Source: Nereocystis luetkeana (Eukaryota; Sar; Phaeophyceae; Laminariales; Laminariaceae). From it: a stretch of DNA of 64,000 bases. The notes beneath the pieces were generated by a model. It had not been told where the DNA came from and ran no database searches. It was given only the letters and a program-made list of their open reading frames with translations. The stretch is from positions 7,757,420-7,821,419 of the forward strand of contig JARUPZ010000021.1 of the NCBI GenBank assembly GCA_031213475.1. Direction: 5' to 3'. A program made the translations under genes and the position numbers. Within the stretch, counting starts at the first letter, position 1. Every line of letters starts with the position of its first letter. This document shows, piece after piece, positions 1 to 64,000 of this stretch.

Positions 1-60
1 TAATGCATGCGTTTCAGTGGCAAAAATTATGCATATCCTACATATAATCTACCACTCACA

Positions 61-442
61 CGGGAAGAACGATGATTACCATATAATTTTAACCCTAACA
101 CGTCGCAAACGGTTTTTATCATATACGATGTCTTATTAACCGGAACGAATCCACACCCAGTCGAAAAGGACACATCTCCACATTTGACGAACCAGTATAA
201 TACCTTCTTCGTACCATTCACGGCTCTCCCGGGATACAAAATACAACCCATACCATTCAGATCTCCGTAACCAGTGATAAATTATACACATACCATTTAC
301 GACTTACCCAGGAAGAACGATTCCCCATATATAATTAAGTATTCTCTTACACGTCGCAAACGGTATGTATCGAATAGGACTTTCTTTACCCGGAACGAAT
401 CCAAAACCCAGTCCAAAATGACATATGGTATGCATCTCCATT
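61..442. repeat. Direct duplication of a ~125-bp unit, offset about 249 bp
   Basis: The segments at about 61-181 and 310-442 share a series of blocks in the same order: GGAAGAACGAT, CACGTCGCAAACGGT, CCGGAACGAATCCA and CATCTCCA. They have diverged by substitutions and small indels, so this is an old tandem duplication. The reading frame that spans it has no recognisable product, and I treat it as non-coding. From about 450 to 1120 I see nothing recognisable. Confidence 0.6.
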
Positions 443-1125
443 CAATTGGTACGATCAACTACGAATTTAGACCGACAGGTGTATCCAATCGCACGAGAAA
501 ACTACTCCTTCCTAGGAACACCCACCAGAGAGACTTACGAAGACTTACGACATATACTACCGCCCACGCAGTAGCCGCATCACTAACAAGGCTCCAGCTG
601 ACAAGATACCTGTCTGCCCATCGCACGATCTTCCCGCAACATAAATACACCCTTGGCACCGACTCCCTCCGAACCTTTGAAATATGTGATATTAGCGTAG
701 TGACTTTGTCCAGTAATAGTTGCTCTTCTGGGCCTGAGCCCACATCGAACACGGAGCGCAACGAAGCGCTGTGGATTTATTCGGCAGTAACATTTCTAAC
801 CAAAACTCAAAAATACGTATTTCCAACTACCAGGTGGGGGACGTAGGGGGCATTCCCTTATCAACCTGAAAAATAAGCCCAAACGCTGCTTACGTACGTA
901 TCATCCAGTGTGAACTTCATCACACATTTCACACTCGTACGTACTACGAGTTAATGTACGAATTTCTTCCCTCCTCGTAAAAAGAAACAAACCTCACATT
1001 ATAACAGTTGATCAAAGACCCACCATTACGAGTGCAGACGCTATCCCCTAGCCCCGCGTGTTGCTGGACCCACTAAGGGATCCAGCGGACGATCCAACCA
1101 CGCTTGCCCCATCGACGACCCCCCC

Positions 1126-1145
1126 GCTGCTGCTGCTGCTGCTGC

Positions 1146-1177
<32 letters not shown>
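1126..1177. repeat. CTG/CAG trinucleotide microsatellite
   Basis: About 17 CTG units, interrupted once by CGG, with a shorter CTG run near 1222-1236. The minus strand reads it as Gln or Ala runs depending on frame. No flanking coding signal supports a real protein. Confidence 0.85.
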
Positions 1178-1411
1178 ACCTTTCGCGGCTGCTGTTGTTA
1201 CTGTTCCTGACCTCTCGCTGCAGCTGTTCTGCTGCTGCTGTCGTCGTGTGCACGCGACTGCTGTGTCACCTGACTTGTTGCCGATGCAGACGTGCCCTCT
1301 TTCGTTACTAGTCCTGCTAAATAAAGCAGGATCCGATTCACCCCACGTCCACTCCCTCGACCACAACCGCACCGTAGTCGAGTGCGCGCATCTCGTACGC
1401 GGCGTTCCCGA

Positions 1412-1790
1412 CTATGCCACATGGGTGGCCGGGTGCACACGGCCTGGCTCTCCGTGCGACTTCACGCGAAAAATTGCAGACTTGTCTCCCATCCCCACAG
1501 CTCCTAGCCCACCACAATCTCCCTGGGTGGGGTGCGCACGTAAAAATATCCCACGACTTTTTCGCCGATTGTTTCCCGACCGCTGGCGAATGCTCGTTGA
1601 CACCGTGGTGGTTTCCGTACGTTGTATGTGCATGGGGTCTATCGGTGGGGCAACCAGAGATCCTCCTATTGCTCGAGCTACGTCTCCCACGACGCTTAGC
1701 TTATCTCGCACCACCGTTGTGCATATGTTGTCTAGCGTATACAGCAATTTTTCTCATTCTAGGGCGTCAACATCGTTCGTTCCGAATAAT
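1412..1790 (-). repeat. Second copy of a repeat also at 26075-26430
   Basis: The block at about 1550-1790 matches 26075-26141 plus 26254-26430 almost base for base (for example GGGGTCTATCGGTGGGGCAA and CATTCTAGGGCGTCAACATC). The 26-kb copy lies just upstream of the minus-strand reverse transcriptase of a DIRS-like element. This may therefore be its 5' or Gag-like part, but I cannot name a domain. The copy ends where a tRNA-headed SINE begins, which suggests that the SINE inserted into it. Confidence 0.6.
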
Positions 1791-2081
1791 TCTGATCCGG
1801 TGTCCCCGGTGGTTTTGTAGGTCTTCCGCGAGCCTATCAAGATCATTTTCGTAGGTTCAAGCCCCACAGAGTGCATGCTCGTAGGGGCTTTTTCTTGCAT
1901 AGCAGAAATTGATTAGCGGAAAGCGCGAGAGGGTGAGTTAGCTAGATTCGATAAAAATCGACGAGCAGTGGGAATGCTGAACCCTATGCGCGACAAACAT
2001 GAACGGCACGTATCGAGGGGGGGGAAGGGTAGACACCTGTGACCACGGCTCGTCCAGAAGGTCATCGAGGGTAAAACCTCC

Positions 2082-2090
2082 TACCTGGTA
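2082..2090. repeat. TACCTGGTA micro-insertion in SINE family 1
   Basis: The same insertion is at 38758-38766 in another SINE copy. The 18.4-kb copy reads CCTCCCATGAGTA at the matching place, without the extra seven bases. Confidence 0.7.
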
Positions 2091-2238
2091 GGAGTAGTAG
2101 TAGGCTGGGAAGTGAAAGTGACGATAACCAAAAAAAAAAAACGATGTACCTGGCATATATATATATACCTTGATTTTCCAAGGAATCGATGTAAGTTTGT
2201 AAGAATCCGTAGTTTTAATCACATTGTTGTATATATCA

Positions 2239-2247
2239 TACCTGGTA
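2239..2247. repeat. TACCTGGTA micro-insertion in SINE-associated 3' region
   Basis: This copy reads TATATATCA-TACCTGGTA-GCTCTTTG. The paralogue near 38895-38908 reads TATATATCACAGCTCTTTG. The difference is a clean 7-bp gain at a TA/CA. Confidence 0.75.
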
Positions 2248-2622
2248 GCTCTTTGTGACTTCTGTTTGGGCCCGAGAAGATTCCACCGATATAAATAGAA
2301 TAAGAATGTAGTTTTGCCTCCCGCGCATCTGAGACGACGAAATCGAAAGATATATAATGTAACGATCAAATTGCTCCATTTGTGCTGTGCGCCAGTCGTG
2401 GCCGACGACTTTTTGGGTGATGCGTCTAACCCGACTCGTCTAGATTAAAACATTTCGTGTTAAGTATCCACGGTATATTCCAAACCAGTACAAGATTGAA
2501 TCAAAGATTAACAACAAAACATGAAACCGAAGGTATTTAACGTGCGAAACACATCAAACGTGTGCAAGGAAATTACTTTGCTAGCACATCAAAAGTTCAA
2601 TTCTGTACTTTTGCCAAGCAAC

Positions 2623-3450
2623 TCAACACACGAGTAGTTGGTCGCTAGGTATATTACGTACGAAATTACAAAAACGTGTGCTCGCACGAGTGCCCACTTT
2701 AAATCGTACCTTCAGAGCCAGCCAGTCCTCGAAAAGGGCTTTGGCCTCTTCCTTGGGAGCACGTTCGTGCGGAGACTCGAGATCAACGCCGCTGTCGTCG
2801 ATGTCATCAAATACGCCCGCGTCTTTAGGCCAGTTGACGTTGTGGCTTGCTGCGGCGGCGGCATGCGTGGTTTTCGGCCGCTGCCCCGTCGAAGCCGCTT
2901 CCCCCCCCTGCGCTGGACCCGCGTCCTCGCCTCCTACTGCCGCCGCCTTTGCCCTTGCTCTTATCTCGACGATACTTGCAGTGAGTATGGCGATGACTTC
3001 CGCGTTGATCTTTCCCTTGATCTCCGACGCGGTCGCCAGGTGGGTGGCCTTGCCGGCGGTTGAAGATAGCAGCAGGTCGATGTACTTCAACTTGCGCGTG
3101 TTAGGGCTGAGAAGCATGTCGTTGTCTAGCAGATGAGTACGGCTGTTTAGAGCTTCCCCGTAGCCCGGTAGAAACCGCTTTGCGAGGGCTGCAAAGAAAA
3201 TTTCACGAGTTTGCGGGCCGATGCCAGTCAGCGCGTGGTGGGGTCGGAAGGTCTCCGATGAGGCTTCCGCGTCCTGCCAACCGATGGTTGGCACGTGCAG
3301 AACCTCGAGTGGTTTGGTCGGCTCGAGGGTGTTGGTCAGGAACAGGAAACCCCTCTGCAGCCCCCCTTCTGCGGTAGACTCCAGCGTAATTTGGCACTAC
3401 AGGGTGGCGTCCTTGATCACCTTCAGGATGCTGTACACCAGTACCTCCTG
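2623..3450 (-). pseudogene. hAT-family transposase fragment (central region)
   Basis: The minus strand has an open frame of 223 codons (3294 to 2623). It continues upstream in the same frame to about 3450 through one stop. The order of features (a region like FFAALAKRFLPGY, an Ala/Gly-rich acidic linker, then EEAKALFEDWLALKV) resembles the stretch between the catalytic core and the dimerisation domain of brown-algal hAT transposases as I know them. The N-terminal zinc finger and the final hATC domain are missing here. A further piece of the same kind lies at 4270-4496. It is inactive and could be from another transposase family; the call rests on pattern memory. Confidence 0.5.
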
Positions 3451-3459
3451 AAACTAAAT

Positions 3460-4260
3460 ACTCGAGACACCCTAGAGCAAGAAGGAGTCAGTTTGGGAAA
3501 CGGCCGCAAAAGAGAAAGAAGGAGTCAGTTTGTTGGCGGACACAGCAAATAAATATTACACCGTTCCCAAAGCGTGATACGTAGCAAATAAATGTTAGTC
3601 TGCAACGCTTATTTTGTCGTTTGTGAATATTGTACGCTATTTATCATGCAGGTGAATCTGTATGTGGCCGTCCCTGCGCTAGGTGTACATGGCACAATAT
3701 TCAAACAGAGACCTCACGTTTTAACGAAGAACTGTGTCAATATCTGGTTTACGTTCAATCGAATCAATCGTTGTTATCGCGCCCAAACATTCCAGAGCCA
3801 TTAGAGCATGCGTTGTCTTTTTCAGGAGTTTTTATGCACGAACACGCACCGCCGAAATAGTTGCCGAGTTACGATAAAGCCGACAGAAATCGTGAACCTT
3901 CGGGACTAACTAGATGCGTCACACCAATAGCGAAAGGTAACGGCGCGCTGGTTTGCGTTGAATGCAGCAATCAACGTTTTAGTTCAACATTTTGAATTTG
4001 GAACACGATGTATATATATGGGAGTGCTCTCTTGGCATGCATTGCCCACAAGCAAACTGAAATGGATCAATTCAAATCCCGTCGACAGCCAACGTTACAA
4101 CCATGGACTCTTTACAGCCGTGAACGAAAGGGTGGTCATAATGAGGGTACGGCGTACACACATCTTAGCACGATATCATCGTCAGCTTGAGCCAAACACG
4201 GGCAATATAATTCACCATCGGTGAACCGACATGAGAACAGGAAGCCCCCAAACAGTCACC
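3460..4260. other. No recognisable feature
   Basis: About 800 bases between two hAT-like fragments on the same strand. The reading frames here are short and unrecognised. It may be a later insertion that separated the two fragments, but I see no terminal repeats. Confidence 0.4.
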
Positions 4261-4269
4261 AAGCAGCAG

Positions 4270-4496
4270 CTTACCTCAACTCTCAGCTCGGCCAGGGGCC
4301 AAGGGTCTCCTTTGCGAACGTAACACGTCTCGAGGGCATCCCATTTTTGCAGCAGGCGCAGCAGCATCGTGCAGGTAGGTGCTGATCCAGCGCTGGGCAA
4401 CGGCTTGCGATTGTTTGGCCTTGGATATCTTGCCGCCGGAGAAAATCTCGACCTCATTTTCAAGTTGGGTCTGCACAACATAGAGGTTGAGAGCAC
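4270..4496 (-). pseudogene. hAT-family transposase fragment (upstream region, frameshifted)
   Basis: Two overlapping minus frames together give the pattern RW-x-STY followed by LLRLLQKWDALETCYVRKG. This is the RW...LL...W-ALE-YVRKG region seen in hAT transposases before the catalytic glutamate region. The switch between frames near 4375 marks a frameshift. It lies upstream (minus strand) of the fragment at 2623-3450 and is plausibly part of the same dead element. Confidence 0.5.
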
Positions 4497-4739
4497 GACA
4501 GCACTAATAAAATATTATATGTACGCAGTCGTTTGCGAGCTTGAACTACTATTACTAGCTGGTTTGAATTGTACCTACGCTCTAGCCAAGGAAACTCGAA
4601 ATTTACAGAGTTATTTGCGGTTACTGGTCCGTACGTCGTCCAGGTGATCGTGCACCGGACGTCCTACCGTTCGATGAAATCGGATACCTGAATGTGCTAT
4701 TTGGTGCAGTTTCCAAATATATATCGGAAATCTTACTAT

Positions 4740-4870
4740 CTATGCGGTTCGGCGGCTTTTATGTGTCTACGGTGCGTTTCGGTGCGGTTTTTGGAGAATA
4801 ATAGGAATGCTACGGTGCACTTATTTAAAAATCGGATATGTTACGGTCTGGTTCGGTGCGGTTTTCAGAT
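4740..4870. repeat. Short degenerate repeats of GGTTCGGTGCGGTTT
   Basis: GGTTCGG and TTCGGTGCGGTTT recur at about 4743, 4778 and 4850. CGGTTT-rich subterminal repeats are common in non-autonomous hAT elements, including the one at 11767-12659. I could not find paired ends here. Nothing recognisable lies between 4900 and 5500. Confidence 0.4.
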
Positions 4871-5499
4871 TAAGATATCGAAAATCCTACTGTGGGGTTC
4901 AGAGCCGTGACTTGTTAAGATGAAGGTTGGCACCCTTTGTACGCTTTTTGAGGCTAGCATATTTAGCAGGAACTCGTTGGCACTCACGTGTGATGTTTTC
5001 TTGGAAATCGAAGAAGAGTACTCGTAGCTCTATTTTATTCCTGTACGGTGGAAACTGAGAGCAAGGCACTTGATTCGCTGGGGAAACCCAGAGTTTCCCA
5101 TTTACGATGCGTCTCCCAAGTACTACAGACACGATGCCGATACCTGAACCAAGGTATTGATCGGTCTTTCAGCCTCATTTCAAGCAAACCATACCACAAG
5201 TAGACTACATACATTGCATATATATATATGAGCTGTTACGGGCAATATAAAGTGTTTTTGTTCGTTAAATGCACACGATATATTATTACATGGTTGGTAA
5301 AACTGCACGACCAGGTGTGAGCGCGGGTGTTTCGTCGAATGTCCACATATTTATATGTGTGTTTCGTGTGTGATGAGAAGGTCGTGTGTTATACAAATCA
5401 AATTTACATGAAGTAAAAAACCCCCGTGAGATCTGAAATTTTATCGGAAATGTGTGTGATACATGGATTATCCGCACTATGGGTTCATATGTATGTGAC

Positions 5500-5724
5500 G
5501 CGCTCTAGGATAGAGGTAGCACATTTCCCGTAAATAACTTTCTGAATGACGGGGCTCCTCGACCCAAACTCGTCGGAATGCCAAGCGTGTTTCGAAAAGG
5601 GATATTTTGGGATACTTGGGCCATGGGATCATTCATCTGGATGCAATTTAGGTTTAGCTGAAATCAGGTTTCGGGTGAGGCGGGAAGCTCCGGAAGTTCA
5701 GGGCGAATCTCTATCGTAGAACGC
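5500..5724. mobile_element. MITE-like element, family C, copy 1
   Basis: The left end, GCGCTCTAGGATAGAGGTAG, is roughly the inverse of the right end, CTCTATCGTAGAACGC. Two relatives share the interior blocks, including GCTGAAATCAGGTTTCGGGT: 24085-24325 in this orientation and 30499-30741 inverted. No transposase is present and no target duplication is clear. Confidence 0.6.
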
Positions 5725-6031
5725 CTCATCTTGTCTTATGCAGCATACATACCGGGTACGAAGTATGAGAAAGACCATACGTGAGGCTGCAGAATTCAAG
5801 GACTATGCATGTCTAAATTTGATATTTGCAAAGGAGTTGTCTAAGGTTTCTTGTAGCTTGCGACAAAAGAGAAATTCGTCCGGTGTGTAATCCATACATA
5901 CCTGATATTACTAACCGTTTCATAACCCTAACTCTTTCAAGTAGGATATTGAAATCTCCAATGGGTATTTTTGAGGGCTTGTGAGCTCACGAACAGGCTT
6001 AGTCCTCATGCAATGATATAACCAGCATTTT

Positions 6032-6315
6032 GTGCGTAACCTTTTCATTGCTTTCCTAGTGCAAAAGGGCATTTTGCTCATTAACGCAGAGTTGGCTTGC
6101 CAAGTTCGTGAAGATGCGGTGCTCAGCTCGTACGGGGAGATGAAGGTGTCGAGGAAGCAGGACTCAAGGAACGGGAAGGGACACGCCCTCGTTGCTGCCG
6201 ATGTGATTCGGGGCAATCAGGATTTCGAACATGGTGGAAGAGATGGCCGAGGCGGATGCGGGAATAACAGGAAGAACGACAACAGAGGTATACAGCACAG
6301 CGGCAGCAGGGGCAG

Positions 6316-6347
<32 letters not shown>

Positions 6348-6524
6348 CCAATAGCACCAGCACCAGCATCAACACCACCAGCAACCGTACCAGCAGCAAC
6401 AGTAGCAACCGCACCAGCAGTACCAGCAGCCGTACCAGCAGCATCAGCAGCAGCCGCGGCACCAACAGCCCCAGCACCAGCATGAGCAGACGGACCAACA
6501 GCAATCGCAGCAACAACAGCAAGC

Positions 6525-6555
<31 letters not shown>

Positions 6556-6650
6556 CAGCAGCAGCAGCCGTACCGGCAACCACAGAGGCGACCGCAGGTG
6601 CAGCAGCAACCACAGCAGCCCCAACAGCAGAACCAGGTCGTCAATGATTG
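6032..6650 (+). pseudogene. Possible copia Gag C-terminus with Gln-rich low-complexity tract
   Basis: The first part of an open frame (6032-6745) resembles the end of a copia Gag core (DAVLSSYGEMKVSRKQ, then GKGHALVAADV). From about 6300 to 6640 the DNA is a CAG/CAA/CAC tract. One frame reads it as a Gln-rich region with a few stops; another reads Ser/Thr. A copia protease and integrase follow in order on the same strand, which supports Gag. No zinc knuckle is visible. The assignment depends mainly on context. Confidence 0.4.
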
Positions 6651-7317
6651 GGGAGTTTGCAGTTGGAGCGGAGCGCTACAGAAGTGGGGCACTGGAAGCA
6701 GAAAACCTGGCGGCATGGGCGGCATGCGCGAATACCTGGGAGTAGGGCGAGCGGTCTGCCTTCGTACCCCGCCCCCCCACGGCGGCGACGACTATTGCAG
6801 GTACCCCCGTCCAACCTAGACTCATCATCTGTGGCCGCATTCGTACGACCAAGAAGGATATCGCCGCCGCTGCCGACGCCGCCGACGTCACCCCCCCCTT
6901 CGACAACGTCCCCTATGCTCATAATCCTGACGCTGCAGACGCTGGCGGGGAAGGCAGCTACTACGACGACGACCACGGACACTACTAATAGTACGAGGAA
7001 GAGAAACGACAGCAGTACCAACCGCCGTGTTCGGAGCAGTACCAGTCATCGCCCCTGGTTCAAAGCCTGGCACCGACTCTGCAGCAGTGTCAGCCACCGC
7101 CACCGCCGCCAGGGAACCTTCAGGACCTTCCCAGTCATGCCCCGCCCTCTATCTCGGCTCCTCTTCCAGGGGTATCCGTATCTCCGCCAAACGCCCTGCA
7201 TCTTCTGATGGAATTTTCGGTGTCCCTGGGCGAGTCGGATTCGAGTGTATGATCGTACGAGTAGCCGGGCTGGTGTTTGCAGACTACATTGGTGGTACGA
7301 CTGTTCGGGGGCGTGAC
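6651..7317 (+). other. Pro/Gln-rich linker between Gag-like region and copia protease
   Basis: One frame gives a Gln/Pro-rich stretch at about 7000-7200 (SPLVQSLAPTLQQCQPPPPP) with stops. It is consistent with a decayed spacer inside the copia polyprotein. No domain is recognised. Confidence 0.35.
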
Positions 7318-9220
7318 AGAGGTCTACCCGGTAGTGACTTATGGGTCTCTGATAACGGGACCACTAGCCATATTATCAGTGACCCTCGGTTCGTGCACAC
7401 ATACATGATAAACGATTACCCCTGAGGAGGAGAAGGTTCGATCGGTGATGAGAAGGAGATGATGGCGACAGGAATAGGGAGCCTCAACTTGAAGATGCAC
7501 TCGATGGCAGACGTTCGCCTAATGTTGACGGGAGTCAATGTTTCAGAGGGTATCGTGTTCAACCTGTTTTCCTTACCCAAGGCCCAAGCGCGGCAACCAA
7601 TCACCTTGGACAAGGACGGTGTGCACTTGTTCGATAACCATCTGACTTTCCCCGTAACGGTGTGATCATGTTTGAATACGACTCGCATTGACCCGACAGA
7701 CCTGACCCCCACTGCAGGACGTCTCGCTGTGGCAGCCATGTGTGGTGTTGCAACCACCCCGCTTGGTAAGCCTGCCCATATTGCATTGCCCTGTGTTTCA
7801 CTTGCCCCCCCCCCCCCCCGTCTATAACGTAGATAGCGCAGGGGCCTCGGCGTCTGACTCCCACCCCCCTTCCCACAAAAATGTATAAGGCGTAGGGACT
7901 GCCGATAATGGTTTCCTACCCGCCTTTAACGGCGTAGTACCTCATCATTAAAGTTTTCTGCTCACCGACCGCGGTGCAGAGCCTGTGACGTCTTGTCCCC
8001 TCCCCCCCCCTGCTCCTGTGGAAGAAACCATATGCTCGGTAGTAGAAGAAGAGGATGGGGTGATGAGGATTAGACCCCTGGTCGCCGCCCTCAGGATGCA
8101 GGAAACAGACATGGGCGTGTTCACCAATGCTCGTCTCATGGACGGTCATGATGACACTGTGTCTACCGATTTTTCCCCCACACCCCTTGATGCTGCAGCT
8201 GCTCAAGCCCTTCAAGTCAGATCGGGCGGACCTTGAGGTAAGGCACGTAGGCATACCTGCTGCACCCGTATTTAGTCTGGGTAGGCGCCCGCTTACTGTT
8301 GGAAACGCGACATGTGTATTGATATTATCCACTTTCACGTCTCTTCCGACGACGTAAACGAAGGTATGCCGAGGGAAACGGCAGGCAGCACGGTGCGATA
8401 CTGACAGGCGTGATTCAGCCGTGTAGTGGGTGCTTCGAGGCGAAGGGCGTGCGGGCGGCGGCGCCGCGAAGGACGACATCGCGCGCGAGGAGGCCTGCGG
8501 AGGCGATGCAAATCAATCTAACCGGGCCCTACAAGGCGTCCATGGGCGGGCCCCATTACCTGATCATGTTCGTCGACAGCGGATCGCGTTGGATGCGGGC
8601 GAACGAGATAAGGAACAGGTCGGCTTCCACCGCGTACGTCCGGAAGTTCTCCGTCGACACCAACGCTGTGGGACGATCACTCTGTTTTCGTATGGACAAG
8701 GTGGGGAGTTCAACGGCCGCAGATTCGTCGCCTTCTGCGACGCTTCTGGGACCCAGCGTGAGTTCACGGCCCCGTACAAGCCGCCACAAAGCGCAGCAGT
8801 CGAGAGCGCGATCTGGCGAGCCATGAAGGATGAGCATGCGGTTGTCGCGATATTGGAAGGCTCTTCCTGGGCGTCGACCTCGGCCGGAATCTCCAAAATC
8901 GGGGCCGATGGCAACCGCCTGAGCCTGGAAGCTGTTCGTTGGGCAACCGACTGTTTCTACCGCTCCGCGACCAACGCACACATGGGAAGGCGATAACTGT
9001 AAGAGGGGTTTCACTCTGACGCTGCCGGACCTGTAGGTGGTGCCGTCTTCCCAGGAAGGGACGGAACGGGTGGATAGCAGCACCCAACCCGACGTCCAGC
9101 CGGTACCGTGCTACGTCCTCAACAACGGGTACAATCCCCCGCCGTCTGCTGTGAAGTTGACCAAGGCGTCGACGGACGGTATCAGCTACACCAGCGACGT
9201 GGTGTGAACGGTTCCCCTTG
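7318..9220 (+). pseudogene. Ty1/copia retrotransposon pol remnant: protease, GAG-pre-integrase, integrase
   Basis: The protease region (about 7318-7665) reads WVSDNGTTSHIISD, so the usual D-S/T-G active site is D-N-G. A TGA at 7423 breaks it before VRLMLTGVNVSEG. A poor pre-integrase region with a C-x2-C (PCSGCFEAKG) follows near 8310-8440. The integrase core begins in one frame (LTGPYKASMGGPHYLIMFVD) and shifts frame near 8672 to the part containing GGEFNGRRF and AVESAIWRAMK. The middle catalytic Asp is lost at the shift. A C-terminal copia segment (VPCYVLNNGYNPPPS) ends near 9220. No reverse transcriptase or RNase H follows. It is dead and truncated, and no LTRs were found. Confidence 0.8.
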
Positions 9221-9610
9221 CGCCCACTGTGCTTTTCAGTGCCGCCGGACGCAAGGGGTTCAGAGTACGCCGACGAACCGGCATAACCGTTTTTCAGCAT
9301 TAGCTACCAGGCGCCACCACCGTCGCTTCGGTAGCCACCTCCACCTCGTTAGTCTCCGCCACCACCGCTTCAGTCACCGTCACCACTGCTCCTGCCGTCG
9401 TCACCGCCTGTTCAGACACCGATACCGCAGCTCCATCCATCGCCGCTGCTACCGCCGTTCCAGCCGCCGTCAGAGCCGCAACGAGCATCCAGCCGTACCC
9501 CTTTGAAGACGTTTCAGTGCTCGGCCACACCGGATTTTCAACGCTTGACAACATCGGAGGAGCCGCCCTCGCCGTCGCCAGTGTCCCGAGACCAAGCCCT
9601 TAAAGATATG
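9221..9610 (+). other. Thr/Val/Ala-rich low-complexity tail after copia integrase
   Basis: The frame reads simple Thr/Ala/Val-rich sequence on both strands, built on degenerate GCC and CAC triplets. It may be the linker that normally precedes the copia reverse transcriptase. No motif is seen. Confidence 0.3.
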
Positions 9611-9899
9611 TTGGAGTTCTGTCTATGACGGACAACACGGTGATATTATATACGTTCGATGCGCGTGAGGCCATTCACACAAGTTGCTGCAAAACCCCGA
9701 CGAGTGTTGGGGGACGCAGGCAGCTTATGTAGGAAACCGCGAAGAAGCATCGCGAAGAGGGGGGCCGGGTGCGTTCTCGGCTTGGCTTGCGACTCGGGAG
9801 GATATTGGCAACATGCTGTGGGAATATCGTCCGCCTTACAAGTCTCCGGGTATGCCGAAATGCTACGCCTCTGACCTCCACGTCCCACGGAGCCACAAA

Positions 9900-10450
9900 G
9901 AGGCCATGCGGTGTGAGCACGCTCTTTTTTGGGGGTATTCGACCGGGAGGGAGGTTTACGGATTGCTGGATGCGGGGACGCTTGGGCCAGTATAGCAAAC
10001 AGTAGACGCTACATCAACGCAATGCGGTTTCCGGCTGGAAGGCTGTTGAGTCCGGTGTTCGGCTGCCCGGCGTCGGCAGGCGTAATGGAGCGGGACTTTT
10101 GCATCGCAGGTATGTTCATGCCTCGCAAGCCCGGCTCCCTTGACCCCTCTTATTTACAGATGTCGCTCTTCTTGCCAGCGCAGTATGATTACATACCTGA
10201 CGACGTCCCGCGACTGTCCGACGACAACACCCAAAAGGCCATCCCGGAGCGATCCAAGGATCATACAATACCAGATGACGTGAAGGTGTTGGGCTATGCA
10301 CCTGACGAGGAGTGCGATGATGACGAAGACGACAGGGATCAAAGCATGGAGTGGGTGTTGCCGGACTCGGCACGATCGGAGCCGACGAACCACGAGGGCG
10401 AAAAGGCCGCAGCCAGGAAAGGTAGAGGGGCGTCCAGCTCGGAGGGTTAA
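9900..10450 (+). pseudogene. hAT transposase C-terminal dimerisation domain (hATC) remnant
   Basis: The frame ending at 10450 contains RRYINAMRFPAGRLLSPVFG, then PASAGVMERDFCIAGMF and GSLDPSYLQMSLFLPAQYD. The P-A-S...ERDF...AG...L-P...FL pattern is the hallmark of the hAT dimerisation domain. An acidic, Lys-rich tail follows. Upstream frames (9684-9995) are open but I cannot place them in the transposase. It lies in the opposite orientation to the hAT pieces at 2623-4496, so it is probably a separate copy. Confidence 0.65.
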
Positions 10451-11040
10451 GAGGCCACAGCCCGGAATGGTGAACAGGCCGTAGATGCCAGCAGATCCAC
10501 ATAAACCGCGCGTGGTCTACTTCTTTAGTCAGGTCTATGTTTGCAGCTTTCATCTGTAATTGCAAGGGAAGCACAACGATGAAAGTTGTCTGAGCACACT
10601 TTTGAGCAACGGAGCTCGTGAACGGGAACCAATTGCGAGCGTAAAAAGTATGTTTTGTGGGCGAACATGAAGAAAAGTGTCGTTCATGCTCTTTTAGGGA
10701 CCATAATTTCGAGTTCCCCACGGTCGCCGTGACATTGTGGTTTTGGCCACCTCGCCCCGTGTTTGCAAAGCGGCGGCACTTAGTGTCTTACTGCAAAATG
10801 CTACTGGCGACGCTAGTCATTCGTGTACTAGGCATGTTTGCCTCACATTTTTCTCCACGAATAGGTTACCCGCAGGAAGGTGGTTGACCTTTTTTAACTT
10901 TCCATGCCTTCATGTACTCGCTCCTACCGTACTCCGTTGCACTCATTAAATTGAGTCTTTTGGGAGTAACCGATTGTCGTCTAGTGATTCAATTGGTTTT
11001 CAGCTTTCTGTCGTAGGTAATACGCTTGAGGGCGTGCTAT
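10451..11040. other. No recognisable feature
   Basis: I see no repeat or protein-like frame between the hAT remnant and the minisatellite. Confidence 0.4.
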
Positions 11041-11758
11041 TAATAGTAGGTATCGATCGACAAAGCACGCATTTTAGTCAAGGCCATAAGCATCGGTCGA
11101 CAGTTTCACATACCCTTGAATCGTAAATGGGCACTAATCGACAACCAAGGCACAACTGAATTAGTCAAAGCAATGGGTATCGATCGACAATTTGGTGCAT
11201 CTACTGGTCAAGTCAAAAGACATCGATCGACAAATGTGTCACCTATCGGTCATGTCAACAGGCATCGAGCGGCAAGTGTGTACTCAAATCCATAGCTAGC
11301 TATCGATCGACTAAGTGGCATACCTATCAACGAAGTCAATAGGCATCGATGGACTAAGTGGCATACCTATTAGACAAACCAATAAACATCGATCGACCAA
11401 GTGGCATACCTATTAGACAAACCAATAAACATCGATCGACCAAGTGGCATACCCCTGGTACATATTAGTAAATCAATAGACATCGATCGTCCAAGTGGTA
11501 TACATATTAGTAAATCAATAGGCATCGATCGACCATGTGGTATACCTGTTAGGAAATCAAGAGGCATTGATAGACTAAGTGGCATACCTATTAACCACAT
11601 CAAGAGGCAGAGATTGACCAAGTGGTATAACTAATAGTCAAATCAATAGGCATCGATCTACTAAGTGACAAACTTATTAACCAAGTCATTCGGCATCGAT
11701 CGACCAACTAGTATACCTCTTAGTCAGATCAATAGGCATCGATCGACAACGTGACACT
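11041..11758. repeat. 43-bp minisatellite (left part)
   Basis: Units begin CATCGATCGACCAAGTGGCA and continue with TACCTATTAGACAAACCAAT. Three starts at 11344, 11387 and 11430 are exactly 43 bp apart; the others vary in length and sequence. The array resumes at 12668 after a hAT element. Units at the edges are degenerate. Confidence 0.85.
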
Positions 11759-11766
11759 CTTATTGG

Positions 11767-12659
11767 CAGTGTTGTTAACCGATAATGAAAAGTAGCTAGG
11801 TCGGTTTTTCGGTTTTTCCCCAAAACGTCGAGCGGTTTCAGTGGGTTTAAACCGAACAAAGCCGAAACCGAAACCGAAGGTTTCTCGGTCGACCGAACGT
11901 TTCTCGGTCGGTTTCTCGTTACGTCCAATTAAAAGGTCAGTGTTTCGAAGGGTTCGATGTGCATGTGTTGGTATAGTGACACATATGATCGTATGGTGTC
12001 AAATTACCCTCCTGCAGTACCTGCGTCTGCTACGACAGTGACAAAAGCTATCACACTGGTACGTCAGACGGAATCGTCAGACGTGCCAATATTTTGCAGC
12101 AAACTTTAAGTACAGATACGTCAGTTAGTTGCTGCAATAAAACCTTTTTTTTAGGATTGCGAAGGCACAACTTGAAGCATACAGCTAACGCCATGCGCCA
12201 TGAGCCTACGTTGCGCAAGGGGGGCCTGTGAAGACGAACAAACACTATTGTAGGCAGAGGGCAACTGCCGCAGTGCGACAGCAGTGCAGCAGACGAAGAC
12301 GCCCGCACTGCCGCTGTCTGCATTCGACATGATTTATCCCTCGCAGTCTCGCGGTGCACTTGCCCTGTGCCCTGTGCGACAGCTGCTGCTGCCGGATGCC
12401 ACCGCTGTGGTTCTGTGTGCCGTGCTGCTATACGTGCTGCTATGCTGTTGCGATATGTGGGCTGCGTGCTGGTGGTGTCGCGTGTGACGCATGTTTCCAA
12501 AAAGTCTAAAGGGGTTTCCATACATATATGAAGGCTTTATTGGGGTAGGGGACAGGGGGATACAACCGAACAACCGACACGTAAAAGTCGGTTTTCGGTT
12601 GGAAAAACCGACACAAAACCGACCGAAAAAAAAAAAACGGCTTTCGGTTCACAACGCTG
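11767..12659. mobile_element. Non-autonomous hAT element, 893 bp, with perfect 8-bp target duplication
   Basis: CTTATTGG occurs immediately outside both ends (11759-11766 and 12660-12667). The ends are inverted repeats: CAGTGTTGTTAACCGA on the left and the complement of CAGCGTTGTGAACCGA on the right. CGGTTT/AAACCG motifs crowd both flanks (about 11800-11930 and 12570-12640). An 8-bp duplication with CAGNGTTG ends is the hAT signature. The interior has no transposase. The 156-codon minus frame inside it is unrecognised and I regard it as chance. Confidence 0.9.
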
Positions 12660-12667
12660 CTTATTGG

Positions 12668-12960
12668 ACAACACTACCTATCGATTGACTATGTAACATA
12701 CATATTGCTCGAACAGTAACGTATTGGGCCGATTATTCAAAGCATATTGTTCAATGAAATGGACATCGATAGACGGTTTCAGATACCTATCCCAAGGTCA
12801 GTAGGCTACTGCACACATGTTCCAATACCTACTTGTCGAACTACTAGGTATCGATCGGCAAGTTCGCATACCTATTAGACACGACAATGGGTATCGATAT
12901 GCAATAAATACCCAAACTATTGAGACATTAATAGGCCTATTCAATAGGCTATTGTCCAGG
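12668..12960. repeat. 43-bp minisatellite (right part)
   Basis: It continues the array of 11041-11758 with more degenerate units (CTACCTATCGATTGACTATG, TATCGATCGGCAAGTTCGCA). The hAT element split one array into these two parts. Confidence 0.65.
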
Positions 12961-13656
12961 GTGTGATAACGCAGCTAGCACGGGAGCGCGTGGTTGACTC
13001 CAGACAATAACACAGAACTATTCATAGATTGCACCCGAGCTGTCGAGTTGACTCGCCTCATACGGAGCTACATACACCTAACGAGTGAGTGGCATTTGTA
13101 GGCTCACACATTACCCCGATATCCCAATACCCTAGTAACAGAACTCCCCTTCAGCATGGAACTTCTCAATCTATGATGGATGTTATGTGTCGTGCTCCTG
13201 AGTACAATCAACAGGTTCGCACACGAAGATATCCGGGTCTCCCACGCGGTTCTGTCCCATCCCGGTTGTGGGCACGAAGTTATTATTGCGTATCCTCCCT
13301 CGCTGTCCATGCGAATACTACGAATGCGGCCAAGGTTTTGGCAGACTCACACCATCCATGTCGGCAGTGGCGACGTGGAGGGGGTGATACATCTTTATCG
13401 GCCGCATCAATAATAGCCGTAGTGAAACACTCAACAAGACTGACGAGTTACGGGCTAGATAAGCTGGTTGAGAGAGAAAACGACCCTCACTACTCTTTCA
13501 CGACACTTTTTTATCGGATATACAGCAGCTGTCTGTTGAACTCTCGGCGTTTTCTCTGTCTTCGTATTGACCACAGAGTCGAGCAGCTGTGATACTACAA
13601 GATGTTGGGGTCTGAGTCAGCATGTGTTGATATTTATCTATATTTAGATTGAGAAG
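12961..13656. other. No recognisable feature
   Basis: The frames here (for example 13089-13592) show no domain and no repeat match in the window. Confidence 0.4.
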
Positions 13657-13848
13657 TGTGTGTGTTCTTCATATTAAACCGTTCTTTCTACCCGTCGACA
13701 TCCAGCACAATCAGTGTCCGTGACGATTCTTCAATCCTAGAAGAGATACTAGTTCTTCTGTGGTCACAAAGCTACGCCACAGAGACACTACGTTGCCCCG
13801 TATGCAGTAAGCACGGCAGTGGGCAATGAAATGCCATGTCAGCATACT
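13657..13848 (-). mobile_element. LINE family 1, truncated 3' end
   Basis: The reverse complement matches the LINE family 1 tail of 45860-46068: TTGCCCACTGC, TGGCGTAGCTTTGTGACCAC, ATTGAAGAATC, GGATGTCGACGGGTAGAAAG and the (CA)n end. It stops at TAGTATGCTGACATGG, exactly where other elements have inserted in sister copies. Confidence 0.8.
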
Positions 13849-13899
13849 AAGGGCTGGCCCTCGTGCAGTCCGCTGGACGACGTCCCGTCTAGATACGAG

Positions 13900-15690
13900 A
13901 TGGAAGACGCGATTAGCGAGGTGGAAGACGCGATTATGGCGTGTGGCGAACCACAAGGCGGTTGGTCCTGATGGTCTCCCAGCTGAACGTCAGAAGATCC
14001 TGGCCGACGAAGGAGACACGGACACCTTGGGAAGCTTCTACGAGATTATCGTCGCTGTGTGGAGGGGAGGGTTCGTGCCGCAGCAATGGAAGGATGCAAC
14101 GATTAAGGAGCTGCACAAGAAGAAATACAGGACAGAATGTAGTAACTATCGTGGCATTTTCCTTGTCGCGCATGCCGGCTAAGTACTCCTCAAAGTCATC
14201 GCGCGCCGCCTCAGCGACTACTGCGAACGGGAAGGCATCCTGCCAGAGGAGCAGTGTGGCTTTAGGCCCGAACGGTCGACGGTCGACGTGATGTTCGTGG
14301 TGCGACGCTTGTAGGAATTGGCAAGGAAGAAGGACACTCTGCTGCTCATGTGCTTTGCCGACCTCATCAAAGCCTATGACTCCGTCGACCGAAGCCTCCT
14401 GTGGGCTGTCTTGGCTCGTTTCGGCGTGCCACCTAGAATGCTCACCGTTTTCCGCCAATTCCATGACGGCATGCGAGCATGCGTGCGGCTGGATGACGGC
14501 GAGTAGTCCGATATGTTCGACGTGAAACAGGACCTACGGCAAGGGTGTGTGCTCGCGTCATTGTTGTTCAACATGTTTTCAACAGCGATGCTGCGTGTGG
14601 AGGAGAAACGGTTTCCCGCTGATAAAGCCATCACGGGCAGCTTGGTGCAACTCCAACGCAAGCAGGAGAAGAAGAAAAAGAAGAGGGGGAAGGCACGGGC
14701 CGGGCTCGCCGACGGACAGGGGAATGATAAAGAGGCCCAGATACTGTGGGCTATGCTGTATGCTGACGATGCGGGCATAGTATCGATATCACTTAACGGC
14801 CTGGAGAGGATGATGACAGTGATCGTGTCTGAATGTGCCGCTTTCGGCCTAACGGTCTCGGAGGCCAAGACGGAGATAATGTGTCTGCAAACGAATGATG
14901 GGGGGAACGTGCCGTTCACCGTCAACGCAGCCGGCCTAGTGTACAAACAAACGACCGAGTTTGTGTATTTGGGTGGGGCTATCAGCGCAGATTGGACGAG
15001 CAGAAGTGTCGAGGTAACGCGTCGACACCAGAGGGCATGGGCATGCTTCGGGCGGTATTAGATGGAAATATATGATCGCTCGTGTGTGCGCCTACGCCTG
15101 AAGGTGCGAAACGTTGCTCTAAGGTTGTGTTACTTGGAGCCCGAGCAAGACTGATTACGGTAGGCTACGGGGGGTCCACCACAAGATGCTCCTCCGATCA
15201 ATCGGCTTTCGAAAACAAAAAAGCGAAGACCACATTATATCCTATACTAGCGCCCTTCTCGGGACAAACTCTGAGAGCGTTCAGACGACGGTATGCAGAC
15301 GTAGACTCTTGTTTTCGGGCTTTGTGACACGCATGGGAGAGGAGCGTCTGCCGAAGAGGGTGATGTTTGGGGAGATGGTAGGGGGGAAGTGTTACTCCGG
15401 AGGACAGGAGCGGGACTGGATGAGGTACCTTGAGGAGGACCTCGATGAGATCGGCATCAAGCTCGACGGGTGGTGCGAGGCAGCGCAGAAAGCCCGTAGA
15501 TGGTTCCGACGGGTCGAGGAAGGGGTGGAGGCCTTCATGCGGAAGTGGCATAAGTATGAGAAGGAGGCATCGGCAGAACGGCATAGGATAGCTGCAACCA
15601 CGACCACAACCGTTGACGCCAACCCGCATGCGCAGAGTAATAGCAGGCAGGAGGGGTGGGGCGAACGGGGGACGAGGGGGAGGGGAGGGG
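13900..15690 (+). pseudogene. LINE family 2 reverse transcriptase pseudogene
   Basis: Fragments in shifting frames give [53 protein letters not shown] and [10 protein letters not shown] (motif A Asp). LRQGCV and YADDAG (the catalytic YADD) follow, then EFVYLGGAIS and a basic tail. In-frame stops follow HAG, interrupt the RRL region, follow LDDGE and follow GRY, and frameshifts occur near 14180 and 15100. Compared with the family 1 protein at 43408-45180, it has a Lys-rich insert (QEKKKKKRGKA) before the YADD box. The endonuclease domain is absent, so the copy is 5'-truncated and dead. Confidence 0.85.
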
Positions 15691-15779
15691 GGGGGGGGGG
15701 GGCGGTCTGCCCAATAAACTGCAGCCTGGGGATGGCCATCATCGTCATGATTCACTCCCTTCTTTGGTGCCCAAGTAAA

Positions 15780-16016
15780 GTTCATTCTCATCGGAGAGCG
15801 TTTTTTCCATAAGTTCCAAAGTTTGGAAATTATTGGAGATATGTATCAATATACGGAGGCGTTCCGTCACTATTCGTGAAATTCTCCAGAACCAAAAATA
15901 TCAAGTTCGTTAATATTCAAATATTTGGAATAAAAAAACGGGAAAATATGGAAGATTGAAAAATTGCGCGAACAAATGTCGAAAATTTGGACAAAAAGCT
16001 CTCCGATAAAAATGAC
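15780..16016. mobile_element. MITE-like element, family D, copy 1, inside LINE family 2 UTR
   Basis: The ends are inverted: GTTCATTCTCATCGGAGAGC on the left and GCTCTCCGATAAAAATGAC on the right. The LINE copy at 41670-41710 lacks it, running from CCCAAGTAAC to GTGCCATCTGGGC. Related copies lie at 48924-49108 and about 49700-49906. No clean target duplication is visible. Confidence 0.65.
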
Positions 16017-17633
16017 CTGTGCCACCTGGGCAACTTTGCGTGTTTGTATGCCCAGGGCCTGCCTTTCGTATTTTCTTTCCCCCCCCCCGTGTTTGTCCCT
16101 TTTTGTCCCTTCATTGTTGTCTCTCTTTCTTTACCATTTGTACCTGTTGTTGTCTCTGTTTGTATCTTATGTTTTGCTTTTTCGCTTTTTGCTGTCTGCT
16201 TTTGTTTTTTCTCTCTTCGCTTAATCTTCTTTTGTTTTCTTGTTTTTTGTTCGCTAGTCTTGTTTTGCTTCCCTGGGGTACTTCGTGGTGGAGGGCATGT
16301 GCTTGTTTTTTGTATTCTTGTTTTGTCTCGGTTTTACACCCCGCGCGATGCATGCGAGCCTGAAATCTGTAAAACAATGCGCATGCTCTTGTGTGTGTCT
16401 TTTCTTTGTTTCTGGGTTTTTATTGCTTCCTTACCTGACCTGATTTTTCCTCTCTCTCTTCCCCCTTGGATGTGTGTTTTGTTTTTCGATTTTTGATTTC
16501 GATTTCGATTTTTCGACGTCGAGTTGTTATTTTCATCCTGACTATTTATTTTGGGTAGTATGTGGTCCTCTCGGTTTCCGTGGCGACTTGGACAGCGACA
16601 GCGTACCGCATGTATTTGATACGTACGCGCGCGGATCTCTTTTTTTCATGTTTTTGTCTGAAGTGTAGATGTGCTTCAGTTATCGTGTGTACTACGTTCT
16701 GCTTTTTTTTTTTTTACCGAGGTATTTCTTCCGCTACTCCAGAGTTATTGGAGCCGATCTTGCGACCACGAACTGTATTGTACTACTCTGTTGCGATGAG
16801 TTAATGTGAGAACAACAACAACAACAACAACAACAAAAACAAATGCAGCAAAGCTACGCCACAGATATACAAGTTATGTGGTCACAAAGCTACGCCACAG
16901 AGATACTACGTTGCCACGTACGGTATGCAGTAAGCACAGCAGTGGGCAATGAAATGACGTGTCAACATACTCTTAATAGATACGACAGGTACGACATACA
17001 CAATCTTTGAAATAGAGAAACAAAATGAAACAATCAAAGGGAAACAAAAACAAAGAAGACGAATAAAAAGAGATAAATAAAAAAAAAGCAAAAACTAGGA
17101 GAAACAATCTGTCGTGCCCCCCCCCCCGCAGGTGAGGTGGCCAACACTTGAAAAAGAACTATTTAATAGATGGAAAAAAAAGGAAAAAATAACAAAAACA
17201 CCACCGCTTTTGTGGAAACAGAGTGAAGTGGTAAAACAAAGAACCAGATAAGAAAAAACAAAAGGAAAATATCAGGCAGACAAAAGCCCAAAGCACCCTC
17301 CAGGTGGCGTCAGCAGTTTGTGATGCGAGTAGTATGGCCAGGTTATCCCTGCTTATCCGCATAGTACCTTGCTACCCAGACTGCCGCCTCCGCCCTGCGT
17401 TCGTCAACTTTATGCCTAGCTCCGTTTGGCGTCTTACCATACGAAACGAGCAGAGCAGGTTCGTCATCCAACCACGCCACAGGGCTCCTCCAGTACGGCA
17501 CATCAATCATAAAAGGAGAGAAATAAATAAAATTCAAATCACGGAGAATCAGTGCAAGACATAAAAAAACAAAACAAAAAGAGAAGACAAGGGAAGACCA
17601 CGTTCGAACCCGCTGCACCAGTTGGTGGCACTA

Positions 17634-17739
17634 TTACGGGGGACCATATTAAATAGGACTTCTGATAAACCCGAACACCTACCAGGTATATATTTAGGTA
17701 TTTTTAAGCACAATATGTATTCCTATTTACTATCGGTAA
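17634..17739. mobile_element. TA-flanked MITE, family A, copy 1
   Basis: TA flanks both ends (17632-17633 and 17740-17741). The left end is TTACGGGGGACCATATTAAA and the right end is ATTTACTATCGGTAA. The intact LINE UTR at 45203-45204 has the single TA (reverse complement GCAC-TA-GTAGTATGG), which proves insertion with TA duplication. TACCAGGTA sits inside at 17680-17688. The TA duplication points to Tc1/mariner-type mobilisation. Confidence 0.85.
17680..17688. repeat. TACCAGGTA micro-insertion inside MITE A
   Basis: It is at the same internal position as TACCTGGTA in the 35.5-kb copy but in the other orientation. The 22.2-kb copy reads ATCTATATG with no insertion. Confidence 0.7.
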
Positions 17740-17902
17740 TAGTTGTATGGACACGTTCTACTTCTCAGTCGGTCTGGTGCCTTGCTACTCTATCTGCCGT
17801 CTCCTTCCTACTTTCGTCTACCACAGTTTACTTTCTACTCCTCCTGTTCCACTCCATCTCCGCATTCCCTTGGTCGGGTTTTCTGCCACTTCTCCTGTTG
17901 CA

Positions 17903-18055
17903 CAAGTACGTTATAGTCAGTGATGATAGGGGATTCTACTCGAGTGACGACGAAACTGTAGAACAAGTACGTTACAGGTGATTTTCTACTTGAGTGACGA
18001 ATCTGTAGCACGAGTACGTAATGGGTTATTTGATTTGAGTGGTTCACCTGTAAGT
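17903..18055. repeat. Three degenerate ~50-60-bp tandem units
   Basis: Each unit contains a form of CAAGTACGTTA, then TTCTACTYGAGTGACGA and a CTGTAG end. The third unit is the most diverged. Confidence 0.6.
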
Positions 18056-18224
18056 TGAGAGCATTTAGCATGATGGTTGATAGCTAAACGCATCATTTTC
18101 GGAATTCTGCTTTTATCTCATTATTGCTCAACTATATTTTATTACACGCGAATACATTTGTTTTTTCTTGCGCTTCGAGATTCAAGTAATTACCCTACGT
18201 TTTCGGTTATTTTATATTCTCACG

Positions 18225-18233
18225 TACCAGGTA
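18225..18233. repeat. TACCAGGTA motif
   Basis: An exact member of the micro-insertion class. No paralogous empty site is available in the window. Confidence 0.45.
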
Positions 18234-18422
18234 CCAGTTTTTTTTACAAGGCGTGGCCCCCGGCGTCGTCCCTTTTCCCCTGGTGGTATAGGTTTCGGCC
18301 TTCCCACCTCTCACACCATTCATTACTACTCAGAATGCTGCTAACTCACGCTGTGGCGCTTTATGCTGATAATTACCCTACGTACGTACAAGGTATATCA
18401 TATAATAATCAACACGAAACAA

Positions 18423-18760
18423 ACCGGCGTCCCCGGTGGCTTGGTAGGTGGTCCGCGTGCCTATCAAGATCAATTTCGTGGGTTCAAGTATCAGCGAGTG
18501 CATGCTTGTGGCTTTTTCTTGCAAAATCAAATTGATTAGCGGAAAGCGCATTATTAGCTTGAGTTAGCTACATTCGATGAAAATCGACGAGCAGTTGGAA
18601 TGCTGAACTCTATGCGCGACAAAAAGATAAAGGCACGCACCGGGGGGAGAAGGGTGGACGCCTGTGACCACGGCTTGTCCAGAAGCTCGTTGAGGGTAAA
18701 CCTCCCATGAGTAAGGCTGGAAAGTAGGAGTGTTGTTGAAAAAAGAAAGAAAAAAAAGGA
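18423..18760 (+). mobile_element. SINE family 1, copy b
   Basis: The tRNA-like head (CCGGCGTCCCCGGTGGC, B-box region GTGGGTTCAAGT) and body match the 1.8-kb and 38.5-kb copies. It ends at an A-rich stretch near 18740-18758. It lacks the TACCTGGTA present in the other two copies. Confidence 0.75.
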
Positions 18761-18879
18761 TCATCCCGGTGATAACATTTTGACCTTTATATACATTCTT
18801 TCATTTTTACCGGGTGTGCTTTCGTGGGGATGTGCGTAATCTAACGCGTCCACGGAGATAAAAACAATTCACGAGACCT

Positions 18880-19130
18880 CCGCATATATATAGGGGGTGT
18901 CGTAACGAGGGGGTGTGACAGCGAACGGGTGTGCTAACGACATAAATGGTTTGAGCCAGATTCAGGGGGTGTGGTAATGAGATAGTGTGATAACGATAAA
19001 TATATCAATGATTCCTATCGAGTGAGTGTGAACATACCTCAGCCTTAGTGTGCAGGGGGGGTGATATCAAGGAAGGGTGTTAGCAGGGGGTTTGCTAATA
19101 TTTAGCAGGGGGTTTGCTAATATATTCGAG
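18880..19130. repeat. Degenerate GGGGGTGTGNTAACGA repeats
   Basis: About ten loose copies of GGGTGTG followed by TAACGA or TAATA occur here, including the near-perfect pair TTAGCAGGGGGTTTGCTAAT. Related words recur at 19935-20060, so the two sides may flank one decayed element. Confidence 0.5.
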
Positions 19131-19241
19131 GCTTTGGTCCCGGTCGCCGCCGTGGCAGCTTGCACCTCCTACTCATGCATATATATATACCGGTTCTTGA
19201 TCCACGATGCCAGTGCTGCCTTATCCAGAATTCCCAGCGCC

Positions 19242-19480
19242 CTAGGCATAAGTATTATAGCTGACGGTGCCTTCGGGCCGCCTTTTACCTTCGACTACAA
19301 ATTTCGCGTGACCGATCGCCTTCCGTTTAAACTCTACACAGTATATCTTGCTGTGCGGCTCGCCACCAAACTCCGGAATTGGGAAGTCGGGCGGTTTCAG
19401 TTCCAGCCTTCCGTATGCGCTATTGGCCTTTTACATCAAGGGCTGTGAGAATTCCCCGTCGTTGTCGTGCCACTCGTTGG
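19242..19480 (-). pseudogene. Unrecognised protein-like fragment
   Basis: One minus frame reads WHDNDGEFSQP, then after one stop RLELKPPDFPIPEFGG and IYCVEFKRKAIGHAKFVVEG, ending at a TAG at 19242. Its balanced composition and charged residues look like real coding sequence with a nonsense mutation. I do not recognise the family. It lies between the GGGTGTG repeat zones and may be the relic of that element's protein. Confidence 0.35.
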
Positions 19481-20075
19481 CTCTCACGGGGCAGCATGGT
19501 CTCGCCGCTTATAGCAATCGTCAGTGGCAAGCGATTCGGGTAGTACTAAGTAACTACTGCCGGCGGGGCCTCGGGCCCTTTGACTGGCGCGTCGGTCGTT
19601 GTTGCAAGAACTGTGGGTGTTTTACCGGTACCGCTAACAGTAGTCGGGGCGTGGGACACGGTGGACCTACTATTATAGGAGACGTGATAACGCTAGTGCC
19701 AGTACCGGTAAGCGCTGGTGGTCCTATAGAAGGACGACATGATCGTCGCCTGAGGCGTGGTAGCAGCAGTACAGGTGAGGTGGAAGCCGCAGACTCTGTG
19801 AGGGGACGCAGCAATTGCCTCCACGCTTGTATTGTGTCCACACCGGTGCGTGTTAACTGTGAATTGCCGATTGTATCCAAACACCAGGTGGTGTGGCAAT
19901 TGTGGAGTCTGACACTGTTTTCAGGCGGACATGCCTAGGGAGTGTGCTATCTAACGTACCCCCACGTGATATAGTGACGGTGAAAAACTGGGCTAAAAGT
20001 ATAGATCATCGGGTGTGCTTATTTATGTGCGGGGGGGTGTTATCTGAGCGCGGTGTGACTTTATTCCGTGTTATG

Positions 20076-20152
20076 CGGTATGCACTCGATGAGACTCGAA
20101 CCCACAAAATCGCGTCTCGATAGGCACGCGAACCACCTACCGAAACGCCGGG
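20076..20152 (-). mobile_element. Isolated SINE family 1 tRNA-like head
   Basis: The reverse complement reads CGGCGTTTCGGTAGGTGG, then GTGGGTTCGAGTCTCATCG, ending near GTGCATACC. This matches the first ~80 bases of SINE family 1, without its body. It could also be a decayed tRNA gene. No cloverleaf acceptor pairing is evident. Confidence 0.5.
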
Positions 20153-20860
20153 GGCTTCCTCTGGTCATAATATAATATGTAGGCGTTATACTTCTGCATT
20201 ATTAGCTCGTTATTTTCAACCATACCCCGCAGGGAGCAAAAAAGTTTGATCTTCAATCAGAAAAGTCGCGCAATTAGTTGTCCTAGATAACAGTTTTTGG
20301 AAAATGCTTCCCAACAAGTTGTCCGAAACAACTCGTAGATAGTTGCAGCCGTGCACGACTACTAGTTGTAAGTGCACAGGGTGTGAAATATTGTCAAGGC
20401 TTGCGCAGGCATTCTCGACACGGGCCGCTCAAGGTTTCAAGATTTCTTGGACCGTTGTCGGTGCCGTGTGATCTCTGCTGCGACGCCACCACGAGTGCTA
20501 CCGTTGGAACTTCGCAGTGAAAATAGACAAATTCGAAGGACCTTGTGTAGAGCAACATCATAGGTATTCGAATCAGCTCAACTAATTGGAGTATGTGGGA
20601 TAATTAATGAAAGCCACCAGCCACCCACGACGGCCAATTATTCGTACGTACGTGCCGTTATTGGCAACAATGTAACGATCGTTTGGTCTTCGTCTTTAAG
20701 TCCCAACGGTCTTTACAATTCCGACAAGCTCTTCCCGATCCCGTTGCCCCGTCTGCTCTCGTCAATCTCTCGTCAATCGAAGTTCAGATTTGGGGGAGGC
20801 GCTCTCGCTTTACGACAATAACATGACACACGTGCAACAGCAGCAACAACATTGCTAGTC
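20153..20860. other. No recognisable feature
   Basis: Unique-looking sequence without repeats or protein-like frames. Confidence 0.4.
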
Positions 20861-20972
20861 CCTGTGATTGTACGAGTTCCAACAGGTGCGTTGCTTTCGG
20901 TCAGGGTGTCCAGGTGGCTCTGCCTCCGGTTTATACGTTTTGGATGATATTATACTCTCTCGCAACCGCTTG

Positions 20973-21212
20973 TCAAAAGCTGGGCATCGCACCCTTCTCC
21001 CTCTGCGTACTGCAGCTGTGATCTGTTTTTCCAGTCTCGGGGTCGTCCGTTGGAGTCACACGATTGGGCGGCGTGTTTTCTGCTCGTCGCCAGATGCTTC
21101 CTCCATCGAGCTTTCTATCTGCCATGAGGCAATCCCGCTGCAGGTGCTGTGCCGTGCTGCGATCGGCGGCGGGATAAGCAAGCAATTCCTTTGCCATCAA
21201 GTCGTCATGCAA
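20973..21212 (-). CDS. Unrecognised small open frame, possible coding remnant
   Basis: 79 codons beginning MHDDLMAKELLAYPAADRS. The composition is hydrophilic, with few rare residues, and looks protein-like compared with the opposite-strand frame. There is no known domain, no splice context I can defend and no neighbour that explains it. It could be a retroelement remnant. Confidence 0.2.
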   Translation of the reverse strand: MHDDLMAKELLAYPAADRSTAQHLQRDCLMADRKLDGGSIWRRAENTPPNRVTPTDDPETGKTDHSCSTQREKGAMPSF

Positions 21213-21461
21213 TCAGGGTACGAATTTTCCCACAGTCACTTGTGGTTGGTTTTAATGTGCCTTGTGTCTTCATGTCTACCACCTGTACTGACGGTTATAT
21301 ATCCAGCAAACCGTTATACGATACAGGACTAAGACCTTAACCCAATATCCTCTTGAATCGTTTTTACGCTACAAATAACTTGACAACTACCGCATCCCCT
21401 GCGGGGAGGCACGACAGTTTTTTCTTCGAGTTGCCTTTCTCTTGCGACGTTTTTCTTCTTA

Positions 21462-22800
21462 TTATGGCTCAATAATTCTTCATTAAATTAGCACATGTAG
21501 ACCTCTCTCGTGCAAGTTCAATAATACCTCCCAAACTATGATACGAACGACCCCTTGGTCAGGTGTCCCGTTCCTATTCCCCCTTTCACCTCTTACGGAA
21601 ATACCTCCAATGTTTAGTGAAAAAGGGCTAACCAGACCTCTGATGGCCCCACCGCAATCTCTGCGAGGCTATCTACCACTCATCAACAACACCCAAACAA
21701 TAACACCGACTTGTTGCAACCTGATTATCCCTCCTCTAAAACGACAGGGCGGGCGGGGGAAAATCGATCAATTGTCTGGGCACGCTACTTACGAGATTTG
21801 CTTACGAGCTATCTCGTTGTTGCCGCAGCTGCCGTCTGAGCCCAAGAAGCTCTAATGCCTAGACGCTTCCGGCTGTCGACCGATCTCGCCTCATCTCACG
21901 ATTCTGGCAGGTTCCCCGAATTCCAAACCGCCTCCACAAACTCCACCTCCCTACGGGAAGTTACATTTGGTTATGGCTCAAGAATGCTTGATAATTTACG
22001 CATGTAGACCTCTATTATTGTGAAAATCCAATACTTGCCAAACCATGATACGAACGACCCCTCCGTCACATGTCCCGCTCTGATTCCCCCTTTTATCTTT
22101 TCTGGAAAACCCTCCTACGTTTAACGAATAAAGGACAACCCGAACTTTGACGGCCCCGCTGCAATCTCTGCGAGGCCATCTACCGTTCACAACCAACACT
22201 CAAACGTTTAACACCGATTTGTTGCTATTACGGGGGGCCATTGTTAACAGGACCTATGGTATACATGAAAATCTATATGTTTAACAGTTCTTACTAACAA
22301 TATTTACTCCTGTTAACTATGGCCCCCCGTAATACCTGATTTTCCCCCCTCTTGAGCGACAGGGCGGGCGGGTGTGAAAATCGATCAACTGTCTGGGCAC
22401 GCCACTTACGAGATTTGTTACGAGCTCTCGGTGTTGCCGCAGTTGCGGTCTAAGCCCAAGAAGCTAGACGCTTTCGGCTGTCGTCTGATCGCGCCTCATC
22501 TCACGGTTCTGCCAGCTTCTACGAATTCCTAAACGCCTCCACAAACTCCCCCTCCCTATGGGAAGTTACTTTTGCTTATGGCTCGAGAATTCTGGAATAT
22601 TGTTTTCACATGTAGACCTCTATGGTGCTAATCCAATGCCCCCCAAACCATGATGCGAACGACCCCTGCGTCATATGTCCCGCTATGATCCCCCCTTCTA
22701 CCTCTAGGGTAAAACCCTCCTATGTTTAGCGAATTAGGCTAACATGAGCTCAGATGGGCCCGCTGCAATCTCTGCGAGGCTATCTATCACTCACACTATA
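21462..22800. repeat. ~0.5-kb tandem repeat, about 2.5 units
   Basis: Unit starts are near 21462, 21971 and 22574, each with a form of TATGGCTC(A/G)A(G)AATTCT. Shared blocks include CATGTAGACCTCT, GATACGAACGACCCC, CGCTGCAATCTCTGCGAGGC and TGTCTGGGCACGC. Unit 2 carries a family A MITE at 22228-22332; unit 1 has GTTGCAACCTGATT at that place. Part of the unit recurs at 27835-28024. Confidence 0.8.
22228..22332. mobile_element. TA-flanked MITE, family A, copy 2
   Basis: TA lies outside both ends (22226-22227 and 22333-22334). The ends TTACGGGGGGCCATTGTTAA and its inverse are near perfect over about 25 bp. It is the only full copy without an internal TACCWGGTA. Confidence 0.9.
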
Positions 22801-22869
22801 CAGTAGCCTGACCGCTTAAAACGTATTTTTAATGCTGTCACGAATATTATTCTACGTTTTGGCGAGAGC

Positions 22870-24020
22870 AGCAGAAACGGAGCTTGCCCCTTCTCCTGCC
22901 TTCCTCACCTACGTCATGAATGCCCGTGACTTCCACAGTTCTGGGCGCTGAATGTGCCACTCCGAGATTCCTAAGGACACTAGTTGGGTGCCCCCCCCCC
23001 CCCCCCCCCCCCCGATTCTTCCGGAGTGCAACGCGACCTGCATGCGGTCTCTGCCGATGCTACTTATCATTAACCTCAACGCCACGACCGCGTTTGTTCT
23101 AATTAACCTTTCCACCCAAGCGAGGTTCTCCTAATCGTCTAGGGCGCTTCCGCTGGTAGCAGTAGGTATACATCCAGCATTTCCAACAGAGCTTGGAACG
23201 CTCCCATCAACTCTCCCCCCCGTCTCCTTCTCCTGCACGAGGCGCGTTCGCGGGATGGTGCACCCTGCCCTTTTCTTTGGGTCACAAATCGACGCAAGGA
23301 ACTTACGTGCACCCCTGTGGCGATCGATCTGCTCTCAAGCGCAACCTCCACTCCTTGAAGAAATAAATGCATTTATTTCCGCGTCAGACAAAACTCGGGA
23401 AGTACCTGACCATTTGCGTACGCCCACACCTCCGACGCTCTGCACAAATATATATATATGAGCCGGCGAGTCCCAACGACCTGACATACCCCCCCTCTTC
23501 CATACTCACGACTGCCCGTCGCCTTTCCGCAAGCATTGCACATGTCCAGTGCAATCTCTTCTGTTATTTCTTGGTAGACATACCGCGCGCAATGTGTATC
23601 CCGTTTCCCACTACGACGATCATGCAATGCGACAAAGGTAGCTCCCAGCCTGCGAACATCTTGTGGGAAACGTGAATCACTGCTCTGTACCCTCTGACTG
23701 TCAATTGCTGGTTATTATGCGCAAAACAACGAGATGTCATGGATTGGAGCACTTCGGTCAGCGCTGCATTCGGATCGTCGACCTTATGCTACCAAGGCCC
23801 TCTACCCTGCGCTGTTTTTGCTTTGCCCCAGGGGTTCCATTCTGTTTTTGCTCTGCCCCAGGTGTTCCATTCTGCTACGTAGTTATTCTGAGTACTCTCC
23901 CCAACAGAACCAGGCGCGAGCGTTTCGACCAATCTTGCCGCCTCTTGTTTTCTCCTTTGTTGTCCCCAGTTCCTGTGATAACGTGCGTGTACAGTATGCA
24001 TGTCATGAGTTAAGCGGGTC
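22870..24020 (-). pseudogene. DIRS-like tyrosine recombinase pseudogene
   Basis: Broken minus frames read, in order: APGSVGESTQNNYVAEWNTW (N-terminal SAM-like), QLTVRGYRAVIHVSHKMFAG, CRASEVWAYANGQVLPEFC (first catalytic Arg in RASE), FQALLEMLDVYLLLPAEAP and ALHSGRIGG (the HxxR pair). The final part is WKSRAFM-T-stop-VRKAGEGA, where the nucleophile Tyr codon has become TAG at 22909-22911. A 23-base C run (22991-23013) expands the Gly codons right after HSGRIGG. The recombinase would act in integrating DIRS-type retroelement circles. It lies downstream of an RT/RNase H on the same strand, as in DIRS elements. Confidence 0.75.
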
Positions 24021-24084
24021 AAGCGAGTTTCTCTGGTTCGTTGATCATGAGCGTCCACAAAATGTCGTCCTGTTATGTGAGACT

Positions 24085-24325
24085 GCGTTCTATGATAGAG
24101 GTACCCCCATTCCGATACAATATATTCTGAACGACGCGGTTCCCTAACCCAAAATCGTCGGAATGCCAAACTGCTCCAGCAAAATGACGGATTGCAAACG
24201 TGGGCCATAGAAATGTTCATCGGGATGTAATTTGATTTTTGCTGAAATCAGGTTTCGGGTGGGGCATGGAGCTCCTCATGTGAGGAGCCTCAGAAAATAC
24301 GGTGAACCCTCTTTGTCTGAAGTAC
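24085..24325. mobile_element. MITE-like element, family C, copy 2
   Basis: It starts GCGTTCTATGATAGAGGTAC and shares the interior GCTGAAATCAGGTTTCGGGT with 5500-5724. Its right end is decayed. It sits between the RNase H and tyrosine recombinase parts of the DIRS-like element. Confidence 0.6.
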
Positions 24326-24379
24326 AAATATAAAATGCCCGAACCCCGCGGGCCATTCAATTGATCGCGACAGTCGCTG

Positions 24380-26040
24380 GAGTGAGTGAACTCCCTGACC
24401 TTTTCTGCCAACATCGCCCGAGGCCACCGTGAAATCCCGTCAGCTAAAGAGTTATGCACGCCTGGAATATGTTTGCAGTGTGGTTCCATTCACTTGCGAG
24501 TTCACGGCGCCCGGGCACTCTCATGAATGAGTCAGAAGGTTATTTTTTCTTTGTCCCCATCGCTTCGAGACACCCACGATACAGCCATATAATCGCCACA
24601 CATCATACTCGGGACACCGGCCGCGTCTCATACTCGGGACACCTGCCGCGTTTGGCCTATCTACTACCCATTCGAGCATAGCCCACGCGGTCACAACCAA
24701 TCTCAATACCTCTAGGAGGTTGATTGTGATGATACAGATCAGCCGAAGATGGGCGTTTCTTTTTTGTTCTGCGCTTCTCTCGGCCGGCAAATCTCATCTC
24801 CAAAATACCTCCCTCTCAACGCAGAATCCTCATAATACCGCCTGAAACCTTGCGTCAGACAGATACTGCCTTTTGGCAGGTCGTTATATCGACGTGTAGC
24901 AGGGCGCGCTAAGCGCCTCTCCCTTCAGTAGCAGCTACGTAGTGATCTATCGTCTACTACTGCCAAAAGAGCAGGTCCGCACGAAAGTCTCGGCCAAGCT
25001 CTACCATGCGGTTCTGTTTCTGGCTAGCGCTCGCGTCGTGTAATTCGGTCTGTCGCAACAGCCTCCATACGCAATACCTGCCCGCTCGCAGTACGTACGT
25101 GAGGTTCCACAACTTCCCCGCCACGCTGAGAACGTCCCTCGCAGGTGCTCGCCTTCTGCTCAAGGGCCACTGGTCAAGCAGGAGCCATTTTGTGTAATTT
25201 GCCTTTTCTAGCGAAAACGAGATTATCATTGTGTCCGAATTGATATTGAACCCTTACTCGTCAATCAATCGTGGAGTCTCTGTTCGTACTATTCTCGGTC
25301 CTAAAATGGCCGATACCCCTTCCCCATCCCCTCCAAATGAGCCCACGTTATCCGACGCGAGGGAGGCCGATGCAATCAAGGCCGCCTTGCCGTCGTCTGA
25401 AAATTGTACCCTGATTAAGCGAGAGTCGTCTACGTACGTACGCGGTTGCGAAATATGGGCGGGAAATCTTTCCCGCGCTAGGCGCTCTGATTTTTGCGTG
25501 AGACGGAATCCCGCGTGGGTGTACACTCTTCTCGTCGATATACCACCTTAACATGGGCCATCATCATTTTTCTTTCGTCTAATAATAGCTAAATCGAGTT
25601 CAGAGTGCTGTTGCAGTGCGCGTGTTCATCCGCGGCCGACTTGACGCCTCATAAACCCGGAGATCCAGACCATCCGAAGGTTAATCGAAATTTAATCACA
25701 AGCAGATCCCCTACTGTGTAGCAAGAGTTGTGAGCTTGGTTGGGGTCGACCTGTACGTTACTGAAGGCGTCTGACTCATAGGCCTTACTCATCAGTATTC
25801 CCTCTAGATTCTGGAACATATTTCTCAGTATCACGTGTTCGTCAAGAAACTTGGTCAGCGCGTGTTCGTACAGGCATTCGGTGACGGTGCCAGGGTCAGT
25901 ATCTCCGTTGAGCCCACCTTTCTTCCCTCGACGCTGCTCATCAAACGATCAATCATTGGTGATCCTCACCTACCTACCTTATGTGCCACTACGGTCGCCA
26001 AAGGGGACACTCTTAGATTGGGGATTTCATGCTCAGCTGA
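24380..26040 (-). pseudogene. DIRS-like retroelement reverse transcriptase and RNase H pseudogene
   Basis: Read on the minus strand: EIPNLRVSPLATVVAHK near 26020, ESDAFSNVQVDPNQAHNSCY (motif A, Asp in DAFSNV) near 25760, FRLTFGWSGSPGL near 25670 and TYVDDSRLIRVQF (catalytic YVDD) near 25430. Next come ARDVLSVAGKLWNLTYVLRA near 25120, an RNase H region (NLLEVLRLVVTAWAMLEWVV) near 24700 and KHIPGVHNSLADGISRWP near 24440. Stops and frameshifts separate the pieces. The recombinase at 22870-24020 follows, giving the RT-RH-YR order of DIRS/Ngaro elements. If the recombinase were unrelated, a Ty3-like origin would remain possible. Confidence 0.75.
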
Positions 26041-26074
26041 TTTTTTTTATCAATAAGCACACCTATCGTCTCTT

Positions 26075-26430
26075 ACTTCTTCGCCGACTGTTTCCCCGAC
26101 CGCTGGGGAATGCTCGTTGACACCGTGGTGGTTTCCGTACTGTAATACGCAGCTCTAGATCTACGCCCGTCGCTGCTGCGTGTACAGGTGCCCCTTCGGT
26201 GACTATCATGACTAGTTCGTTGACTGCCCCGAACCCTTTCGAGTTTTCGAACTACCGTTGTATGTGCATGGGGTCTATCGGTGGGGCAACCAGAGATCCT
26301 CCTATTGCTCGAGCTACGTCTCCCACGACGCTTAGCTCATCTCGCACCACCGTTGTGTATATGTTGTCGAGCGTATACAGAAATGTTTCTCATTCTAGGG
26401 CGTCAACATCATTCTTTCCGAGTATTTCTG
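26075..26430 (-). repeat. Repeat shared with 1412-1790, upstream of the DIRS-like RT
   Basis: It matches the 1.5-1.79-kb copy but has an extra ~112 bp (26142-26253) between the two conserved blocks. Its position suggests the 5' or Gag region of the DIRS-like element. Confidence 0.6.
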
Positions 26431-26770
26431 TTTCTGCGTGCCATTGTTGCACCGTGCTGTCTGATAGTTTCCGACTACGCGAATCTCCATTAGGAATCCT
26501 TGAACGTGCTGACCCGATACTCTCCCGCCAGTAGGCCGAAACGAGCGTGGGTTCACCTGACTGCTGCAAGGGTGGCTGTTCGTGCCCTTGTTCCCATTGC
26601 CAAACTATGTGCGACGTCTGCGCTGCTGTGGTACTGAATGGGTGGACGGCCCTTCTGATTTGAGCCTTCCGCGGTATCGACACTGTATCGATTCGCGTGG
26701 AAGTGGGGTAATCCACCAAACATTGCTTACACCAAGCGCGAATCGCTGTGAGGTGTCCGGCGAGTCGCAT
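26390..26770 (-). pseudogene. Possible Gag-like open frame upstream of DIRS-like RT
   Basis: 126 codons in the element's orientation, containing AIRAWCKQCLVDYPTSTRID and IVWQWEQGHEQPPLQQ. I recognise no domain. Only position and orientation suggest Gag. From 26771 to 27076 nothing is recognisable. Confidence 0.3.
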
Positions 26771-27076
26771 GAAGGGTGATCTGCATCCTACTGAGAACCT
26801 CTTGTGAGGTGGATTTGCATATAAATGACAGCTTCAATGAATTTATAATATTTCTGGTGTATGCATTTCCACAGACAGCAATGGGAGTACTATGTAACTG
26901 CCTCTTAGGTGCCTTACCTTGAACACAACGTCATATGATCAATTCCCTTGTGCGGAGAAAATGTTCTTTACCTCGCACAAATGATCTAACTCCACAACCA
27001 GCTGTGGGCGACCGCCAAAAACCCCCCTAAAAAAACGGTACACTGGTTGTCTAGCTCACGTAGTGAGCGGCATCTG

Positions 27077-27728
27077 TTACAGTGCGGGGGGGGTATTTGT
27101 GTGAGGCTGGGTGTCACGAGTCTCCTGACAACAGGAATCCACGTGCGTGCTCAATGTGGCGGAGGGCGGGAGGGTGGGTGTGTTGGACATGCGAGGGTGG
27201 ATGGGACGAATGGTCTGGCTTGCTGCTGTCCTGTGCTCCCGCATGAATCGCCATCTCTTCTTGCCATACATTATCTTGCCAGGGCGCTGTCTCAAACTAC
27301 CTTCTGCTTGATTCACTGCTTTTGTTTCTCGGTACCAGACGCTCGCCGTGAAACAGGGCCGGCAAGCGTCATTCGAGGCTGGTAGCGGCTGACCTCCAAT
27401 GGTGCCGCCAGCCAACGGGGCCAACAGGCCGCCGGCAATAGCGACCCCGGGAGGTTCGTGAACCTGCAAAAGAAACTGAAGTCGCTGCTGCTGCTGCTAC
27501 GGATGCTGCTCCCGCTGCTGCGGGTGGGCCTGGATGTCTTCAAGAGATGTCCAAGCCAGCGATCGCGTGCTTGCTCGTCAACAACTGCTTCAGCACAGCC
27601 ATCATCGCCAACTCGGCTGGTGCTGCGGGAAGGCCCGGTCCTATGCCCGCGGCACCACCTTGGACAATGCCTCCGTCCGGTGCTCCGGAGCCAGGCAGGC
27701 CAACTTCTTCACCTTGCTCACCTCCCAT
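27077..27728 (-). pseudogene. Unrecognised Gln/Pro-rich coding-like remnant
   Basis: Linked minus frames give LAMMAVLKQLLTSKHAIAGL, then a Gln-rich stretch over a CTG run at 27485-27520, then VHEPPGVAIAGGLLAPLAGG. The pattern is like the variable N-terminus of a retroelement Gag or a transposon ORF1. There are no catalytic or zinc motifs. Confidence 0.25.
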
Positions 27729-27834
27729 ATATATCCAGAGGGGCGGTCTCGCCCCCTACCACGTCCAGCGGCGCGTACTCACCTCCCTCGTGGGGGGAAT
27801 GCTTGTCGGCCATGCCCAGCGAGTCGTTCAATTG

Positions 27835-28024
27835 ACTGGGCACACTATTAACAGTTTCGGGGTTTGCTACGACCTATCGTTGTTGCCGCAGCTGCCGTCT
27901 AAGCCCAAGCACCTCTAGTGACTAGACGCTTTCGGCTGTCATCTGATCTCGCCTCATCTAACCACCCTTCCATCTTCTCCGAATTCCAAAACGCCTCCAC
28001 AAAGTCCACCTCCCCACGGAAAAT
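27835..28024. repeat. Partial dispersed copy of the 21.5-22.8-kb tandem unit
   Basis: It shares TTGACTGGGCACAC..., TTGTTGCCGCAGCTGCCGTC, CCTCATCTAACC and CGCCTCCACAAAGTCCACCT with that unit, in the same order. Confidence 0.7.
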
Positions 28025-28310
28025 TACATTATTCTTTTATTTTGTTTTTCTTAGTTTTTATTTTCATTCTCATATCATGCTTTATGTAGTGCCTGCCGTA
28101 TGATGACACGGACGGGATGAGGTTGTCTACTCCTCTGCTTACTGCATACGAAACAATGAACTGCTGCCTGTAGTGGTAATATATCTTCTGCGGCGTAGTT
28201 GTGTGACCACATAACATGCACCAGATATCTCTCCAGGACACTGGTCGTGGTGGATGTGGACGGTTAGAAAGAACGAAAAAGAGTGCGATGAACACATACA
28301 CGATGGGCAC
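28025..28310 (+). mobile_element. LINE family 1, 3'-end fragment
   Basis: It matches the end of the 3' UTR in order: the T-rich stretch, GTAGTGCCTGCCGTATGATG, TGCTTACTGCATACG, GCGGCGTAGTTGTGTGACCA, GGTTAGAAAGAACG and a decayed CA tail. Confidence 0.7.
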
Positions 28311-28625
28311 ACACGGCATTTATTTCGTCTGCATCACCCCGCGTCGAGTTGATATTAGGTTCGTGTTGAGCAAGCAGTTCCGTGAGGAGGATAGCCGAGA
28401 AGCTTCCAAGCTGTCAACGAGCGGGGGAGCGCAGGAAAAACACACTTGTCTCTCTCCCACCGTGGGGAAACAACTTAAGCCTGGTTACTCTCTGCAGGTC
28501 CAGGTGGGAGCTCGTATTACAATGTGAGCCCGGATCGTTAGGTTGGTAGGCTGTTGAGGTGTTTATCCTCCTTTCTTTGGGGATCAAGGTACAGGCGAAG
28601 ACCCAACCCACCCCTTACCCCCTCG

Positions 28626-28654
28626 CCCTAATCCTAACCCTAACACTAACCCTG
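28626..28654. repeat. Interstitial telomere-like CCCTAA tract
   Basis: Five imperfect CCCTAA units (CCCTAATCCTAACCCTAACA and on). They lie within a 109-codon open frame (28559-28888) that is otherwise unrecognised. Confidence 0.65.
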
Positions 28655-28957
28655 ACTCCAAACCGCACCGAAGACGGAGAAACACTGGCAATAAACAAAC
28701 GTGTCTGCGACCCGTTTGTTTGCATCGAACTAAGGAATTTCACAATCATTGCAGACGACGATTCCCAAGTGCAGACCGCACTACGCTATGTTTCGGTCAA
28801 AAACAGTCCTGAAGGTCCGACTTTAGAAACTGATTGTAAAATCTACACCCAAGTTGAGCCCGTGGTACCTCTACCTCACGGCAAATGAACCAAATCAGAT
28901 TTTCGGGGCCACACACTTGATGTGTTTAAGGCACAATAACTGCAAAAAAAAACTTTG

Positions 28958-28966
28958 TACCTGGTA
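28958..28966. repeat. TACCTGGTA motif
   Basis: An exact member of the micro-insertion class in unannotated sequence. There is no empty paralogue in the window. Confidence 0.45.
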
Positions 28967-29309
28967 TAATAGACAAATTATCGCTCGTAACGCGCGTTTT
29001 TGACTTGGTTTTAGTATTACCCGATTTCGACCCAAATGTATCACGTATACCTGATTTCGGCAACACAGCTGTTTAGGGCCTATCTTATCGAATATTTTTT
29101 CTTCGTTGTGTTTGGCCTTTCAAATTCAATTTTCATCCGATTGGGCGAAGAGTGAATCACCAAGGCAAGCAGGAATTCTCAAGCTCAAGGCAAAAAAAAT
29201 GAATGAATTTCAGTTGAAAGCCTTTTGGGAGTTTATCGCGTGATATTTTTTTGTATTCCAATTAAAATGTAGCATTTTTTGGAGTTGATCAGACTTGATG
29301 TACGGGGTG

Positions 29310-29330
29310 CCCCCCCCCCCCCCCCCCCCC
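29310..29330. repeat. C21 homopolymer
   Basis: It follows ACGGGGTG. Similar GGGTG-C(n) contexts occur at 22991-23013 (C23). The flanks (28890-29309 and 29331-30498) hold nothing recognisable. Confidence 0.8.
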
Positions 29331-30498
29331 ATTGCGAGTGTCAGACAAGCGATTCACCCTGCACTTCCCTTTCGATATTTGACCTGAATAGTTCGGTTAG
29401 GCGTACTTATCAAGGGTTTTGAGAACCCTCAAAAGTGACCAGCGGACAGGCGCAAGTTTCGCGATATATCTGCTTGCTGGGTTCCCGCATAGATAGGGCG
29501 TACAGCCAAACAGCGAGAGGGTTACTGACGTCTGCAGGTGGCACGGTCGGTCGTAGTGCATTTGACAGGTGACGGGTATATAATAAGACGTACACGAAAT
29601 ATGTCCACGTGTAGAAGCCTGCGCCCTTTGCAGGTGAGACGAAAACAGCATGTATGTATGTGTGTACGTCGAAAATACTACACAGCGAGCGGTAAAAAAC
29701 ATAACAGGTATCCTATAATAATACTCGGTACAGAGAAAGATACAGGATTTTGATGATGCTTTCCTGTTGTTACGCAATGCGCGCTGAGCGCACCAAAAGG
29801 GACTCTGCGCACAGCCCATTCATGTTCTTGTTCCGTGTTGCATTTATTTGACATTGATTGATAGTTCCGCATGTGCATTACCAAAGAACATGACAAGGCT
29901 ACCCAAAACGAAACCAGTAATTGCCATATATATACCAGACACGTCAGTCCGTCCGTTTAAAAAACGAAAGGATCACCTTTTCAACACGACCCACTCACCC
30001 ACGGTGGAAGAGGAAAGGGAGGGGAGGAACCCCAACAAGATAATATAATAAAGGGCCTCAAAAAGTCCTACTTCCCGCACCCTCTACATCGACCTTTCCT
30101 GAAAAAAAATAATCTAAAAGGCCACTTGACCTACGTTTTTGCGGTTGGGCGGCTTGAAAGCACGAAGAAATCACGTCAAATTGAAACTCGCGAACAGTTC
30201 GCTCGTTCAAGCCACATACCAAGTGAAAAACAGACAAGATCCACCCGCTACGAACAAGACACAGCCAGCCGTATCTGCGTGGGGTAAAACGGCAAATGGC
30301 TCTACGCGCAGAAAAACTCAGCGGGGGGCTGTTGTTGCTACTACTACAGTATTACTGCTATGCGAGAAGGGTATGTATGTGTGTGCCGCGATTGAGGTGG
30401 GTTCGATCGCATCTAGGGGGGTGGTGACGTGCTGTGACAGAAAACCCTTACTCCGAAAGGTCTCAAGAAGTACAACACCCGCACTGTAGAGGGGTGAG

Positions 30499-30741
30499 GC
30501 GTCCTACGATAGACGTTCACCCTAATTTTTCTGAGGCTCCTCACCTACTTAAGGAGCTTCATACCTTCTCCGAAAACTGACTCCGGCAAATATCAACATG
30601 CAACGCGGCGAATAATCCCATGGACCGAGTCTACAAAACCTTTTTTTCGAATTCAAGATTGACATTCCGACGATTTGGGCTCAAGGAACCCCGCCTTTCA
30701 GAAACAAAAGAGCGGAAATGTGCTACCTCTATCGTAGAACG
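30499..30741. mobile_element. MITE-like element, family C, copy 3 (inverted)
   Basis: The ends GCGTCCTACGATAGACG and CCTCTATCGTAGAACG are inverted repeats. The interior matches 24085-24325 as the reverse complement. Just after it, CGCACTATAG-type words repeat four times to about 30860. Confidence 0.65.
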
Positions 30742-31026
30742 GGTCGGTGCCCTTAATATTTTGCTGCACCCGCACTATAGAAGGGTCTATGTTGTGCTAA
30801 GCACTTTTACTCGCACTATACCGGCGACCCGCACGATATAAGCGCACTATAGAGGGGGCCCTACTGTAGCATGTTCATGGTGGGGCAACACCCCCGGTGG
30901 GGTCTATGGTGATTCTCGGCCGCTTCATGGTCTACGACCGAGGCGATCAAACACGAATCTCAACGAGAGGCGATCTGAGCAATAGCCGCGCCCACGCCAA
31001 GAGACCATAGCTCATCGCACCCCGGC

Positions 31027-31397
31027 CTAGGCGCCCAGAAAAAAACATGGCGGCCGTACGCTATTTTTTTTCGGCCTGCTCGATCGGCCAACCGTCACGA
31101 AAACGGAGGCAACGAGCAAAAATTCAGACGACACGTTCGTGACTTCGACAACTGCATCACCGCTGTGATGTACGGCACGCAGCGCTTGAGGGCCCCCTCC
31201 GCCTACCGAAGACACCCTAAAAGTGATAGCTTGCTATCCTGCGCCACCAAAATAAAAAAGGCTGGCGGCGACGCGCACGCGACAATAAAAGCCTTCGCTC
31301 TCGTCTCAAACTCGTCGCTGTTCGTCGGCTGGGCGTTGTAGGACGTGGTGCGATATTCCACGTTTTCCGGAAAGATTTCTTGTTCCACAAGTATCAC
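31027..31397 (-). CDS. Two adjacent unrecognised open frames, possible exon remnants
   Basis: The upstream frame is 64 codons (YRTTSYNAQPTNSDEFETRA...) and ends in a TAG. The next, 62 codons, begins MSSVGGGGPQALRAVHHSGD. Both read like coding sequence, and a short intron between them is conceivable (an AG lies at the start of the second). No domain is recognised. They could be a retroelement remnant. Confidence 0.2.
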
Positions 31398-31641
31398 ACC
31401 TTGTTTCCAGGTAGGATATAAACAAACTCGGTTTTTTGGTAATTATATTATAATTCCATAAAATTAAAAGAAATATTTCTCAATTACGATATTTTTCGTC
31501 CTCCGTTAAGACGGGCCCTTAAGATAACATCGACGATGTTCTGGACAGATAGGGCGTAGTCGCAGTCGTTGTCCCTCTCCCCCCCTGCTTGTCGATTTGC
31601 ATCGAATACTGCTACCCCACGCTCTCGAGCTTTCCGTTTAA

Positions 31642-31734
31642 CCCATTTAGAACTGCATGCGGTGCCGTTTTGGGGACAAACCGCACAAATTCCAAGTAAA
31701 TTGTCCACTAAACCGGACTGCGATCCTCAAAGGT
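31642..31734. mobile_element. piggyBac-like MITE, family B, copy 1
   Basis: TTAA lies at both borders (31638-31641 and 31735-31738). The ends are CCCATTTAGAAC and an inverse CAAAGG, with an inner inverted pair GCCGTTTTGGGGACAAA versus TTGTCCACTAAACCGGACTG. TTAA borders and CC-starting ends fit piggyBac-type MITEs. Confidence 0.75.
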
Positions 31735-32182
31735 TTAAGAGTATGAGTTCGGTGAGAAGACTCGATCGAACCCAAGACGTCGCCCTTGATCATAGGCAAG
31801 CGGAGCATTTCTTTTACCCTTTTTAGTTTGCCTGTGTTATTATGGTATCACTTATTGTTGTATTCTTCATCATCAGTTGTTTTTGTAGGTAGTGACATAG
31901 TACTCAGCTCGTTCCATCGTGTGCGACATTCCCTGCTGAGCACCACATTTTGTTTTTTCAGTCTATTTGTCTACGTCGTTTTTCTTTGTTTTGTTCACTT
32001 TTTTACTTTTTCTTTTTATCAACATTTTGTACGTATTTCGTACCTCCAGTATGCGGACACGGCATTGGACTGCTGTCTATCTACCTGCTTGCTGCTTACG
32101 GCAACAACGGGGTAATGGTACTGCTGTGGTGTAGTTTTGTAACCACATACAATATGCCCTGGTATATAGTAAGAACAACTGG

Positions 32183-32191
32183 TACCAGGTA
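32183..32191. repeat. TACCAGGTA micro-insertion in LINE family 1 UTR
   Basis: The intact copy reads GAACTTGTATCTCTTCTAGG (TA at 45969-45970). Here the same place reads AACTGG-TACCAGGTA-TCTCGGTAGG. Confidence 0.7.
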
Positions 32192-32264
32192 TCTCGGTAG
32201 GATGAACGGATCGGCACGGACACTGGCTGTGGATGATGTCGATCGACGGCTACTAGAAGGAACG

Positions 32265-32356
32265 GGATTTAGTACGGCAGTCCCTTCTGGGAGATAAACT
32301 ACTTCTTATTTCAGGGGATTGTGCCCTTATTCCGGGAGGCTGCATTTCTAAAAGGG
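32265..32356. mobile_element. piggyBac-like MITE, family B, copy 2, in a LINE tail
   Basis: TTTAGTACGGCAGTCCC and an inverse ending CTAAAAGGG border it, with TTAA following at 32357-32360. The intact LINE tail reads ACGGTTTAATGTGAAG, so its TTAA is the empty site. The left TTAA has decayed to GATTTA. Confidence 0.7.
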
Positions 32357-32382
32357 TTAAATGTGAACAACACACACACATG

Positions 32383-32730
32383 CGGTCGCCCCGGTGGTTC
32401 AAGTGGTTAACCTCGAATTCTACTTGTGTTTGAATCCTGGGTTCGAGCCCCAGGTGGGTCGGACATTTGACTTATATGCAAAAATAAAACCAAAGGGATT
32501 CAATTGTTGAGAGCGCCTTGCAGCGTGGGTAGGCACAATTCGATGCGAGTCGACGAGGGAAGAAAATGCTGAAATCTTCTCGCGATAAAAAATGAAGGCA
32601 CGTACCGTAGCGGGAAGGGGGTAGAAGAGCCTGCTATGTGGCCCCGGATCTGAGTTACGAGTTGGAAGGAGAGAGAGGAGAAGATGTGCGAAGATAATAA
32701 ATTGGATGGAAAAAAAACAACAAAAAAAAA
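32383..32730 (+). mobile_element. SINE family 2, copy a (tRNA-like head, plus strand)
   Basis: The head is CGGTCGCCCCGGTGGTTCAA followed by GGGTTCGAGCCCCAGGTGG, a B box inside a T-arm-like stem. The body contains AATTCGATGCGAGTCGACGA, AATGCTGAA and AAAATGAAGGCACGTACCG, and the tail is A-rich. An inverted copy lies at 33756-34094. The body core resembles that of SINE family 1 although the heads differ. Confidence 0.75.
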
Positions 32731-32827
32731 TACACACACACAATGACATTCACACTACAACATAATGAAATATTTTGAAAAAAAGGGTGTTCTTATGTAT
32801 GTATATAGTTTGTTCAGACGATGTTAA

Positions 32828-32915
32828 CCCCTTTAGTACCGCAGTCCCCATTTGGGGACAAACCAAAGAAATTCCGAGTTTTTTTCCCCCAAAACGGGGC
32901 CGGGGTACTAAAAGG
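32828..32915. mobile_element. piggyBac-like MITE, family B, copy 3
   Basis: TTAA at 32824-32827, then CCCCTTTAGTACCGCAGTCC. The right end is GGGTACTAAAAGG, with its TTAA lost. The interior carries the TTTGGGGACAAA block. Confidence 0.7.
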
Positions 32916-33019
32916 CCATATATATTTCGTCTTCTCTCTCCTTGCTGTAATTTTCTCTTTTCGCTGATCCTCTCTCTGATTTTCATGCTACTTACTACTT
33001 ATCTTCCTTTTTTTTTTTT

Positions 33020-33755
33020 TTTGGTAAGGAGTCGTGACGTGGCGTTTGTCGGAGGACAAACCAGCTTTACGTGCGTCGCATTGTCCAATACCGGGGGGGC
33101 GGGCATAGTCGACGAATGCCGAAGGACGGGGACGGCAGTCAGGGTGATAAGGTACAAGGCGGCCATGCTACTCGTAGGACAAATTGTTGCCGCTACCTGG
33201 AGGATGCTTTGTGCTTTTTTGGTTCACCTGTTCATTGTTCTCTCGATTCCTATTAATAGTCTTGCTCTGTTTTACAGGTAGTGTTTTTTTTTTTCAAGCT
33301 TGTTATTTTCTAATGTGCGCCACATCCGCCGCGGGAGGGGGGGGGCACCACGGAAGATTGTTTCTTCTGTGTTTTTCGTCTTCTTATTAAATTTTGGTCT
33401 GCCCTCTTTTATTATGAGTTTTTCTTTGTTTCCGGTCGTTTCTCTACTTCATAGAATGTATGTCGTGCCTGTGGTATTCAGAACGATGACATGGAATTGC
33501 ATTGCCCACTGCTGTGCTTCATACGTTCTACGGTACATACAAAACCCCATATGATTCCCTTTTTTTCGTCAACATTTGGTCCTATTAACTTTGGCCCCCC
33601 GTACTAGTATCTCTCTGTGGCGTTGCCTCATGACACTTCATCTATCTGTACGAGTATCTATTTTAGGATTGATTGAAGAATCGGCGCGGGCACTGGATGT
33701 GCTCGATGTGTTTGTTCTTGACCTTAATGAAAACCGTTCTTCCTATCGGTCGACA
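33020..33755 (+). mobile_element. LINE family 1, 3' UTR fragment
   Basis: It follows the UTR from GGAGTCGTGACGTGGCG through GGGCATAGTCGACGAATGC, GCTACCTGGAGGATGCTTTG and the G-run before CACCACGGAAGATTGTTTC to GGATTGATTGAAGAATC. It carries TATTAATA at 33251-33258 and a decayed MITE A near 33535-33603. Its end is cut by an inverted SINE. Confidence 0.7.
33535..33603. mobile_element. TA-flanked MITE, family A, decayed copy
   Basis: The right end CCTATTAACTTTGGCCCCCC-GTAC is followed by TA-GTATCTCT, the family 1 UTR sequence after ACG-TA. The left end is unrecognisable. Confidence 0.55.
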
Positions 33756-34094
33756 TTTTTTTTTTTTTTTCTCATCCCATTCAATATCTTCGCACATCTT
33801 CTTCTCTCTCTCCTTCCAACTCGTAACTCAGATCCGGGTTCACATAGCAGGCTCTTCTCCCCCCTTCCCGCTACGGTACGTGCCTTCATTTTGATCGCGA
33901 GAAGATTTCAGCCTTTTCTTCCCTCGTCGACTCGCATCGAATTGTGCCTACCCACGCTGCAAGGCGCTCTCAACAATTGAATCCCTTTTTTTATTTTTGC
34001 AAATAAAGTCGAAGTCCGACCCTCCTGGGGCTCGAACCCAGGACTCAAACAAGTAGAATTCGAGGTTAACCACTTGAACCACCGGGGCGACCGG
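33756..34094 (-). mobile_element. SINE family 2, copy b (minus strand)
   Basis: The reverse complement matches 32383-32730 along its length, from the CGGTCGCCCCGGTGG head to the A tail (T-run at 33755-33770). The two copies form an inverted pair about 1.0 kb apart. Confidence 0.75.
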
Positions 34095-34099
34095 CATAC

Positions 34100-34476
34100 A
34101 GCACAACGGTGTTTTTGTCTGTGTTCTTTTTTTTGTTCCTCCTTTTCTTTTTTTTCCAGCTCGTTCTTTTCAGGTGTTTGCCACATCTGCCTGCATAGGG
34201 GAGGGGGGGCACGACACTTTGTTTTATTTTTTTTTATTTTATTTTTTTTTCCTTTTTATCCTTCGATTTGTCTTCTGTGTTTCCTTTCAAGTAGGATGAT
34301 CTGGCATTGCAGGCAGACAAGGTAGCAAGGCACCAGGCCGACTAGGAAGTAGAACATGAACATACTGCCATTAATAGTGCCACCAACTGGTGCAGCTGGT
34401 TCGAACGTGGTCTTTCCTTGTCTTCTCTTTTTGTGTTTTTTGTGTTTTTTTTCTATCTTGCGCTTACTCCCTGTGA
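34100..34476 (+). mobile_element. LINE family 1 fragments (UTR piece, then ORF end plus UTR start)
   Basis: 34100-34290 matches a middle UTR part (TCCAGCTCGTTCTTTTCAGG and the G-run). 34295-34476 matches the last ORF codons and UTR start (GTAGCAAGGCACCAGGCCGA, ACCAACTGGTGCAGCTGG). CATTAATA at 34369-34376 marks the site where the 17.6-kb copy has a MITE. Confidence 0.7.
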
Positions 34477-34910
34477 AGTTGTTACCTACGACGCCATTCG
34501 TGCGGGTCTTAGTCCGTTGGGCTAAAGGTAAAATATTAAGCAATCACCTAACCATTATAAGCCTCCTAACACTCTTCCCCCCTGGAACAGACCGGATTTT
34601 ACGGGTCGACGTGCCACCACACGCGGTTCCAATTTCTGGGGATCCAGAAGCATTTTTCACAGACTATTGACATGGATGGGGAAACTCACTTGATCTTTGA
34701 AAAAGCGATTTCATGGTGGACGCGAGATTCGAACTCACGGCCAACAACCCATGTCCTGCCGTCGACGTCATTTTTCAAACCCATTGTGATTTCACGCGCA
34801 GGTTCGTGGCCTGCCGACGACGCTAAATATGAAGGTGTTACCTACTGAGCTATAAGGGTAAAAGATCGATCGATTACCCTGCCCAGGGTAATTATTATTA
34901 TCTTTATGAC
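34477..34910 (-). mobile_element. ~430-bp insertion in LINE UTR containing a tRNA-like sequence
   Basis: The LINE UTR is interrupted between CTCCCTGTGA (34467-34476) and ATCTCCGTGA (34911-34920). The uninterrupted copy reads GACTCTCCGTGATTTTC, so the borders look like an aged ~8-10-bp duplication. On the minus strand, 34862 to 34713 has an A-box-like TAGCTCAGTAGGTAACACC and a B-box-like GAGTTCGAATCTCGCG. Between them a GTCG(T/A)CGGCAGG segment is duplicated. It may be a tRNA-derived SINE or a tRNA pseudogene. Confidence 0.5.
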
Positions 34911-35483
34911 ATCTCCGTGACTTTCATTTTATTTATTATCTTCCTTTTATGATTGATAAGCCGTACTGAAGGAGTCGAGTGGCGTGGTGTTGGTTAGATG
35001 ACGAACCTGCTCTTCGCGTTCCGTATTTTTATTAGTTGTCTGACGCCAAGAGGCTGGGCATAGTTGGCGAACGCAGGGCGGAGACGGCAGTCTGGGTAGC
35101 AAGGTACCAGGCGGATTAGCAGGGGGAACCTCGATATACTACTCGTACCAGAAACTGCTGCCGCCGCCTGGAAGGTGCTCTGGGCTTTGGTCTGCCTGTT
35201 ATTTTCCCTTTGTTTTTTGTTTGCTTGGTTCTTTGTCTTACTCTGTTTACAAGCACAGCAGTGGGGTGTTTTTGTTATATATTTGTTGTTTTTCCAGGTC
35301 GGTTTTTTTCAAGTGTTGGCCACCTCGCCTGCGGGGGGGGGCACGACAGATTGTTTTTTCTAGCTAATAATTTCATTTTTTACTTTTTTTGTCCATTTGG
35401 CTACTTTCTTTTTGATTTCACTTTAATTGTTTCCTTTTGTTTCTCTATTTCATAGATTGTGTATGTCGTGCCTGTCGTATCTA

Positions 35484-35599
35484 TTACGGGGGGCCATAGT
35501 AGACAGGATCTATGGTAACGATAAAAACCTACCTGGTATATGTTTAACAGATAATTGTTACTAACAATATTTGGTCCTGTTAACTATGGCCCCCCGTAA
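35484..35599. mobile_element. TA-flanked MITE, family A, copy 3
   Basis: TA flanks at 35482-35483 and 35600-35601. The intact UTR reads GTCGTATC-TA-GTATGATG at 45860-45877, the empty site. TACCTGGTA lies inside at 35530-35538. Confidence 0.9.
35530..35538. repeat. TACCTGGTA micro-insertion inside MITE A
   Basis: At the same internal place, the 22.2-kb copy has ATCTATATG and the 17.6-kb copy has TACCAGGTA. Confidence 0.7.
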
Positions 35600-35785
35600 T
35601 AGCATGATGTTATGGCATTGCCTTGCCCACTCAGCGCTTACTACATACAGGTACGTGGCAACGTAGAATTTCTGTGGCGTATCCTTGTGACCACATAACT
35701 TGTATCTCTGCTAGGATTAGAGAATCGGCACGGACACTGGTTGTGCTGGATGTCGACGGGTAGAAAGAACGGTTTAATGTAAAGA

Positions 35786-36075
35786 TCACAGACACATTGC
35801 CCACTGCCGTGCTTACTGCATATATATACCTGGTACGTGACAACTTAGTATCTCTGTGGCGTAGATTTGTGACCACAGAACTTGTATCTCTTAGAGGATT
35901 GAAGAATCGGCACGGACACTGGTTGTTCTGGATGTCGACGGGTAGAAGGCACTGTTAAAAGTGGAGAACACACACAAGACCAGTGTGCGTGACGATTCTT
36001 CAATCGTTCGATCGTACGTACTCGTAGAAGAGACACGTTCTGTGGTCACAAAGCTACGCCACATCCGAGATATTC
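35786..36075. mobile_element. Two more LINE family 1 tail fragments, head-on
   Basis: 35786-35985 is a plus-strand tail (ATTGCCCACTGCCGTGCTTA to the CA tail), with TATATATACCTGGTA inserted at 35821-35835. 35986-36075 is a minus-strand piece (GACGATTCTTCAATC, GTGGTCACAAAGCTACGCC). Confidence 0.65.
35827..35835. repeat. TACCTGGTA micro-insertion in LINE family 1 tail
   Basis: The sister tails read GCACACGTGGCAAC (45907-45926 region), GCATACCGTACGTGGC (16.9 kb, minus) and ACATACAGGTACGTGGC (35.65 kb). The TA has thus acquired three different short inserts. Confidence 0.65.
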
Positions 36076-36084
36076 CATCAGCCA

Positions 36085-36805
36085 TACGTTTCCACGTTTC
36101 TCTTAGATTTTGCTTTCATTTTTCTTCTTTTTCTTTTTCGATTTGTCTACCTTGTTTTTGTTTTCTCTTTGATTGTTTCTTTTCGTTTCACTATTTCATA
36201 GATTGCGTATGTCGTGCCTGTCGTATCTAGTTGTTGTTGTTGTTGTTCTCACATTAACTCACAATTCAATGCAGTCCGTGGTCGCAGGACAGGCTCCAAT
36301 AACTCTGGAGTGGAAGAAATACCTCAAGTAAAAACAGAGGCAAAAAAAACAAAACACAAGCATACGCATTCCACCACTGCGGACACCAGGGAAGCAAAAA
36401 GGAGACTATTAATAGCAGACAAAAACCTAAAAAAAGAAGATGAAGCTAAGCAAAACAAAAACAAAAACAAAACTAAAACAGACGCAGATAGCAAAACGCA
36501 AAAAAAGGCAAAACGGACCATACTAACAAAGACACAAAGAGGTACAAACGGGAATGAAAGAAAAATGAAAAAAAAGAAGGGACAGAAAAGCGACAATCAC
36601 GTAGTATGATGACATGGCTTTGCATTGCCCACTGCAGTTCACACTGCACACGTGGCAACGTAGTATCTCTGTGGCGTAGCTTTGCGACCACAGAACTTGT
36701 ATCTCTTCTAGGATTGAAGAATCGGCACGGACACTGGTTGTGCTGGATGTCGACGGGTAGAAAGAACGGTTTAATGTGAAGAACACACACACACACACAC
36801 ACGTA
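36085..36805 (+). mobile_element. LINE family 1 tail split by a minus-strand LINE family 2 end
   Basis: The tail runs to GTCGTATCTAG at 36228 and resumes at TAGTATGATGACATGG (about 36604), ending in a CA tail near 36783-36802. The interruption at 36229-36601 is the reversed family 2 3' end, starting with its GTT-repeat. Confidence 0.75.
36229..36601 (-). mobile_element. LINE family 2, 5'-truncated 3' end
   Basis: (GTT)n then CTCACATTAACTCACAATTC is the reverse complement of the family 2 terminus. It contains the shared TATTAATA at 36407-36414. It interrupts the family 1 tail at the TA used by MITE A in the 35.5-kb copy. Confidence 0.75.
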
Positions 36806-37341
36806 TGCAGCAAGCACAGCAGCGGTCGATGTAATGCCATTTCATCGTACTGGGTACGACAGGCACGACATAAATTCTATGGGGAAGATAAAGGAAAGGA
36901 AACATAGAACAAACAAAAAAGACAAAAGACAAACCGAAAAAGAAAAAAATGGAAAGAAAAAAAATGGAAAGGTTACAAACGGTCGTGCCTGCCCCCGCAG
37001 GGGATGTGGCAAACACTTGAAAAAAACAAGCTGGAGGAAAAACAAAAACAAAACACTACTTGTAAACAGAGTGGGGAAAAAACAAGGAAGAGAAGACCAC
37101 AAAGGGAGGACAACGGACAAACCGAAGCACAGAGCACCCTTCCGGTAGCGGCAACAGTTTGGGGTATGAGTAGCATAGTCGGGTTCTCCCTGTTCGTCCG
37201 CGTGGTACCTCGGTGCCATGACTCCCGTCTCCATACTGCGTTCGTCAAATATGTCCAGACCCTTGAGGTCAGACAATACGGAACGAGCAGAGCAGGTTTG
37301 TCATCCACCGACGCCACACGACTCCTTCAATACTGCAGAGA
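36806..37341 (-). mobile_element. LINE family 1, 3' UTR fragment (minus)
   Basis: The reverse complement of the UTR runs from the tail region (GCAAGCACAGCAG) to CACACGACTCCTTCAATA. A small plus-strand tail (GTCGACGGGTAGAACAAAAC, 37350-37395) and a family 2 GTT-repeat end (37412-37470) follow. Confidence 0.7.
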
Positions 37342-37470
37342 AATACACAAATGTCGACGGGTAGAACAAAACGGTTTACAAGGACACACACCACATGCAT
37401 GAGTATTGATAGGCGAGTTGTTGTTGTTCTTGATGCTCTCACATCAACTCTCAAATCAAGGAGTCCGTGG

Positions 37471-38470
37471 TCACAAAGGGAAGGCCTGTGAGGAGACTCT
37501 GGAACTGTAACAGATAGATAGATGATAGAGAAACACTGCGTGTTTTGTCGTGAATGGGTGAATTGAGAATTTAGAGGTGGAAACATTCTATGATTGATGA
37601 GCGAAAAACAACACAGACTACATGTAAATATCCCTGAGGACGTCAGGGACTATTAAGAGTTGAATCGACTCTAAAGTCTGAGCGCCAAGCAGGTTCAATG
37701 GACGCCAAAACGTTACAATGTAATTGATATGAGTCCACGATTTAAATACCGGGTAAACAAAGAAAGGGAGCTTGCACATTAGATCATTCTCAAAAACAGT
37801 TTTTCGACAAGCACAACAATGTCAAACGGAAAGCGGACGACCTCAGCCGACCAATGAACTACGTGATGAAGAGCAAAACCTTCTTGGGAAATTGTTGATC
37901 AAACTACCAGAGTTCACTTAGTTTCCCCCGCCCACCCGCTCCTTTTTTTTCGAACGTTGAGGAAAGGAGTTGCTACGAAGTAACAACATACATGCTGTTA
38001 ATAATCTGTACGATACAGTCAGGAGTCGGAATGATCGAAAACCATATATATGGGGTACTCTCGAGGGGGCCAATGGAGGGAGGAATAGGACTACCAGTAT
38101 TACATGGAGTAATAGAGGACGGAGTACCAGGGCTTTACACGGAGCAACAGGGTGTCGGTAAAAAAACATGGAATACCGTCCGTGACGTCGGTTGCATGCC
38201 GAACAATGGAAACCTCCCTGCAGAAAAAAAACCACAACAACAACAACCCGATTCAAACGATAAAACAGCATAAAGGTATTGAAGCCCCTAAAATTCATAA
38301 ATCTGCTGAGAGGCACGACGCTCCCTACCTAAAAATACCACGAAAGGGACGAAGAAGGAGCACCCCAAGTACCTGCGGGGGAAAGTTCCCCAACGAATTT
38401 CGTAAACATTCTATGTTAAACTGATTGAAATTATACTGATTGAAGGATTAGAAACAAAGATCCATGTGAT
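37471..38470. other. No recognisable feature
   Basis: I find no repeat match and no protein-like frame in this stretch. Confidence 0.4.
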
Positions 38471-39011
38471 CCGGCGTCCCCGTAGGTTTTGTAGGTGGTC
38501 CGCGAGCCTAACAAGATCAATTTCGTAGGTTCAAGTCCCACAGAGTGCATGCTCGTAGGGGCTTTTTCATGAATAATAGCAGATTTGTTTTAGCGGAAAG
38601 CGCGAGAGCGTGAGTTAGGTAGATTCGATGAAAATCGACGAGCAGTGGGAATGCTGAACCCTATGCGCGACAAAAATGAAAGGCACGTACCGGGGGGGAG
38701 AAGGGTAGACACCTGTGACAACGGCTCGTCCAGAAGGTCATCGACGGTAAAACCTCCTACCTGGTACGAGTAGGCTGGAAAGTGAAAGTGACGATAGAAT
38801 AAAAAACGATGAACCTGGTGTATATATACCTTGATTTTTCGAAGGAATCGCTGGAAGGTCGTAAGAATCCGGATGTTTAATCACATTGTTGTATATATCA
38901 CAGCTCTTTGTGGCTTCTGTTTTGGCCCGAGAAGATTCCACCGATATTAATATAACGAGAATGGAGTTTTGCCTCCCGCGCATCTGAGACGACGAAATAG
39001 AAAGATATAGA
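38471..39011 (+). mobile_element. SINE family 1, copy c
   Basis: A full match to 1798-2355, including the tRNA-like head, the body, the A-rich stretch near 38798-38804 and the downstream block to GACGACGAAATAGAAAGATA. TACCTGGTA is present at 38758-38766. The second insertion, at the site matching 2239, is absent. Confidence 0.75.
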
Positions 39012-41124
39012 ATCCCGATACCTACGCGTGTTTCAGTAGCGACCATTTCGTCGTCGGTCCTGCACGAGTACAGGGTGCTCCCGTCGGTGAAATAAAAAAT
39101 GTTCAACATTTTTGCGTGTTTTGTATTAATACTCGCTCGCTACTTCAATCACACGAAAAGCCTTGAGTCGCTTGTGGCTGCCTACGACTGCCAGCTGGTG
39201 CATCTGACCCCTACACACGCCCCATGAATGGGATCCTTTAGTATCTCAAGCTGTAGGTTCCTCTGATTCCTCGAGCTGTAGTAGTTCTCCTCTGATGAGA
39301 GCTGTACCTGTACTCAATGAAGTGCAAAAGGTAATTTTGTGTCTCCGTCTGTTCACCGCAAATTTTGATAAAACAAAAGTTCCACCACTCCTGGATCCAG
39401 AACACAGCCCTCCTCTCCGCAATTTCGAAACATTGGCAAGCCGCTGTGATGAAACTGTTTCGATAAACGGTCACTGTCTGGTAAGAAGTAATAAGCGCCA
39501 TCCAGCCGAAGTTCCAACGCCGCGTTTTACACTGTTAGCGAAACATTGCCTTCCTGTTCCGATACACCTGGTGCCAGCATTGAAATATATTCATCCGGAG
39601 ATTAGAGTTACCCGAAACCCTGGAACCAGCACACGTTTGTGTGCCACAACCAGTACGTTGAGATGAGGCGTGTTAGGATATGATGCATACCACATCAATT
39701 AATTATAAGCACAAAGTCGTTGAAGTTCATCGCGGTCGCGATCAAGGTCTGATTTTGAAAGCACCAAGGTTCATAGATCATGACGCACAACAAGGCAAGG
39801 TGATCCTCGCCTTCTTGGTAGCGACGACGACGTGCATGAGTACTAGTGGCGGGCCTGGTAGGTCTATCAACAGCAATCATAAGTACTACCTATTTGAAAT
39901 GGGCTAAAGCAAACGACCCTCCCGAGCTGACCCACTCTCCCGCACCTATAAAAAAACGGCAGAGCCCAAAGCGGCTTTTCCATACTATTAATAGAGCACC
40001 TGGTACGGCTGTTATACGTCTCGTATCCGTGTATGTACCAAGAAATGTACTTGCGTATCATACGTGTGCAGCAGTCCCGAGATCCGTATATATATGGATC
40101 ATGATTGCATTTGTCTCTGATGCCTGGTATCCTTTGCAGGGATGCGTATTTCCCGGTAGCGGTAATTACCCGAAATTAATAGGGCTCGAGGTAATAATTT
40201 TTTTTAGAGGGAATTCTTTGCGTCCCCTATCCCCGGGCAGATAACGCCTCCATATAGAATGGAAACCCCCGTTTTTTTTTCAAACGCTGCTAAGCTGTGC
40301 AGCAGAGCAGAGCGCTACGTAGGCGCCCACACTTCGATTTCTGATTTTTGGGTTGCGACTATTTGGGAATGTAGAGCTGCCCATTGCGTTGCGTACGCAT
40401 GTGATGTTTTGCTGCGAGGAATTGGATGTTATGGCGAGCGGAATCATCGAAGGAATGTACTATTAATACAATATAAAATATAATCATATATATGAGCTGA
40501 CATATTCGAATGGAAAGGGTGAACTCGGCGCAGATGCAGCTGGGACGCTGGGATTTCGTTGAGGCGTCCAGCGTCCATGTTTACAGTTTCTAGTCGCGGA
40601 TAAGGTCGCGATCGCTACACGCGTACGAAGCAGCGCACTGCTGTAACTGCTCACTTCCTGCTTTGCGCTTTGTGTTGCTGATTTACCTCGCGACATATCA
40701 TAAGTATATTCGTACATGAGAGATCGCTATCAGTACTACGGCAGTAGTCCTACTATTCCAGTATCAAATTGCTTCAGGACGAAATCAACGAGGACATGAA
40801 CAATTAAAAATCAACTGAAACCGATGAACATTTACTAAAGTACTTGCATTGTGCGCAACTGCTACTACTGCTGTGCACCTGGTGCCGGTATAGAGTGAAA
40901 ATGATCGAAAATGTCTGTCCGAAGGCCTGAACGAATCTTATACTTGTGCTTTATGTAGTGCATGAGCCACCCGGGGATGATATTTTTTGTCCCCCCCCCA
41001 AAATTACGCCTTTTTTTCCTCTAACGAGAGGAAATAGGGGAATTTTTTTGGAAAAGCTGAAAAAGGCTGTTTCCCGGAAATTTTTGGGTTCCGGGTGAGG
41101 AAATACGCATCCCTGATCCTTTGT
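39012..41124. other. No clear gene; one unrecognised open frame
   Basis: A 123-codon plus frame at 39295-39666 has no known domain. The stretch includes CACCTGGTACGG near 40000, a near-member of the micro-insertion class, and AT-rich CATATATATG words near 40084 and 40482. Confidence 0.35.
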
Positions 41125-41161
41125 GTGACCACGGACTCCTTCGTCAGAGAGTTAATGTGAG

Positions 41162-41193
<32 letters not shown>

Positions 41194-41213
41194 CTACAAC
41201 AATATCATATACG
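41125..41213 (+). mobile_element. LINE family 2 terminal fragment with AAC repeat
   Basis: ACCACGGACTCCTT then GAGTTAATGTGAGAACAACA and an AAC run. A second family 2 copy begins right after it. Confidence 0.65.
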
Positions 41214-42145
41214 TAGGCTCTTGTTTGCGGGCTTTGTGACACGAATGGGAGAGGAGCGTCTGCCGAAGAGGGTGATGTTTGGGGAGATGGTTGGGGGTAA
41301 GGGTTACTCCGGAGGACAGGAGTGGGACTGGATGAGGTACCTTGAGGAGGACCTCAAGGAGTTCGGCATCAAGCTCGAAGGGTGGCGCGAGGAGGCACAG
41401 AAAGCCGGCAGATGGTTCCGACGGGTCGAGGAAGGGGCGGAGGCCTTCATGCGGAAATGGCATACAGATGAGAAGGAGGCATCGGCAGAACGGGATAGAA
41501 TAGCTGCAACCACGACCACAGCCGTTGACGCCAACGCGAGTGTGCAGAATGGCAGGGAAGAGGGGGGGGGCGAAAGCGGAACGAGGGGGAATGGCGGGGG
41601 GGGGGAGGGGAGGCGGTCTGCCCAACAGACTGAAGCCTGGTTATGGCCATCATCGTCATGATGCACTCCTTTCTTTGGGACCCAAGTAACTAGCATGGTG
41701 CCATCTGGGCAACTTCGCGTGTCTGTATTCTCCAGTGCCTGCCTTTGGTATTTTCTTTCCCCCCCGCCCGTGATTATCGCTTTTTTGTCCCTTCCTTTTT
41801 TTCTTTTTTTTTTCTTTCATTCCCGTTTGTACCTCTTTGTGTCTTTGTTAGTATGGTCCGTTTTGCTTTTTTTTTGCGTTTTGCTATCTGCGTCTGTTTT
41901 TGTTTTGTTTTGTTTTGTTTTTGCTTAGCTTCATCTTCTTTTTTTAGGTTTTTGTCTGCTATTAATAGTCTCCTTTTTGCTTCCCTGGTCTCCGCAGTGG
42001 TGGAGTGCGTATGCTTGTTTTTTGTTTTTTTGCCTCTGTTTTTACTTGAGGTAGTTCTTTCACTCCAGAGTTATTGGAGCCTGTCCTGCGACCACGGACT
42101 GCATTGAATTGTGAATTAATGTGAGAACAACAACAACAACAACAA
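41214..42145 (+). mobile_element. LINE family 2, 5'-truncated copy
   Basis: It begins within the C-terminal ORF region (the frame 41221-41661, GFVTRMGEERLPKRVMFGEM) and runs through the UTR to GAATTAATGTGAGAACAACA and a short AAC tail. The match to 15300-16845 is close, except that it lacks the 237-bp family D MITE and gains TATTAATA at 41960-41967. Confidence 0.85.
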
Positions 42146-42294
42146 ACATATTATTGGTGTACAATCGTTGGAGTCATTTCACGAAATAAGTCACCCAAAG
42201 TTTGAAATATGAGAATGGAATGCGCGTAAAACGCAAAGCCATTCGGAGTAAAAAAATAACACATTTTACATTCCCGTTTTTAATGATAGCATTT

Positions 42295-42585
42295 CTCTTT
42301 CGATTTGTCTAACTTGTTTTTGTTTTCTCCTTGATTGTTTCTTTTTGTTTCACTGATTCATAGATTGCGTATGTCGTGCCTGTCGTATTTAGTATGATGA
42401 CACGGCTTCGCATTGCCCACTGCAGTGCACACTGCACAGGTGGCAACGTAGTATCTCTGTGGCGTAGCTTTGTGACCACATAACTTGTATCTCTTCTAGG
42501 ATTGAAGAATCGGCACGGACACTGGTTGTGCTGGATGTCGACGGGTAGAAAGAACTGTTTAATGTGAAGAACACACACACACACA
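42295..42585 (+). mobile_element. LINE family 1, 3'-end fragment
   Basis: Runs from the T-rich stretch (TTCACTGATTCATAGATTGC) to the (CA)n tail at 42569-42586, with the GTCGTATTTAGTATGATG site uninterrupted. Confidence 0.8.
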
Positions 42586-42596
42586 CATGGCCGTTC

Positions 42597-42840
42597 GTTG
42601 TTGTTGTTCTCACATTACCTCACAATACAACAATGCAGTCCGTGGTCACAGGACAGGTTCCAATAACTCTGGCGAGGAAGAAATACCTCAAGTGAAACAG
42701 AGGCAAAAACAAAAAAACAAGGATACGCACTCCTGCACTGCGGACACCAGGGAAGCAAAAAGGAGACTATTAATGGCAGACAAAAACCTAAAAAAAAAGA
42801 TGAAGCGAAGCAAAAAAACAAAACAAAACAAAAACTTATT
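42597..42840 (-). mobile_element. LINE family 2, 3'-end fragment (minus)
   Basis: The reverse complement of the family 2 terminus, with its GTT-repeat abutting the family 1 CA tail. TATTAATG lies at 42768-42775, where two other copies have TATTAATA. Confidence 0.75.
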
Positions 42841-42994
42841 ATACCCTCAACTAAAAGCCACGTTTTCAACAACGTAAAAAAACCTGCGGTGGTATGGGAT
42901 GATGTACAAAACACGCCAACGCGAAGCGCAGAAACAATAATGAGGTGAGAAAAAGCTGTTGAGGTGCATAATTTGAAGAGAGGTAGCCTATTAA

Positions 42995-43083
42995 CCTCTT
43001 TGAAACTGCAGTCCCGTTTTGGGGACAAACTACTTGGAATTTGACCGGTTTGTCCATAAAACGGGACTGCCTTTTTGAAAGGG
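42995..43083. mobile_element. piggyBac-like MITE, family B, copy 4
   Basis: TTAA on both sides (42991-42994 and 43084-43087). Ends CCTCTTTGAAACTGCAGTCC and inverse GGACTGCCTTTTTGAAAGG; interior TTTTGGGGACAAAC. Confidence 0.85.
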
Positions 43084-43251
43084 TTAAGAAAACTGCAGCC
43101 TGAATACCGAAAGGAAATCACGGCACCCAATTTGTCTGTTTTGAATACTCGTAGGACATTCATCTTGCTTCTTGGTTCCCTCTTAAGCCGCGAAAACATA
43201 CGTCGAACGCCTTCCGAGCCGGCGCCTGGATGCCATGGAGTCAGACGCTAA

Positions 43252-43340
43252 CCTTTTTAAGGCCCCAATCCCGTTTTCAGGGCAAAACATTGGAGATTAG
43301 ATTGCTTTATCCACGAATCAGGACTGCGGTACTAAAGAGG
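43252..43340. mobile_element. piggyBac-like MITE, family B, copy 5
   Basis: The left border is CTAA (a decayed TTAA) at 43248-43251 and the right border is TTAA at 43341-43344. The right end GGACTGCGGTACTAAAGAGG is the best preserved in the window. Confidence 0.8.
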
Positions 43341-43389
43341 TTAAACTTGTTGTTTCATATATCTATTTGTTCCCTACCTATTAAGTGGG

Positions 43390-43398
43390 TACCTGGTA
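43390..43398. repeat. TACCTGGTA motif just upstream of the LINE ORF
   Basis: An exact micro-insertion motif ten bases before the ATG of the reverse transcriptase frame, at or near the element's truncation point. Confidence 0.5.
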
Positions 43399-43407
43399 TC
43401 AGAGATA

Positions 43408-45180
43408 ATGGAGCCGTTCTTGGGACCAATACGTCGTACGGCAGAAGTCCCTCAGCAATGGAAAGATGCGATCATCAAGGTCCTTCACAAAAAGAAGGAT
43501 CGAACTGACTGCAACAACTATAGAGGGATCTCGCTTGTTGCCCACGCAGGCAAAGTGTTGTTGAAAATCGTCGCGTCCCGCCTCAGCAACTACTGCGAGA
43601 CCGAGGAACTACTCCCCGAGGAACAATGCGGCTTCCGCCCCGCACGATCAACGATTGATATGTTGTTCGTCGTGCGCCGGCTGCAAGAGCTCGGACGACA
43701 GAGGAAAATCCCCTTATACGTGTGCTTCATCGATCTGCAGAAAGCGTACGACTCTGTCGACCGAGAGCTGTTATGGAAGGTACTCACACGCTTTGGCGTA
43801 CCAACCAAGATGCTGAGAATTATCCGTAATTTCCACGATGGCATGCGGGCTCGCGTGCGTACTGATGACGGCGAGCTCTCGGAATGGTTTGATGTCACGC
43901 AGGGGCTGCGGCAAGGCTGTGTACTGTCACCGTTACTGTTCAACGTGTTCTTCGCTGCTGCGTTACACGTCGTACTAGTACGCTTCAGCCAAGACGAAGC
44001 CATTGTAAGGGATTTGGTCCAACTCTTGGAAGCTGGAGTAGTTCGAACAGGGAAGGAGGAGCCATTGGCGTGCGTGCGAAGGTCTGTATGGGGCATGTTG
44101 TACGCCGACGATGCAGGAATTGTCTCGAAGTCGGCTGAAGGGCTCGCAAAAATGATGACAGTCATCGTGACTGTCTTCGAAACAGCAGGCCTCACGGTGT
44201 CGGAAAAGAAGACTGAGACAATGGTCCTACAAACACCAGACCGGACAACCCTCGCACCACCGCTCGTCATCGAAGCGGCAGGTCAGAGGTATAAGCAGAC
44301 GACCCAGTTCTTATACCTAGGCGGCGTTATCCACGAAAACGCTGACCTCTCGCTCGAAATCGACCGACGGATCCGCCTCATGCGAGCATGCTTCAAACGG
44401 TTCGGCCCGGAGTTGTATGATAGGACGACCGCCCCCCTTAGCCTTAAAGTCCGAATGCTGAAGGCCGAGGTGATTGAGACCCTGCTGTACGGGTGTGTGA
44501 CGTGGACCCTCAGAGCGGAACACTTTGCCAAGCTTCGAACGGCTCACCACCAAGTCCTGTTGCGAGTCATTGGCTTCCAGCGCCGACTTCGTACTGACCA
44601 TGCCACCCTCTCGTACGCGAAGGCCCTCAAGATGACACGTTGCGAGAGCATCGAAACGACCATTCGCAAACGGCGGCTCTTCTTTGCGGGGGGCGTGGCA
44701 CGGCAAAGCAAGGAGCGATTACCCAATCGGGTAATGCTCGGGATGATAGCTGGTGGGGAGAACCCGAGACCAGGCGGACAGTGTAAGACTTGGCATAGAT
44801 GCATAGTCGAAGACCTTAGGGAGTTCCGAGCCACCGAAGGGTCAACGGAAGTTGCCCCCTTGGTGTTTGGAGTTGAGACCGCGTTGTGGTCCACTGCAGC
44901 CAAAAAGGTGGGGAAGTGGTACCGGGGGATCCTTGAAGCAGCCGAACGGTTCATGGTGAGGTGGCACGAGGCTGAGGCTGAGATGAGTAGACAGCGCCGC
45001 GCATCCGCCGTGGATGGTGCCCAAAGGAACGGGGGGGGAGGGGGCAACAGGAGAAGTGGCATAAAGCCCGACCGAGTGAATGCGGAGAGGGGGGGGAACA
45101 GGAGGGGTAGAAGGGAAACGGTGGTAGACGAAAGTAGGAAGGAGATGGCAGACAGGGTAGCAAGGCACCAAGTCGACTAG
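43408..45180 (+). CDS. LINE family 1 reverse transcriptase, open frame of 590 codons
   Basis: The protein is a non-LTR retrotransposon reverse transcriptase, which would copy the element's RNA at a nicked target. From about residue 15 it reads [17 protein letters not shown], then NNYRGISLV (39-43 region), [14 protein letters not shown] (71-84), [12 protein letters not shown] (motif A, Asp109), [13 protein letters not shown] (167-179), YADD (232-235), FLYLGGVI (301-308, thumb), YGCVTW (361-366) and a basic tail. There is no upstream endonuclease domain, so the copy is 5'-truncated. The ATG is simply the first in frame after the break and may not be a natural start. The absence of stops over 1.77 kb, unlike the family 2 copy, suggests recent insertion. 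It is followed by an 888-base 3' UTR with a CA tail. Confidence 0.9.
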
Positions 45181-46068
45181 GAAGTAGAATATGACCATAC
45201 TACTAGTGCTACCAACTGGTGCAGCTGGCTCGAACGTGGTCTTCCCTTGTCTTCTCTTTTAGTTTCGTTTTTTTTTTTTTTTTTTCTTTCTTGCGCTGAC
45301 TCTCCGTGATTTTCATTTCATTTTTTCTCTTCCTCTTCCTTTTCTGATTGATAAGCCGTACTCAAGGAGCCGTGTGGCGTGGTTGGAAGACGAACCTGCT
45401 CTGCTCGGCTCGTATTGTCTGACGCCAAGGGGCTGGGCATAGTTGACGAACGCAGGGCGGAGACGGCAGTCTGGGTAGCAAGGTACCAGGCGGATTAGCA
45501 GGGAGAACCTGGCTATACTACTCGTACCACAAGCTGCTGCCGCCACCTAGAAGGTGCTTTGGGCTTTGGTCTGCCTGTTATTTCCCCTTTGTTATTTTTC
45601 CTTGTTACTTTCTCCTTGGTTCTTTGTCTTACTCTGTTCACAAGCAGTGGTGTCTTTTGTTATTTCTTCTTTTTTCCAGCTCGTTCTTTTTCAAGTGTAG
45701 GCCACCTCGCCTGCGGGGGGGGGGGCACGACAGATTGTTTCTCTTAGATTTTGCTTTCATTTTTCTTCTTTTTCTTTTTCGACTTGTCTACCTTGTTTTT
45801 GTTTTCTCTTTGATTGTTTCTTTTCGTTTCACTATTTCATAGATTGCGTATGTCGTGCCTGTCGTATCTAGTATGATGACATGGCTTTTTGCATTGCCCA
45901 CTGCAGTTCACACTGCACACGTGGCAACGTAGTATCTCTGTGGCGTAGCTTTGTGACCACAGAACTTGTATCTCTTCTAGGATGGAAGAATCGGCACGGA
46001 CACTGGTTGTGCTGGATGTCGACGGGTAGAAAGAACGGTTTAATGTGAAGAACACACACACACACACA
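45181..46068 (+). mobile_element. 3' UTR and (CA)n tail of the LINE family 1 copy
   Basis: This is the reference version of the UTR fragments seen elsewhere. Order: ACCAACTGGTGCAGCTGG, a T-run, GATAAGCCGTACTCAAGGAG, GGGCATAGTTGACGAACGC, a G-run before CACGACAGATTG, ATAGATTGCGTATGTCGTGC, GTATCTAGTATGATGAC and GAAGAA(CA)n. The empty TA sites of two MITE copies and several micro-insertions are defined against it. Confidence 0.85.
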
Positions 46069-48766
46069 CGGCGGAGGCGATGACTTGATGTGAGAACAAC
46101 AACAATATGCCGGGGTAATGCTAAACCAGGGAATAACGAATGTTTGACGGAAAACGACGACTACTGACGACCAAACCTAAGGGTCCAGATTAACCACATC
46201 ATCGTTCTCTGACGCCTCCCATCATGCATTCTATACACGTACGTGGATCTTAGGTTTCAGCGAAGCTACACACCACCCGCACCGCAGCACTTCTCGCACC
46301 CCCACCATCGGCACTCCACAAGACGCCCTCTACCATCCCTGGAACTGAACACACGTACATCCAGGCAGACATCATCGGCAAAGGCGGAAATTCGAAAAAG
46401 AAGGTGAGTCGCGTCATACGCTCGCCACGGGTAACGTGGTGCGGGCCTGCGCGAGCCACGACGTATTTGTTCTCGCATTTTGTGTGCGCCCTGCGGAGCT
46501 GAGATATGAACCAACTGCGGGAGTTTTTCGTAACGTGTCGTCAGAGCTGGACCCGAGCATTGGGGAGGGGGACAAGTATGAAGATATCACGCTTACGGCA
46601 GTTCTTTGTTACCCTCGCAGAAACACTGGTATACCAATGCTGTAAAGAATCCAAGGATCAATCAAGAGTACGAGTCTCTAGCCCTGGTAGTCTTTCCTGT
46701 CATTTTAGCCGACCTGCAGTTCTAGGGCCCGATGATGTGAGAGCTGCGTCTAGCGGTCGTTTGTTGGAAGCTCAGGCCAGCCCTATCGTCACTGCTGTAC
46801 AACCGATTATTGATCAGTTCACGTCAAGCGGCTGAGGATTCATCAATACTTATTCTGCAGGGTCAGAGGTTCCGAACTGCCCGTAGATCCACGCTTTACT
46901 TCGCGGCATACATGTGCGAGGAGTAGAGTACATTTCCCTCAGATCGTCGGGGTTCGTTTCACTAGTTTGTGACAAACCCGCTGGGTTGTTGCGCGTTGCT
47001 CGTGGCGTTCTGTTTATTGTTTTCCTCTCTTTGTGAAAGTCAACTGGTGTCGAATGCTCTCTTGAAACATATACTCACAAGGTGCTTGCGATATATTGGA
47101 TTTTGATCTCGTAGCGTGTACCAATGGTATGATGTAATTGTGTTGTACAAATCTAGCACACCCGTGACTCGACAGGCCCCAAATTACTCTGGAGTGGGTT
47201 AATAACTCGGGGAACTAAAATGAACAAAAAAAAGTTACACTCGGCAACTCGATTCAAAAATTGTCAATCAATCGTGCACCACATTTAAGCACGAGGTAGT
47301 TGCGGTTTAGTCGAGTCAAAAGTCAAGAGAAATATTAGGTGATGCTCGCACTCTCGTGGGAGTCGTCTTGAAATCGAAAAAATATGTAATTCCCTCACAG
47401 CGGCACCCCTGTCAGGTTCTCCGATGTGCCTCGAGCGGTACAGAAAAACAGAGAGCAACGCACAGAGAGCAACGCGCTGCTGCTGCAGTATTTTATAATT
47501 TCCGATCTCCAGCAACATTGCAACATAATCGATAATCTACTTTGATGTATCCGATGTATCGGACAGGACAAATTTTGACGTATGGAAGAGTGAACGGGCA
47601 AAATGCCGAGGCAGAGGAGGGGGGGAATCAAGTCACTCCACAAATAAGGCGATATTTCAGTGTTGCTTGGCATGCGATGCTGTTCGGTGCAATCCCGGGA
47701 GACTGCGCTGGACTGCGGTTTCATCTTCAATTTCTCGAACGTTTGCCCTCCGACTCCGTATCCTAGACGTTGCCTTGTAACTCTCGATGTTAAAAAGGGG
47801 CTCAGAACCAACAGGTGTACGACTGTATCGTCTTCCTTCCTGGGGGCGTTTTTTACCTGCGCCTTGCTTCCCCGTCAAGCCTTCGTTTACCCTGTGTGTG
47901 AGCGTTTCGCATTGAAAACAATGAATCCGTTTTTTTTTCCGCATCCGTCGACATCCGCCTGTTGCCCATTCCGATTATTTAATTCTGAAGGGATCCCCAA
48001 CCCCCATGTCCCTGATGACAGCTGCTTCGGCTTCTTCCCTCCCCCGTAGCTGTCTAGCGTACAAAATGTCTAGCGTACAAAATAGCAGTATTTATCGCTT
48101 TATCCTACGCGGGATCGTGACACAGGGGGTACCAAAAAGTAGGTGGAAAACCGTTATTTCGATACCATTTTCCTCGTCGAGAACGAACAGCCCGTCCCTC
48201 CGTCGATACCTGCGTGTACCTCATCGCTCAGGTCGCCGTTTTTCTCTGGGAGGCTACTTGCAAACTTGTTGAATCACGCTGTTGCTAGTACGAAACCCCG
48301 CGTGTCCGTAACTTTCTTATACAATTCAAGTCCCCCTAGAAACAAAACCCGCATATGGGCACCGGCATCCCGAGAATGATCAAATCCGCACCGAACTGCG
48401 CAGCGCACTTCACCGCTCCGTTGTACAGCAGTCACGAAATCGTTCGACCTCCGGACATCAAAAATCTGCCTGGTTCCCGTTACCACCGACCCCGTCTTTC
48501 TGGAGCTTGCAGGGTCGACACGGACACTCTCTTTGTATCTATTACAGCGCCATACGCATGCGTGATGGCGACGGTGATTCACGTCGGTGTTCGAAATAAG
48601 ATGGTTAAATGCGGGAGTCTTACATCAGATCTTAGATGCATCGAAATTGTGGTGCTGCGCGTTCCCGCACCGCTCGTCGCTCGCGCTGCTCGCATGTGGT
48701 TGATGACACCCAAGTTATATAAAAATTGGTGTGGTCGCTATCTCAATATTTTGAAGGTGGAATAGG
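46069..48766. other. No clear gene; weak exon-like frames
   Basis: A family 2 terminal scrap (GATGTGAGAACAACAACAAT) sits at 46086-46105. A plus frame near 46290-46405 ends at a donor-like AAG|GTGAGT, and a 109-codon frame lies at 46506-46835. I cannot join or name them. The rest is unrecognised. Confidence 0.3.
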
Positions 48767-48770
48767 TGAA

Positions 48771-48858
48771 TCCCGTTCTAAACCGCGCAGTCCCGTTTTG
48801 GGGACAAAATACTATGAATTCAAGTCGTGTTTCACTATAACGGGACTGCAGCTCTTGA
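48771..48858. mobile_element. piggyBac-like MITE, family B, decayed copy
   Basis: GCGCAGTCCCGTTTTGGGGA and the inverse TATAACGGGACTGCAGC are clear, but both TTAA borders are lost. Confidence 0.6.
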
Positions 48859-48923
48859 CAGGCGAAATTGGATATCACCTAACCTCCAGTGTCCCGTGCC
48901 GATCCCCTCGTTACGAGCGGCTA

Positions 48924-49108
48924 GGGTAATTCTTATCGGGGAGCTTTTTTTTCCAAATTATTAAATATTGTGATGTTGACGAACTTGATATTGTTGGTTC
49001 TGGAGAGTTTCACGAATAGTCACGGAACGCCTCCGTATTTTGATACATCTCCGATTATTTTCAAGCTTTGGAAACTATGGAAAAAACGCTCTCCGATATT
49101 AATAAACC
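48924..49108. mobile_element. MITE-like element, family D, copy 2
   Basis: It matches the reverse complement of 15780-16016: TAATTCTTATCGGGGAGC, GTTCTGGAGAGTTTCACGAA, GTCACGGAACGCCTCCGTAT, and a right end ACGCTCTCCGATATTAATAA. Confidence 0.65.
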
Positions 49109-49699
49109 TTACGCGGCACAGAGGAGGTTCCACGTACATTTCTTTTGTTACGAGTAGACGATACAAAGCTCTCACCCGTACTGCAGGGTCAAGATAGTGT
49201 CTGAGAATAACTACTTATGATGTGAGTGGTTAGTCCTTCTTAGCGGCACTTTTTCATAATCCTTTCAAAACTTGGTAGACCAGCTTGGCTCGTGATATTT
49301 TATACTCTCCGAGCGGTCTTCTGGACACGTGGTGTGTCGTCCATTTATTTCAACAAAAGGTGCCTTAATTGTGTCGTCAATATTGTTTACTGTCGCTGCT
49401 CGCTTCTTTTGGACGCAATGTCGCTAACATGCCGAACATTTTTAATAAAAAGTGAAGTTTTTTACCACTAATACCTGCCACGTGTATGCACTCGGTGGGA
49501 GTCGCATCCACGATCGTCGTCAGACGTGAGGACCACCAACAAGTCACCGGGAAATCTAAATGGCCCTGCAACTCGTTTTCTTGTACCAATAACCCGGAGA
49601 AGAAAAAGAAAATGAATGCGACAAGGCCGACCTCAATATTCGAGCGCGTTGAAAGATTGAAACAATCGAAAGATCTTATGGGATAGTCTTCAGTACCTG

Positions 49700-49906
49700 G
49701 TATATATTTTTTCACCGACATTTTTTTCCCGCCTTTCGATCTTTCATTTTTTCCTGTTTGTCGAAATGTGTTAAGTTTAAGGAGTTTCATCTTTCGCTGA
49801 TGGATATTTTCACGAAGAGTGATGCCCTCCTCTGTATATTGACACGTATCTCCAATTATTCCCAATGTATGGAAATCGTGGAAGATGCGCTCTCCGATGA
49901 GAACAC
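49700..49906. mobile_element. MITE-like element, family D, decayed copy 3
   Basis: The right end GCGCTCTCCGATGAGAAC and inner words (TCACGAAGAGTGATGCCCTC, TGTATATTGACACGTATCTC) match family D. The left end is degraded. TACCTGGTA lies at 49694-49702, at its left edge. Confidence 0.5.
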
Positions 49907-51416
49907 GAGTATAGCTACGGGGACGCTGAACAAACTGAAGAAACGATGCTTTTCCATTATTACAGATCACAAACTAATAATACCAAACCAAGGGGCGTAT
50001 CCGGCGAACCGATGCACGCGAAAGACAGCGCAAGCACGCTCCATGGTGACGCAACCATGAGGAATATTCGGCGTAGTACGTTGGCGCACTGTTGCTGTCA
50101 TCGTCCTGCTTTCTCCGTCAAGAATGCGTTTGAAGCAATGAGCGGGTCTGACGTATCACGGCATGTTGTTCGTGATAACAGCTAAACGTAACCCGAAAGA
50201 CCCCGCCGATATGAGCAGCTTTTGTGTTGGATCGACGACTAATATTTTTTCACGAGGTCTACTAACGGAGCAGCAGTGATTGTAGCCGTCGTCGAGGTTT
50301 CGCCATTAATTATCAAAATCGGGTTTATCGGTGTTATCATCTGGTTGTGTCTTGGAGAGGTCAGGGTCGACAGGCGAAAATGCTTCTTTTTATTGCTTTA
50401 GTTTGGTTTGAGAATTCATCATTAAAATAATTGAAAAAATTATGATTCCAAGTTGATCGCGTACCGTCAAAGTGACGAATTGTCGATCATCGAGCAGACT
50501 GGAATGTTTACCTTCAACCATTTTCTAACTTTTTGAAACCACAGATGATGGATGTCTTGACATTATTTGGAACAGTCGGGACTTCAGTCAAACCGGGCCT
50601 GAAAAAGACAGCGTGACCCAATTTTTACACACACCCGTGTCTACGCCTCTCTGGCGGGTGGCTCTGCATCTGACCACAACTTCTAAGCGATAACATTTTT
50701 GTACACGCAGTGTAGGAAATCAGCTGGGCCTGTCGCAAGTCGGGGCAAACTTACCGGTGTAAATAGACCCGACCGGTGGAAAATTGGGGTGTGTTGACTC
50801 AACCCTACCCTACCCGCGAGATTTGAGAGACCATAACCATTACCTAAACACCATCTCGAGATTGTAAAAGCTGTATCGCGGAAACTTGAGTAGTCTAAAA
50901 CCGTCCCTTGAGAGGTGAAGTATCGTGACCCAAGTCCCTACCCGCGAGATTTCGAAAGCTGTCGATATCGCCTGAACGTAGACGCCACCTTTTGATTGAC
51001 GCGTGTCACGAGCTGAATGCGTTGGATGCGGGTGAGGTCGACGGACCCCATGACTACGTACCTTTCACGCGTCGACGACGAAAACCTCACGGATCGTAAT
51101 ATATGAGTTTCGGTCGGCTGGCCGGTCGTCCTGATCCCTCCTGTACTTTTTTTAAGGGAAGCGTGCCTTATTGGTGATTTTTCATAGGGAGTATAGGATT
51201 ACCCGTTGTCGGGTGGAAGACGAAGTGGGGGCCAAACGTGTTGCCAACATTGTTGATGTACGTAGAGTAACAGCAGTACGTGAGAGTTTCGGCGTTGTTG
51301 GGTTTATTAATAGTTGAAATGTGTCGTGGTCGTCAAAGATGCTATCCCGAATATATCTCGATCGCAAAACGTGATTCACAGCAGGGATTGGCTTACAATG
51401 CCGTACTTACTTGCTG
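49907..51416. other. No recognisable feature
   Basis: About 1.5 kb with no repeat match and only short unrecognised frames. Confidence 0.4.
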
Positions 51417-51420
51417 TTAA

Positions 51421-51504
51421 CCCTTTTTAGGACCGCAGTTCCGGTTTGGGGGCAAATAACTCAGAATTTGCCCCGGGTGCCCCCAGACTGCGGTTGTCGA
51501 AAGC
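51421..51504. mobile_element. piggyBac-like MITE, family B, copy 7
   Basis: TTAA at both borders (51417-51420 and 51505-51508). Ends CCCTTTTTAGGACCGCAGTT and inverse AGACTGCGGTTGTCGAAAGC. Confidence 0.8.
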
Positions 51505-51875
51505 TTAATAGGCGATCGGACAGCGCACTGCGCTCACGCCGTAATGCTGGGCACGACTAACGCAACGTACATACACGAGAAATGAAAAGAACAATTTATG
51601 CCTAGGAGCAAAAGACCAGACATCTCGGGATACAACCTTACTCGCTCTAAAAAAAAATGAACTAGTTGATATTATTTTAATCCTTCAGAGCAACCTACCC
51701 CCCAACCGTACACTCAAAGGTAAAGTTCGTTATGTGTGTCTTGTGTGTGGGCCAATGTATCGCGTGTTGTGATGACGATATGTTCCAGACGCCGGCGCCA
51801 TCGGTGCTCGTTGGGACGTTTTCTCACATGTGACAATCGCGATTAGCGGAACTCGAAAACATGGGTAGCCCACAT

Positions 51876-52040
51876 AGCATGACACTCGACGACAAGTGAG
51901 AATGCTGAACCCTACGCGCTTCAACCAAACAAGGCATGTACCGGGGGGGGGGAAGGGACGACACCTTTGACCACAGCGTGTCGCTGAGGGTAAACCTCCT
52001 AAAAATTAGGCCTGAAAGTAGAATGGAAAACTATCAAAAT
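51876..52040 (+). mobile_element. SINE family 1 body fragment
   Basis: GACGACAAGTGAGAATGCTG, CATGTACCGGGGGG and GAGGGTAAACCTCCTAAAAA match the body of the other copies. The head is missing and the TACCTGGTA insertion is absent. Confidence 0.65.
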
Positions 52041-52632
52041 GAGCTGGGGCTAAATTTCACTTTTTTCACACAAACCCTGGTATTCAGTTTAATTCTAATA
52101 CTATCAATTCCGGCTGATCAAGTTATTGTATACCGGTAAATACGAATGTGCTCTTGTAGATTACAAGTCTTCGTCTGCTGCCGCGGTGTCATATTATTTT
52201 CCAATATCAAGCAAAACGCGTCTCGTTCTGTGGACGGCACTCCCTTCCCACATCAGTAGCATGCATGGCCAGTGTTCAGTTTGTGGTTGCGATCACGTCA
52301 TCACAGGTTTCACGTTGAATACCACACTCCTGTGGTCGACTGAAAACAGCATCAAACCCTGAAATAATCTCGCGCACCACACGGCCATTTTTTTTGCCGT
52401 GCCCCAACCGCCTTCGCCCGTAGTGTGCTGGTTGCCTGTTGCCAGTCACGAAACTGGCAGCGTGCTATTGTAGTATTGTCTCGAACGAAGGCAAGCGCGC
52501 AATGGCCTCTACAACAAAGCAGCGTAGTATTCGGGGCTTCCGACGGAAACAAACGTTTAGATGACTTTGGATACCATTGTGCAATAAAAGAAGCGTAACT
52601 AACGAAACATTTATTTTCTGTCTTCGGCGCAC

Positions 52633-52635
<3 letters not shown>

Positions 52636-52706
<71 letters not shown>
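52636..52706. repeat. (CT)n microsatellite upstream of the host gene
   Basis: About 35 CT units, ending 62 bases before the ATG at 52769, with further CT-rich sequence to about 52735. It would lie in the promoter or 5' UTR of the gene. Confidence 0.9.
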
Positions 52707-52710
<4 letters not shown>

Positions 52711-52768
52711 TTCTTCTCTCTCTCTTCAACACTTTCTCCGGGTGTGAAGCAGCCTGTAGAGCGCAATC

Positions 52769-55700
52769 ATGAAATTCGGATACGTGCTGCTGGGGCTGGT
52801 GACGCTTACGTCCATTCATATTTCGAACGGTGAGCCTGATGCTTTGGGAGATGCTTGCACGGTAGCTCTGACCGCAAAACCCCACTGGGGCCGGCGTTGT
52901 AACCTCGCCGGCGATCTAGTGAGTTATTCAGCGAGGGGTAACCATGCACTTTTTTCACCCGCTGTATACAAATAAGCTCCCTTATTCCATCCTGGCAGCA
53001 AGGGCGATGTATCAACTTTTAAATAATGGAGGGAGGCGGGGTGATTTTGGCGGGGTTGCTGATCATGCATATTTGTACCTTGGGAAATCGAGGGTAAATA
53101 CACCAACGGTACGGAACATACCTGGTAGTGTGATATGCACTGGTTTAAAAGCAGTTATTATTGACATATTGTATCCGTGTATGTATCTCGTGAACCGAAC
53201 TGCCTATATTTTGTTGACCCCAAACATGGCACTATAATGCCCCATCTCAGGAATGTTGTGGACACAATGAAGCAAACACGCGTGCAGTAACACATCAGAT
53301 AATAGAGCACGTTTTTGACGGTATTGTTTCTGAACTTGAACGACGATGTGTGTCGATTGAGGAAGAAATCGATGTTGAGCCAATTTATCTACCACAACTG
53401 TGGGCGTCCGCACCCACGCTCGCCGTGATCCTTGGTTCTGTTACGGTGCAGGCCAATGCAGCAACGGTTTGGCTGGGGTTGAGAATGACGACATCTGCTG
53501 CGCTGAATCCTGCGGCACCTGCGGAGGGAGCCGTTGCGCCAGACGACCCGGCGGTGGGGTGAGTTGCTCTCTGCTTAAGATGCGTGCCACTGCGTAATGA
53601 TACAATGTGCTACAGCCGAAACAATATTTGGCTTGTTGCTCCCGAGAGTTCACTCACCCCATCCGACATATGCAACCGTGAACATACCTCACAGTGAAAC
53701 GCGACGGAAGACTTCAACACGGGTTTTACGAGCTGCAGTAGTTACATCTGGCGGGTTTGAGTGTGTACTGCTCAGCATGGACAGCTTTGAACATTGCATG
53801 AATCGCGTCCACCCTCTTCATTTAAACAGGACAACTGCTGCACCGGCCGGATCGAAGACAGTGGAGATATGTGCAGCGTCACCGGCGCGGCGCCGTGCAT
53901 CATGGATGACATCGTTCCAGGTGCGTCGTGTGTAACTCTCGGTAGACCAGTGACTACCACCGTCGCTGGATTTGCACCTTTCGTGACATCGACGTGTTCT
54001 TCTCCTGTTGATTTTACCGTCGACAATTCAACGGCTGCGCTAAGTAACAGGAACATTGAAATGATGTCCAACGAAGCCCAGGCGGCCCCGTGAATCGTCT
54101 AGAATGTCTGTACGTCCTGCCGATATTCAGCTACTCAAAACCTCCTGTATAGATGGCTGTGCAGCTTTCATGGCGTCTGCTTTAGGTTGATGGGTTGTTG
54201 CTCGCCTCTTGGTTTTTATTGTTACCGTCGCAATGTGTCTGAAATTCCATTTTTGTTAGCAAGGGTCACGTACCGTCATGAACTTATATGCCACCTCGAT
54301 GCGTACTCTGGTTGTGCAGACACCACCTGCAGTAACGGCCTGCCGGGAGTCGACAATGGCCAAGTCTGCTGCACTGCTGGCTGTGGCACTTGCGGAGGAA
54401 GCGGTTGCTCCAGACGATCAGGCGGAGGGGTTAGTTGGTGTCTGTGGATAACGCGTGGAGATGCTAACGTTTTCGTTTAATAATTGTTCAAGCCCCCTTC
54501 AACGTAGTTCTAAACGACCCTCCCCGGAGAAACGAACTATCAAAACTATCGTTCTTTTGAAGTCAAATATATACAAACATGAACTAACTGGACAAAAAAA
54601 AATTAGTATCTTTTTTCGTCTGATTCCGACCAAGACGTGGTTTTGGGTAGATATTTGTTCGAAGAATTATTCCATCGACCCACTCATCACTACATAGCCA
54701 AGTGTGTCATGAAGCAAAGGTGTTAGCAAGTACAAGCGACCTAGTTCGCAAAAACCTACGCACCTCTTCAAACGCGTGAACAAATTACCACAAGCTTGCA
54801 AGATGAGTTTGGAATACATATCCGATTTCGAAGCTTCGAGGGTAGTTCACTTTTATTCTAATAGGTTTTCCAGCCGCAGTTGGGCTGTTTTATATTTTTC
54901 CGTATTGGTTACGTACCACAGCTTCCCAACAACACCGGTTTGACAAATGCATCCCATCCTCGCCCCCTCGTCTGTGGGCAGGAAAACTGCTGCTCCGGCG
55001 CGATCGAGGACAGTGGCGATCTCTGCAGCGTCACCCTGGCGGCGCCGTGCATAATGGACGTGGACATAAGTACGTCTTAGGAATATTCCGTGTAGGTCGG
55101 CGACTACCACCCCTGTAGTCAAGTGTGGCCTCTTTTATGACTACTTGCCAATGTATTTGACTTTTTTTCCCAACACGTGTAATTTTCTGCGGCACGTAGC
55201 AACGTATCTGAACCTTCGCGATGGGCGACGTGTGGCATCGGTAAAAATTTTTTTTCACGTGGTTGATATCGCGAAGCCTGCAAATGTGAAATTCTCTTTT
55301 GTTGCTCGTCTTATGGACCCCGACGGCATGGGGTAAATATACTACAGGAGAGAAATATAACATTTTTTACCAACGATTGCCCCATCTGGAAACCTGTTCG
55401 TTTCCGCTGCGTGCCAGCGTCCGTGCGTTTTACGTAGACCTTGGTTTGACGTGCGGGTAGTCTGAGATGTTGTGTATCAGGTCAAGTTTGTATTGCTCGA
55501 GGTCGGCGTCGGAGTGAAACACCTCTCTTTTCCTTTTTTTCACCACATGTCGTCATTCCCACCTGAGCCCATCCATCGATCGGTCAAGGAGGTAATACAA
55601 CGTGTTTCCGTATTCCCGCTATCGTTTTTTCAACCTTTTCCCTCCCCCCTGTTTGACAACCTCACAGACCCTACCTGCACCAACAATCTGCCCGGCATCC

Positions 55701-57856
55701 AATCGGGCTCCATTTGTTGCGAAGCTCAGTGCGGAACCTGCGGAGGAGCAGGTTGCGCCGGGCGTCCCGGTGGCGAGGTTCGTTAGTGGCTATTGATTTC
55801 ATGTGTAGCCCCCTGTTAGCAGGCGCCCCTACCGAATTATGCAGTCTTGGTTTTCCGTGACCTCGAAAGCGCGGAAAGGCTTGGAAGCACTGATGATCTC
55901 TTGGTCTAGACGCTTGGCAGGAAGACCTACCCTGCTCGGCGCCCATACGTCAAGTATGCCGATCAGTGTTGGATTTTTTTTTGTTTTTCGACATTTTGTG
56001 CACGTACGAGACCAAGGGGGGAACACCCCGCGCGAACAATTGTACTTCCGTCAAAGTGGATGTTTCTACTGGATTGGGGTCAGGTTTGTAAAGTTGGCTA
56101 TATTATTGAACAGGGTCTGTCGGTGAGACACATAATATATGTGCCAAGTATCAGTGTTTCTCGCCTAACCCCTCTTCCTCAAGTTGTCAGGATTGTTTCA
56201 AATTACCGGCCAATATTTTTGGCGATAGTGATGTGCTCAGGCACAGGAGTGTGCGCTTCTGCTCTTGCTGACGAAAGCATTTCATACCTTGTTTGCCTCT
56301 CAACAGACAAGCTGCTGCACATCGATCATCATGAGCGATGGCATGAACTGCACTACCGCCATGGCCGCGCCGTGCATCGTTGACGGTAAGGCTTCGTCGT
56401 GCTCCGATCTACAGGGAAACCATCGTGTACATATACTGGGCTGGAATACAGTTTCCTGACTCCGGTATACGCTCGCCACCTCGGCTCTCGGTTGTTTATA
56501 GCTCTCTTTTGTGACTGCAGCGAACAACCTTAATGTTTTACGAGTCATCATAGCGAACGGTACGATGAAAGGCATGAAGTTGTAAGTGTAGGAACAAAGC
56601 AATTGTTGTAGCCGTCGTCGATGCGGTTCTAGTGTGGGCGCGTGTTTTGCTGTATCCAAAGGTATCGTTGTTTTGGGAAACCTTGTCATTTGGGTTACAT
56701 ATAGTGCTTCAGACGGTCACGTGAGGAGTTAAGACTCGGAACCAAAGTGGCGCTGTTGTTTCTTTTCGTTTTTGTTTCGGCCTACGCATGCGATAGGCCA
56801 AGGTAAAGCGTCCGTTATTTTGTTGTCCAAAACGAGATTTTGATAAGCACGAAGTTCGTCATTTCGTAAGCCTCGGACAACCTAGGTGCTACCCCTAGAA
56901 GAAACGCACACGCGTCCGGCGGTAGTGTGAGGGTGGGGACGGGTTACCGACTTGGGACACCGATGGCTGACGTTGAAGATCAGTTGCACTTCTCGCACCC
57001 GTGTGCACGCCGAGCTCAAGTTCTGGTCTACTCATGATTTAGTCTACCCTGACTGGGTGTGCAGGGCAATGGCTGGAGGCCTAAAATCAAGATGTCTTGA
57101 ACCGGTAGATATACCATACGACAAAATCGGCAGTTGGTCGCGCTCGGTCCGTACAATAAAGATATCCTTTGCCTGTTTTCGTTGTGCACACGCTAGTGCT
57201 ATTTAGCTCGTGCTCTTTGGTGTGATTTCGAATCTCTTTCTGCTGTCACTACATGCATTATTTTGTACAGGAGACTTCCCCGAGGTGCCCGTGGCACTTT
57301 GCAGCAACGGTGTGGTTGGCGTGGAAAATGGCGGTATCTGTTGCGAGGCTGGTTGCGGGACATGCGGAGGAAGCGGATGCTCCAGGCGTCCCGGAGGAGG
57401 GGTGCGTTCGAAAATCGGTGTCGTACGCATGCTGCAGTAGTAGGGTGTCAATGTTTTGCTTACGGGGCTTCCGGCTTATAACGAATTTATACCTCGCCCG
57501 ATAAGTGACCTTGAAAAAACCCTCGAAGCCCAACCGGATGACACATGTGATGGCCTGGATATTCAAAACTATTTTTTTTGCGAAAAAAACAATTACAACA
57601 AATGTGGGTTCAGGAGCGCCCCGCCATTCATCACGCGTTTTGTTCCATGTTGTGCCCTATTTTTAAGGTGTTGCTCGCACCCTGCCTTCACCAGTAAAGC
57701 GCTTGTTGTGCTTACCCCCCTGACATGGCCGGGTCGACAAGAACAGTGCATCCCTCGCCCCTGCTTCCCGTCATGTAGGACGCCTGCTGCACGAGCCGAA
57801 TCGAAGACAGTGGAGTGATGTGCGACGATATGATGACGGCGCCTTGCATCGTCTGA
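52769..57856 (+). CDS. Secreted cysteine-rich four-module protein, 9 exons, 284 aa
   Basis: Exons: 52769-52829, 53452-53558, 53830-53920, 54320-54429, 54982-55069, 55668-55777, 56307-56385, 57271-57401, 57779-57856 (TGA). All introns are GT-AG, and the lengths sum to 855 bases in one frame. Exon 1 encodes a signal peptide (MKFGYVLLGLVTLTSIHIS). Four modules follow, each from an A exon (CSNG-x-x-G...CC...CGTCGG-x-x-C...R-x-GG, phase 1 in, 0 out) and a B exon (CC...I-x-DSG...C...APCI, phase 0 in, 1 out). The third B exon lacks the usual I-x-DSG spacing. I associate this cysteine pattern with brown-algal predicted proteins of unknown role; an extracellular or wall function is inference. Each A+B pair is a symmetric 1-1 unit, well suited to duplication. 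The start is supported by the signal peptide and the phase match. Confidence 0.9.
53119..53127. repeat. TACCTGGTA motif in intron 1
   Basis: The only exact micro-insertion motif inside the host gene. It lies in the 622-base first intron, away from the splice sites. Confidence 0.5.
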
Positions 57857-60116
57857 AATGACGCGGACGTCGAGGACTGCTGAAAAACGACAGGTATGAT
57901 CTAATATTCGCACCTGTACCCTGTAGAGCGCTGGTCCAGCCGTAATCGCGTGGTTTCAGTGTGGTTCCTCTCATTTTTCGGGATAGATTTTTTGTTGAAC
58001 AAACGACTACATGCGAATTGCCTGTAGAACAGTCAAAACTGACTCGCTAACTTCTGTGTGGAAACCAGGAAGTTGGATCGTCAAGAGCTTGAAACTTAAA
58101 AAAGCGGAAAATGTCCAGATAGCAGAGCGTCGAAGAATCCATACACATATCCATCCGCTGTACATTGCTTTTAGTTTCGTGTAGACCGCAAAGTAGATAT
58201 ATTATGGAGTGAAAACACGTGGGGTGTATATACCACGTTCGAAAGAAGTAAAAACGCTGATCGAATGTGAATCAGTTATGTATGTACGTATAAAATTCCC
58301 GCTCCGTTCTACGACAAAGGTAAGACGTACGTATAAAACTCCCGCTCCGTAAGGTCATGCAAATAGGAACTCAGGGACCAAGCGTGCGCATGTAATGTAG
58401 CGGGCGTCTTAGTCGAACCTCCTAGAGACTGAATGCATTCGGTAACGGTATCGGTTGAGTTTCAAGTGTGTTGGTCCGCATCGTCGAGTGAGAGCTTTAC
58501 TTGTTCCGGGAGGGTGTTGGAGAGGTTGTCTCACGCGTAGGAGTTGCAACCACAGGTGTCGCGAGGGATGTCGATGTAACAGGGCAGACGGCCTAAAGTT
58601 ACCGGAGAGTTTTTTTGCCCCCATCACTGTTCTCACTATCCAAAGACTTCTTTCTGAGGCACCGACGCTGCCGTCTCCTGAGCTTCCAGCAGCCTGTCGC
58701 GATGAACCCTGAATAGCCATGGAAGCGGCCCTTTCACCAGAGTAAAACCTGACAAGCGTTCAATGAACCCCTGACAGCTAACAAAAAACTGTCTGCCTTA
58801 GCTAACAAAAGGTAGACAATAATACGTTCGTGGTGGGGTTTGAGATTTTCATGTGCACTTGATGCTCATTTTCGGCATTCCGTGAAAACCAAAATACTGA
58901 AAACGGGAATAACAATACACTTACACTGAAACGAGAATAACCAGGGACAAGATGGGAACAGAGTCATTCAAAATTGAGTTTGAGAGAAACGTGTCCGCAG
59001 ACAGGGATGATGCAACGTACTGGTATTTTTCAGTATCTTGGTGGAGACGTCAATGGGTGGGAGGCTCGTGACATAAACAATTGCCATTACTCGCATGACC
59101 CGAACGAATCGGTTTGACTACTTGCATCAACATGAACAAAACGAGAACTGGTTGTAACAAATTTCACGGACCTATTCGAAACGTCTGGATTGTTTGTTCG
59201 ATCCCTTACGCGCCCTACGCCGACGCCGTGCTTGTCCCCCCCCTCCTACTTTGCTCGGCACCCCGTGTCCGGATCTACTCATTGTTCAAGCCTGATTTTA
59301 TTCCGGGGCCAGCATTCTATTGAAGGTCGATGAAAAAAATCGTTTCGGAAACAAGATAACATCACACTTGTACGTACGCTTGTCGACTGGTGGTCCGGGA
59401 GCCTACTCGCAGCAGCAAGCCCATCGGAGTACGTCATCTTGGCCTTCGAGGAAGTGTGGGGGATGTTAACCGAACGCGGATATCCCCTGAAAAACATTTC
59501 ACGTTTCATAATATTTTGTCGTGCCTGGATATCTGGGGCAGTTGGAGTGGCTGGAACAGTTCCAAGTGAAATAAAAGCACGGTTTAAATATTACCATTCG
59601 TCCACTAGAGTCATCGCGCAAGTCGGGTAGGCCGATGGTCTCGGGTGAATTGTGTCGCACACTGCGTTAATTTGTGTACTTGCAACCAGCATACACGGAA
59701 AACATTCACTACTGTAGTACTACATTATTCATCCGGGTGCTGGGATGCGTTGTGTTTTTTCACACTCCCGGGAAGACTAGCGTCGAGCCTGCATCAAGCT
59801 GGAATAGAGGTTTAGTGTAACAGGGCCGTGCTATTGTGCTGCTACTTCATTGTTGAGAAACGTAACGGTTGGAGGAATGTCATTTGGCATTATGTTCTGT
59901 CTCCAACAATCCCTTGTGGTTGGATTTTTTCTCTTCCCGTGTTCACTGTCGAAATTATATATGTTGAAGGATCTTGACTAGAATTGCGAAAGTGGTGCTT
60001 GCGAGATAATTCATATCCGGGCTGCCGTTTTACCTTCAAGATGTGTAATGGGCAGCTATATATGATACCAGGTATGTTTTTTCCTTCGTCGCTTTACCTG
60101 GCATGATAACTTAAGC
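57857..60116. other. Mostly unrecognised sequence downstream of the gene
   Basis: It contains a short direct repeat, ACGTATAAAATTCCCGCTCC versus ACGTATAAAACTCCCGCTCC (about 58285 and 58330). The frames at 58409-58720 and 59114-59323 are unrecognised. No polyadenylation signal can be assigned with confidence. Confidence 0.35.
60066..60074. repeat. TACCAGGTA motif
   Basis: An exact member of the micro-insertion class; further ones lie at 61957-61965 and 62897-62905. No empty paralogues are available. Confidence 0.45.
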
Positions 60117-60655
60117 TTGTCGGGACCTCTCTCGTGTCTGGGTGGCTCGCCCGCTGGTTGTCAAGAGCTCGTAGTGGGGGTTGGTGTAGTAACCACAGTC
60201 AGCGTTTCATGGTTGGTATTTTCTCGTGCAGCTTATCTGGCCCCTGTCGTAACGCTCACCCGATTCATGGGGAGGATATTCAAAATACAGTGGTGGGTAA
60301 TACTACAATACCAGTTGGTCCATATAGGGAGATGGGGTTATAACTTTTTTGTGGAGGCGCGTCTAGGAAGGCTGTCGTGTACCGAATGTTGCATCGACTT
60401 GGCGCCTGATTGGCTGGTGCTAAGCAATTGGGTGATAGGATCGATGTTTTTCGATTAACCGCTTCACAGGGCGAAGGTACTATCGTTTTTGCGTTTTGTG
60501 TAGCGTCTGGCATGGATGGACGCTGTTGCATTGCTCCGGTGGTTGATACAGATGCTACGGAGATTAGGTTTAATAATGCAGTGGATGGCGATCGCTTATC
60601 ATTCAAAAGTGTGCCGTCCTGCGCGTTGACCGGGTTGCTCGCCTGTCGGAAGTAA
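60117..60655 (+). CDS. Candidate unrecognised gene fragment with possible introns
   Basis: Three stretches look exon-like. The first is GPLSCLGGSPAGCQELV near 60120. The second is SGPCRNAHPIHGEDIQNTVV, after an AG at about 60230 and before a GT near 60296. The last runs from an AG at 60469 (GEGTIVFAFCVASGMDGRCC) to a TAA at 60653-60655. I cannot verify phases or a start, and no family is recognised. Confidence 0.25.
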
Positions 60656-60783
60656 AGGGCAGGAATATTTGTCTTGTAATAGTACTAAGACTTACTTGTG
60701 TAACCAAAACGTACGGCTGAATGTTATGACTCATCCGTGTGTCTGGGATCAACAAGATATCTCGCGGGCATTATGTATTGGAG

Positions 60784-61710
60784 TCAGTGAGACAAGGCGG
60801 TATCATCTTCACGGAATTCGTCACAATGGTACTGCATAGTCATGTCGTGTTCTGTTAGGCTGTTTGCTGCTTCCTTCTGCCCGTGAGCGACATCTATATC
60901 GTGTAACCGACACCACTCTCCTCTCTTGGTCATGAAAGCAATCCCCGCCAGCATGGCAGTACAATACCTGTTTAATCCATCCAGGCCGCTATATACTCCT
61001 ATCCAGTAGTAAACGTTTCTGCTATATCCCTTCACGTTGCGCGATCGCAGTGTAAGGCTGACGAAATATGTTGGCGTATCTACTTCAGGAACGGTGCGCT
61101 AACCGAATTTGGTCGTCCCACCAACGGTCGGCGAGAAAGCGTTTCTGGCGGTGCCGGCGTCCTCGACAAACATACCGTGTTGCTATGACGTTCCCTCATG
61201 GAGAGATCAACTGCTACGTTGTAGTTTGGAGGTTGTGGTCATCAATACAGAAACTAGCTTTTGAGAAAAAAAAGGGACGAAAGGAGCGTGAGGTGATGGG
61301 TGTGACGATCTTCGTGCGTTCACCTTTGCCTAGGCGGATCATGGGACACTTTCAGGAAGGCGTGAATACCTCTTCCTTACCGTTGGGCACGGTCTAAGAA
61401 AAGCTAGGGCCCATGGTTTCATCGCCAGAACCAAGAAGTAACCTCTGTGAACAGAACTACGAAAAAGTAATCGCTCAGCCTCGCCGTCCATTTCTTGGCG
61501 TTTATAATGTGGATTTCTTGTCAGCGCGCGGTTTTCTCGCGTGTTTGTAGTCACACGATCGAAGGGGGTCGGATGCAATGCATTCACGCCGGGCTCATGA
61601 TGAGACCTGTTTGCAAAAACAGCTGCAGCGGCGTCCCCTGGGTCCGCGGCGTCATTATCTGAAGCAACCTCGTCCATTGTGATCGATCTATTCCAAATTT
61701 TCCGCTCCAT
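60784..61710 (-). CDS. Candidate unrecognised minus-strand coding region
   Basis: An open frame from 61710 starts in a reasonable context at an internal ATG (MDEVASDNDAADPGDAAAAV) and stays open to 61339. A second frame, 61035-60784 (YYWIGVYSGLDGLNRYC...), ends in a stop. Both have protein-like composition, but I cannot link them by splice sites or name a domain. Confidence 0.25.
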
Positions 61711-64000
61711 CCAAAAGGAACTCTATCGGGCCTCGGCACATTTCTTTTGGAGCAACGTTTGTACTGCCAGTGGCATCATTAGCTCAAGCGGCTTGTGGGT
61801 CGTGATAGCGGACTCGCCTTATATCTAGCCTTTCTTTCCATAAATGGAGACGGAGGAGATAATCAAATGCAGTCCCAACAAACGCCCATTCGAGTACTCT
61901 CGTTTCGGTGTCATTTTAGGTTCGTTGAACCGTCTCATTTTTTGTTCGCGAAAACCTACCAGGTATCAATTAGGCTTGAGTTCCCCGGTACATTATCGCC
62001 GCAAGTATAACTTACCAGATTTACCGATGGTGTACCGAGTGGTGCCATCGATGTGGAATCAATGCACATCGCGTCGCAGGACCAGACTTGACATCTTAAT
62101 CTGCAGCAGATGACACGAAAGACTGCTAACGGAACGAAGGATGGGTTTTCGTCAAAACCTGGTGGAGCTGAATGGTAAAGCAGTGAACGTTGGTCTACCA
62201 GACACGGACCAGACTGCTCGGTAGGCACTTCATAGGCTTCGTCCGTGTTCGAGACGAAGGGCATCAATGCTCCCCTTTTGGTATAAATGCGTGGATACGG
62301 GTAGCGAAGACGTCGTCGAGCCCCAACGAAATTCGCCGCCATGCCACTATATACATTTCACTTCTCCGCATGTTCAGCATTGGCAGTGTCGCAGCAAGGG
62401 AAATATTTTCCCATACCGTTGCTGCAAACTGCCCCTGGTACTCCTGGTGGGCTGTCAAGGGTTCAAGGGACTGAGCGACGGCGCCGGTGTGGAGCCGTTA
62501 CATCAAGATGCTCTAGGAGCCAACTGGTTTACAGCAATAAAAGACTGCCATCGACGCATCCTGCGGTGGGGGTAGACCGAGACTCTTTTAGGCTGTCCAC
62601 ACTGGGGAAGACTCTACCTCGCTTCAAACTGGACCTTGGGGGCAAAATTTGCATGCCCAGCCAGATATACAATACCACTGGCTACACGTAAGCATAGAGG
62701 ACTGTTGATGCTGTGAAGTGGACGTCAGCGACAGTTGAGCGCCCTGCCTCTCAAAATACATCCAGGCCCCCTAACTGTAGTACTTCGTATACCGTACGTG
62801 TAGCGTGGGGCACTCGGCTTCTCCGATCTCCGCAGGACATCACGCGCTAGCTAAGAAATCGAAATAAAGCACCGCATTACAGCTAAAGCATATACATACC
62901 AGGTACGGAATGCGTTTGAACTATCGCTGGGCGTACAGTGCATTCCAACCACTACTTCGCACGGCCGACGCGAATGGCATAGGTTGATAGTTGGTTAATA
63001 CGATGAAGCTGTATACGGCGCAAACTGTAGCCATCGTTCCGTCAAAGGTGCCTCAGTCCTAATACTTTCATTCACACCCGCGTCGTTTTATCGCACGCAA
63101 GGGACGGCGATAATTGGAACAAAAGTTTTGTCCGGAACACATATCACGTCCGCCATGCCACTTGCTACTGATTATAGTGTTGTATTCAAAATGTCACTCA
63201 GGTACGTTTTGACACACAAGCTGCGTAGACCGACCTCCCGAATAAGTGCAAGCAATACACAAACAATCTGCAACCTCAACTGACAGGTAGTCAGTCCTGG
63301 AAACAACAGAACGCTACGAGTAAGCGACATACTGTCGTCGTTGATGATGCACAGCGCCACCGGGATGTCGCCGCAATAAACGACCATGTCCCTATGTTTG
63401 CTAGTTGAGCAGAAGCAAGGCCAGCATGAGAAAAGGTGAGAAACAAAGGGCGGAATTGGGGGTCGAGTAGCACACCTGGTACGTTTTCTTGTCAGATGTT
63501 TGTAAACCTGGTGGTGGGTGCGATGTTAACGCGGAGGGGGTTGTGGCTGGCGCACGATACCAGAGAAGACACGCTCCCGGAACTCCTATGGTTTTATGCG
63601 GCACGTTCTGTTATATGGTGTGAGCTCCGCTCCGAATGGGACAAGTAACGTCCTATCTCAAAGGTGCCGGTTGTCAACGTAGTTGGAGGGGACGAAGAGT
63701 AAATGAAGACAATGCTCGATGCATTACGTGGATGTAATCTCTGAGTGAGAACTGCGACAACCGTAAGTACTACGACGTCGTAGGGCCATAGCTCCCAGTG
63801 CATTTCCGGTGAGACGTTTCCGACATGCCGCCCACAATATCACATCATACGATAGGTCAATGGCCGCGCACACGATTTGCTTTTAAGACTACGATCGGCT
63901 GTGTACCACGTATAGGTGAGAGGTAGCACAGCTCGTTGTGACGCCTGAAGCACGCAAAGGAGTCATACAGTTCAAGACAGGGTTGGGCCGACCTCGTTAT
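61711..64000. other. No recognisable gene
   Basis: Short frames only. One, 63498-63648, begins right after a pyrimidine-rich CAG and runs MFVNLVVGAMLTRRGLWLAH to a TAA; it could be a last exon but nothing supports it. TACCAGGTA occurs at 61957 and 62897, and CACCTGGTACG at 63474. Confidence 0.3.

Follow-up and report, generated by a model that had tools for sequence, protein, structure and literature searches.

The word TACCWGGTA is very probably the repair scar left by excision of a TA-targeting cut-and-paste DNA transposon. In the window, the whole 64,000-nt stretch of algal DNA analyzed here, it occurs at 15 exact coordinates (Table 1), compared with 0.27 expected by chance and a maximum of 3 in 100 shuffles. 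The initial annotation had reported these 15 hits as an excess over chance; every coordinate proved exact and the excess held. Among the over-represented 9-mers of the window, only simple-repeat words ranked above TACCWGGTA, and a 210 kb sample of contig C1 contained 47 copies. The annotation had also called for a genome-wide count, naming a frequency near expectation as a result that would speak against its reading. In the genome (465 Mb), which PF19114 indicated to be that of a brown alga, 182,395 sites were found versus 1,744 for the reversed control word, a ratio of about 105. In an age test, in which eight sites with a C/G center were counted once, there were 61 exact sites versus 2.2 expected and 70 one-mismatch sites versus 49. 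The large excess of exact sites and the small excess of one-mismatch sites suggest that the scar-forming element is fairly young.

Filled and empty sites in repeated DNA

Comparison of repeat copies revealed TA at empty sites and TA-CCWGG-TA at filled sites. Clean insertions of 7 bp were obtained for three pairs, 2082 versus 18700 (the copy at 38758 being also filled), 2239 versus 38899, and, within MITE A, 35530 versus 22275. Five such pairs had been put forward in the initial annotation, and the two others did not stand as clean cases. At 35827, the difference was +13 rather than +7, six extra letters, TATATA, accompanying the scar, and a sister copy carried CAGG at the corresponding TA (35649). 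The alignment of 32183 with 45969 was not clean, owing to its divergence and gaps, with TA replaced by TACCAGGTA at the expected place. Two further details were confirmed: CA stands in place of TA in two empty copies (near 18700 and near 38899), and one place in MITE A holds opposite orientations of the scar, CCTGG in the copy at 35530 and CCAGG in that at 17680.

Table 1. Scars and MITE A copies in the window.
Feature	Position	Observation
Scar TA-CCTGG-TA, SINE body	2082..2090	Copy at 18700 empty
Scar TA-CCTGG-TA	2239..2247	Copy near 38899 empty, reads CA
Second scar type, TATTAATA	11038..11045	Word present 10 times in the window
Likely variant of second scar type, TA-TTTAA-TA	17160..17168	Copy comparison
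MITE A copy, starts TTACGGGGGACC	17634..17739	Flanked by TA on each side; relatives near 45201 and 34372 empty
Scar TA-CCAGG-TA within MITE A	17680..17688	TA shared with 35530, orientation opposite
Scar word TACCAGGTA	18225..18233	Word match
MITE A copy without CCWGG scar	22228..22332	Flanked by TA on each side; relative near 21717 empty
Scar word TACCTGGTA	28958..28966	Word match
Scar TA-CCAGG-TA, LINE-related sequence	32183..32191	Empty-site alignment unclean
MITE A copy in LINE copy	35484..35599	Matching place: CTCTTAATAG in LINE copy 16972, CTAG in a third
Scar TA-CCTGG-TA within MITE A	35530..35538	Copies at 22275 and in locus L020 empty
Scar TA-CCTGG-TA with six extra letters, LINE tail	35827..35835	Copy comparison
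Scar TA-CCTGG-TA, sister SINE copy	38758..38766	Site identical to 2082
Second scar type, TA-TTAA-TA	41960..41967	Copy near 16019: empty TA
Scar word TACCTGGTA	43390..43398	Word match
Scar word TACCTGGTA	49694..49702	Word match
Scar word TACCTGGTA	53119..53127	Word match
Scar word TACCAGGTA	60066..60074	Word match
Scar word TACCAGGTA	61957..61965	Word match
Scar word TACCAGGTA	62897..62905	Word match

A survey of gaps in paralogous DNA, restricted to TA-X-TA and in which one event may account for several rows, returned CCTGG in 19 rows, CCAGG in 12, and TTAA in 12; most of these rows came from loci fetched for a scar-bearing repeat (22 of 31 for CCWGG, 10 of 12 for TTAA). The window and loci L001 to L021 alone provided 9 CCWGG rows and 2 TTAA rows. 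Paralogous DNA therefore displays an empty TA opposite TA-X-TA, as expected for a footprint. MITE A itself is bordered by TA duplications and has empty relatives. It is a TA-duplicating element distinct from the source of CCWGG, and probably leaves the TTAA scars. The latter favor C-TA-G, which is also found at two of the three MITE A copies of the window. A third word, TACTTCGAAGTA, was present at 2,133 sites versus 7.

Scar spectrum at one TA of MITE A

The hot-spot TA inside MITE A, a short element, was found in 2,483 exact copies genome-wide. A C-initial insert closed by TA was present in 195 of these, which do not represent 195 independent events since scarred copies may have been copied onward. 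One hundred of the 195 scars were listed and comprised 21 kinds. Eighty-seven fitted the re-annealing of two 5'-CCAG protruding ends in three registers, CC[A/T]GG (70 scars), C[C/T][A/G]G (10 scars), and CC[A/C][G/T]GG (7 scars). The other 13 fell outside these registers, some of them belonging to other scar families. All ten four-letter scars among those listed belonged to the set predicted by the register model, which was fitted partly on this same site and from overlapping listings. Two-letter centers were AG, AT, or CT in 27 of the 31 listed, a proportion that would fall to 1 of 31 with CCTG ends. X thus behaves as the junction of two element ends in a small number of registers, as expected for a footprint, the ends themselves being read back from the scars. 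Each of the two common variants of the hot-spot flanks carried both scar orientations. In five listed copies, another insert came after the scar, for example CCAAA (in two copies) or CCATGC, and the register model does not account for it.

These data bear on the possibility that the 9-mer is an ancestral or functional motif, bound by a protein or copied, from which the short copies derive by deletion. The strong over-representation taken alone would fit a selected motif. However, most hot-spot copies were empty (91 among the first 100 listed), and the difference between copies was exactly CCWGGTA in unrelated repeats. In addition, different scars occupied the same TA and tandem double scars were found. 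Neither of the two outcomes that the initial annotation had named as refuting its reading was obtained: the frequency was about 105 times that of the control word, and random deletion from an ancestral 9-mer is largely contradicted. We regard the latter as extremely improbable.

Programmed or somatic elimination would also produce scars for which no parent was identified. According to this explanation, TA-bounded elements are cut out during development and the sequenced tissue retains only the scars, as in ciliates, whose somatic nucleus loses TA-bounded elements. However, an identical scar was common to many copies of one repeat family, and must therefore have been inherited and copied, and we know of no nuclear dimorphism in brown algae. 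There is very little chance that elimination accounts for the scars.

Excision model and known footprints

Excision of a transposon, proposed in the initial annotation on the basis of the TA target and CC...GG ends, is supported by the empty sites, by the variety of scars at a single TA, and by the TTAA scar, which can be tied to a visible TA-duplicating element. In the model that we favor, the transposase would cut inside the element ends, leaving the first four to five letters, 5'-CCAG(G), protruding on both breaks, with one copy of the duplicated TA adjoining each. The protruding ends would pair via C:G around a central A-A mismatch, and repair would retain A or T to generate CCAGG or CCTGG. 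Pairing shifted outward by one step would generate CC[A/C][G/T]GG; an inward shift of one step would generate C[C/T][A/G]G. The repeated jumps of a low-copy element may have scarred as many as about 180,000 sites, some of them multiplied by the copying of host repeats. The putative transposase would act on predicted ends TA-CCAG...CTGG-TA and may belong to the Tc1/mariner-pogo group.

Re-annealing of the protruding ends would follow the same logic as excision of Tc1/mariner or pogo elements. The Tc1/mariner elements Sleeping Beauty and ZB share with the algal scar the TA target, end remnants between two TA copies, and short stereotyped footprints. The Sleeping Beauty scar, TAC[A/T]GTA, reflects the same central A/T mismatch logic as CCWGG. 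The alga differs in that no parent was identified and in that its main scar is 5 bp long, as the cited passages give 0 to 3 bp for ZB and 2 to 4 bp for Tc1/mariner in general (PMC7913693). This length lies inside the range described for the plant Tc1/mariner elements Stowaway and Osmar5, whose footprints retain terminal-repeat fragments of 2 to 4 bp on one side and 1 to 2 bp on the other (PMC1925063). The passages on these elements also describe several scars per site and insertion beside an old scar, although at single loci, whereas one algal scar word occupies 182,395 sites (PMC1925063). Passer, of the pogo superfamily, is described as leaving footprints of 0 to 4 bp with a TA duplication (PMC9976928). 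The alga shares this duplication and has pogo-type DDE_1 genes, but its two DDE_1 elements with clear ends begin with CAGT and not CCAG. The ends of the mariner Mos1 read CCAGGTG. In the Mos1 model, as cited, the 5' break falls within the element, two or three letters from its end (PMC2642840), a position that would produce a protrusion shorter than the four to five letters proposed for the alga. Mos1 also differs in that the algal genome had no mariner transposase match with the Transposase_1 profile, for which there was no positive control.

This kind of scar is already known, but we had not met it on this scale or with its parent missing. Titles listed for TACCTGGTA or for footprint and brown-alga topics included no description of such scars. 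In the cited passages, excision footprints come from single loci or plasmid assays. The alga offers inherited footprints of a single type in numbers of the order of 100,000, close to 200 of them at one identical TA, and the end-joining spectrum in the brown-algal inheritance line can therefore be read directly. This suggests that a cut-and-paste element can heavily alter a genome through +7 bp insertions at TA and yet leave little for repeat annotation to find. With CCAG as the end that the scars predict, related algae can be searched for the parent.

Search for the parent element

The initial annotation had proposed a search for full elements running from TA-CC to GG-TA with inverted ends. 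None was identified in 352 kb or among the hot-spot copies listed, for which two search patterns were estimated to pass about one third of full elements, making absence there weak evidence. Scans for inverted ends starting with TACC, TACCAG, TACCTG, or TACCGT provided no convincing parent. A perfect palindrome of 53 bp starting with TACCAGGTACTACAGC (locus L013, 388-440) was considered as a tiny parent and rejected. Its sequence had 436 matches with at most three mismatches, and comparison with 20 fetched copies showed it to be an old scar embedded in a long repeat, and L013 to be a fold-back. The inverted pair at 32603-33878 sits within a larger inverted repeat, and in L006 and L007 the scars separated by about 340 bp lie in a repeat that extends beyond both of them; neither case was retained. 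Among other candidates, L044 52-1389 has ends TACCTGAAAG, yet the match continues into both flanks, L008 3193-5081 has about as many mismatches as chance pairs, and L005 6176-7571 and L010 331-3210 may each consist of two scars.

The absence of a parent from these sequences would fit an alternative in which an enzyme cuts TA and a 5-bp CCAGG duplex is added by end joining or aborted end transfer, no transposon having ever been present at most sites. The scar is also short and uniform, with CCWGG representing 70 among 100 listed. However, the scar variants track the re-annealing of two CCAG ends, TTAA, another TA scar of this genome, can be linked to an ordinary element, and cut-and-paste transposition devoid of copy gain explains many scars and few elements. 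We consider this alternative very unlikely in comparison with transposon excision. More broadly, it is possible, if doubtful, that an almost or wholly vanished transposon survives mainly as its scars, at about 180,000 inherited sites and with next to no resident element, either because it jumped frequently with no gain in copies or because some process adds CCWGG at TA with no long-lived element involved.

Transposase profiles were searched in the same genome. DDE_3 had no match in it, compared with matches in 3 of 14 control genomes, and Transposase_1 had none in it or in any control. The pogo-type profile DDE_1 had 28 matches. TA-flanked inverted ends accompany a DDE_1 gene at L044 2352-4963 and L049 1309-3286, indicating that pogo/Fot1 elements are present. 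Reading of eight DDE_1 loci (9 of the 28 matches) identified the two CAGT-ended elements mentioned above. TACAGTA, the scar expected from such ends, was weakly enriched (62 versus 40).

Abundance of the putative scar and comparison with empty sites

The 15 positions that the initial annotation had assigned to TACCWGGTA in the window were all exact (15 versus 0.27 expected, based on 100 shuffles with a highest value of 3). The excess extended to the whole genome (465,085,209 bases in 1,987 contigs), with 182,395 sites versus 1,744 for a control word consisting of the same letters in reverse order. A lower density, 47 sites in 210 kb, was observed in a sample of contig C1, indicating that the count differs between regions; TTAGGG-type words were plentiful in the sample containing the start of this contig. 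Among 1,711 candidates in the genome, all 150 that were scored matched the EsV_1_7_cys family (Pfam PF19114), which is typical of brown algae; on this basis, the host is taken as a brown alga.

In 244 kb, exact scars numbered 61 versus 2.2 expected, and one-mismatch sites 70 versus about 49 when eight C/G-centre sites were taken once (78 versus 51 if doubled). Since few of the scars have decayed, most of them look young, with a divergence of roughly a few percent. Scars occupied about 0.75% of the TA dinucleotides genome-wide, a share that rests on the TA density of the 244-kb sample, and 7.9% at one TA located inside the short TA-duplicating element MITE A. Tandem scars, TACCWGGTACCWGGTA, were also seen, indicating that the TA of a scar can itself be reused. 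Eight tandem pairs, five in the same and three in opposite orientations, were present among 100 listed genome-wide TACCWGGTA sites.

Paralogous copies bearing an uninterrupted TA or CA had been proposed for five loci, and the comparison took in the sites at 2082, 2239, 35530, 35827, and 32183, plus 17680 and 38758. Pairwise alignment revealed a difference of exactly +7 in three cases: 2082 against an empty copy at 18700, 2239 against one near 38899, and, within MITE A, 35530 (filled) against 22275 (empty). The two remaining loci were less clear: the difference was +13 at 35827, owing to an extra TATATA, and divergence at 32183 was too high for a clean alignment. We also aligned the window and the fetched loci all against all and surveyed gaps of 4 to 60 letters, retaining those readable as TA-X-TA versus a single TA. 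The insert X read CCTGG (19 rows), CCAGG (12), TTAA (12), TT (8), TA (4), or another string (1 to 3 rows each), rows not being independent events since a single gap may show at several positions. Of the CCWGG rows (31 in total), 22 came from loci L022 to L041, chosen for carrying a scar-bearing repeat, as did 10 of the 12 rows with TTAA; restriction to the window and L001 to L021 left 9 and 2 rows, respectively.

Diversity of scars at a single TA of MITE A

The hot spot of MITE A, GTTAAACATATA...GGTTTTTATG with 0 to 14 letters between the halves, occurred 2,483 times in the genome; the first 100 listed copies comprised 91 empty and 9 scarred sites. An insert starting with C and closed by TA was found in 195 copies. 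The 100 listed among these displayed 21 scar kinds: CCTGG (42), CCAGG (28), CCGG (4), CTGG (4), CCATGG (3), CCCTGG (3), CCAG (2), and 14 singles, including one double scar and scars of further types (CTCCGGAG and CTTCGAAG among them). Three additional patterns, whose listings share members with one another and with the former, were searched. The first (100 listed of 231) returned CCTGG (59), CCAGG (33), CCGG (6, including one whose right flank was unrelated), CCGGG (1), and CCAG (1); CCTGG and CCAGG, which correspond to opposite orientations, were each present on both common flank variants. The second, allowing two-letter centres, returned 40 places, all listed: CCCTGG (18), CCAGGG (6), CCATGG (3), CCTTGG (2), CCAAGG (1), CCCAGG (1), CCG (3), three-letter centres (2), and others (4). 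In each of the five places returned by the third, another insert came after the scar: CCAAA in two, CCATGC and CCAG in one each, with the TA lost in the fifth. CCAAA and CCATGC perhaps derive from a more extended portion of the element's end. This variety looks like the outcome of recurrent events at one TA, although some scarred copies of MITE A may be onward copies.

The main scar types could be generated by re-annealing if 5'-CCAG (or CCAGG) protruded from both broken ends. In the best register, pairing and repair of the A-A mismatch would lead to CC[A/T]GG; pairing one step apart would lead to CC[A/C][G/T]GG, and one step closer to C[C/T][A/G]G. The 100 listed scars (of 195) were distributed as 70, 7, and 10 in these three classes, respectively, and 13 outside. 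All 10 four-letter scars of this list fell within the predicted set, a result that was not blind, as CCGG, CCAG, and CTGG were already known when the rule was set down. For the two-letter centres (n = 31; pattern allowing such centres), 27 were predicted by CCAG ends versus 1 by CCTG ends. Probabilities computed for this model presume independence and are indicative only.

Probable origin of the TTAA and CCWGG scars

The word TATTAATA was enriched in 244 kb (25 versus 1.4 expected), with flanks favouring TAC-TA...TA-GTA; two of the three copies of MITE A in the window were in the context C-TA...TA-G. MITE A was present in a LINE copy at 35483, the matching place being CTCTTAATAG in a second LINE copy and CTAG in a third. 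Based on the TA-flanked copies of MITE A with empty relatives, the similar flank preference, and the LINE comparison, TTAA is most simply the excision scar of MITE A itself, and the TATTAATA words of the window are probably such scars. In contrast, the flanks of CCWGG were A/T-rich, which points to an element other than MITE A.

The putative parent would be a TA-targeting cut-and-paste transposon with ends predicted as TA-CCAG...CTGG-TA. No convincing TA-CC...GG-TA element was detected in 352 kb or with the hot-spot patterns searched, which would admit only part of the full elements. Profile searches of the genome returned no match for DDE_3, none for Transposase_1 (search performed without positive control), and 28 for DDE_1. 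Inspection of eight DDE_1 loci (9 of the 28 matches) identified two with clear TA-flanked inverted ends, both starting with CAGT; TACAGTA, the scar expected of such ends, was weakly enriched (62 versus 40). Failure to detect a parent is not a contradiction, since an element that moves by cut-and-paste and does not gain copies can produce numerous scars while itself staying rare.

Published footprints are of 2–4 bp for Tc1/mariner and 0–3 bp for ZB (PMC7913693), and of 0–4 bp for the pogo-type element Passer (PMC9976928). Stowaway elements are described as leaving several scars per site, with 2–4 bp kept on one side and 1–2 bp on the other (PMC1925063), which places a 5-bp scar inside the known range. 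We judge that the novelty lies in the scale of scarring and in a putative parent that was not found, and not in footprint length.

Possible additional scar families and neighbouring features

The palindrome TACTTCGAAGTA, met via the hot spot, was present at 2,133 sites in the genome versus 7 for the reversed word, and is perhaps a third TA-target scar family, with CTTC ends. Thus, several TA-target families may have scarred the genome. Scars of the CTCCGGAG type were also present at the hot spot. The arrangement in L024 resembles a junction, located at the scar, between two separate broken sites.

Features located in the window and elsewhere in the genome (G000; C, contigs; L, fetched loci)
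Feature	Location	Description
Window	G000:C21:7757420-7821419	
MITE A	17633, 22226, 35482 (window); L002 6304	~105 bp, starts TTACGGGGGRCC; TA-flanked; relatives without the element exist
TATTAATA words	11038, 33251, 36407, 38945, 39124, 39986, 40461, 41960, 49097, 51305 (window)	
Scar, then CCAAA (x2) or CCATGC before next TA	G000:C15:8866411, C38:2481521, C18:4449738	
Palindrome TACTTCGAAGTA	G000:C7:5751145-5751184	Example
Large inverted repeat	32408-34068 (window)	137- and 110-nt arm segments, 92-95% complementarity, ~1 kb apart
Open frame	43345-45180 (+) (window)	611 codons, reverse transcriptase domain PF00078; part of LINE-like element
Direct repeats	53457-57855 (window)	Several, diverged; text resembles cysteine-rich coding stretch
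Long-repeat copy	L024 201	Homology begins exactly at scar; unrelated upstream flank
Inverted arms	L047 1204-6592	>1 kb, nearly identical; DDE_1 match on either side
Scar-bearing sequence	G000:C9:6406217-6424352	Every ~1.5 kb, one strand; apparently scar-carrying tandem repeat
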